A stretch of 38,198 bases of DNA from Deltaproteobacteria bacterium (GCA_016186945.1 JACPKR010000015.1:1-38198); one strand, 5' to 3'. Counted from the stretch's first letter, positions 1 to 38,198 are shown. Notes: generated by a model not told the origin, from the sequence alone. Program-made: numbers and translations.

Positions 1-144
1 CAAAGAAAGATCAGTGAAATTTTTGAGTTCACCGGCTCCTCCACCTCTATTACTTTAGATGGAGATTTTTCGGCTGACTTCGCCTCATACTTTAATGTTG
101 GAGGAACCAGCTGCGCAGTTTCCTCCAAACCACCTCCTTGCTAG
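1..144 (+). CDS. C-terminal end of an unidentified protein, tail encoded by repeat PE1
   Basis: The first 144 bases are open from the window edge to a TAG stop (142-144) in frame 1, giving 47 residues. The first 32 or so (through ADFASYF) look like ordinary protein; the last 14 (GGTSCAVSSKPPPC) are translated from the PE1 core that begins near base 99. So the repeat either replaced or extended the original C-terminus. The fragment IFEFTG vaguely recalls the last helix of STAS-domain anti-sigma antagonists, but this is far too short to call. The rest of the gene lies outside the window. Confidence 0.45.
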   Translation, partial: QRKISEIFEFTGSSTSITLDGDFSADFASYFNVGGTSCAVSSKPPPC

Positions 145-178
145 GGGGCGCGCCGTTTCCTCCAAACCACCTCCTTGC
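99..178 (+). repeat. PE1 palindromic repeat, copy 1 (core plus partial second core)
   Basis: A complete PE1 core runs from 99 to 141: GGAGGAACC, a central CTGCGCAG palindrome, TTTCCTCC, then the tail AAACCACCTCCTTGC. After a short GC-rich spacer the right part (GTTTCCTCC to CTTGC) is repeated at 155-178. The terminal inverted repeats and G-rich left half seen in longer copies are absent. It lies between a truncated upstream gene and mnmA. Confidence 0.9.
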
Positions 179-214
179 TATTTTTCTGCAAAACCTTGCT
201 ATTTCTCTGCAAAA
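173..214 (+). repeat. 21-bp direct tandem duplication in the mnmA leader
   Basis: Two adjacent 21-bp units (173-193 and 194-214) begin CCTTGCTATTT and end TCTGCAAAA; they differ at one base. Each unit begins with the last bases of PE1 (CCTTGC), so the duplication includes the repeat boundary. The same arrangement is seen before purB. Confidence 0.9.
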
Positions 215-231
215 AGAGCTACAAGTGGCAG

Positions 232-1281
232 ATGAATAAAACCGTAGCCGTAGCCATGTCCGGAGGGGTGGATTCCTCCTTGTCAGCTTTGCTTTTGAAA
301 CAGCAAGGCTACAGAGTTATTGGCATGTTTATGCGGAACTGGGAGGAGGCGGACGCGTCGGGTCGCTGCACCAGCGCTCAGGATTACGATGACGTGTCGT
401 CGACCTGTGCCAAGTTGGGAATTCCGTTTTATGCCTTTAATTTCGCGAAAGAATACCGAGAGCAGGTGTTCGCCCGTTTTGTGGAAGAATACCAGAAAGG
501 CTACACCCCTAACCCTGACATTCTTTGTAACCGTGAGATAAAATTCAAGGTTTTCTTTGAGAAAGCTCTAAGTCTGGGGGCCGACCTGGTCGCCACGGGC
601 CATTACTGCCAGCTTGAGGACGGGAAGCTATTAAAAGGTAGGGATCCGGGAAAGGATCAGACCTACTTCCTTCATGCTATCGACGGGACGATCCTTGATC
701 GGGTCCTATTCCCTGTCGGGGGTCTTTTGAAAAGTGAAGTGCGCAGCCTGGCACGCGAGTTCGGCTTACCCACGCACGGGAAGAAAGACAGTACAGGCAT
801 TTGTTTTATCGGTGAACGACGGTTCCAGGAATTTTTAAGTCAATACATTCAAAGCAAGCGAGGGGAATTTTCCATGCTTGACGGAACTAAAGTGGGAACG
901 CATGAGGGGACGCCCTTCTACACGATAGGCCAGCGTAAACATCTTGGTTTAGGAGGACCGGGCGCACGTTGGTACGTGGTCAAGAAAGATCTTGCGCGCA
1001 ATATAGTTTATGTCGAGCGAGATCATGACCATCCCGAGTTATATGCTAGCGAGTTGACTGCTGACGAGCTGAGCTGGTTGTCTGGTTCTGCGCCTGTCTT
1101 CCCCCTTCGTTGCATGGCAAAGATACGCTACCGGCAAGAAGACCAAGCGTGCTTCGTGACAGAAACGTCTCAAGGCAAGTTGTCGGTACGCTTTCATACT
1201 CCCCAGCGTGCTATCGCAGTAGGGCAGTCGGTCGTTTTCTACGACGGGGACGTCTGCCTCGGAGGTGGAAGGATCTGTTAA
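232..1281 (+). CDS. mnmA: tRNA-specific 2-thiouridylase MnmA
   Basis: MnmA activates U34 of Lys, Glu and Gln tRNAs with ATP and replaces the 2-oxygen with sulfur, in the cytoplasm. The 349-residue product has the PP-loop SGGVDSS at residues 10-16, the catalytic Cys99 in NPDILCNREIKF, the second catalytic Cys191 in TGICFIG, and the conserved GHYCQL and YTIGQR segments; length is normal for the family (about 360). I chose ATG 232 because homologues start a few residues before the PP-loop. The frame stays open upstream to a TTG at 175, but that extension is encoded by the 21-bp tandem repeat. No strong Shine-Dalgarno is visible. The stop overlaps the stop of the convergent RRM gene by 4 bases. 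Confidence 0.96.
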   Translation: MNKTVAVAMSGGVDSSLSALLLKQQGYRVIGMFMRNWEEADASGRCTSAQDYDDVSSTCAKLGIPFYAFNFAKEYREQVFARFVEEYQKGYTPNPDILCNREIKFKVFFEKALSLGADLVATGHYCQLEDGKLLKGRDPGKDQTYFLHAIDGTILDRVLFPVGGLLKSEVRSLAREFGLPTHGKKDSTGICFIGERRFQEFLSQYIQSKRGEFSMLDGTKVGTHEGTPFYTIGQRKHLGLGGPGARWYVVKKDLARNIVYVERDHDHPELYASELTADELSWLSGSAPVFPLRCMAKIRYRQEDQACFVTETSQGKLSVRFHTPQRAIAVGQSVVFYDGDVCLGGGRIC

Positions 1282-1562
1282 CCTTCCCGCCCCCTTCGTC
1301 CGCCTCCACCTTTTTCGCGTTCGCTAGCTTCGTTGACGCGCAGCGGTCTGCCCTGTAAGTCTTTTCCATCCATTTCTGCGATTGCGTTGAGCGCGTCGTT
1401 CGCCTCTTCGAAGGTTACAAAACCAAACCCTTTTGAGCGATTAGTTTGTCGATCCATAATGACAACTACCTCAACGAGTTTGCCGAACTTTTTGAAGGCA
1501 TCGTTAAGGTCTTCGTCACGAACATTCCAGCTTAAATTTCCCACGAAAATTTTTTTAGCCAT
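1278..1562 (-). CDS. RRM-domain RNA-binding protein
   Basis: A 94-residue protein with a single RNA recognition motif: RNP2 IFVGNL at residues 5-10 and RNP1 KGFGFVTF at 44-51, followed by a short Gly/Arg-rich tail (GGGGRRGREG) typical of bacterial and cyanobacterial Rbp proteins. It probably binds single-stranded RNA, perhaps as an RNA chaperone; a specific target cannot be inferred. The start ATG is at 1562 with AGGATCGG upstream. A TATAAT -10 box lies on the same strand at 1599-1604, though I see no convincing -35. The gene converges on mnmA with a 4-base overlap of stop codons. Confidence 0.93.
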   Translation of the reverse strand: MAKKIFVGNLSWNVRDEDLNDAFKKFGKLVEVVVIMDRQTNRSKGFGFVTFEEANDALNAIAEMDGKDLQGRPLRVNEASEREKGGGGRRGREG

Positions 1563-1665
1563 ACATCCGATCCTATGAAGTGATAAGAAGCTTCCTCCAT
1601 TATAACACGCCTATCAGTGAAGATTTCCAGCCGTGTTTTCATAAACGACAAATTTGCAGATTTTC

Positions 1666-1695
1666 TTGACAGCCGCTGAACTTCCAGGCTTCAAT
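1666..1695 (+). promoter_or_regulatory. Candidate sigma-70 promoter of the protease gene
   Basis: A perfect -35 TTGACA (1666-1671) is followed after 18 bases by TTCAAT (1690-1695, four of six matches to TATAAT), about 55 bases before the protease start. Motif match only. Confidence 0.45.
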
Positions 1696-1749
1696 AAAAT
1701 AAATTGGCCAGACAACCAAATATCACAACAAAAGGAAAGGGAGTCCAAA

Positions 1750-2475
1750 ATGTCCTTCAAAAGTCGACTCAATGCCTTCTTGGTTGGCTTATGCCTCAGT
1801 GTCACCCTACTTGCTGTCGATGCAGGAGCGGCTTCAAGCTCAGACCGCATCATCGACGAAAACGATTTAGAAAAAATCTATGCTAAGACGGGCCCCATCG
1901 TCGAAGCCATCGGCCGCATGAATGTTGGCTGCACCGTAACCCATCTAGGGAACGGCATTGCGATTACTGCGGGCCACTGCTTCGTTAGCAGCCCCTTTCA
2001 CGGAATACGGTCCGCGGGCTCCTGTGAATCACGGCGCTACGACATCAAATGGGGAGTGACTTACACTCAAGATGCAGGTTACCTCGGCTCGAAATGCGTG
2101 AAAGTACTTGCGATAGAATTAAATCAGGAACGAGATTACGCCATCCTCCGCGTCAATCCCGTTCCTCCCCGCCACCTTAAGGTCGAATTTGAGCACGAGA
2201 TTGCCGTAGGTGACACGATTTCCATCTTCTCCCATCCGTCGATGCGCCCTCTGGAGTGGTCAAGCTACTGTGGTGTCGAAGGGTTCTTCGAGCAGTCCAA
2301 AGGCAATCAATTCCGCTATTCCTGTGATACCGAAGGCGGAAGTAGTGGGGCTTCCGTCCTGAACAAGGAAGAAGCTATAGTGGGCATACATAATTATTAT
2401 AATGCCGAGCTTAACCGTAATGGTGCGACTAAAATTTCAAGCACTCCGCTAAGAGTGTTTCTCTCTAACCTTTAA
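1750..2475 (+). CDS. Secreted trypsin-like serine protease (S1, V8-like)
   Basis: The 241-residue product starts with a basic n-region and hydrophobic stretch (residues 5-27) ending AGA-A, a good Sec signal peptide, so it is exported. The chymotrypsin-fold triad is readable: His76 in TAGHC, Asp129 in ERDYAIL, and Ser199 in GGSSGAS. Cysteines around His76 and near Ser199 could form disulfides. It resembles the S1B/V8-like group more than trypsin itself. ATG 1750 is preceded by AAAGGAAAGGGAG, a strong ribosome site; the frame is open further upstream but that part does not resemble protein. It is a monocistronic gene. Substrate unknown; secreted proteases of this type act in the periplasm or outside, possibly on host proteins. 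Confidence 0.88.
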   Translation: MSFKSRLNAFLVGLCLSVTLLAVDAGAASSSDRIIDENDLEKIYAKTGPIVEAIGRMNVGCTVTHLGNGIAITAGHCFVSSPFHGIRSAGSCESRRYDIKWGVTYTQDAGYLGSKCVKVLAIELNQERDYAILRVNPVPPRHLKVEFEHEIAVGDTISIFSHPSMRPLEWSSYCGVEGFFEQSKGNQFRYSCDTEGGSSGASVLNKEEAIVGIHNYYNAELNRNGATKISSTPLRVFLSNL

Positions 2476-2502
2476 CAAGGCCTGTGAGAAAAGGTTAAGA
2501 GA
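2462..2502 (+). terminator. Possible hairpin at the protease gene end
   Basis: TCTCTAACCTT (2462-2472, within the last codons) pairs with AAGGTTAAGAGA (2491-2502). No run of T follows, so it may be a stabilising stem rather than an intrinsic terminator. Confidence 0.35.
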
Positions 2503-2507
2503 ATTTC

Positions 2508-2613
2508 CGTCATTGCGAGCGAATGCGAAGCAATCCAGGCTGAAATTTGCTCCCCTTGTAAGCGACAAATAACCTGGATTGCTTCGTCGGGCTTCGCCCT
2601 TCTCGCAATGACG
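2508..2613. repeat. Palindromic intergenic repeat (long hairpin)
   Basis: The left arm (2508-2539) begins CGTCATTGCGAGC and ends GCAATCCAGG; the right arm (2573-2613) begins CCTGGATTGCTTCG and ends TCTCGCAATGACG. The arms are inverse complements apart from an extra GC-rich stretch in the right arm, with about 33 bases between. The CATTGCGAGCGAA...CAATCC sequence is like widely dispersed REP/MITE-type repeats seen in many bacterial genomes. Only one copy is in the window. Confidence 0.85.
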
Positions 2614-2832
2614 TTATTTTTTCTCATTCATTCTCATATGAACATACCCTGAGCCTTTAATTTCTAATCGCTTTCTTAATATTAATAGAATTGACTTATC
2701 CCCAACACCTGGGGATAACTCGGTCCGTCCAGTGACCAAAGCTCGGTGCTTAAAGGGCGGCTTCTGTTTGCACAATTTTTGTGCAAATGACGTTCTAATG
2801 AAATTCATGGGGGTGGAATTCTAATAATTTTA
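2614..2832. other. Non-coding stretch with three small inverted repeats
   Basis: No convincing gene. It holds TATCCCCA/TGGGGATA (2697-2704 and 2710-2717), TTTGCACAA/TTGTGCAAA (2767-2775 and 2779-2787), and CTAATAA/TTATTAG (2821-2827 and 2830-2836, spanning the amidohydrolase stop). A promoter-like TTGACT (2691-2696), 17-base gap, GATAAC (2714-2719) encloses the first inverted repeat; together with the second stem this could be a short transcript of about 70 bases, but that is speculation. Confidence 0.35.
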
Positions 2833-4092
2833 TTAGATGAGATTCATTTTCAATAAATTTCTAACGTTGTCGTAGAATACTGAGGCAGGGAACTTTTTTC
2901 CCGAGTAGGAGACCTTTCTCATAATGACCAAAGCTGCCGCGAGTGGATTGTGGTTGTAAATTTCCAGGGCCGCTTTATAAGTCCTGGAAAAGTCGGCCCA
3001 GCCGCCAAGGAGACCATGCAAATACATGGTCCAAAGCGAGGCTGCCAGCAGTGGCTTTGTTGCGGGAAGTGGGTAATCGCTTCCGTAGAGCAAGCGGGCA
3101 TGCACACTCTCTTCTTTCAAGATGGCTTGCAGGAACTTAGTCCTCATGGGTGCTGCGGTAAAACCTGAAATATCGGCCCATGTCTGTTGAGGAAACTCCT
3201 TCATCAGGTGAAGTACCCAGCTCACATTGTCGCTGCTTTTGCCTTTATATTCCGACTCTCCTTCTGACCCCACATGAGCGAAGACGATGCGAAGTGTGGG
3301 AAATTTCCTCAACCAGGCTTCATATGCCATCGGCGCCCCGAATCGGTTCTCGATCCCTCCGCCTTCCACGCTGCGCTCGTCACCGACGTGAGTGATGAGC
3401 GTGAACTGGTGTTTGGCTAGGAGTTCGAAAAAGCGCTCGCAACGCAAATCATCAGGTGGAATATGCATGGAATTGGGAAGAAGTTTCAGAAACCGCACGC
3501 CGTCCTTTTTAAGTGCTTCGAATGCTGTTTCTAAGTCTGCTTGGAAGGGGTTAAGTGACCCGACAGGGATAGCATCTCCAAGTTCCTTCGCCAGCCTTAG
3601 CATATACTCGTTACTAACTTCCAAGCCTGTGCGGTCCAGGCGTTTAGCCTGAGTCTCTGCATCGTAAGTCGCCGCAAACGCAAAGAGGAAGGGGGTGTAT
3701 GCTTTGCCGGGGAAGTTTCTGACGAGATCGAAAAGCCGGGCCTTGGCAGATTCGTCCGGCTCATCATCGTCCTCGGCCCCCATTGCGCTGAGGAGAATTT
3801 TAGCCTTCCAGGATTTTACAGGATGGTTCAAGGGGGAAAAGAGATCGGGATGTACATAACAACCGTTCTTTTTTTCTCTGCACACCACATGCACATGGGA
3901 GTCGATGACCCCCGGAAGGTCTTCGAGGGCTTCCGATAGAAATTCCTGCGCAAGGGGAGACAAAGGTGGGTTCTTCATCGGAGTTTCCCAAGAGGAACGC
4001 CCGGAAAGCGAGTCCCGCAGGTTCCAGGCTATACCCTCAGAGGCGACGATGAAGGAACTACACAGTACCATTGATGAAAACAAGAAATGCAT
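2833..4092 (-). CDS. Exported amidohydrolase-2 family protein
   Basis: A 419-residue TIM-barrel metal hydrolase or decarboxylase of the amidohydrolase-2 type (COG2159). Visible metal-site motifs: DSHVH (residues 64-68) after the first strand, KLLPNSMH mid-protein, ITHVGD, RIVFAHVG, and a late YGSDYP supplying the Asp ligand. The N-terminus (MHFLFSSMVLCSSFIVASEG) looks like a signal peptide, which is unusual for this mostly cytoplasmic family. ATG 4092 has AGGGAGAG just upstream; the frame continues upstream into repeat PE2 through a TTG at 4182, which I reject. PE2 ends 17 bases before the start, so the element now separates the gene from whatever promoter it had. Substrate unknown. Confidence 0.8.
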   Translation of the reverse strand: MHFLFSSMVLCSSFIVASEGIAWNLRDSLSGRSSWETPMKNPPLSPLAQEFLSEALEDLPGVIDSHVHVVCREKKNGCYVHPDLFSPLNHPVKSWKAKILLSAMGAEDDDEPDESAKARLFDLVRNFPGKAYTPFLFAFAATYDAETQAKRLDRTGLEVSNEYMLRLAKELGDAIPVGSLNPFQADLETAFEALKKDGVRFLKLLPNSMHIPPDDLRCERFFELLAKHQFTLITHVGDERSVEGGGIENRFGAPMAYEAWLRKFPTLRIVFAHVGSEGESEYKGKSSDNVSWVLHLMKEFPQQTWADISGFTAAPMRTKFLQAILKEESVHARLLYGSDYPLPATKPLLAASLWTMYLHGLLGGWADFSRTYKAALEIYNHNPLAAALVIMRKVSYSGKKFPASVFYDNVRNLLKMNLI

Positions 4093-4108
4093 GCAGTCTC
4101 TCCCTATG

Positions 4109-4274
4109 TATAGTCTTTGAGAAAAAGAATTTGTGGAGAGGACCTTTTTTGAAAAAAAGTTCCCCTCCACGCCTCCCCCCAAAAAACTTTAAATATTGAA
4201 GTTTTTAAAAAGGGGCTTGGGGAAAGACTTTTTTCAAAAAGTTTTTCCCCAAATTGATTATCTTGAATACTATA
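4109..4274. repeat. PE2 palindromic element, copy A (166 bp)
   Basis: Bounded by TATAGT and ACTATA, with arms that are imperfect inverse complements over about 28 bases. The centre contains AACTTTAAATATTGAAGTTT, a stem-loop. Copies B (16112) and C (17320) have the same length and order of blocks. Confidence 0.88.
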
Positions 4275-4328
4275 TCTTGCGAAGGGGACGTTCCCTCCCC
4301 TTCGCGCATCCCCTCCCTGATTGCTAGA

Positions 4329-5591
4329 CTAAGGTGTCAAGAAGTCTTCGCGGTCGACTCCCGTGCCGACACTTAGAATTCTACATCGGGAGAACTCTTC
4401 CAGCTTCAAGAGAAAGTCCCGCGCTGCGCCAGGAAGTTTAGAGAAGCTCCCTTGACGAGGAATATCTTGCTGCCAAGCTTTGAATGTTTCGTAGACGGGC
4501 TTGCATTCTTTCAAGACTTCACTGCTACTTGGGTATTCGTTAAGCACACCAAGCGTCGGGTGTTTATACGCGACGGCAACCTTGATAGTTTCGAGTCCGG
4601 AAAGAATGTCGAGTTTGTTCAAATAGACACCGTCGAGGCCATTGACTTCGTTTGCAAAGCGCATGGCGATGGCGTCAAACCACCCGCAGCGTCGGGGGCG
4701 TTTTGTTGTTGCCCCATATTCATTTCCTCGCTCTCGAAGCACTTGCCCGAGCTGATCATGAATTTCAGTGGGGAAGGGGCCTTCACCGACTCGGGTCGCA
4801 TAAACTTTTCCCACGCCTAAGATTCTGTCGATTTTCCGTGGATCAATCCCGAGGCTTACAGCCGCCTGACTTGCAAGAGTTGAGCTTGACGTCACGAAGG
4901 GGTAAGTCCCGTGGTTGATATCCAGCATGGTCCCTTGTGCTCCCTCGCACAGGACGTTTTGTCCTTCCTTGAGTCCTTTGCGAATCTTTTCTTCTGCAGG
5001 ACAAATGTAGTCTGCAATGAACGCGGCGCTCACCTCGAACTCTTTCCATAGGGCCGGGTTTTGATCATAGAATGTTTTAAACTCAGGGTCGGCTTCTTTT
5101 CGTTTGCTCAGCCATTCCTTCCTTTTCTCAGGCCGCGCCATTGTTTCCACCCGCATGCCGTTTCTCAGGTCGCGCTCGGCGTAGGTCGGGCCGATCCCAC
5201 GTTTCGTAGTCCCAATGGGGTTTTTCGCGCTTTCTTCAGACTTTGTATCGAGGTACACATGCCAGGGTGTGATCACATGGGCCAGAGTAGAAATCCACAA
5301 GCGCTCAGGAGTCACGGAGACATGCTCACGCAGATTTTTGATCTCCCGCATCAATACCCTCGGGTCAATGACGACACCCGACGTGAGGGCAATGATTTTT
5401 CCCTCATGCAGAACACCGTTCGGGAGAAGGTGGAATACATGCTTTTTCCCCCCCACATGGACCGTATGGCCAGCATTGTTCCCACCTTGGAAGCGACACA
5501 CAATGTCAATATCGTGAGCGATCTTATCCACCCACTTGCCTTTGCCCTCATCCCCCCACTGCGTTCCGATGATGACTGACAATTTTCCCAT
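4329..5591 (-). CDS. purA: Adenylosuccinate synthetase PurA
   Basis: PurA joins IMP and aspartate using GTP to make adenylosuccinate, the first committed step to AMP. The 420-residue protein has the family signatures: GTQWGDEGKGK at residues 9-19 with catalytic Asp14, GNNAGHTV with His42, GIGPTYAERD, EGAQGTMLDI, TRVGEGPFPTE, and TTKRPRRCGWFDA near the base-binding site; length matches the family (about 430). ATG 5591 is preceded by TAGGAGA. The frame has six more codons upstream from a TTG (5609) that I reject. It is transcribed away from purB, which encodes the next step, across a 166-base intergenic region holding PE1. Confidence 0.97.
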   Translation of the reverse strand: MGKLSVIIGTQWGDEGKGKWVDKIAHDIDIVCRFQGGNNAGHTVHVGGKKHVFHLLPNGVLHEGKIIALTSGVVIDPRVLMREIKNLREHVSVTPERLWISTLAHVITPWHVYLDTKSEESAKNPIGTTKRGIGPTYAERDLRNGMRVETMARPEKRKEWLSKRKEADPEFKTFYDQNPALWKEFEVSAAFIADYICPAEEKIRKGLKEGQNVLCEGAQGTMLDINHGTYPFVTSSSTLASQAAVSLGIDPRKIDRILGVGKVYATRVGEGPFPTEIHDQLGQVLRERGNEYGATTKRPRRCGWFDAIAMRFANEVNGLDGVYLNKLDILSGLETIKVAVAYKHPTLGVLNEYPSSSEVLKECKPVYETFKAWQQDIPRQGSFSKLPGAARDFLLKLEEFSRCRILSVGTGVDREDFLTP

Positions 5592-5639
5592 GAATTTTCT
5601 CCTACCCAACGATTAGGTGCCTACAATACAATACCAAAC

Positions 5640-5709
5640 GTGATGCGTAAACCGCTTGGGGCTTCTTGGCGGAACCAGCTGCGCAGTTTCCTCCAAACCA
5701 CCTCCTTGC
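5640..5709 (+). repeat. PE1 repeat, copy 2 (internally deleted)
   Basis: The left terminus (GTGATGCGTAAACCGCTTGGGGC) in shortened form joins directly to TTCTTGGCGGAACCAGC and the rest of the core to CTCCTTGC. The G-rich middle (GGGAGAGG to CCCCCAAGGG in full copies) is absent. It sits between the divergent purA and purB genes. Confidence 0.9.
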
Positions 5710-5757
5710 ATAAGGAAGTAACTTGCATAAGGAAGTAACTTGCATAAGGAAGTAACC
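5706..5757 (+). promoter_or_regulatory. Triple 17-bp tandem repeat carrying the purB ribosome site three times
   Basis: TTGCATAAGGAAGTAAC occurs three times without a gap (5706-5722, 5723-5739, 5740-5756), followed by C and the purB ATG. Each unit contains AAGGAAG; only the last is at a proper distance from the ATG. The first unit overlaps the TTGC end of PE1. Confidence 0.93.
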
Positions 5758-7152
5758 ATGCAAACCTGGGACGCTCTCACCCCCCTTGACGGACGTTATC
5801 GTGAACAGGTAAGAGACTTGGCTGACTATCTCTCGGAAGGTGCGCTCATCCGTTACCGTGCCAGGATTGAAATCCTGTGGCTGCGACACCTCTTCCGCTG
5901 GCAGCAGAAGGGAGTCTTGAAGCTTCCCGTGATGTTGAGTTCCCCCCAACGTTCTTTCCTGGAACGCTGCCTTAAGGAAGAGATAACGGAGGAACATCCT
6001 CTCGTCTCCATCGTCGAGCAGGTGAAAAACATAGAAGCCGTGACCGCACATGACGTGAAGGCCGTTGAGCTTGCCCTTCGGCGCATATTGAACGAAAATG
6101 GCTTCGACCCGGAAACAACCAGCTTCCTCCACTTCCTCTGCACTTCGGAAGACATCAACAATCTGTCCTACGGGCTTATGTTGAAGGACGCGACGGAGCA
6201 AGTTCTCCTCCCCCAACTCGATTCCGTGCTCGATAAGTTGCGAAACTTCGCACAAGAGCACGCTGGTCTTGCTATGATCGCTCGGACACATGGGCAAAAA
6301 GCCACACCAACCAGCTTGGGAAAAGAATTTGCGATCTTCACCTCCAGGCTTCAGAAAATCCGCGCGGCTCTTGCGCAATTGCAGCACACGGGAAAATTCA
6401 ACGGAGCCGTGGGAAACTATAACGCCCACGTGTTTGTCCTACCAGATGCCCCTTGGGAGGAAATTGCACGAGACTTTGTGGAACATAACGTCGGGCTACC
6501 GTTCAATCCCCTCACAACACAGATAGAACCGCACGACAGTATCGTGAACCTCTGCCATCTCCTCTCGCACATGGGTGCGATCAGCATTGACGTGTGTCGT
6601 GACATTTGGGGTTACATCGCTCTTGGTTATTTCAAGCTGACAACCAAGAAGGAGGAAGTAGGCTCAAGCACAATGCCGCACAAAGTCAACCCGATCGACT
6701 TTGAGAACGCCGAAGGAAACTTCGGCCTCGCCATCGCCTTAGCACAACACTTGGCTGTGAAGCTTCCCGTCTCGCGCTGGCAGAGAGATCTGAGCGACTC
6801 GACCGTCATGCGTTCCCTTGCCACTCTCTTCGGTCATTGTTACCTAGCCTTGCGTTCCCTTGACAAAGGTCTGGCGAAACTGTCCCCCGACGCGGAAACG
6901 ATTGCCGCCGATCTGAACGAATCCTGGGAAGTTCTGGGCGAAGCCCTGCAAAGCGCCCTTCGCCTTTCCGGAACACCCGACGCTTATGAGAAGGTCAAAA
7001 GTCTCACCCGAGGTCAGCAAATGTCTCAAAAGGACTGGCAGCGGACAGTGCGCGAAATGAGAGAGCTGTCAGAACCACTTCAAGAAAGGCTCTTGAAACT
7101 TAGCCCTCGGACTTACCTGGGACTTGCTGAGAAATTGGGGAAGTCCTGTTAG
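5758..7152 (+). CDS. purB: Adenylosuccinate lyase PurB
   Basis: PurB cleaves SAICAR and adenylosuccinate, releasing fumarate, in the IMP and AMP branches. The 464-residue protein is the long E. coli-like type: N-terminal LTPLDGRYREQV, ARTHGQKATPTS around the conserved His, and the fumarase-superfamily signature SSTMPHKVNPIDFENAEGN beginning near residue 303 with the mobile catalytic serines. ATG 5758 is chosen because it follows the last AAGGAAG by a normal distance and gives the expected N-terminus; a TTG at 5740 lies inside the tandem repeat. Divergent from purA. Confidence 0.97.
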   Translation: MQTWDALTPLDGRYREQVRDLADYLSEGALIRYRARIEILWLRHLFRWQQKGVLKLPVMLSSPQRSFLERCLKEEITEEHPLVSIVEQVKNIEAVTAHDVKAVELALRRILNENGFDPETTSFLHFLCTSEDINNLSYGLMLKDATEQVLLPQLDSVLDKLRNFAQEHAGLAMIARTHGQKATPTSLGKEFAIFTSRLQKIRAALAQLQHTGKFNGAVGNYNAHVFVLPDAPWEEIARDFVEHNVGLPFNPLTTQIEPHDSIVNLCHLLSHMGAISIDVCRDIWGYIALGYFKLTTKKEEVGSSTMPHKVNPIDFENAEGNFGLAIALAQHLAVKLPVSRWQRDLSDSTVMRSLATLFGHCYLALRSLDKGLAKLSPDAETIAADLNESWEVLGEALQSALRLSGTPDAYEKVKSLTRGQQMSQKDWQRTVREMRELSEPLQERLLKLSPRTYLGLAEKLGKSC

Positions 7153-7169
7153 CTTTTCAGAAGGAAAAA

Positions 7170-7306
7170 GTAATGCGTAAGCCACTTGGGGCAAATAGGG
7201 AGAGGGGGGTTTGGGGGGGCGAGGGAACCGTCGCTCCCCCAAGGCATTTCTTGGAGGAACCAGCTGCGCAGTTTCCTCCAAACCACCCCCTTGCCCCAAG
7301 TGGCTT
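7170..7306 (+). repeat. PE1 repeat, copy 3 (near full length), fused to xthA
   Basis: Starts GTAATGCGTAAGCC and contains the 14-base terminal inverted repeats AAGCCACTTGGGGC (7179-7192) and GCCCCAAGTGGCTT (7293-7306). Between them are the G-rich block, the CGTCGCTCCCCCAAGG block and the core. It lies between the purB stop and the xthA coding part. Confidence 0.93.
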
Positions 7307-7310
7307 TGTC

Positions 7311-8060
7311 ATGGTGTCCTGGAATGTGAATGGGATCCGGGCCATCTTGAAAAAGGGATTCTATGATTTCGTGGCGAACGTGCAGCCCGACATCATTTGT
7401 TTGCAGGAAACGAGGACGAACGGTGAGGAGTTCTCACTTGAACTGCCTGGTTTTGAGCAATATTGGTATTCCGCAGATAAAAAGGGGTACTCGGGCACTG
7501 CCGTTCTAAGTAGAGAAAAGCCGCAGAAAGTACTTTATGGCATCGGTCTCAAAGAGCATGACCGTGAGGGTCGTCTGCTAACTTTGGAGTTTCCAAACTT
7601 CTTCCTTGTGAATGTTTACACTCCTAATGCTCAAGCGGGATTGAAACGATTGAGCTACCGGACCGACAAGTGGGATATCGCTTTTTTAGGTTTCCTCAAG
7701 GAGCTGGAAAAGAAAAAACCTGTGATTTTTTGCGGGGACTTGAATGTTGCACATAAGGAGATTGATCTTGCACGTCCCAAGGACAACAAGCGCAGTCCTG
7801 GGTTTACGGATGAGGAGCGGACACGTTTCGATCAGATCATCAAGTCTGGTTTCGTGGACACCTACCGGGTTTTTCACAAGGACGGGGGGCATTACACCTG
7901 GTGGAGTTACCGCACGAATGCCCGTGCCCGTAATGTCGGCTGGAGGATCGACTACGTCTGCATGTCGGAATCGCTCGCCTCTCACCTCGTTGCTGCGGAA
8001 ATCCATGACGATGTTTTAGGTTCCGACCACTGTCCTGTAAGCGCGACCTTTTCTTTTTAG
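7311..8060 (+). CDS. xthA: Exodeoxyribonuclease III (AP endonuclease)
   Basis: ExoIII cuts DNA 5' of abasic sites and degrades 3' ends in base-excision repair. From ATG 7311 the protein is 249 residues, normal for the family, beginning MVSWNVNGIRA. The endonuclease/exonuclease/phosphatase motifs are complete: IICLQETR (catalytic Glu), GYSGTAVLSR, FCGDLNVAH (Asp and Asn), WRIDYV, and GSDHCPV (catalytic His). The frame is also open 46 codons upstream to ATG 7173, entirely through PE1. That upstream ATG has AAGGAAAAAGT at good spacing, while 7311 has no clear site, so an extended 295-residue protein with a repeat-encoded N-terminus is quite possible. The stop overlaps the stop of the convergent GTP cyclohydrolase-like gene by 3 bases. 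Confidence 0.94.
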   Translation: MVSWNVNGIRAILKKGFYDFVANVQPDIICLQETRTNGEEFSLELPGFEQYWYSADKKGYSGTAVLSREKPQKVLYGIGLKEHDREGRLLTLEFPNFFLVNVYTPNAQAGLKRLSYRTDKWDIAFLGFLKELEKKKPVIFCGDLNVAHKEIDLARPKDNKRSPGFTDEERTRFDQIIKSGFVDTYRVFHKDGGHYTWWSYRTNARARNVGWRIDYVCMSESLASHLVAAEIHDDVLGSDHCPVSATFSF

Positions 8061-10375
8061 TGCGGTGCGCCCGGCTGCCACTCATAAAGAAGGGCCTGTC
8101 GCTCTTTACCTGCCCAACTCTTTTGATCTATCGCCATCAGCTCCATCCATTTAAGAACGAAGTGGTTGAACACCATTTCATATTCGAGGATGCTCAGGTC
8201 TTCAGGCAGCTCGGAGGAAAGTTCCCAAATGGGGAATCTGTCCCCCAACATGAGCTTCACGCGAGGGATGGCTTCTTGGTCGACTTTCGACTGCTTGATA
8301 AGGACAAAGTGGCTCACTCTCCCTTTTTGGAACTGATACTCTACGTTTTGAAAGGCCCCGTGGGAGAATTCCAAATAGTCAACAAGTCGAACCGAGGGGA
8401 GAAAAGCTCCTTCTTCGAGTTTGTTTAGGATGTTTTTAAAATACAGATTGAGAGGGTAACTCACTAGGATGACAATATGGGGATCTTTTTGCAGGCTAGT
8501 GAAAAAATCCCTGCTGGGGACTTTCGCACCTGCGGCCATCAAAGTCTGATGCAGCCGTTTCTCCTCAGACAGAGACATGTAGGAGGCCGGGTGGAGAAGT
8601 TTGTAAATGAAGTAGTAACCCACCAGTGGCCCTACCGTTCGGATCAGGGTGGTGTATTCATCTTCCAGGGGAAAATTGTATACGTCGCTGCGATTGTTTC
8701 TCAACGTTTCCAGAACTGCTACTTTACCGGCATCTTGGTTCTTGCTTGTTACGGAAGTCAGAAGTTTGACATCTCGGTACTGCCATGCGTCCAAAGCGAC
8801 CAAAACGTTGGGGGACAAGCCCTGACTGATAAGGATCAGAGTCTCCCCTTTCTTTTTTTCATGGGAAAAGGCTGTCATTGGTAAAAACTTTGCTCTTACG
8901 TTGGGACGAAACTTCCGCAAAAGGTAGAGCAAATAAAGGGCATGGGCTTCTGAGCTGCCCACCCCTGTTACGATACTCTCGGTATCAGGGTCAAGGTAGA
9001 ACGAATAACTTTGCAGGTTGAGGAGGTAATGAGGCGCATCGTGGATGCGGCGGGCGATCATGTCGTGCCCTTTGTCCTCGTCTTTCTTTTCCAGGTCGAT
9101 CCATTCCTTGACATGTAAACCTTGTTTTTCAAGAGCTTCTCGCAGATGAACCCGTGACGATTGGCTGTATAGAATCGAAAGTTCCTTCTGAGGCAAATGA
9201 GCTTCCAGCAGCATGACAATAGCGCCGTAATCCCTGCTGTCGATGGGGGTTCCTGTTGTAAGGGCGTCTTGCGTCTGGTTGAGGACGAAGCTTCCCAGAC
9301 CTGCTCCCCGTCCATCGCGATAGGGGAGGATGATAACCCCACTTTGGTTTTTAACGATAGCTTCCAGAGATTTTTTATACTTTTCTCGATACGGTTTCAT
9401 CGACACGGGAAAGCGATTAAACAGCGACTCACTATGGACTCTCACGAGCGGGGTTCGCGTCTCGAGGTCTCCATACGTTAGAACGATATAATCGGAGCTT
9501 GAGACGACATCATAATACATGTTCACTTTGAACCAGTAAGGGTGAACGTCCACTTTTTCCAGATCTTTGTCGTCAAGTTTGACGAGATAATTATCTGAGG
9601 GAAGTTTCGCCGTTATCGTGCAGGAGACTCCTTTAGCTCTTAATTTTCCAAGTTCCTCCTCTTTGAATTCCATCTGATTGTCGACTGGTTTGATAGGGAG
9701 ATAGTAGCTGGCGCAATGAATGTAACGGGAGCACAGAGGAAGCGGAGAAGGGGTGAACGGTTTGACTTTCTCAAAGGGGATTTTATACCGCGAAACTTTC
9801 TTCTTCGCGTTGAAAAGGATATGCCCCATTTCTTGTTTAGACTTAAGGTAAGACTGGTTGAAGGGGCTGGGGGCAACCTCAATGGATTCCACCCTTGCGA
9901 TCTTCATCCCGGACTCCTGGGTTCCCTTGATCTTGTCGGGATTGTTGGTTAGCAAGACAAACGAGGCATCTTCAATGCCAAGCATGCGGGTCACTTCCCA
10001 AATATTCCGATAGTCCCGGTAGTCAGATTTCATACCCAGCTCTTTATAGGCATCAAACGTGGTGATCTTGTCGTCGTGGTACTGCACCATCATGCAGGCT
10101 CGCGATTTTCCCACGTACCCGCACCCGCGGCCTTCCTGGATGAGGTAGAAGAGGATACCGTGCCCCTTTTTCGCAATCGTCTCCATGGCGCCTTCAAGCT
10201 GGTGGACGCAGTCGCAGTCCATGCTGCGCAGTGTCTCTGACGTCACGCAACTGGAATGCACGCGCGTGTAAAGCTCCTTCGCCTGCAAGTCTCCAAAAGC
10301 AAGGGCTAAGATGTAACCCTTGTGAATCAAGTTTTGAAAGGTGTGACAGGTGAAGGTTCCCAGACGGGTTTCCAT
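8057..10375 (-). CDS. GTP cyclohydrolase II-like protein fused to a double-SIS-like region
   Basis: About 772 residues from ATG 10375 (METRLGTF); GCHII enzymes are near 200. The first 190 residues are a GTP cyclohydrolase II domain with the zinc ligands spaced as in RibA (HSSC, then CDC after ten residues), IQEGRGCGY and LLTNNPDKI. Next, roughly residues 240-430, a second RibA-like domain keeps RVHSE and LPYRDGRGAGLG but lacks the zinc cysteines, so it is probably inactive. The last 300 residues look like two sugar-isomerase (SIS) domains: GVGSSEAHALYLLYLL, LILISQGLSPN, and EFSHGA, comparable to the EFxHGP loop of GlmS-type proteins. Product could be a pyrimidine riboside or sugar derivative; unknown. 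TTG starts at 10423 and 10435 are possible. Not accompanied by other rib genes. Confidence 0.75.
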   Translation of the reverse strand: METRLGTFTCHTFQNLIHKGYILALAFGDLQAKELYTRVHSSCVTSETLRSMDCDCVHQLEGAMETIAKKGHGILFYLIQEGRGCGYVGKSRACMMVQYHDDKITTFDAYKELGMKSDYRDYRNIWEVTRMLGIEDASFVLLTNNPDKIKGTQESGMKIARVESIEVAPSPFNQSYLKSKQEMGHILFNAKKKVSRYKIPFEKVKPFTPSPLPLCSRYIHCASYYLPIKPVDNQMEFKEEELGKLRAKGVSCTITAKLPSDNYLVKLDDKDLEKVDVHPYWFKVNMYYDVVSSSDYIVLTYGDLETRTPLVRVHSESLFNRFPVSMKPYREKYKKSLEAIVKNQSGVIILPYRDGRGAGLGSFVLNQTQDALTTGTPIDSRDYGAIVMLLEAHLPQKELSILYSQSSRVHLREALEKQGLHVKEWIDLEKKDEDKGHDMIARRIHDAPHYLLNLQSYSFYLDPDTESIVTGVGSSEAHALYLLYLLRKFRPNVRAKFLPMTAFSHEKKKGETLILISQGLSPNVLVALDAWQYRDVKLLTSVTSKNQDAGKVAVLETLRNNRSDVYNFPLEDEYTTLIRTVGPLVGYYFIYKLLHPASYMSLSEEKRLHQTLMAAGAKVPSRDFFTSLQKDPHIVILVSYPLNLYFKNILNKLEEGAFLPSVRLVDYLEFSHGAFQNVEYQFQKGRVSHFVLIKQSKVDQEAIPRVKLMLGDRFPIWELSSELPEDLSILEYEMVFNHFVLKWMELMAIDQKSWAGKERQALLYEWQPGAPH

Positions 10376-10452
10376 CGGGACACTACCTATGTATAGGGTG
10401 GTGCCAAATATCTTCTCTTTCAAGAAAACTCCCAACTGAACTGCTGATATTT

Positions 10453-10481
10453 GATATATCTTAGGTTATGAACTATTGCAA
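10453..10481 (-). promoter_or_regulatory. Candidate promoter of the GTP cyclohydrolase-like gene
   Basis: On the minus strand TTGCAA (10476-10481) and TATATC (10453-10458) are separated by exactly 17 bases. The -35-like hexamer overlaps the end of the PE1 copy, so the repeat would supply part of the promoter. Motif match only, four of six bases in each box. Confidence 0.35.
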
Positions 10482-10588
10482 GGAGGTGGTTTGGAGGAAA
10501 CTGCGCAGCTGGTTCCTCCCCCCATTGTTGCAAGGAGGTGGTTTGGAGGAAACTGCGCAGCTGGTTCCTCCAAGAAAGCCCTTGGCAA
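10478..10588 (-). repeat. PE1 repeats, copies 4 and 5 in tandem, reverse orientation
   Basis: Two cores read GCAAGGAGGTGGTTTGGAGG on the plus strand, at 10478-10519 and 10530-10571, separated by CCCCATTGTT-type spacer. The second continues CCAAGAAAGCCCTTGG up to the parC stop. Both lack terminal inverted repeats. They fill most of the gap between parC and the GTP cyclohydrolase-like gene. Confidence 0.92.
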
Positions 10589-13093
10589 TTAGAGGGAGAC
10601 CGATCTTACGGGTTTCCTTGCCAGTCGATTTCCTGCTGCATGGATGCCCTTGACTTCAATCAACTCGGAAATACGGAAGGTTTCTTCAGACTGAGCAGTG
10701 TTACGATTGCCCTTGTAGTGAACGGTCACTCTTGGGTCTTCCCGCAGTGTAGCGACGAGAACCTTAGCGCTACTGCGCAGGGGGACGAAATCATAACGCC
10801 CGCGTTCAAATTCCCCCACCGCAACACGTTTCACAAAATGGTCATCTTTTTCTTCGTCAAAATACACGACTGACAAAATCTGCGATGGATCGAAGAACTG
10901 GATTTCCAGAAGATCGGGAGAAAAGTGATGGTCCCAGTCAAAGGGGAAAATTTCAAAACTTCCCGACTTGTATACAGCGAGGAGAGATTCTTCTCCTGAG
11001 TATTTTCCCAGGTAAATGCCTTCGCCCTCCTTGTTCAACTTGTTTTTCTCTCTGTCGAACCAAACCCTTTGCGCAGCGAGGGTGGAAGCTCCCTGGAGGA
11101 CTTGCACAACTTTGTCTACCTTTTCATGGGTGATCACGGTACCGATTAAAGTTCGTGGTTTGATGGCGAGGGTTGCAAAGTCCAGGTGAAGTTTCCCGGG
11201 TCCCTTAAGAAGTCCGTTATCTTTCAAGAGAACTTGGACCTTCTCCTGTTCACCGTTGGGATTCTTGCTGAAATAGAGAACGCGACTGCCTTTGGTTCCG
11301 CGCGTGAGGTCGTAGAGGCGATTTCTAGTGTAAGACATGAGGTCGAAGCGTTTTCCAAAGACCGGCCCTTCACGTCCGTCGCGGTAGACCAAGTGGAAGA
11401 TACAACGCTCGCTAGGTTTAAAAAAGTCGGCGTAGAGTACGTTTTTCCCCACGTATGTTTTTTCGTTTGCCCTATGGACTTTGAGTTCTCCTGCTTGTGA
11501 GAGAGTCAAGATTTCTGTGAACTCCGAGCATTCCCCCAGCAGTTCTCCATCTTTAATGTTGGTACCGACGAAGCCTTCCTTTCGGTCGATGTAGACTTTC
11601 TGATCCGCAACGGCAACTTTCGCTGCCTTCACTTGGGCAAAGGTAGCGATCTCAGTTTTGCGGGGGAAGGATTTGCCATATGTTTTCAGCAGGTCTTTGA
11701 AATAGGCTATGCAGAAAGCTGTCAAGCTTGCGAGGTTCTTTTCGACTTCTTCCAATTTCGCTTTTAGTTCGGCAATAAGGGCCTTGTTCTTCTCCTGGTC
11801 GAACTTGGCAATGCGTTTGATTTTCAGCTCCAGGATTTTCAGAACGTCATCTTGTGTCAGTTCACGCACCAATTGTTCGTGGAAAGCTTTCAACGCTTTT
11901 TCGGTTGTGCGCAACACATGTTCCCAGCTCTCTGATGTCTCGATTTTTCGGTAGATGCGTTCTTCGACGAAGATTTGCTCAAGTGTGGCCAGGTGCAACT
12001 TTTCTCTAAGGACGTGTCGTTCGTGTTCGAGTTCGAGTTTTAGAATTTGTCTCGTTCGGTTTGTAGCTCTTGTGAGGAGTTCGCTCACAGAACAGAAGAG
12101 GGGTCTTCCTTCCGCGATAACGCAGCAGTTAGGGGAGATGGACGTTTCACAGTCGGTGAAGGCGAAGAGACCTGCGATGACTTGCTCGGGAGACATACCT
12201 GCGGCGAGGTGGATGAGGATTTCCACATCTTTTGCTGTGTTATCTTCGATCTTCTTTATCTTGATCTTGCCTTTATCGTTTGCCGACAGGATGGAGTCGA
12301 TCAAGCTTGTTGTGGTGGTGCCGTAGGGGATTTCTCGAATGACGATCTGTTTGCTGTTGAGGACTTCGATTTTCGCACGGACTTTGATTTTCCCGCCCCG
12401 TGCTCCGTCGCTATATTCACTGAAGTCGGCAAGTCCCCCGCTGGGAAAGTCCGGAAGGAGTTTGGGCTTATACCCACGCAGAACGGCTATCGACTCTTTG
12501 ACAAGTTCGCAAAAATTATGGGGGAGGATCTTAGTTGCCAGTCCCACGGCAATTCCTTCTGCTCCCTGGAAAAGGAGGAGGGGGAATTTTACCGGCAGCG
12601 CGATCGGCTCCTTCGAGCGCCCATCGTAGGAGTTCTGCCACGGGGTGATGTGCTCGCTGAAGACTACACTTCTGGCGAAGGGGGTAAGCCGAGCTTCAAT
12701 ATAGCGAGCCGCAGCAGCCTGGTCTCCCGTGAGTGGGTTACCCCAGTTGCCTTGCATGTCGATGAGCAGACCTTTCTGCGCAAGTTTCACGAGGGCATCG
12801 CAGATCGCCATGTCTCCGTGGGGGTGGTAACGCATCGTATGCCCGATAACGTTCGCTGCTTTGTTGAAACGCCCGTCGTCCATTTCCCAGAGGGAGTGGA
12901 GGATGCGGCGTTGGACGGGTTTCAGTCCGTCTTCCACTTCAGGGATAGCTCGGTCGAGGATGACGTAGCTGGCGTAATCAAGAAACCAGCGTTTATACAT
13001 CTGCGCGACGCCTTTGTCTGAGGGTTCCGTTCCTTCTTCGTCTCCCTCTCCAGCGGGAGTCCCCTCCTCTCTGAATTTCAATTCGTCTGTCAT
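10589..13093 (-). CDS. parC: DNA topoisomerase IV subunit A (ParC/GyrA type)
   Basis: The breaking-rejoining subunit of a type IIA topoisomerase, 834 residues. The winged-helix/tower core is clear: [54 protein letters not shown] with catalytic Tyr131, then [16 protein letters not shown] long coiled-coil follows ([21 protein letters not shown] onward). The C-terminal half (about 480-800) is the DNA-wrapping beta-pinwheel-like region, without a clear GyrA box. The coiled-coil segment with [12 protein letters not shown] is typical of the Bacteroidetes/Chlamydiae type. The ATG overlaps the parE TGA (ATGA), so the two are translationally coupled and the holoenzyme is ParC2ParE2. Confidence 0.93.
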
Positions 13094-14898
13094 CTTAAAT
13101 TCCCAATCACAAAATCCTGTCTGTCTTGCGTATTTTTACCCATGTAGAACTTCAGCATTTCCCCCCAACCACCTTTAGCCAAGGTGACGGGTTCCAGTTT
13201 GATGTCCTTGCCAATGAACTGGCCGAACTCATCTGGGGAAATTTCTCCAAGTCCCTTAAATCGAGTGATCTCTGGTTTCCCGCCAAGGTTTTTGATGGCT
13301 TCTTGTTTCTCTTCCTCACTGTAGCAATAGAAAGTCTTGGACTTGTTCCGCACCCTAAAAAGAGGGGTTTGCAAAACATAGATGTGCCCGCGTTGCACAA
13401 GTTCGGGGAAAAATTGGAGGAAAAACGTCAATAAGAGGAGCCTTATATGCATCCCGTCTTCATCGGCGTCGGTAGCCATCACGATTTTGTTATAGCGAAG
13501 ATCATCGAGGGAATCTTCGATACTGAGAGCATGTTGGAGGAGGTTGAATTCCTCATTCTCATAAACGATCTTCTTGGATAGGCCATAACAGTTGAGGGGC
13601 TTTCCTCGGATGCTAAAGACGGCTTGGCTGCTGACATCTCGTGACTTCGTGAGGGAGCCACTCGCGCTGTCCCCTTCCGTAATGAAGAGTGTGGAAGCTT
13701 CGGCCAGCGGGTTTTTGCTGTTCAAGTGAATGCGGCAGTCTCGTAATTTCTTGTTGAAGATGTTGGCTTTCTTGGCTCGTTCATTCGCTAATTTCTTGAT
13801 GCCTGCGATTTCTTTCCGCTCACGTTCGGACTGAAGGATTTTTTTAAGCAGGACGTCCCTAGTTTCGGGGTTACGATGAAGGTAATTGTCGAGTTCCTGC
13901 TTCAGAAAGTCGAGCACGTAAGCTCGGATTGTTTCCCCGTCGGGTGCCATGTGAGAAGAGCCGAGTTTGGTTTTTGTCTGTGATTCAAAGACAGGCTCTA
14001 CCACGCGGATGCTAACGGAGCCGATGAGGCCTGAACGAACATCGACCGCCTGGAAATCTTTCTGATAGTGATCCTTGAGTGTCTTGACGATCCCTTCTCG
14101 AAAAGCGGTAAGGTGGCTTCCCCCCAGGGTTGTGTGGGCACCGTTGACGAAGGAGTAGTAGGCTTCACCGAATTGGTTGCCGTGGGTGAAAGCGACTTCA
14201 AGGTCTTTTCCTGTCAGGTGGATGATGGGGTAGCAGAGGCTTTCACCTTCCAGCTTGTGATTCAGAAGATCGAGAAGGCCATTCTGGGAGACATACGTTT
14301 CTCCATTGAAGATGATCTTTAGTCCTCGGTTGAGGAACGTGTAGTTGCGAACCATTTCGATGAGGTGTTCATTCTGAAAGCAATAGTGAGGAAAAATCGA
14401 CTCGTCGGGGAGAAAGCTCACTTCGGTGCCGTTGGGTTCGCCCGTGTTTTGCAAGGCTTTGTCCTCTGTAATCTTCCCCTGTGAGAAGGTGGCACTCTTG
14501 CGTTTTCCATCCCTGAAAGAGCAGACACGAAAGGTCCGCGAGAGGGCGTTTACGGCCTTCGTTCCCACCCCATTAAGGCCGACTGACTTTTGAAAAACCG
14601 CCGAGTCGTATTTCCCGCCGGTATTGATTTTTGACACGCAGTCGACCACTTTCCCCAACGGGATGCCTCGTCCAAAGTCGCGCACGTTGACTTCCTGAGC
14701 GCTGACACGAAGGTGAACTTCCTTGCCGAAGCCCATGATGTATTCGTCGATCGCGTTGTCGAGAATTTCCTTAACAAGGATGTAGATGCCGTCATCAGCA
14801 TCTTTTCCGCTTCCCAGCTTTCCAATATACATGCCGGGACGGAGGCGTATGTGTTCCCGCCAGTCAAGCGAGCGTATATGTTCTTCGGTGTAGTTCAT
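13090..14898 (-). CDS. parE: DNA topoisomerase IV subunit B (ParE/GyrB type)
   Basis: The ATPase subunit, 602 residues. GHKL ATPase motifs: [10 protein letters not shown] (Mg-binding Asn), VRDFGRGIP and [14 protein letters not shown]; transducer segment with [14 protein letters not shown] motifs [17 protein letters not shown] and [16 protein letters not shown]; and near the end [23 protein letters not shown] and YENEEFNLL resemble the Bacteroidetes ParE and the chlamydial second GyrB. ATG 14898 is preceded by AAAAGGAT. First gene of the parE-parC operon. The name ParE rather than GyrB rests on this family resemblance. Confidence 0.94.
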
Positions 14899-14923
14899 AT
14901 CCTTTTAAGCCCATTTGGTTTTA

Positions 14924-14952
14924 TTAGCATATTCTTCATGTTACGTTATAAT
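14924..14952 (+). promoter_or_regulatory. Candidate promoter upstream of PE1 and the oxidoreductase gene
   Basis: TTAGCA (14924-14929) and a perfect TATAAT (14947-14952) are separated by 17 bases. A transcript from here would carry PE1 copy 6 in its leader before the oxidoreductase at 15121. Confidence 0.5.
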
Positions 14953-14985
14953 GGCTTAGCAAGTGTCTCTCAAGTGAATATGAAA

Positions 14986-15111
14986 AAAGGGAGAGGGGGG
15001 TTTGGGGGGGCGAGGGAACCGTCGCTCCCCCAAGGGATTTCTTGGAGGAACCAGCTGCGCAGTTTCCTCCAAACCACCTCCTTGCCACATGCGGCTTCCG
15101 CATTACTATAA
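14986..15111 (+). repeat. PE1 repeat, copy 6 (left terminus missing)
   Basis: Begins in the G-rich block (GGGAGAGGGGGG), includes the CCGTCGCTCCCCCAAGGG block and core, and ends with GGCTTCCGCATTAC. This right end mirrors the GTAATGCG(T)AAGCC left end of copies 3 and 7, so the complete element has longer terminal inverted repeats than any one copy retains. A second promoter-like pair (TTGCCA at 15082, TATAAG at 15107, 19-base gap) lies at its right end. Confidence 0.92.
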
Positions 15112-15120
15112 GAGATCGTT

Positions 15121-16062
15121 ATGTTAGCAGCCCTCATATATTCCTACGGCTCAGCGGATGTGTTGGAACTTCACACCGAAGTTAAAATACCTGAACCAGC
15201 GGAAGATGAAGTTCTTGTCCGTGTAAAGGCGGCATCTGTCAACCCTGCTGACTGGAAAATTCGCCGCGGCGATTTGAAATTCATTTCTGGCATACATTTT
15301 CCCAAAATATTGGGCTTCGACCTTGCTGGTGAGGTGGTGGGGATCGGCTCCGAAGTGAGTCGGCTGCGGGTCGGCGACAAGGTTTTTGGCGAGCTAGACT
15401 CCTTCTCGCAGGGTTCTTACGCACAATTTACGGTGGTAAAAGAACATTTATTAGCACACATGCCTGCGAATCTAAGTTTTGAGCAATGTGCGGCGGTTCC
15501 TTTAGCGGGCGTGTCAGCTCTTCAGGGTTTGTATGCTGCGAATCTTGTCGGGGAGCAGCGGGTTCTCGTTTTAGGGGGTGCGGGTGGTGTGGGGACCTTT
15601 GTCGTTCAGTTGGCGAAGGCGTTCTCGTGCGAGGTGACCGCGTCGGCGGGGCCTGGAAATCAGATCTTTTTGAAAGAGCTGGGGGCTAATTTCACTTTCG
15701 ATTATACATGTCAGACGGTGCGGGATTTGGATGGAACCTACGACATCATTTTCGATACTGTGGGTAAAGAGGAATTTGCGCATTGTCAGCCCTTACTTTC
15801 CAAGAAAGGGCGTTTTGTCACGACCTTACCGCAATGGGCGAATGCGGGTTCTCATCTCTTATCTCCCTTCCGCCGGCAAAAATCTAAGGTCTTACTCTTA
15901 CGGCAACGCTTGAAGGATTTGCAGTTCCTGAAGAAGCTTCTGGAGAAAGACACGATCCATCCGGTGATCGACCGCGTGTACCCGCTGGAGGAAATTCGTG
16001 AGGCCCACCTTTATTCTGAAAACGGCCATGTGCGCGGCAAAATCGTCATTTCGATATCATAG
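15121..16062 (+). CDS. Zinc-independent MDR oxidoreductase (quinone oxidoreductase-like)
   Basis: A 313-residue medium-chain dehydrogenase/reductase. The N-terminal GroES-like domain has VRVKAASVNPADWKIRRG and GFDLAGEVVGIG; the Rossmann domain has GGAGGVGTFVVQLAKAF near residue 150 for NADPH. The catalytic zinc cysteine and histidine of alcohol dehydrogenases are absent, as in quinone oxidoreductase/zeta-crystallin and reticulon-4-interacting-protein-like members. Substrate likely a quinone or enone; not specific. ATG 15121 has only weak AAGAGA upstream. Monocistronic, followed by a small hairpin with a T-run. Confidence 0.88.
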   Translation: MLAALIYSYGSADVLELHTEVKIPEPAEDEVLVRVKAASVNPADWKIRRGDLKFISGIHFPKILGFDLAGEVVGIGSEVSRLRVGDKVFGELDSFSQGSYAQFTVVKEHLLAHMPANLSFEQCAAVPLAGVSALQGLYAANLVGEQRVLVLGGAGGVGTFVVQLAKAFSCEVTASAGPGNQIFLKELGANFTFDYTCQTVRDLDGTYDIIFDTVGKEEFAHCQPLLSKKGRFVTTLPQWANAGSHLLSPFRRQKSKVLLLRQRLKDLQFLKKLLEKDTIHPVIDRVYPLEEIREAHLYSENGHVRGKIVISIS

Positions 16063-16079
16063 GTAGAGCCTATTTTTTT
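16059..16079 (+). terminator. Short intrinsic terminator after the oxidoreductase gene
   Basis: ATAGG (16059-16063), loop TAGAG, CCTAT (16069-16073), then a T-run to 16079. The stem is only five base pairs. Confidence 0.5.
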
Positions 16080-16111
16080 GATTCTGAGATTGCCCCCCCC
16101 TGTCATCCTAT

Positions 16112-16278
16112 TATAGTATTTGGGAAAAAGAATTTGTGGAGAGTACCTTTTTTGAAAAAAAGTTCCCCTCCACGCCTCCCCCCAAAAAACTTCAGGTATT
16201 GAAGTTTTTGAAAAGGGGCTTGGGGAAATAACTTTTTTCAAAAAGTTTTTCCCAAAACTGATTATCTTGAACATTATA
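16112..16278. repeat. PE2 palindromic element, copy B (167 bp)
   Basis: Starts TATAGTATTTGGGAAAAAG and ends CTTGAACATTATA. The centre pairs AAAACTTCAGG with TTGAAGTTTT. It separates the oxidoreductase terminator from fur, ending 40 bases before the fur ATG, so any fur promoter is either inside the element or in that short gap. Confidence 0.9.
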
Positions 16279-16318
16279 GAATACTCCGATTTGCCATTGA
16301 ATACTTTTGAGGGCTTTT

Positions 16319-16780
16319 ATGGAAGACAACAGCGACTTACAGTGGTTTTGGGACACTTTGGATGCTCACCTCTCACGCCAACAACTTAAACAGACAAAAC
16401 AAAGGAAGGTGATTGTCGAGCACTTCCTAAGACTTGCCCGGCATGTCGATGCGGAAGACTTATACCGCCGCGTGCGTGGCAAGGGGTTTAAGATCGGGCT
16501 GGCTACGATTTACCGCACACTCAATCTTCTCAGAGACGCAGACCTTGTCACCCAACATTCTTTTACTGACGGGCGGGCTATTTTCGAGATTAAACGACCA
16601 GGCACCCACCACGATCATATGGTGTGCTCCCTATGTGGCATTATCCAGGAATTCGAAAACGATCAGATCGAAGTTTTACAGAGTAAAGTTGCTGAGGATC
16701 ACGGCTTCACCTTGACTTCTCACCGCCTGGATCTTTTCGGAGTTTGCCGCGGGTGCCATAATGAACAATCTCAGCAGTGA
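16319..16780 (+). CDS. fur: Fur-family metal-responsive repressor
   Basis: A 153-residue Fur-type regulator. The winged-helix domain has TKQRKVIVEHFL, HVDAEDLYRRV and the recognition helix IGLATIYRTLNLL; the C-terminal dimerisation domain has the HHDHMVCSLCG metal site and the second CRGC, giving the two CxxC pairs that bind structural zinc. It most likely represses iron-uptake genes with Fe(II), though Zur or PerR roles cannot be excluded by sequence. ATG 16319 follows GAGGG; a TTG four codons upstream is unlikely. The end overlaps ogt by 20 bases, so the two are probably co-transcribed. Confidence 0.92.
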   Translation: MEDNSDLQWFWDTLDAHLSRQQLKQTKQRKVIVEHFLRLARHVDAEDLYRRVRGKGFKIGLATIYRTLNLLRDADLVTQHSFTDGRAIFEIKRPGTHHDHMVCSLCGIIQEFENDQIEVLQSKVAEDHGFTLTSHRLDLFGVCRGCHNEQSQQ

Positions 16781-17282
16781 CGAAGTTTTGTCTGATAGCC
16801 TCAAAACTCCCATTGGAACTCTTTCGATCCAAAGCCGTAACGGTGCCATCACACACATAGAGTTTCATGGGAAAAACAAGCAGGGCAATTCACACCCTCC
16901 CCAAGCGGATCACGACTCCATGAAAACTGTCATCCAACAAATCAACGAATATTTCGCCGGCCAACGCACGACCTTCACCCTTCCCCTCCATGTCGAGGGA
17001 ACACCCTTTCAAAGGAAAGTCTGGAAACTTCTCCTTGCTATCCCCTACGGAGAAACCCTAAGCTATTCCGAGATCGCAAAGAAATTGGGAAATCCAAACG
17101 CAGCCCGTGCCGTAGGCATGGCCTGCAGGCATAATCCGATCCCCATCATCATCCCCTGCCACCGTGTGGTTGCAAAAGATGGATCCTTAGGTGGTTTCAG
17201 TTTGGGAGGAGTCGGGGTGAAAAGAATTTTAAGACAACTTGAGCAATGTCATTGTTGGGCAAGAATCCAAAAAAACACCTGA
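16761..17282 (+). CDS. ogt: Methylated-DNA--protein-cysteine methyltransferase
   Basis: A suicide DNA-repair protein that moves the alkyl group from O6-alkylguanine to its own cysteine. The 173-residue protein has the winged-helix DNA-binding domain with ARAVGMACRHNP (arginine-finger region) and the active-site IPCHRVV with Cys133, followed by GSLGGFSLGG. The N-terminal part is short and lacks an Ada-type zinc domain, which fits Ogt. It overlaps the end of fur by 20 bases. The C-terminus has three extra residues with cysteines (HCW), of no known role. Confidence 0.93.
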   Translation: MNNLSSDEVLSDSLKTPIGTLSIQSRNGAITHIEFHGKNKQGNSHPPQADHDSMKTVIQQINEYFAGQRTTFTLPLHVEGTPFQRKVWKLLLAIPYGETLSYSEIAKKLGNPNAARAVGMACRHNPIPIIIPCHRVVAKDGSLGGFSLGGVGVKRILRQLEQCHCWARIQKNT

Positions 17283-17319
17283 AGGTCTAACAAGAAAAGT
17301 CTTACAAGACGTTTGTTTC

Positions 17320-17485
17320 TATAGTATTTGGGAAAAAGAATTTGTGGAGAGGACCTTTTTTGAAAAAAAGTTCCCCTCCACACCTCCCCCCAAAAAACTT
17401 CAAATACTGAAGTTTTTGAAAAGGGGGTTGGGGAAATAACTTTTCTCAAAAAGTTTGCCCCAAATTGATTATCTTGAACACTATA
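17320..17485. repeat. PE2 palindromic element, copy C (166 bp)
   Basis: Bounded by TATAGT and ACTATA. The centre AAAAACTTCA (17393-17402), loop AATAC, TGAAGTTTTT (17408-17417) is a perfect ten-base stem flanked by A and T runs, so it could terminate transcription in both directions. It lies between the convergent ogt and the Gfo/Idh gene, and a further TGACCTAG/CTAGGTCA inverted repeat follows (17497-17504, 17530-17537). Confidence 0.92.
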
Positions 17486-17529
17486 GATTGACTGCATGAC
17501 CTAGGGAGCCTTCGGGTCAGTCTCAAATG

Positions 17530-18501
17530 CTAGGTCACCATGAGATCTTCAAACGAGTGCCCCTTGGTAGCAAAATCTCTTAAAACCCACTCAATGAACG
17601 CAAGATGATATGAAAACGCTATGTCCCATGACGGAAGATCACATGTTCCGGTTATTGCGAGCTGATCCAGAATTTTGCTTGTCATTTCACTTTGCAATGG
17701 CAATGTAACCGCCCTCTTCAATATTGATTTAGAGCCTATTTGACTAACCAACACTTGATCGAGGCCTTTTACAAGGGTCCACTTGTTGACGTCATTTTCG
17801 ATTGAAATTACTAAAGGCTTTGTTCCATTTGGCTCGCTGTCGAGGACTAGTCTGTCCTCATTACAACCGATTTCAATTCTACCGTTAAATTCGATATATC
17901 CAACCCTTTTTGATGCGATGACTTTCTCATCCAAGTCAATGTTGAGGATCTCGTAACAATCAGGGTGTCGATCGACAAAAAAAGAAAAAAGGTCCATAAA
18001 ATGAACGGAATTGCACCCAAGTCCCCAACGAGATCCGTTTATCCTCAACACTAGCTTGCTATCGAGTTTGAGAAGGCGCTTTATCCATTGAAAAATCGGC
18101 ATTGTTCTTAAATTACAATTCACCCAAGCATGGACACCTTTGCGTTGAATAAGCTGGGAGACATCCGCATAGTCAGATTTATTGGGAAAAAGAAATTTCT
18201 CTAGAATAAGAAAACACGCACTGCTCTTGTCAAAAAAATTCTCAAGACCCGCTTTTCTGTGTCTCGAACCTGTCGCTATAATTGCCAAATCAACACTTTT
18301 AGGAAGTGAAAGATAATCTTCTTCTAGAAAAAGAAGCGACTGAGTCTCCCCCTTAACGCTATCGAACCGCAGCTTGCATGTGTCTAGAGCTGATCTACTC
18401 GGATCAACAACAAATATCTCTAACTTTTCTTTCGAAGCAGCAAGAGATTGAAGGTGCCGGCTTCCGTTTTGACCACCTCCAACGATAACAACTCGGGTCA
18501 T
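17530..18501 (-). CDS. Gfo/Idh/MocA-like oxidoreductase
   Basis: A 323-residue protein with an N-terminal NAD(P)-binding Rossmann motif, VVIVGGGQNGSRH at residues 3-15. The usual EKP after the Rossmann domain appears as LEKFLFP, keeping the catalytic-region lysine. Then NGSRWGLGCNSVHFMDLF resembles the HxxD substrate-site segment. It probably oxidises or reduces a sugar or sugar nucleotide. Its ATG overlaps the TGA of the ABC transporter gene (ATGA), so it is the second gene of a two-gene operon. It begins the AT-rich polysaccharide region. The second Gfo/Idh gene (20406) is not a duplicate; the sequences differ widely. Confidence 0.75.
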   Translation of the reverse strand: MTRVVIVGGGQNGSRHLQSLAASKEKLEIFVVDPSRSALDTCKLRFDSVKGETQSLLFLEEDYLSLPKSVDLAIIATGSRHRKAGLENFFDKSSACFLILEKFLFPNKSDYADVSQLIQRKGVHAWVNCNLRTMPIFQWIKRLLKLDSKLVLRINGSRWGLGCNSVHFMDLFSFFVDRHPDCYEILNIDLDEKVIASKRVGYIEFNGRIEIGCNEDRLVLDSEPNGTKPLVISIENDVNKWTLVKGLDQVLVSQIGSKSILKRAVTLPLQSEMTSKILDQLAITGTCDLPSWDIAFSYHLAFIEWVLRDFATKGHSFEDLMVT

Positions 18502-20300
18502 AGTCTCTGTTCCCCATTCTTATGAGGTTCCTTATCTCTTGCCTTGACTGGGGGAAACAGACACTCAAAGTTCCCAGCTTCGACTATTTCGCCTTCATTT
18601 ACCATGTATATAACATCACATTTTTTAAGTGTCGAGAGCCTATGAGCAATTATTATAATGGTCAGTTTTCCTGCTAGATTACTTAAAGCCTCCATGAAAG
18701 ACTTCTCAGTTTCATTGTCTAGGGCAGATGTCGCTTCATCCATAACAAGAACCTCAGGATCATGGTAAAGAGCTCGAGCGATTCCAATTCTTTGTCTTTG
18801 CCCACCAGAGATTCTTGCTCCATTTTCCCCCAAACCAGCGTAGAGTCCTCCTGATAGGCTTGAAACAAATTTGTCGATTTGCGCCAGTCGCAGAGCCGCC
18901 CATACCCTTTCATCGTCAATATTTTCACTTTCTATTCCAAAACCTACATTGTTTCTTATGGTGTCATCGAGGAGATAAATTCGTTGTGGAATATAGCTGA
19001 CACACCTCCTCCAACCTTCCAAATCATCACATACATCAACGCCATCTACCATCATCCTACCAGACTTTAGAGGTATTAGGCCGCAGATAACGTCAACAAG
19101 TGTTGTTTTACCTGCCCCTGAGTTTCCAGCAAATCCAATGAACTCATTCTTCTTTATCGTTAAAGACACATTTTTTAGAATTGGCAATTCCGGCGAGTAC
19201 GAGAAACACACTTTCTCCAGACATATTTCTTTTTCAAAATGCGGTATGATTGATTTTTGTGATAGCGCGCTTACTTCTTTATAGGATTCAGAACTCTTTA
19301 TATCATCAAATACCTCGTGAAGACTTGGAATGTAAAATCGAATCGTATTCAAAGAGGAACTTATCCTATTTAAACTTGGCAGAAGCCTTATGGCTGAGCC
19401 TGCAAAAAGGGATAGGGAAATAAGGATATCTTTCGAAGTCAATCCCTGGACTAACATTGCGATCATGATCCCCGAAACCAAGCAGACCAAAACTGTTTCA
19501 ATATAGAGCCTTGGTGTCTGGCTCCAGAACGATTGAAGCCGCAAAGCAGCTACAACTCCATCCAAATTCCTGACAAACTGCTCTTGGAAAAATTGTTCAC
19601 ATTGGTAAATTTTTGTTTCCTTAAAGCTCCCCAAACTCTGATTCAAGGTTTTCATCATGTTTTCCGAGTTCGTATTGAGGCTCAAACCAAGACTTTTCAA
19701 TTTGTCCTTCAAGAGATGGTAGAAGGTTGCGCCGGTTATTAAAAGCGCCGACGCGACCAACAATGCAGATCCAGGACTGGCCTTCAGTAACACAACAAGA
19801 ATTACAAGCGTTATCAGCAGTTCAGTAACTATGACGACAGCCGGAGTCAAAATACCATGGACAATGGCCGATATGATTGTGATGTTTCTAAGTTGCTGAG
19901 CAGTGTTTCTCTTAAATGATGATACATAGCTTGCAAAGAGATATGATGCGAATAACCTTTTTCCAATTTTCCTATGAATTGCACTCATAAATTTTGTCTG
20001 AATCGACAGAACAGCGATCAAAAATGTATTCTTTAGAATAAACAGACAGGCCATAAAGCATCCAATCGCTATCATAAAATTCACGTAGGACGTAAATCCT
20101 GCATAATTATATATATAGCCAAAATATCTATTGCTGTTCACAAGAGTACTGTCATTGAGTAGTGCAACAAATGGGATCACAACCCCTATTCCGAGCACTT
20201 CCAAAAAAGAACTCGAGATCAAAAGAGCAAGAAACCCAATGAGTATTTTCTGATCCCGCTTGTCCAAGAGATACTTGAGCCTGTTCAACAAGTCGATCAT
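18498..20300 (-). CDS. PglK/MsbA-type ABC transporter (lipid-linked glycan flippase)
   Basis: A 600-residue half-transporter with about six membrane segments in the first 330 residues (for example ILIGFLALLISSSFLEVLG and LLITLVILVVLL) and a full nucleotide-binding domain: Walker A GNSGAGKTTL, Q-loop SYIPQ, signature ISGGQRQRIGIARAL, Walker B VLVMDEATSALD, and switch His IIIAHRLS. It resembles PglK/MsbA flippases; in a polysaccharide locus lacking an obvious Wzx it is the likely translocator of the undecaprenyl-linked glycan. The start at 20300 is preferred because AAGGAAAAGG lies at ideal spacing; an upstream ATG (20318) adds six residues. Confidence 0.88.
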   Translation of the reverse strand: MIDLLNRLKYLLDKRDQKILIGFLALLISSSFLEVLGIGVVIPFVALLNDSTLVNSNRYFGYIYNYAGFTSYVNFMIAIGCFMACLFILKNTFLIAVLSIQTKFMSAIHRKIGKRLFASYLFASYVSSFKRNTAQQLRNITIISAIVHGILTPAVVIVTELLITLVILVVLLKASPGSALLVASALLITGATFYHLLKDKLKSLGLSLNTNSENMMKTLNQSLGSFKETKIYQCEQFFQEQFVRNLDGVVAALRLQSFWSQTPRLYIETVLVCLVSGIMIAMLVQGLTSKDILISLSLFAGSAIRLLPSLNRISSSLNTIRFYIPSLHEVFDDIKSSESYKEVSALSQKSIIPHFEKEICLEKVCFSYSPELPILKNVSLTIKKNEFIGFAGNSGAGKTTLVDVICGLIPLKSGRMMVDGVDVCDDLEGWRRCVSYIPQRIYLLDDTIRNNVGFGIESENIDDERVWAALRLAQIDKFVSSLSGGLYAGLGENGARISGGQRQRIGIARALYHDPEVLVMDEATSALDNETEKSFMEALSNLAGKLTIIIIAHRLSTLKKCDVIYMVNEGEIVEAGNFECLFPPVKARDKEPHKNGEQRL

Positions 20301-20405
20301 TGGCCTTTTCCTTGACATCTCATTTTTTCGGTTCTAATCTAAAAAAGAATATCCAACTTTTAACGTATTGCCAATAATCAAAAAATCGTACTCGGGCACC
20401 AAATA

Positions 20406-21380
20406 ATGAACGTTTTGTTGATCGGACCAGGAAAGATTGGAATTGAATACTTCCATGTTCTCCAGGGTCTTGAAGTTCCCAAGATTTCTGTTGTTGGGCG
20501 ATCGAGAGAAAGTTCGGAGGTTTTTTTTGAAAAGACTGGTTGCAGACCGCATCTTGACGACCTTGACATTGTGTTTGCGAATAACAGAGGCGATTTTGAC
20601 GCAGCAATCGTTGCTGTCAACGTCGAGGAGCTTTTTTCTTGTACAAAAAAGCTGATCGCCAACGGGGTTCGTCGGATTCTCGTCGAGAAGCCTGCGGCAG
20701 TAACGGCCTTCGAAATAGATGAACTCTCAAAAATGGCCGAGGAGAGATCTGTGAGTATCTGGGTCGGGTACAACAGGCGCTTTTATTCTTCGGTTCGCGA
20801 ATTAAGGCGACGGATTGTAGAAGAAGGGGGATTGCTTTCTTTCCATTTTGACTTCACCGAGTGGATTCACACGGTTGTGCCCACGATATCCCATAAGGGG
20901 GTTTTAGACAATTGGCTATTTGCCAATTCTAGCCACGTCATTGATCTTGCTTTCCATCTTGGAGGTGAACCTCGGACTCTCCAGTCAATGGTTGCAGGAA
21001 GTCTGGAGTGGCATCCGACCGCAAGCCGTTTTGTGGGATCAGGGAGGTCTCATGAAGGATCTCTATTCTCTTACCACGCCAACTGGGAATCTCCAGGCAG
21101 ATGGGGCCTTGAATTGTGTACACGTCAATCCCGCTATATTCTGAGGCCTTTAGAAAAACTGCATAGGCAACGTCACAAATCAATTACGATTGAAGAAGTC
21201 CAACTTGATGACACACTTGACCGAAGCTTTAAGCCGGGACTTTTTCTCCAGGTGAAAACTTTTCTAAGCGAATCTCCGAACACTAGCAACCTTATCTCGC
21301 TTGCCGAGCACAACAAAAGAGTCAAAAGTATCTACCTTCCTATGCTGGGGCGGTCCTTTGGAGATCGCGATGCTCTTTAA
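20406..21380 (+). CDS. Gfo/Idh/MocA-family oxidoreductase
   Basis: A 324-residue protein with the Rossmann nucleotide motif VLLIGPGKIGIEY at residues 3-15 and the diagnostic VEKPAAV (about residue 95), followed by GYNRRFYSS as in NDP-sugar and inositol dehydrogenases. SSHVIDLAFHLGG supplies the HxxD site. It is divergent from the ABC transporter (87-base gap) and its end overlaps the MBOAT gene by 11 bases, so it probably forms an operon with the O-acyltransferase pair. Substrate unknown, likely an NDP-sugar for the glycan. Confidence 0.8.
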   Translation: MNVLLIGPGKIGIEYFHVLQGLEVPKISVVGRSRESSEVFFEKTGCRPHLDDLDIVFANNRGDFDAAIVAVNVEELFSCTKKLIANGVRRILVEKPAAVTAFEIDELSKMAEERSVSIWVGYNRRFYSSVRELRRRIVEEGGLLSFHFDFTEWIHTVVPTISHKGVLDNWLFANSSHVIDLAFHLGGEPRTLQSMVAGSLEWHPTASRFVGSGRSHEGSLFSYHANWESPGRWGLELCTRQSRYILRPLEKLHRQRHKSITIEEVQLDDTLDRSFKPGLFLQVKTFLSESPNTSNLISLAEHNKRVKSIYLPMLGRSFGDRDAL

Positions 21381-22827
21381 CTCTTTTGAATTCATATATT
21401 GTTTCTTACCGCTGAGCCTGATAACCTATTTTCTTTTAGCGCGCTTCCAAGCCCAGGTTTCGGCCCTGCAACTTTCACTTGTCATATTTTCTTTAATTTT
21501 CTATTTCTGGAATGGAGCAAGTAATGGTTTGATTCTCGGTTTTTCAATATTGAGCAATTTTACTTTTGGTCACGTTCTAAATGAACCCAACCTGAAACAA
21601 AAATCAAGAGGTTTCATTCTAAAGGCTGGTGTAGCTTTCAACCTCATATTACTGGGCATCTTTAAATATCTTGATTTTGCACTTGAGAATTTAAATCGTA
21701 TCTTCCTACTAGATTTACCAAGAGTTGGTCTTGATTTGCCTTTAGCGATTAGTTTCTTTACGTTTCTCCAAATTGCCTACTTGGTTGACTGCTATCGAAA
21801 TATTGGTTCCGGTCGATATACATTCCTGGAATATGGACTGTTTGTCCTTTTCTTTCCCCACCTGATAGCTGGACCGTTAGTTCACCATACCGATTTAATT
21901 GGTCAGCTCAAAAAACTTAGGGTAGGTACACAACGATATGACAATTTGCTGGCGGGCACAGGAATTTTCGCTGTTGGACTTGCAAAAAAGGTTCTTATTG
22001 CAGATAGTATAGGTCCTCTCGCAAACCACATCTTTTCTCAGAGTGAGGTCGGCCTTCTAAGCACCTCGACCGCCTGGCTAGGATTGTTGGCCTATACGTT
22101 GCAAATATACTTTGATTTTTCCGGATATTCCGATATGGCTATCGGTCTCTCGAAACTCTTTGGTGTCAAATTGCCGGAAAATTTCAACTCACCGTACAAG
22201 GCGCGAAACATCATTGATTTTTGGCGCCGCTGGCATATGACTCTGTCGAAATTTTTACGAGACTACTTATATTTTGCATTGGGCGGGAACAGAAAGGGTT
22301 CTGCGCGAAGATACATTAACCTGATGATTACAATGCTGTTGGGGGGAATGTGGCATGGTGCCGGCTGGAATTTTCTCATATGGGGCGGTCTCCATGGCTT
22401 CTATCTTTGCATAAATCATGGTTTCAAAAAGGTCTTTCCAAGAGACATTCCCTCGCTCGCTCCGGTGTACCACCTTCTTACTCTTTTTGCGGTTATGGTC
22501 GCTTGGGTCTTTTTTAGAGCAGGATCAATTCACTCCGCATGGTTCATGTTAAAATCCATGTTTGTTGATCACGGGTTGGCTCCAATGGCGATCGATTGGG
22601 GGATGAGGCCGAAACTAGCAATGTCTGTTGGAATCATTATCGCTGCTTTTATGCCAAATACAGGCGAAATCTTCAACCTTTGGCGAAGTGATCGCAATGG
22701 GAGGATTACTGACCTACTAAGGTGGGTGCCAACTTCGATATGGACTATGGTTGTCCTTCTCCTCTGTTTGGCTTCAGTCTTTTTTATTAGCAGCGAAATT
22801 CCGGAGTTTATCTATTACAAATTCTAA
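21370..22827 (+). CDS. MBOAT-family O-acyltransferase (AlgI/DltB-like)
   Basis: A 485-residue integral membrane protein. The family landmarks are strong: FPHLIAGPLVHH, YFDFSGYSDMAIGLSKLFG, NFNSPY, IDFWRRWHMTLSKFLRDYLY, and LGGMWHGAGWNFLIWGGLHG with the active-site His. These proteins pass an acyl group, usually acetyl, across the membrane to a polysaccharide, working with an SGNH partner that transfers it. ATG 21370 follows TTGGAGA; the frame is open further upstream but within the oxidoreductase. The next gene encodes an SGNH-type protein, as in algI-algJ/X or dltB-dltD. Confidence 0.92.
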   Translation: MLFNSFEFIYCFLPLSLITYFLLARFQAQVSALQLSLVIFSLIFYFWNGASNGLILGFSILSNFTFGHVLNEPNLKQKSRGFILKAGVAFNLILLGIFKYLDFALENLNRIFLLDLPRVGLDLPLAISFFTFLQIAYLVDCYRNIGSGRYTFLEYGLFVLFFPHLIAGPLVHHTDLIGQLKKLRVGTQRYDNLLAGTGIFAVGLAKKVLIADSIGPLANHIFSQSEVGLLSTSTAWLGLLAYTLQIYFDFSGYSDMAIGLSKLFGVKLPENFNSPYKARNIIDFWRRWHMTLSKFLRDYLYFALGGNRKGSARRYINLMITMLLGGMWHGAGWNFLIWGGLHGFYLCINHGFKKVFPRDIPSLAPVYHLLTLFAVMVAWVFFRAGSIHSAWFMLKSMFVDHGLAPMAIDWGMRPKLAMSVGIIIAAFMPNTGEIFNLWRSDRNGRITDLLRWVPTSIWTMVVLLLCLASVFFISSEIPEFIYYKF

Positions 22828-23890
22828 ACAAAATTCAAAATTCCATTTTCTGGGCTTCATTTTTTTGTTTTACGGGATATCACTCGTAGTGTTAGTTGCC
22901 AAGGAGCGCTATCACAACGCAGGCCCAGAGCTTGAAAAGCGTGACTATCTCGCAAATCTTCGCCATAGTAGTGTTTTTGGTTGTAGAACGTTTCTAGGGC
23001 GAAAACCTAGCCTGCTGGTCCTAGGAGACTCCCATAATTATGCAGCGTGGGATTATAACCTTCTCCAAAGGGGTTTTCCTAATGACGTAATTTCCTCCTG
23101 TACAATGGGTGGTTGGTATCTTGAAACACTTTTTCTAATTTTCGACCTCATGGATCAGAAAAAGTTTTATCCTAAGAAAATCATTTATGGTGCCTCACCT
23201 CGTCAATTCGCACAAATGGAGGACAAAGAAGAGGCTCTATCTGTTCACAAGGAATATCTGAGGAATGAATATTCCGCCAAGGACTTCGCTAAGGATCTAT
23301 TTGTTCATATAAAGACGAAGCAAAAGCCAACTCTATTACACACATCCTTTCTCAACGAAGAAAATGGCATTAGAGATAATGAAAGCGGAATCCTTGGATT
23401 GGATTCAGCTAATGTAGCAAATTATTTTGAAAAATATCCCACGAAGGCGCAAAATGAATGGAGACGAGTCATTGAAAAATGGGTGTTTACCTCGGACTTA
23501 AAACAAAAGATTTCAAAAATCTGCCATTTTGTTAAAACACATTCTTTGGATTTAGTTGTTGTTCATATCCCCGAAAGCCCCTATTTAGAAAGTCTGTATG
23601 GGGATTCCATTTGGAATGAATATAATAGTACCCTCGAACAATTCAAAAAATGCGGACAGGTCATTGCGGAGAGGGCAAGCAAGTGGGAGATCGACAATCG
23701 TTTCTTTGTAAATCGCACTATGGATCCGAATTTTCCTTACCACGATATATCAAATGCTAACCCTATCTCATCCGATGACACGGCCAATTATTCCTATGAT
23801 CTAGACCATTTGAATTTCATTGGAGCAAAGGTTTTCACTAGAAATTTTTTGATGTTCAACAAAATTGGAACCCTATCTCTTACGAATTGA
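22751..23890 (+). CDS. Membrane-anchored SGNH-like O-acyltransferase partner
   Basis: The protein has one N-terminal hydrophobic stretch (HFLGFIFLFYGISLVVLV, residues 32-49) and a GDSH block (residues 92-95) plus a late DLDH block (Asp350, His353), together the Ser-Asp-His triad of the SGNH hydrolase family. This fits a DltD/AlgX-like protein that acylates glycan at the outer face using acyl groups from the adjacent MBOAT. No ATG lies near a sensible start: TTG 22751 opens the frame inside the MBOAT gene, while an in-frame ATT at 22814 has GGAG at good spacing. The 3' end overlaps the convergent glycosyltransferase by 18 bases. Confidence 0.72.
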   Translation: MSFSSVWLQSFLLAAKFRSLSITNSKQNSKFHFLGFIFLFYGISLVVLVAKERYHNAGPELEKRDYLANLRHSSVFGCRTFLGRKPSLLVLGDSHNYAAWDYNLLQRGFPNDVISSCTMGGWYLETLFLIFDLMDQKKFYPKKIIYGASPRQFAQMEDKEEALSVHKEYLRNEYSAKDFAKDLFVHIKTKQKPTLLHTSFLNEENGIRDNESGILGLDSANVANYFEKYPTKAQNEWRRVIEKWVFTSDLKQKISKICHFVKTHSLDLVVVHIPESPYLESLYGDSIWNEYNSTLEQFKKCGQVIAERASKWEIDNRFFVNRTMDPNFPYHDISNANPISSDDTANYSYDLDHLNFIGAKVFTRNFLMFNKIGTLSLTN

Positions 23891-24835
23891 ATTACTGAAC
23901 TTTTCGGCAAAAACGAGACTTTTGCCTCCCTTTCTTAGAAAAAGCCTTTTTAAAAAGGACTTTGCTTTTCCAATGAAACTTTCTGGAGCATGAAGTTTCC
24001 TAATATGCTCTGCAATCATCCTATCAAAAATTGGAAAATCTGGCAGCTCGATATTCATAAAGGGTTTTAAGTCTTGTCTAAGCATGGAGTCTTCAGTAAG
24101 ACTATCTCCGTGTGTGCCCGAACCATCAAGACCAATATTTTTAACAAGGGTCCTTGTTGGCATGAGGCAAAAGGCATCTTTCACAAAGTGTTTGAACAGC
24201 CACCGAATTGCCCACGAATCAATTTGTCCTGATATTTGTTGATGCAACATCCAAGGTAAGTCGGGACTTATTTTTGAAAATTTGCTTATTTGCCTCCAAG
24301 ACCTCGCGTATGATTGATAGTTTTTCATCTCCCAATCCGTATTGTCCCATGCGGATTTCCAAGTCCCCCAACCCCAAGCGGAAAAGCGCTGCGTCAAAAT
24401 TACGTCCTGGCTAAAGTCTTTGGGATAAGCGACGGGATAACTAAATCCGGATACACTCAATATGGACTTGTTGGGTGCATATCTATCAAGAGATCTATTC
24501 ATAAAGTCGAGAAAATTTGGTGCTACAACAAGATCATCCTCAACAACTATTACTGTTTCATGTTTAGACAAAATTGAAGAGACTCCGCTAATGATAGAGT
24601 TCGAAAGTCCCTTATTTCTTTCAGAAGAGATGATTTTCAATTCGGGATGATCCAAGCAACTAACATAAGCCCGTACCAAACCAATCTCGTCGACTTGTTT
24701 TTCATTTTTTGGACCATCACTGAATATGAAAAGCTTAGACCTTTTTATTTCAGGATTTTTGAACAACGCATCTAAAGCTTGCCTCAAATGACCAAGTCGA
24801 CGATAGGCAAACACTGCAATCGGCGCATATTCCAT
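23873..24835 (-). CDS. Glycosyltransferase (GT-A fold, GT2-like)
   Basis: A 320-residue protein with an N-terminal VFAYRRLGHLRQALDAL, an ERNKGLSNSI segment, and VIVVEDDLVVAPNFLDFM containing the EDD metal motif of GT-A enzymes, then QRFSAWGWGTW as acceptor-side block. It belongs to the nucleotide-sugar transferases of the WbnF/GT2-like group; the transferred sugar is not predictable. It ends eight bases after the next upstream gene and is last of a minus-strand run from the SDR through here. Confidence 0.78.
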   Translation of the reverse strand: MEYAPIAVFAYRRLGHLRQALDALFKNPEIKRSKLFIFSDGPKNEKQVDEIGLVRAYVSCLDHPELKIISSERNKGLSNSIISGVSSILSKHETVIVVEDDLVVAPNFLDFMNRSLDRYAPNKSILSVSGFSYPVAYPKDFSQDVILTQRFSAWGWGTWKSAWDNTDWEMKNYQSYARSWRQISKFSKISPDLPWMLHQQISGQIDSWAIRWLFKHFVKDAFCLMPTRTLVKNIGLDGSGTHGDSLTEDSMLRQDLKPFMNIELPDFPIFDRMIAEHIRKLHAPESFIGKAKSFLKRLFLRKGGKSLVFAEKFSNSIRKR

Positions 24836-24842
24836 AGTAGGC

Positions 24843-25883
24843 CTACCCCTTTACGGGCATCAGACGATACCTCTTTATTTTTTGGATCACAACACCGCCA
24901 AATGCAGTACAAATCTTGCGAAACATACGATTCCATCGAGCTTTCGAAGCCACCATTCTCGCTAATCCCAAGCCTTCTAGGTAAAAGTGAAAGAACCAAC
25001 TTCTATCCTGTCTACTAAACAGCATCAGAACAAGAATTTTTAACCACGTTACAAGGAGATAGGCCGAAGCTTTTTCAGCAGCGATCAATTGGCCCTGCTC
25101 AAATAGTTGATCCACTGCCCATCTCTTACCCAGCCAGTAACCAACTTCCAAATGGCGACTACCGTATATTATGCTCATTGACGCATCATGATAGGAGAAT
25201 TGCCCAACAACTTCGTCAGCAACCAGAACGTTGTTCCGACAACGTAGAATCGACGCTAAAAAAATGAGTATATCCGGACCGATATTTCTTTTTAGCATGT
25301 AATATGTTCTTATCTTTGATCGGCTACAGTAGTCACGAACAATTTTTACCCAATCATGCATGAAACTAGATGTCACGACACAACAGATGGGACTTACCGG
25401 CATGTCGATGTGTTTGGTAGTGTTATGTTGTCCAAAATAGTTGAGCAGAAAGTCAATTGTGTTATATTCCTTGATCTTATCATGCAATTTTGAAAATTCG
25501 ATGACCTTCTCGACCGGGTACATCTTTCCAAATCCCATTACGAAGCGATGACCTAGGCTTATCATCTTATCAATCATCGCTATGTAATCGGGTGTTATCA
25601 CATCGTCGTCATACATGAAGGCTGCATATTCAGTTTTAACAAGCCCCACACCATAAAATGCTGTGTCCTGAAACCCTATTCTATTGTATTGAACAACTTC
25701 TACTTGCGTATTATCTTTGTATTTAGATATCAACAGTTCATAACTACCGTCATCGCTGTACCCATCAATTACAAGAACATACGGCGTCCAGGAATCTGAT
25801 CGGCAAGAGAGACTAGATTCAATGGCTCTGAAGAGATATTCTTTTCGATTAAAGGTAGGGAGGATGAAAGTTATCGATGTCAT
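24843..25883 (-). CDS. Glycosyltransferase family 2
   Basis: A 346-residue GT2 enzyme: ITFILPTFNRKEYLFRAI at the N-terminus, then LVIDGYSDDGSYELL and AAFMYDDDVITPDYI, where the DDD is the divalent-metal site. A hydrophobic segment (YLLVTWLKILVLMLF, about 285) suggests peripheral membrane attachment. ATG 25883 overlaps the Gmd-like gene TGA (ATGA), so it is translationally coupled. Sugar and acceptor unknown. Confidence 0.8.
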   Translation of the reverse strand: MTSITFILPTFNRKEYLFRAIESSLSCRSDSWTPYVLVIDGYSDDGSYELLISKYKDNTQVEVVQYNRIGFQDTAFYGVGLVKTEYAAFMYDDDVITPDYIAMIDKMISLGHRFVMGFGKMYPVEKVIEFSKLHDKIKEYNTIDFLLNYFGQHNTTKHIDMPVSPICCVVTSSFMHDWVKIVRDYCSRSKIRTYYMLKRNIGPDILIFLASILRCRNNVLVADEVVGQFSYHDASMSIIYGSRHLEVGYWLGKRWAVDQLFEQGQLIAAEKASAYLLVTWLKILVLMLFSRQDRSWFFHFYLEGLGLARMVASKARWNRMFRKICTAFGGVVIQKIKRYRLMPVKG

Positions 25884-26851
25884 CTATTATTCTTAACTCC
25901 CAATTTTTCCAAGTCATGATCCATCATAATCTTGACAAGCTCCTTGAATCTGACTTTTGGCTCGAATCCAAACGTCTTCTTTGCCTTAGTGCTATCTGCC
26001 TTCAATAGGCTGTTTTGAGCAGGTCTCAATAATGCCGAGTCGGACTTCACGAATCTTTTGCTATCCATACCTATATAGTGAAAGGCTTCATTGACAAACT
26101 CCTCAACCGAATGAACCTCCCCGGTACCAATAACAAAATCGTCCGGCTGTTCTAGTTGCATGATATTCCATGCGGCTTCCATATATTCCCTAGCGTAACC
26201 CCAGTCAATTTGAGCGCTCGTGTCCCCTAAAACCAGTTCTGATGCTAGTCCTGCTTTAATTTTTGATACTGTGTTTGTTATTTTTCTAGTGACATAACTT
26301 TCTGTCCTCCTGGGGGACTCATGATTGAAAAAAATCCCAACAGAAATGAACATCCCATAGGCTTTTCTATACATTTGGCAAAGATTGAGGGCAAAGACTT
26401 TCGCACACGAATAAGGGTTCATGGGGCTGAATGGAGTTTCCTCATTTTGAGGGCAAATCGTTGTATTCCCAAACATATTTGAAGTCACAGGTTGAAATAT
26501 TTTAATTGAGCTATCAACCTGACGCACAATCTCCAGAAGCCTTCCAACGGCTGATCCTGTAATATCGAAATTGTAAGCTGGAATCTTGAAACTAATCCCC
26601 GCATGGTCCTGGTCAGCCTCATTGTAAATTTCCTCCGGACGAACTTCATTGATAATCCGAGCTAGGGAAATTGGATCTGCTAAGTCTCCGTAATGAAGCA
26701 TGACTCTTGACAAGATTGGCTCGAGATTGGTGAGGTTACCGGTCGCCGATCGGCGGATAAGCCCGTGTACCTCATAACCCTTTTGGAGGAGAATTTCTGC
26801 TAAGTATGAGCCGTCCTGCCCGTTTATACCAAGAATCAGAGTTCTTTTCAT
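25880..26851 (-). CDS. GDP-mannose 4,6-dehydratase-like protein
   Basis: A 323-residue extended SDR with GINGQDG (residues 8-14) binding NADP, the TSNMFG site with Thr123/Ser124, and Tyr147-x3-Lys151 in YSCAK. FFNHESPRR and the YVTRKIT region are specific to GDP-mannose 4,6-dehydratases, which make GDP-4-keto-6-deoxymannose, the substrate of GDP-fucose synthase found nearby. It is shorter than E. coli Gmd (373), and the usual NLAAQSHV is EADQDHAG here, so the substrate could differ. ATG 26851 follows GGAGG. It overlaps its neighbours by ATGA on both sides. Confidence 0.82.
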   Translation of the reverse strand: MKRTLILGINGQDGSYLAEILLQKGYEVHGLIRRSATGNLTNLEPILSRVMLHYGDLADPISLARIINEVRPEEIYNEADQDHAGISFKIPAYNFDITGSAVGRLLEIVRQVDSSIKIFQPVTSNMFGNTTICPQNEETPFSPMNPYSCAKVFALNLCQMYRKAYGMFISVGIFFNHESPRRTESYVTRKITNTVSKIKAGLASELVLGDTSAQIDWGYAREYMEAAWNIMQLEQPDDFVIGTGEVHSVEEFVNEAFHYIGMDSKRFVKSDSALLRPAQNSLLKADSTKAKKTFGFEPKVRFKELVKIMMDHDLEKLGVKNNR

Positions 26852-27288
26852 AAAGAACCTCCACTTGAGAGTGTTTTATAGTGGACCAATTGTTCAGGTA
26901 ATTCATCGAACCAGTCCCAATCACTGCTCTGATCATCCAAAACAATTGTCTCCGACACTGGTTCAACGAGATAAACCATACTGAGGGAATGCACACCGCT
27001 ATCAGCGTTCTGTTCAGTTCTCTCAAAAAATTCCTCAAAATACCCTAGGTGTTTGAGAATTTCCACCTCAACCCCTATTTCTTCTTTCATTTTTCGTCTG
27101 ACAGCGTCATCGAGGCGCTCATTTTTCAGTAGCCTTCCCCCGGGGACCCAATACAAACCCTTGAGAGGTTCGTTTTTTCTTTTGATGAGCAGAAACTTTC
27201 CGTCGCTTTTTCGGCGCACAACACAATCCACACACACGATCGGCATTGTGCTGAGGAATCGTCTGTATTCTTCTTCATTTAGACGCAC
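26848..27288 (-). CDS. Nudix hydrolase (GDP-mannose mannosyl hydrolase-like)
   Basis: A 146-residue Nudix protein. The Nudix box begins at Gly50: GGRLLKNERLDDAV then RRKMKEEIGVEV, so the family REUxEE core reads RKMKEE, with the Glu after Arg replaced by Lys. The N-terminal EYRRFLSTMPIVCVDCVV and the IKRKNEPLKGLYWVPGGR stretch recall GDP-mannose mannosyl hydrolases found in colanic acid-type clusters, which fits its place beside the Gmd-like gene. The start is GTG 27288 with AAGGGG upstream; it overlaps the end of the methyltransferase gene by 14 bases. Confidence 0.85.
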   Translation of the reverse strand: MRLNEEEYRRFLSTMPIVCVDCVVRRKSDGKFLLIKRKNEPLKGLYWVPGGRLLKNERLDDAVRRKMKEEIGVEVEILKHLGYFEEFFERTEQNADSGVHSLSMVYLVEPVSETIVLDDQSSDWDWFDELPEQLVHYKTLSSGGSL

Positions 27289-28489
27289 GCATATCCCCTT
27301 CTCTTATAACCCTAAACTCTGGAAGCGGGGCTACGAACTCTCCCCCATCTTCCAGCCATCGTTTTTCTCTTCTAACAAATTCATTTATGAATCCATAAGG
27401 AAGGATCAAAAAAAGATCCGCGTATCTGCGCCCTTCCTCTTCCGAGACAATGGGAATATCCGTCAAAGTATACTTTCCCCACTTTTGAGGGTTTCGATCA
27501 GCAACACCTTGAATCAAGGTTCGATCCAGTCCATAGTATTGAAGAATCACATTACCTTTTGTAGATGCTCCATAGGCATATACCTTTTTTCCAAGTCTGT
27601 TTGCCTCCCGAATATAATCAACACACTTTGTTCGTTCTTGCTTTAGACGCTCTTCAAACTTGAAAAGCTCATCTTCTGTATAGCATTCAGGATAGTCAAC
27701 ACTTCCCGTTTTGAAATGCCTAGCAAACAGTCGATAGCTGCCCCCATTGATTCCGTTTTCCGCTACCTTGTAAATTTCCAGGCCATTTTTTTCAAAAAGA
27801 TATTTAAGCGACTGATATGTGTAGAATTCAAGGTGTTCATGGCAGATGTTCCCCACGTCGTTATGCTCGAGCATTGGTTTTAAAGTCATGAGTTGCGCTA
27901 TGAACACACCATCGTCTGCCAATACTTTGGCTGCATCCCTAATAAATTGATTGGGATCCTCCATATCGTAAAACATTCCAATTGCTGTGATAACTTTAGC
28001 CTTTCCAATCTTGAGCCTTTCATAGTTTTCCTTGCTCCAGAAATCATCGATCATGTATTCGCAGTTTGTTTTTAATTCATCATGTAGATTGGCAGCTGGT
28101 TCACAGCCGACACGGATTGCTTGACCCTTCAAGATTTTCAGCATCGTTCCATCGTTAGCACCTATGTCCAAGAAAACGTCATCTTTACGGAAATTCACAA
28201 CTCTTTTTGAAGTTTCAACGACATCGTTAAGGTCGCCCTTAATCGTGTCATTGATCCCAGACTTATACCAGTAATGTCGCGAATAAAGAAGTTCTTGAGG
28301 AGCTGTGTGCCTAAGCTGAAAAAGTGTACAGTCTCTGCAAATCATCACATCCAGAGGACATTTTCCATTTCGTCCTTTTTGCTCGAGGCTGGAAGGAAAA
28401 TCATTGATGTATTGCTCGCCGATGGAAATAAGATCTTTGAGATTAGAGGATCCACATAAACGGCATGTGGTTCGATAGATGTTTTCCAT
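27275..28489 (-). CDS. SAM-dependent C-methyltransferase (zinc-binding, NDP-hexose type)
   Basis: A 404-residue protein with the three-part layout of NDP-hexose C-methyltransferases such as TylC3: an N-terminal zinc finger (C9xxC12 and C51xxC54), a Rossmann SAM domain with VFLDIGANDG (105-114), and a C-terminal Rossmann-like domain starting with VYAYGASTKGN. HEHLEFYT and NGGSYR match the active-site region of this group. It would add a methyl branch to a 4-keto-deoxy-sugar nucleotide. ATG 28489 follows GGAGG; a TTG at 28498 is possible. First gene of the overlapping chain down to 23873. Confidence 0.86.
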   Translation of the reverse strand: MENIYRTTCRLCGSSNLKDLISIGEQYINDFPSSLEQKGRNGKCPLDVMICRDCTLFQLRHTAPQELLYSRHYWYKSGINDTIKGDLNDVVETSKRVVNFRKDDVFLDIGANDGTMLKILKGQAIRVGCEPAANLHDELKTNCEYMIDDFWSKENYERLKIGKAKVITAIGMFYDMEDPNQFIRDAAKVLADDGVFIAQLMTLKPMLEHNDVGNICHEHLEFYTYQSLKYLFEKNGLEIYKVAENGINGGSYRLFARHFKTGSVDYPECYTEDELFKFEERLKQERTKCVDYIREANRLGKKVYAYGASTKGNVILQYYGLDRTLIQGVADRNPQKWGKYTLTDIPIVSEEEGRRYADLFLILPYGFINEFVRREKRWLEDGGEFVAPLPEFRVIREGDMRASK

Positions 28490-28637
28490 TGATAACAATA
28501 CCTCCAGTTCAATTTTGTAGACTTTAGTCAGATTCTAAAGTCAGATCCAAGGTATGTCTATACTGTTTTTTAATTTCACCGTTCCACGAAAGCAACGCTG
28601 GGTCTAACGCCGATCCAAAAGACAATTTAGAATTTTG

Positions 28638-29462
28638 TTACCAACAGGATCTTCCTCCATCAATGACAAGCTGTTGTCCGGTCATGTAAGAACTTGCATC
28701 TGAGGCAAGAAAGGCTAGGGCTTCACGATATTCATGTGACTCAGCCATTCTCTGCAACGGCACTCTCTTACAGATATTTCGAACTAAAGGCTCCGGTTGG
28801 TTGTTGAAAACGCCGCCAGGAACGAGACAATTGCTTCTTACTCCCTTGTGGGCCCAATAGGTTGCTAAATAGCGGCTGAGTCCAAGGAGACTACTCTTGA
28901 CTATAGAGTATCCGACGGGTTTGAAATTCGTCACGTCCTCAATTCTTTCAGTTTCCGAGTAGATTCTATGATCCGGCGCAATAATTGCCAAATCCGACGC
29001 AATATGAATCAAGACACCATTGCCTCTTTTGGCCATTGCACTACCGAATATCTTACTACAGATAACTGATCCGATAAGGCCAACAGAGATTTCATGCTGG
29101 AGAGACTGGATATCGTATTCCTCTAGGCTGCCAAGGCAAGCCTGCCCCGGTTCTCCCATTTTTGGATTCAAAGCTGCATTGTTCACCAAAATATCAACGT
29201 GCTGGCCCGATTGCGCGATCAAATGATGAAGTTTCAGCACTCCCTCTTCATCGCAAATGTCGCATTTATAAATGTCAACCTTAGCATCTCTTACTTCTGA
29301 AAGGATTCTTTCTTTTGCCAACTCCAGGTGCGGCTCATGGATATCAACAAGAATTACTCTCGAACCAAATAATGCCAATCCAATTCCGTGTTGGGGTCCT
29401 AGCAACCCCGCACCACCAGTTATCAATGCTGTTCTATTTTCGAGGTCAAAACGATTCGCCAT
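28638..29462 (-). CDS. Short-chain dehydrogenase/reductase
   Basis: A 274-residue classical SDR: TGGAGLLGPQHG (15-26) is the NAD(P) glycine motif, VNNAA follows strand four, catalytic Ser156 is in IASD and Tyr185-x3-Lys189 in YSIVK. ASSYMTGQQLVIDGG at the C-terminus is standard. It probably acts on a sugar intermediate of the locus. ATG 29462 has GAGGAAGGGA upstream. It is 148 bases upstream of the methyltransferase, in the same direction, and divergent from fcl. Confidence 0.82.
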   Translation of the reverse strand: MANRFDLENRTALITGGAGLLGPQHGIGLALFGSRVILVDIHEPHLELAKERILSEVRDAKVDIYKCDICDEEGVLKLHHLIAQSGQHVDILVNNAALNPKMGEPGQACLGSLEEYDIQSLQHEISVGLIGSVICSKIFGSAMAKRGNGVLIHIASDLAIIAPDHRIYSETERIEDVTNFKPVGYSIVKSSLLGLSRYLATYWAHKGVRSNCLVPGGVFNNQPEPLVRNICKRVPLQRMAESHEYREALAFLASDASSYMTGQQLVIDGGRSCW

Positions 29463-29642
29463 TGATCCCTTCCTCAGTTTTTTGAACTTTCGGGAAGTGT
29501 AACATCGCCGCTTGATCTGTTCAAAGAAATTTGGATATTCCTAATACTAATTTTGAAACTTGCTATCTTTCACTAGAAACTAAAATTGAATTAGTGAATA
29601 ATTTCAAGCGGTGCTTTCTCGGGAATATCTTTGGGGGAACCA

Positions 29643-30638
29643 ATGACCTACCTTACTCACAAGGACAAAATTTTTATTGCCGGTCATAAAGGCCTTGTAG
29701 GAAGTGCGATCATGCGAAATTTAGAGAGCAAAGGCTACACAAATATCGTAACAAAAGCTAGAAATGAACTCGATTTACTTGATCAACATGCAGTCAAAGA
29801 TTTTTACCGTCGTGAGAAACCTTCGGTTGTTTTTATTGCCGCTGCTAAGGTAGGTGGAATTTACGCCAACAGTCACTTTAGAGCTGAATTTATCTATGAA
29901 AATCTACAAATTCAGAACAATCTAATCTGGGGTGCCTATGAGTTTGATGTCCATCGACTTGTGTTTCTTGGAAGTAGCTGCATTTATCCGAAGGAAGCTC
30001 CTCAACCGATTCGAGAAAACTGTCTCCTAACAAGTCCGTTAGAATACACCAACAGGCCATATGCCGTCGCTAAAATTGCAGGAATTGAACTTGTCAGTTC
30101 GTTGAGGGCTCAATTTAAGAGAGACTTCTTTGCGGCAATGCCGACAAATCTATACGGTCCCCATGACAATTTTCATCCCAAAACTTCACATGTTTTGCCG
30201 GCCTTGCTAAGGAGACTGGTTGAAGCTAAGGAAAATGATGAAAAGAGAATAACCGTTTGGGGCACTGGCCGCCCCCAGAGAGAATTCTTGTATTCAGATG
30301 ATTGCGCTGATGCTCTTGTCCATATGGCTGAAAAAATATCTGAATCAGATTTTGACAAAATTCTCAATACTCCCCCTTACTGGTGTAGCGTGAATGTAGG
30401 CGGCGGTGATGAGGTCTCCATTCGCGAATTGGCAGAAATGATTGCTAAAGAGGTTGAATTTAGTGGCAAGCTGGAGTTTGATCCGTCCCAGCCCGATGGG
30501 ACGATGCGAAAGTTGATGGATTCCAGCCTTCTAGTCAAGTGGGGTTGGAAACCGAAAATAACTCTTGAACAAGGAATTAGAGATACAATAAATTGGTATA
30601 AGAAAAATAGGAACCGGTATCAAGTTGCTGCTTGTTGA
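29643..30638 (+). CDS. fcl: GDP-L-fucose synthase
   Basis: Converts GDP-4-keto-6-deoxymannose to GDP-L-fucose by 3,5-epimerisation and NADPH reduction. The 331-residue protein has GHKGLVG (14-20), SSCIYP with Ser112 and the epimerase Cys113, and Tyr140-x3-Lys144; NLYGPHDNFHP and the REFLYSDDCADA block are characteristic. Length is normal. ATG 29643 follows GGGGGAA. Gmd, the preceding pathway enzyme, is usually next to fcl; here it is separated and on the other strand, 2.8 kb away. Confidence 0.95.
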   Translation: MTYLTHKDKIFIAGHKGLVGSAIMRNLESKGYTNIVTKARNELDLLDQHAVKDFYRREKPSVVFIAAAKVGGIYANSHFRAEFIYENLQIQNNLIWGAYEFDVHRLVFLGSSCIYPKEAPQPIRENCLLTSPLEYTNRPYAVAKIAGIELVSSLRAQFKRDFFAAMPTNLYGPHDNFHPKTSHVLPALLRRLVEAKENDEKRITVWGTGRPQREFLYSDDCADALVHMAEKISESDFDKILNTPPYWCSVNVGGGDEVSIRELAEMIAKEVEFSGKLEFDPSQPDGTMRKLMDSSLLVKWGWKPKITLEQGIRDTINWYKKNRNRYQVAAC

Positions 30639-30656
30639 TGAAAATTCAATCAGGAC

Positions 30657-30676
30657 TAGATCAATAAAATGATCTA
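30657..30676 (+). terminator. Possible hairpin after fcl
   Basis: TAGATCA (30657-30663), loop ATAAAA, TGATCTA (30670-30676). A perfect seven-base stem but no T-run. Confidence 0.35.
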
Positions 30677-30723
30677 ACAACGAAATATATCTACTCAGGG
30701 TTTCGAGGCGTCAAATTAGCCCT

Positions 30724-31710
30724 TTGATTACAATATTCTCTACTCCAAGACCTTTTCTAGGTCATTTCAAAATTATCCAGCAAAATGCAATCAGTAGTTG
30801 GTTAAGCCTGGGTGACCAAATACAAATCATACTAATTGAAGATGAGCAGTCCACAACGGGATCCGTTGCGAATACTTATGGTATTGAGTGTATCTCTAAT
30901 GTTTCCAAAAATACGGATGGTGTTCTTTTCTTAGACGATATTTTTAGGAAAGTCAGGAAACAAGCGCGGGGGAAAGTTCTAGCTCATATCAACGCTGACA
31001 TCATTCTATTAGATGACTTTATGGAATCGGTCAAATTAATCCAGAAATCGGTCTTCTACCTTACGGGACAACGATGGAATCTTGACATTGTCGAATGTCT
31101 TGACTTCAAGCACCCTTCAATTCTGGATTTTTTGAAAGAAGAAGTAAATCGAAATGGGAAACTGCACCCAATTACTGGAATGGACTATTGGGTTTTCCCT
31201 GCCTCGTGGAATTTCGAAATGCCCCAATTCCTGGTTGGTCGGCCAGCGGTTGACAATTGGTTGATACAACAAGCACTTCAGAATCATATTCCAGTAATCG
31301 ATTGTACAACGAAAATCACTTGTATTCATCAAAACCATGAGCGAGGCGAGGCTCTTGGCCTGAGAAAATATGCTGATGAGGAAATTTACAATAGGCGATT
31401 ATCGAAGTCGCATAAATTCTCAGAGAGTAGCCGTGTCTACTACTTCACCCTTCATGACGCAACTCATCGGCTAGACAAAAATGGCAATTGCCTTAAAATT
31501 CCACTTACGCTCACGAAAATACTACGGTACAGGGATGACCCAGAGATACTACGTGGTAGCATTTTTATTTGGAGACTGCTATTTTATCCGATAAATTGGT
31601 TTCTTGGTTCATTGATCTACAGAAAATACAAGTCTATGCTACGTCTATTATTTCCATACAGTATATTGAAAAATCTACCGGTTGCTAGAGAGTATAAAGA
31701 TTCAATTTAG
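30724..31710 (+). CDS. Glycosyltransferase-like protein (GT-A-type, MITIF family)
   Basis: A 328-residue protein beginning MITIFSTPRPFLGHFKIIQQNAISSW, which resembles a family of putative glycosyltransferases opening MITIFTxPKPF. It has IILIEDE early and AHINADIILLDDFMES, where INAD is an acidic metal-site candidate, and GMDYWVFP and RPAVDNWL, common in these proteins. The start is a TTG at 30724; no ATG gives a family-like N-terminus. A hydrophobic stretch near residue 280 (FIWRLLFYPINWFLGSLI) suggests membrane association. Function not known. Confidence 0.6.
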   Translation: MITIFSTPRPFLGHFKIIQQNAISSWLSLGDQIQIILIEDEQSTTGSVANTYGIECISNVSKNTDGVLFLDDIFRKVRKQARGKVLAHINADIILLDDFMESVKLIQKSVFYLTGQRWNLDIVECLDFKHPSILDFLKEEVNRNGKLHPITGMDYWVFPASWNFEMPQFLVGRPAVDNWLIQQALQNHIPVIDCTTKITCIHQNHERGEALGLRKYADEEIYNRRLSKSHKFSESSRVYYFTLHDATHRLDKNGNCLKIPLTLTKILRYRDDPEILRGSIFIWRLLFYPINWFLGSLIYRKYKSMLRLLFPYSILKNLPVAREYKDSI

Positions 31711-31741
31711 GAAAAAATTCATCTCAATATAGTTAACACAT

Positions 31742-32944
31742 ATGCGGATTGCTCTTTTCACTCCAAACTTATCAGAGAGTAGAGGTGGTGCTTCAACCCT
31801 CGAGCATGATCTTTACTACCACTTTTTAAAACGTAGCTCGGGTTCAAATCATGAATTCCTTGTCTACACGAATAACCCCCAAGGACTTGAGGTAGGGACA
31901 ATGCCTCAAAATGTGAGGCTAGTTGAATTCAAAGCCAATAGTCTTAGGTGGCAATTATTATCGCAATTCATTAGAGGAGCCCAGGATTGGCTTTTGCCTT
32001 TCAGACTGGTCAACTGCTATTCCTGGTTCGAAAAACACCTTCGCAGCGAACAAATTCAATTTGTATACTATCTTACTAACTCTTTTGTCTCTTGTAACAT
32101 GCCTTACCTTTACACCGTATTAGATATCGAGATGCTCGTGACCCCTGGTTTTGAAGAATATACGATTAATGGCGAATTCGAGAGACGGCATCGGTTTTAT
32201 AACGAGATCGTCAAAAAGGCAACTTATGTTATTGCAGCAAATAGAACGGGTAAGGAGCAGCTAATCAAACATTATTGCTTGGAAGAAGATAGGATTTTGC
32301 CCCTTCCTTATGCTGCTCCCAGATTTGCCCGTGAGGGGGCTTCAATTAAAAAGGATACGAAGATCTTAACGAAATATAATATAAGAAGTGATTTCGTGTA
32401 CTACCCTGCTAAGATCTATCCTCATAAGAATCATGTTGGTGTGCTCTATGGGCTGGCAAGGCTAAAGGAAAAATATTCAATAGAACTTGATGCCGTGTTC
32501 AGTGGCCCCGACGGGGGAAATATGGAGCATGTCAGTTCCGTTGCTAAGCGTCTTGGAATGCAAAATCGAGTCCATTTTCTTGGATTGGTTCCCATGGATG
32601 ACGTCGTCCAACTCTACAAAAACGCAAAAGCTATGAGCTTTCTAAGTTTATGCGGACCTTCAAATCTCCCTTCCCTCGAAGCATTAGCCCTTAGCTGCCC
32701 AGTCATCAATTCCGATGTGCCTGGCGCAAGGGAGGAACTCGAAGGTTGTGCCGTTCTAGTGAACCCCTTTAAGCCTGATGAATATGCAGACGCAATAATG
32801 CGACTACTGACTGATGAATGCTTCAGGAACAAGTTGATTGAAAATGGAATTAGGCGAATAGATCGTTGGACAATGTCCGACTACGTTGATGAAATATTCA
32901 AGTGTTTTGACCTCTATGAACAAGTCAGGCGCTGTTGGCCCTAG
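31742..32944 (+). CDS. Glycosyltransferase family 4
   Basis: A 400-residue GT-B retaining glycosyltransferase. N-terminal RIALFTPNLSESRGGASTLEHDL; mid-protein YPAKIYPHKNH and GPDGGNMEHV; C-terminal VHFLGLVPMDDVVQLYKNAKAMSFLSLCGPSNLPSLEALALSCPVI, where SNLPSLEAL stands for the EGFGLxxxE-type donor site. Donor sugar not predictable. No strong ribosome site is visible. It is 31 bases after the previous gene and likely co-transcribed with it and fcl. Confidence 0.85.
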   Translation: MRIALFTPNLSESRGGASTLEHDLYYHFLKRSSGSNHEFLVYTNNPQGLEVGTMPQNVRLVEFKANSLRWQLLSQFIRGAQDWLLPFRLVNCYSWFEKHLRSEQIQFVYYLTNSFVSCNMPYLYTVLDIEMLVTPGFEEYTINGEFERRHRFYNEIVKKATYVIAANRTGKEQLIKHYCLEEDRILPLPYAAPRFAREGASIKKDTKILTKYNIRSDFVYYPAKIYPHKNHVGVLYGLARLKEKYSIELDAVFSGPDGGNMEHVSSVAKRLGMQNRVHFLGLVPMDDVVQLYKNAKAMSFLSLCGPSNLPSLEALALSCPVINSDVPGAREELEGCAVLVNPFKPDEYADAIMRLLTDECFRNKLIENGIRRIDRWTMSDYVDEIFKCFDLYEQVRRCWP

Positions 32945-32957
32945 ACGTTGAGTGCCC

Positions 32958-34262
32958 CTAATTTTCTTGCACTTGAGAAATCTGACCGCTTTTTTCAGTA
33001 GGCAGAAGATCCCGAAAGCAATGCCCAAATTGGTCATTAAACACTTTTCTATACCAGGAAAATTCTCTAAACTGCAAGTACCTCTCCCTGGTGGCTAGAG
33101 ATATAAACCACTGATCGTAGGTCAATGTCTCAATGTCAGGGTACATTTTTTTTGCAAAAAAAAGGACTGTCGAGTATGCAGCTACCAATATTTTTGGACG
33201 AAGGAATGGCAGGTAGAATTCTGTTGGATAGTTGTGCTTTGACAAATCAGACAAATATACGATTTTGAAGAGCTTTGAAAGACGATCAAGGCGAGCGATC
33301 CCCTCATCAGAATAGTCATCAAAAAAAAGCTTACTTTTAAAGACAAGTGTTGAGATTCCTTTCGATTGAAAATAGGGAACAAGCTCGCTAAGAAGGTAGT
33401 CTTCGAATGCATTGAAAACCTTCAATACATCATTTCTAGAGAATTCGTACCAAGGTTTAGGATACGGAAACATAGTCAATATCAAACCTGATCTTTCAGG
33501 AATTGAGCATTCAAACAAATGATTGTTTCGACCAATCTCTTCGGTACGATCGAGAAGCAAAGAGGGTGACAGTAGCTCGATTTTGGTATTTGAAGGGTTT
33601 CCTGCCTTAATTTCTTGCCCTAGCAAAGACAGACTCTTCTTAAATCTTGTTTCAAAGTTTGCGGTAAAATAAAGGAAGATCTTGTCAACACTTTTGAAAT
33701 AAAATCGTTTAAGCCTCCTAACGGGTTGCCTAATATACTTCGGCACCCTACCAAGACGTCCCCTTGTTTGGTCTCGCAAAACTCCCTCAAAAAGGGAATT
33801 TTTTATATCTGGAAGTCCATGTTCAAAAGATACCCCAGTGGCATTCTTACATAAGTAGAAAAAATGCCCGTCCAAGCTTCCCTTCCTGCACCAAATTTCT
33901 TCAACATCCCTTGGGTCGACCTTCAAGGACTCGAGAACCTGTCTAATTTTTATAAGCTCAAGCCCCCGAAGTTTTCGTTCCTTTAATATAGAGAAAAGGC
34001 TAAAATAGTTGCAATCTCCAGTGAAATAGCGGGGAGCCATGCAATCCCCCCATTTATCCGAATAAGGTGCTAGAACAGATTTAGTTGCTTCAAGATGAAG
34101 CCGTTTCTTTTCTTCGCAAGAAGTGGAAAAGTTGAATGGTAAATCAAGTCCAACATATAATGTAACGTTTTTCAACTTCCTTAAGCAGCTATCGAGTAGG
34201 TAACTCGACATAAATAGCGCCGGTAATGGATCATCCGCAAGAATCAATCTAACTTTTTGCAT
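32958..34262 (-). CDS. Conserved protein, possible sialyltransferase-like glycosyltransferase
   Basis: A 434-residue protein I do not recognise firmly. It has SFEHGLPDI in the middle and VAAYSTVLFFAKKMYPDI near residue 385, which recalls the SSALxNAKxxF segment of GT52/polysialyltransferase-like enzymes, and TLYVGLDLPF near the N-terminus. There are no signal peptide or membrane segments. Ten bases separate it from the epimerase gene upstream, so the two form an operon. The C-terminal 20 residues look unstructured. Confidence 0.45.
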   Translation of the reverse strand: MQKVRLILADDPLPALFMSSYLLDSCLRKLKNVTLYVGLDLPFNFSTSCEEKKRLHLEATKSVLAPYSDKWGDCMAPRYFTGDCNYFSLFSILKERKLRGLELIKIRQVLESLKVDPRDVEEIWCRKGSLDGHFFYLCKNATGVSFEHGLPDIKNSLFEGVLRDQTRGRLGRVPKYIRQPVRRLKRFYFKSVDKIFLYFTANFETRFKKSLSLLGQEIKAGNPSNTKIELLSPSLLLDRTEEIGRNNHLFECSIPERSGLILTMFPYPKPWYEFSRNDVLKVFNAFEDYLLSELVPYFQSKGISTLVFKSKLFFDDYSDEGIARLDRLSKLFKIVYLSDLSKHNYPTEFYLPFLRPKILVAAYSTVLFFAKKMYPDIETLTYDQWFISLATRERYLQFREFSWYRKVFNDQFGHCFRDLLPTEKSGQISQVQEN

Positions 34263-34272
34263 GCCTAACTAC

Positions 34273-35223
34273 CTATCGATTTGATAAAAGGAAATCGTCT
34301 ATTCGCATTTTCAACCCTTCAGAAATCGGTATCCGCGGTCGCCAATTGGTTTTTTCCGAAAATTTACGACAATCGAGCAGACAGTGAATCTGTTCTCCAG
34401 GTCTGTCCTCTAAATAAATTGGGTTAGCTGATTTCCCAAGATGCTCAGCAATCATTCTGTAAATGCTATTTAAAGATGTTTGTACTCCGGTTCCAATGTT
34501 ATATATATCAAAGTAACGTCCTCCTCCTAGACTCAAACACCTGACGCAGGCCTCCACAACATCTGAAACGAATATATAGTCTCTTGTCTTTGATCCATCA
34601 CCGTAAATCTCAGCCTGATTATCGCTGCTAAGCTTGGCAATGTAGTCTGACATTGCCCCCATTTTTTGACGAGGACCATAGACCGTTCCGAACCGAAGGA
34701 CAACCCCTGATATACCAAATGCTTCGCTATAAAATCGCAAATAATTTTCAACCGCAAATTTAGAAATCGCATAAGGCGCGATTGGATCAACAGTCTCAGA
34801 TTCTGGCGTCGGCATAACAGCCGCATTGCCATATATAAATTCTGATGAGGCGAAAATAATGATAGGATGATCCCTCAAATCCTTCAATGCCTGAAAGAGC
34901 CTAATTGAACCCGCTATGCTGTCCATTTCAACGTCAGGAGCGTTAACAGACATTGGAACATTGGTATTAAAAGCAAGGTGAAATACTACGTTTGGTCTGA
35001 AGTCAAAAACAAAACGTTCAATTTCCACACTGTTAACATTTGCTTCTAGAAAATCGATTCGATGATGAATGTTGTCTAGTGACCCTGAGCTGAGATTGTC
35101 GATGACCGCCACCTCAGCTCCTTCCTTCACCAATCTGTCCAAGAGATGAGAACCGATAAATCCAGCACCACCGGTAACTAAAGCGCGTAAACCTGAACCA
35201 TTTACTCCTTGCTGCAGCCGCAT
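34273..35223 (-). CDS. NAD-dependent epimerase/dehydratase (GalE-like)
   Basis: A 316-residue extended SDR. TGGAGFIG (17-24) is the NAD site; then VVFHLAFNT, SSEFIYGN supplying Ser, YAISKFAVENYLRFY with the Tyr-x3-Lys pair, LRFGTVYGPRQ, and GDGSKTRDYIFVSDVV, typical of UDP-glucose 4-epimerase-like enzymes. Substrate likely a UDP- or CDP-hexose for the glycan; the residues around the active site do not decide it. ATG 35223 follows AGGGAGAAAG, a strong site. First gene of the short minus-strand operon with 32958-34262. Confidence 0.82.
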   Translation of the reverse strand: MRLQQGVNGSGLRALVTGGAGFIGSHLLDRLVKEGAEVAVIDNLSSGSLDNIHHRIDFLEANVNSVEIERFVFDFRPNVVFHLAFNTNVPMSVNAPDVEMDSIAGSIRLFQALKDLRDHPIIIFASSEFIYGNAAVMPTPESETVDPIAPYAISKFAVENYLRFYSEAFGISGVVLRFGTVYGPRQKMGAMSDYIAKLSSDNQAEIYGDGSKTRDYIFVSDVVEACVRCLSLGGGRYFDIYNIGTGVQTSLNSIYRMIAEHLGKSANPIYLEDRPGEQIHCLLDCRKFSEKTNWRPRIPISEGLKMRIDDFLLSNR

Positions 35224-35443
35224 CTTTCTCCCTGATAGAAAAACCTATTTGTTTCGTGAAAATCAAGTATAGGTCTAACATTGTCCCAGCGCCACCTGAT
35301 TTATCAGGTCCACAACGTTGAGTAAGGTTAAAGTTTTGGGTTGGAGTCTATCCGGCACTTGAAGATAGACATATGCAATTTGTCTGTGACAAAATCTATA
35401 CAGGTGTCGATCTTATCAAAATAGCTGATTGAAAGATGGGCTT
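35224..35443. promoter_or_regulatory. Divergent intergenic region between epimerase and cytidylyltransferase remnant
   Basis: No gene. ACCTGAT (35294-35300), TT, ATCAGGT (35303-35309) is a perfect inverted repeat that could be an operator or stem, and TTGTC/GACAA lies near 35380. No convincing sigma-70 pair is seen. Confidence 0.35.
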
Positions 35444-35950
35444 ATGAAGGTAATAATTTTGGCTGGTGGATTGGAACTAGAATGTCCGAAGAAACTTCAG
35501 TTATTCCAAAACCAGTGGTTCCGATCGGAAATAGGCCTATATTATGGCACATCATGAAACACTATGGTCATTATGGATTTAACGAATTTGTCGTGCTTTT
35601 GGGCTACAAGGGAAACTACATTAAAAATTTCTTTTTGAACTATTATACATCTCAAAGGTAATGCGTAAGCCACTTGGGGCAAATAGGGAGAGGGGGGTTT
35701 GGGGGGGCGAGGGAACCGTCGCTCCCCCAAGGGATTTCTTGGAGGAACCAGCTGCGCAGTTTCCTCCAAACCACCTCCTTGCCCCAAGTGGCTTATCAGA
35801 TCCATGGAGTATTACGTTACTGGAAACCGGGCTGGATTCACTGACTGGCAGCCGAATTAAATTGGCCGAGAAGGTCATTAACAATCAACCTTTTATGTTA
35901 ACGTATGGAGACGGTGTCTCTGACATCAATATTCCTGCTTTGATAGAATG
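35444..35950 (+). pseudogene. Glucose-1-phosphate cytidylyltransferase remnant (rfbF-like)
   Basis: RfbF makes CDP-glucose, the entry to 3,6-dideoxyhexoses and related branched sugars. Starts MKVIILAGGL, then one base is missing near 35473, throwing the frame out; after it the conserved sequence goes on: SVIPKPVVPIGNRP, ILWHIMKHYGHYGFNEF, LLGYKGNYIKNFFLNYYTSQ. Repeat PE1 then interrupts (35658-35795), with a stop at its left end and about 20 codons of the gene absent. Afterwards come SDPWSITLLETGLDSLTG and QPFMLTYGDGVSDINIPALIE before the gene stops at a junction with an ISL3 remnant. About 110 of the usual 257 C-terminal residues are gone. Three independent lesions make it non-functional. 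Confidence 0.9.
35658..35795 (+). repeat. PE1 repeat, copy 7 (near full length), inside rfbF
   Basis: Begins GTAATGCGTAAGCC and has perfect 15-base terminal inverted repeats TAAGCCACTTGGGGC (35666-35680) and GCCCCAAGTGGCTTA (35781-35795). It is almost identical to copy 3, from GGGAGAGG through CTCCCCCAAGGG to the core. The reading frame of its ATG (35661) continues into the surviving rfbF sequence. Confidence 0.95.
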
Positions 35951-36177
35951 CCTTGCCATTTAATCCTTCGACAATACCGTTAGAAATCTCACCCTTGGCC
36001 CGGAACCAGTTGAGAATAAGTTCGTGGTGGTTGCAGCATTTGCGCCACTTCTTTCCTAGGTTCAAGTCGCGAATACATCACTTGGCGAGTCCATCGGTCA
36101 AGAAACCTCCCAGCCCATCCCGCCTTCTCGTATTCCCAAAACTGTTGGAAGCTTTCCTTAACCCTCCAAATCTCTGG
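35949..36177 (-). pseudogene. ISL3-family transposase remnant
   Basis: On the minus strand PEIWRVKESFQQFWEYEKAG, then AGRFLDRWTRQVMYSRLEP, is followed after a frameshift by HHELILNWFRAKGEISNGIV and EGLNGKA. These match the C-terminal part of ISL3 DDE transposases (LILNWFRAKG...VEGLN). It is truncated at both ends, lacks the catalytic aspartates and directly abuts the rfbF remnant. Confidence 0.8.
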
Positions 36178-36213
36178 TCAAGTCACCCACGAAAACTGCG
36201 GAAGAGCCAAATT

Positions 36214-37005
36214 TTATATTTCACGACAATGAAATATAAGATTTTTTGTTCTACGAACCTGCAAATGGACAGGGACATTCTTATACCAACTCCTGCCATA
36301 GTGGTCTTCCGGGGCTTCGTTGCAATAAATGAGAGAGTACCCCCGCTGATCAAAAAACTGGGATATGAATTGGAAAGAATGCACTTTATAAGTTACTTTC
36401 TTACCCTTCCTCCCCTCTTTTTGAAGCATATAGAACGGTTTTGTCTCACTCAGTGGTACCCGCGTAAACACTAGATATCGCGGTTTCCGATTCAAGAAAG
36501 CTTCAAAGAGTGTTTCTGGCTCATATAAGTATTGCATGGAGCTACTAACGAAGACCACGTCGAAGTTTAGATCAGGTATCCTTTCGTAGAAATGAACCTT
36601 ATCATCAGCCAGTTTGAGATTTCGCCCTGCCTCAATTAAGGGCTGGCAATCAACAACATGCCATTCTATGCCATTTTTGTTATAAAAGAATCTTTCTAGT
36701 TGGAAGTATGAGTTACCAACGCCACCAGCGAAATCAAGAACCGTCAGCTGTGTGGAGGAAAGCATGTTGAAAAACAAAAGTAATTGATTGTAAGACGAAA
36801 TATCGCTGGGTGGAATTGGGTTCTCGCGCATAAGCGCTACAGCATTTTCGAAGCCCCTGATGCGCTCTGGATCTGCCCATAAAGAAGAATGGTTGCCTAA
36901 GTCGGGAGAATCAACAACTCCACAAAAGGGAGATCCTCTCAGCCGCCTTTCCAAGGAATGTACAACTGGTGGTAAAAACTTTCGCATAGCTGCGGTTAGT
37001 AACAT
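36214..37005 (-). CDS. Putative SAM-dependent methyltransferase (TIGR04325 type)
   Basis: A 263-residue protein like the LIC12133/TIGR04325 methyltransferases found in polysaccharide clusters: FCGVVDSPDLG near the N-terminus, TVLDFAGGVGNSYFQLERFF as the SAM-binding glycine loop, WHVVDCQPLIEAGR, FVSSSMQYLYEPETLFEAFL, and a TRVPL block after the Rossmann fold. ATG 37005 has TGGAG before it. The frame is intact, although it lies between an ISL3 and an IS5 remnant. It likely methylates a sugar of the glycan, and looks like a cargo survivor of the locus. Confidence 0.75.
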   Translation of the reverse strand: MLLTAAMRKFLPPVVHSLERRLRGSPFCGVVDSPDLGNHSSLWADPERIRGFENAVALMRENPIPPSDISSYNQLLLFFNMLSSTQLTVLDFAGGVGNSYFQLERFFYNKNGIEWHVVDCQPLIEAGRNLKLADDKVHFYERIPDLNFDVVFVSSSMQYLYEPETLFEAFLNRKPRYLVFTRVPLSETKPFYMLQKEGRKGKKVTYKVHSFQFISQFFDQRGYSLIYCNEAPEDHYGRSWYKNVPVHLQVRRTKNLIFHCREI

Positions 37006-37065
37006 GACAACTCCATTTCCAAGATTTAAGAGAGCTACTAAGATTAACTACAAATTATCCAATAA

Positions 37066-37352
37066 TGCAGAGATTTTCAAGTCACTCGCTCAAGACGCTG
37101 ATAACGAGTACGCGATGATCGATTCAACCATTGTCCGTGCCCATCAACATAGCGCTGTGCGTTGAAAAAAAAGGGAGCCAAGACATAGGGCGGGGCAAGG
37201 GGGGTCTCAGTACCAAAATTCACGCAACGTGTGATGCTCCGGGAAACCCAACTGGTTTCTTCTTAACTCCGGGTCAAGCGCACGATCTTCAAGGTGCTGA
37301 TATTCTTCTTCCTGAACTTGATGCACACGCAATCCTTGCGGATAAGGCCTAA
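37066..37352 (+). pseudogene. IS5-family (IS427-like) transposase remnant
   Basis: EIFKSLAQDADNEYAMIDST plus IVRAHQHSA matches the first DDE Asp region (MIDSTIVRAHQH). A frameshift in the A-run near 37163 leads to a second frame: EKKGSQDIGRGKGGLSTKIH and GQAHDLQGADILLP, then ILADKA ended by TAA where family members continue DKAYDAD. Further homology is not clear. It is truncated at the 3' side by the group II intron piece. Confidence 0.88.
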
Positions 37353-37411
37353 GGCGATCTCCTCGACCGTGTGACCAACAACCACAGGTCGGAACCTTTC
37401 CCCTGATCACA

Positions 37412-37780
37412 ATCGATCCTCGGGCGAAAAATTCTGGGGTTAAAACAGCATCTAAGCGACTCCAGAGGAGCCTAAGACAGATCAAGGAATGGTGCCGCAA
37501 AAATCGGAACATTCCAGTTGAGCTTCAAAGTAAGGCCCTCGGAGCGATGATGCGCGGACACTACCAATACTTCGGGCGCAGGTCTAACTTCCGGAGTCTA
37601 AGGAAGTACTACCGAGCGGTTCGTAGAATCTGGCAGAAGTGGCTCAGTAGGCGAAGCAATAATGGGTACATAACTTGGAGTAAATTCCATCGTCTCATAG
37701 AGAAGTACCCGCTGCCTTTGCCCGCAATCACCGAAGGAAGAGATGGAAAGTATCTTAGCTTTATTGGAAATCTCATTTGA
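37412..37780 (+). pseudogene. Group II intron maturase, C-terminal fragment
   Basis: From about 37439 VKTASKRLQRSLRQIKEWCR is followed by ALGAMMRGHYQYFGRRSN, then RSLRKYYRAVRRIWQKWLSR and ITWSKFHRLIEKYPLPLP, ending TGA. This is the X (maturase) domain of ltrA-type proteins (RGHYQYYG...WLSRRS). Reverse-transcriptase and thumb are missing. Confidence 0.88.
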
Positions 37781-37781
37781 A

Positions 37782-37853
37782 GAACCGTATGCGGGAAATC
37801 TGCAAGTACGGGACTGTGAGGGGTCGGGGCGGGCAACTTGCCCCAACCTACTC
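37782..37853 (+). ncRNA. Group II intron domains V and VI
   Basis: Directly after the maturase stop GAACCGTATGCGGGAAATCT begins a domain V-like hairpin (CCGTAT...GTACGG, GAAA-type tetraloop, to about 37815). A second hairpin GGGGCGGGCAACTTGCCCC (37826-37844) with CCTACTC carries a candidate branch-point A. Base pairs at the base of domain V are partly lost. Confidence 0.65.
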
Positions 37854-37858
37854 GGAGG

Positions 37859-38065
37859 ACCCATTCAAAGCGAGGTGCAGACACCGCAGCAGTGCTTTTC
37901 TCAATCGTTCAGAGTTGCAAATTGAATGAGGTCAACCCCCGAACCTATATTCGACAACTCGTGCGAGACCTCCACCAAAGGAAGCTGCCCTACACCCCCT
38001 GGCAGGTCGTCCGAGATCATATTCCTCTTGCTCCCACCTGGGTAGGTCGACGATTTACCAAATAA
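37859..38065 (+). pseudogene. IS66-family transposase, C-terminal fragment
   Basis: THSKRGADTAAVLFSIVQSC, KLNEVNPRTYIRQLV and KLPYTPWQVV read to TAA (38063-38065). IS66 TnpC proteins end with SKRGxxxAAxxxSLxESAKLxGVEPxxYL. The catalytic core upstream is missing, replaced by the group II intron remnant. The end overlaps the IS5-type fragment on the other strand by 11 bases. Confidence 0.75.
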
Positions 38066-38198
38066 GTTCGAGTCGAGGGAACAAGTTCTTCAACTTATTC
38101 AACAGCTGCACTGCACCACTCCTATCTTGAATGTCAGCTGGATGAACAACTACCTTCATTAGTAGCCCGCAAGTATCGACAACGATATGTCGTTTGAC
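38055..38198 (-). pseudogene. IS5-family (IS402-like) transposase fragment at the window edge
   Basis: From the window end, on the minus strand, VKRHIVVDTCGLLMKVVVHP then ADIQDRSGAVQLLNKL and FPRLELIW end at a TAA (38055-38057). This is the KRHIVVDTxGLLLxVxVHxAxxQDRDGA region of IS402-group transposases; the ADGGY Asp region that should follow LIW is cut off at the junction with IS66. More of the gene lies beyond the window. Confidence 0.85.

Follow-up and report, generated by a model that had tools for sequence, protein, structure and literature searches.

Within a 38,198-nucleotide stretch of a Deltaproteobacteria genome (GCA_016186945.1 JACPKR010000015.1:1-38198; hereafter the window), a palindromic core, termed PE1, occurs seven times, with one additional fragment. 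What kind of element is PE1, and is it, as the original prediction proposed, a sequence kept open in all reading frames that is tolerated within genes? Using a 27-mer of the core with up to 3 mismatches allowed, we found 395 matches in the genome (2.66 Mb in 76 contigs; assembly 91% complete) and 0 for the reversed-pattern control; the terminal inverted repeats (TIRs) gave 221 matches, and their reversed control 0. The number of cores is thus far in excess of chance. PE1 had been described correctly as palindromic, dispersed, mobile and bounded by inverted ends, and the seven cores and the fragment lie where they had been placed, exactly or within 1-3 bases. The genome is not of high GC content, as had been supposed: GC is 46% in the window and 49% in the first 400-kb sample. 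The copy statistics below come from about 815-819 kb of genome stretches (31%).

The 44-nt core hairpin unit at 98..141 (plus strand) consists of a purine strand GGAGGAA (100-106), a conserved loop with the pair G110:C116, the Watson-Crick partner TTCCTCC (120-126), a candidate third strand CCTCCTT (133-139) and a constant suffix CCTTGC (136-141). On the same strand, a 5'-truncated tandem duplicate of the 3' part of the unit (pyrimidine strand and tail) lies at 153..178 and has the same TTGC end. The purA-purB gap contains an internally deleted copy (5640..5709, plus strand), in which a left TIR-like end (5640-5664) is fused to the core (5666-5709), followed by tandem flank duplications. Near-complete copies, each with a left TIR, a G-rich arm, a core and a truncated right TIR, are found on the plus strand in the purB-xth gap (7170..7303; TIR 7170-7194, core 7251-7294) and at 35658..35791 (TIR 35658-35682, core 35739-35782), and a left-truncated copy (14988..15106, plus strand) consists of the G-rich arm, the core (15042-15085) and a right TIR variant (15082-15106). 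Two core units form a tandem pair on the minus strand, the first at 10530..10573 and the second at 10478..10521, in the gap between a ribA-like gene and a topoisomerase IV/gyrase A gene. The protein encoded by the latter (10589-13093) has its nearest counterparts in the named collection, at about 50%, among proteins of Bacteroidota type. Complete copies with TIRs had been expected in the window; TIRs are present, but neither of the two TIR-bearing full-type copies (7170 and 35658) has an intact right end, and intact 146-bp copies with target duplications are located elsewhere in the genome. The window also contains another dispersed repeat, direct and 171 nt long, that is unrelated to PE1 (4109-4279, 16112-16282 and 17320-17490; 78-89% identity to the reference copy), and a palindromic repeat, CCCGCGGTCAAGCCGCGGGATGACAGG, lies beside some PE1 copies (L161 near 13200, L175 and L046).

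Complete PE1 copies are 146 bp long with 25-bp inverted ends (GTAATGCGTAAGCC...), the TIR pairs being spaced 143-148 bp, and they are 90% identical on average (median 92%). The 8-bp flanks of TIR-paired copies matched at 7 or more of 8 bases in 19 of 55 cases, compared to 0.4 expected from shuffled pairings; overall, target duplications were found at 24 of 54 copies (8 bp in 19, 9 bp in 5). At the RfbA site, the frame before insertion can be reconstructed: without the element and one of the 9-bp repeats it ends in ...ESQETGIL, whereas the present gene ends in ...ESQET* at a TAA from the TIR. A search for empty sites among the other repeats of the genome yielded nothing convincing beyond the target duplications. 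With terminal inverted repeats and target-site duplications, the complete 146-bp copies are miniature transposons (MITEs). As a transposon, PE1 is an ordinary MITE with no known parent. Like prokaryotic MITEs in general (PMC10969869), it is shorter than 200 bp, has terminal inverted repeats and target duplications, reaches a high copy number and carries no gene; unlike them, it holds a hairpin unit that other genera have independently of this MITE, and no parent insertion sequence was found. The same review mentions neither IS66 nor triplexes. The PE1 TIR was not found in the 55 relatives of the same class that were searched, and PE1 had no matches in viral contigs (exact 21-mer) or in plasmids and phages (146-bp query). 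One candidate for an autonomous element, an interval of 2158 bp between TIRs (C23:14264-16421), proved to be two separate copies flanking host genes.

Which enzyme moved these copies? Members of the IS66 family have ends beginning with GTAA and generate 8-bp target duplications. PE1 ends also begin with GTAA (GTAATGCG...), and the duplications are mostly of 8 bp. Models of the IS66 DDE and IS66 TnpB proteins gave 0 matches in the 91% complete assembly, in which DDE_Tnp_1 and Transposase_mut were represented by fragments only; with these models, no intact transposase with PE1 ends was found. IS66 ends of relatives (GTAAGCG...) are unlike those of PE1, and an IS66 C-terminal remnant is present in the window at 37901-37978. 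In this assembly, IS66, IS4/5-type and IS256 transposases were absent or present only as fragments without matching ends and were set aside as parents. As a source of the hairpin, IS200/IS605 ends were also rejected: their right ends are structured differently, and the one hairpin close to such an end sits just outside it. The GTAA termini and the 8-bp duplication suggest an enzyme of IS66 type that has since been lost or is missing from the assembly. The contig end (37000-38198) is a patchwork of mobile-element remains, including, besides the IS66 fragment, a DDE_Tnp_1 fragment (38073-38198) and a stretch that by eye resembles the end of a maturase from a group II intron.

About half of the copies lack the left arm; their left limits are scattered at consensus positions 65-82 and their right limits at 125-135. 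The own genome contains 419 matches to the loop pattern AACCANCTGCGNAGTT; G005 and G007, which represent two further genera of the same family, contain 137 and 112, and the other genomes, including G003, of the same genus as the genome of the window, are at background level. Among 58 genomes, a stricter exact pattern was found only in the own genome, G005 and G007. In G007 the units are single or in inverted pairs, without TIRs, and many begin a few bases after a stop codon; in G005 many units bound fold-back elements of 250-490 bp. The G005 fold-backs (L253-L266) have inverted triplex-hairpin copies at their bounds and T-rich outer edges, and tailless solo palindromes at the same places could be deletion products. 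The core, which occurs without these ends in two other genera, appears to be a separate, older unit carried by the MITE. The BOX elements of pneumococcus are likewise modular, built of separable boxes; to our knowledge, their sequence and ends are unrelated to PE1.

To what, then, does the core owe its sequence? The loop (AACCAxCTGCGx'AGTT) is conserved, with an inner pair that varies among G:C, U:A, A:U and C:G, and the stem is a variable purine/pyrimidine duplex of 2-8 bp. Based on 49 distinct 27-mers, 95.9% of stem cells were paired; double-changed cells numbered 70 (18 in shuffles), the covariation score was 0.40 (0.11 in shuffles), and the covariation was lost when the partner strand was slid. 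The tail 3' of the hairpin is the parallel complement, or mirror, of the purine strand of the stem, as in the stem/tail pairs GGGAGA/CCCTCT, GAGGGA/CTCCCT, GAGAGA/CTCTCT, GGGA/CCCT, G2/C2, G4/C4 and G5/C5, and the length of the C run in the tail tracks that of the G run in the stem. Read in parallel, 163 of 185 tail positions matched, versus 122 of 185 in antiparallel; for non-palindromic tracts, the numbers were 83 and 42 of 97 (permutation p=5e-5, common descent not being modelled). In 40 further search-listed places, fetched after the rule had been derived, 50 of 59 positions followed it (p=2e-4, again with common descent not modelled), including GGGGA/CCCCT and G5/C5. In both sets, the candidate third strand stands in Hoogsteen order relative to the purine strand. 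Among the 42 later-fetched units, 22 had no tail, most of these in G005. The commonest core of the own genome has a tail CCACC in the constant register, with A for T in mid-tail and hence one mismatch; a perfect triplex match, CCTCCTT on GGAGGAA, is obtained only when the register is moved by three.

The agreement between stem and tail might be a by-product of low complexity (C/T runs) and shared descent, with no third strand involved. Most tracts are indeed short G runs, and all-G tracts, of which there are many, cannot separate parallel from antiparallel order; moreover, the p-values ignore phylogeny. Against this, the ordered tracts GGGAGA, GAGGGA, GAGAGA and GGGA matched at 22 of 22 bases in parallel order and not in antiparallel order, and tail length follows tract length, so that we consider a mere by-product unlikely. 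Mirror repeats cannot be produced by inverted or direct duplication. The fold-back triplex is the known structure that requires mirror repeats; in its Y.R-Y form with C+, an acidic pH is needed. The stem-tail rule reads as the signature of an intrastrand triplex hairpin, into which the unit would fold. The three strands covary in three genera, and on balance we lean, by a modest degree, to the reading that selection acts on the intramolecular triple helix as such, the unit having been acquired by the transposon.

Taken as a whole, PE1 is probably two-layered: a MITE mobilised in trans and an older hairpin unit with a triplex-capable tail. The complete copies would be non-autonomous, a transposase of the cut-and-paste type acting in trans on the 25-bp ends. 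One single strand could fold back into a Y.R-Y triplex and the complementary strand into an R.R-Y triplex. The likely result would be a folded DNA knot on strands exposed during replication, at which the polymerase may stall or slip; such a knot would account for duplication of the 3' part only, for decay into core-only copies and possibly for recognition by a mobility factor. Extra 5'-truncated copies of the 3' part were found downstream of 23 of 150 cores and upstream of 3, and nearly all end at the same TTGC; this one-sidedness is consistent with slippage at a folded strand, which may be the mechanism. A G-quadruplex motif is present in the left arm of 46 of 53 complete copies, and the whole sample contains 107 such motifs. 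In the window, the left arm at 35686-35713 reads GGG-AGA-GGGGGG-TTT-GGGGGGG-CGA-GGG, a motif with 3-nt loops.

According to our crude, home-made gene calls, 104 of 150 cores fall between genes, where random placement would put 9.7%, and the remainder lie at called gene ends. The calls are often over-extended at the start codon, which explains many of the gene-end cores: the Xth frame called at 7173, for example, crosses the element, yet similarity to the Xth family begins only at residue 47, past the element. It had been proposed that copies could be tolerated inside genes, but none of the 150 sampled cores is in mid-gene, and 12 of 43 neighbouring gene ends stop at the TAA of a TIR, with one case of read-through. 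The stop ends at TIR base 4 in eight of the 12 and at base 11 in the other four; one was counted twice, leaving about 11 genes. In gaps between tandem genes, PE1 sits towards the stop codon (Wilcoxon p=0.003 with complete copies, 0.012 with half copies), and the complete copies point either way equally often (10:10). Insertions would survive mainly just 3' of stop codons, where the TAA in the ends could close an invaded frame; purifying selection probably underlies this placement.

The same placement might mean that the hairpin acts as RNA, as a 3'-UTR or terminator-like structure for mRNA 3' ends, whose tail would form an RNA triplex or serve as a protein-binding site. Copies do lie close to stop codons, and the G007 units that start just past a stop fit such a role. 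However, a functional RNA is hard to reconcile with the 10:10 orientation relative to the gene, no U-run follows the hairpin, and Rfam contains no family matching the core unit. Since post-stop placement is also expected from purifying selection against insertion in genes and promoters, we regard an RNA function as doubtful.

A further possibility, slightly less probable still, is that the core is a REP/REPIN sequence spread by a RAYT, a single-strand tyrosine transposase, with the tail a mere polypyrimidine flank. PE1 resembles REP/REPIN sequences, as these are described in PMC2817692 and PMC3116915, in being an extragenic palindrome, single or in inverted pairs, on the 3' side of genes. It is also short and of high copy number, lies close to stop codons and forms inverted pairs in G007, a genome with several RAYT-like genes. 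Yet no RAYT is present in the own genome, where copies are most numerous and only TnpA of the IS200 type occurs, and the RAYT genes of relatives are flanked by GCACGGAGC repeats rather than the PE1 hairpin. REP superfamilies have a GTAG or CGTC tag at one end (PMC3733652); PE1, whose unit spans TTGG...CCTTGC, has no such tag and differs also in its mirror-repeat tail, a tail mirroring the stem not being predicted by REP. The RAYT-like genes, present in several relatives (L238-L243 and L249-L251), are flanked by tandem repeats with GCACGGAGC / GCTCCGTGC, possibly RAYT-associated repeats of another kind.

As for the reading frames, the 44-bp core does lack stop codons in all six, but this carries little weight, since six open frames are also seen in 14.9% of shuffles that preserve dinucleotides, in 2.2% of mononucleotide shuffles and in 7.9% of genomic 44-mers matched for GC. 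Because the copies share one origin, their openness counts as one observation. Four frames, rather than the predicted five, are open in the 134-bp form (4.1% of dinucleotide shuffles reach four), and the complete 146-bp element has only two, an ordinary value (32% of shuffles), because at each end GTAATGCGTAAG puts a TAA into two of the three frames. Stop-free frames no more frequent than in shuffled sequences were to count against the original prediction, and the observed openness, near the shuffle expectation, comes close to that. That PE1, like the Rickettsia palindromic elements (RPEs), was selected for all-frame openness to sit within genes is highly improbable: it can point to a six-frame-open core in 140 of 150 sampled copies, whereas openness is near expectation, the ends supply stop codons and close four of six frames of the complete element, and the placement data, with gene interiors avoided, refute it. 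Both kinds of element are palindromic, about 150 bp long and present in many copies, but RPEs integrate in frame within genes (PMC10969869) and PE1 does not.

The nearest known likeness to a triplex-capable repeat is offered by BoxC/PIT/TM_ECO of E. coli and other bacteria, intrastrand-triplex repeats of the form 5'-CCCTCNCCCN3-6GGGNGAGGGN3GGGNGAGGG-3' (PMC4666352, citing Hoyne et al. 2000), which are intergenic, show no strand bias, sometimes form inverted pairs and are linked to instability and deletions (PMC4666352). The architecture of PE1 is similar, a short intergenic repeat with one triplex-capable strand, found in both orientations and at times in inverted pairs, and associated with instability. 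The two are not homologous and differ in sequence; PE1 varies in its stem and conserves a long loop, BoxC the reverse. TM_ECO was reported without association to mobile elements (PMC4666352), whereas the PE1 unit resides inside a transposon, and for PE1 a three-way covariation is visible across genera. The ITxF search rule (stem 6-15, loops 1-6 nt; PMC4666352) does not capture PE1, with its hairpin loop of more than 6 nt and many stems of less than 6.

Triplex-capable bacterial repeats were thus already known, but the known motif varies too little to have shown whether the triplex is needed by cells or elements. In PE1 the stem varies naturally and the tail follows, so that the rule is directly testable by tail swaps. 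Within one uncultured bacterial family, one short hairpin repeat exists as single units, as inverted pairs, as large fold-backs and as the passenger of a MITE.
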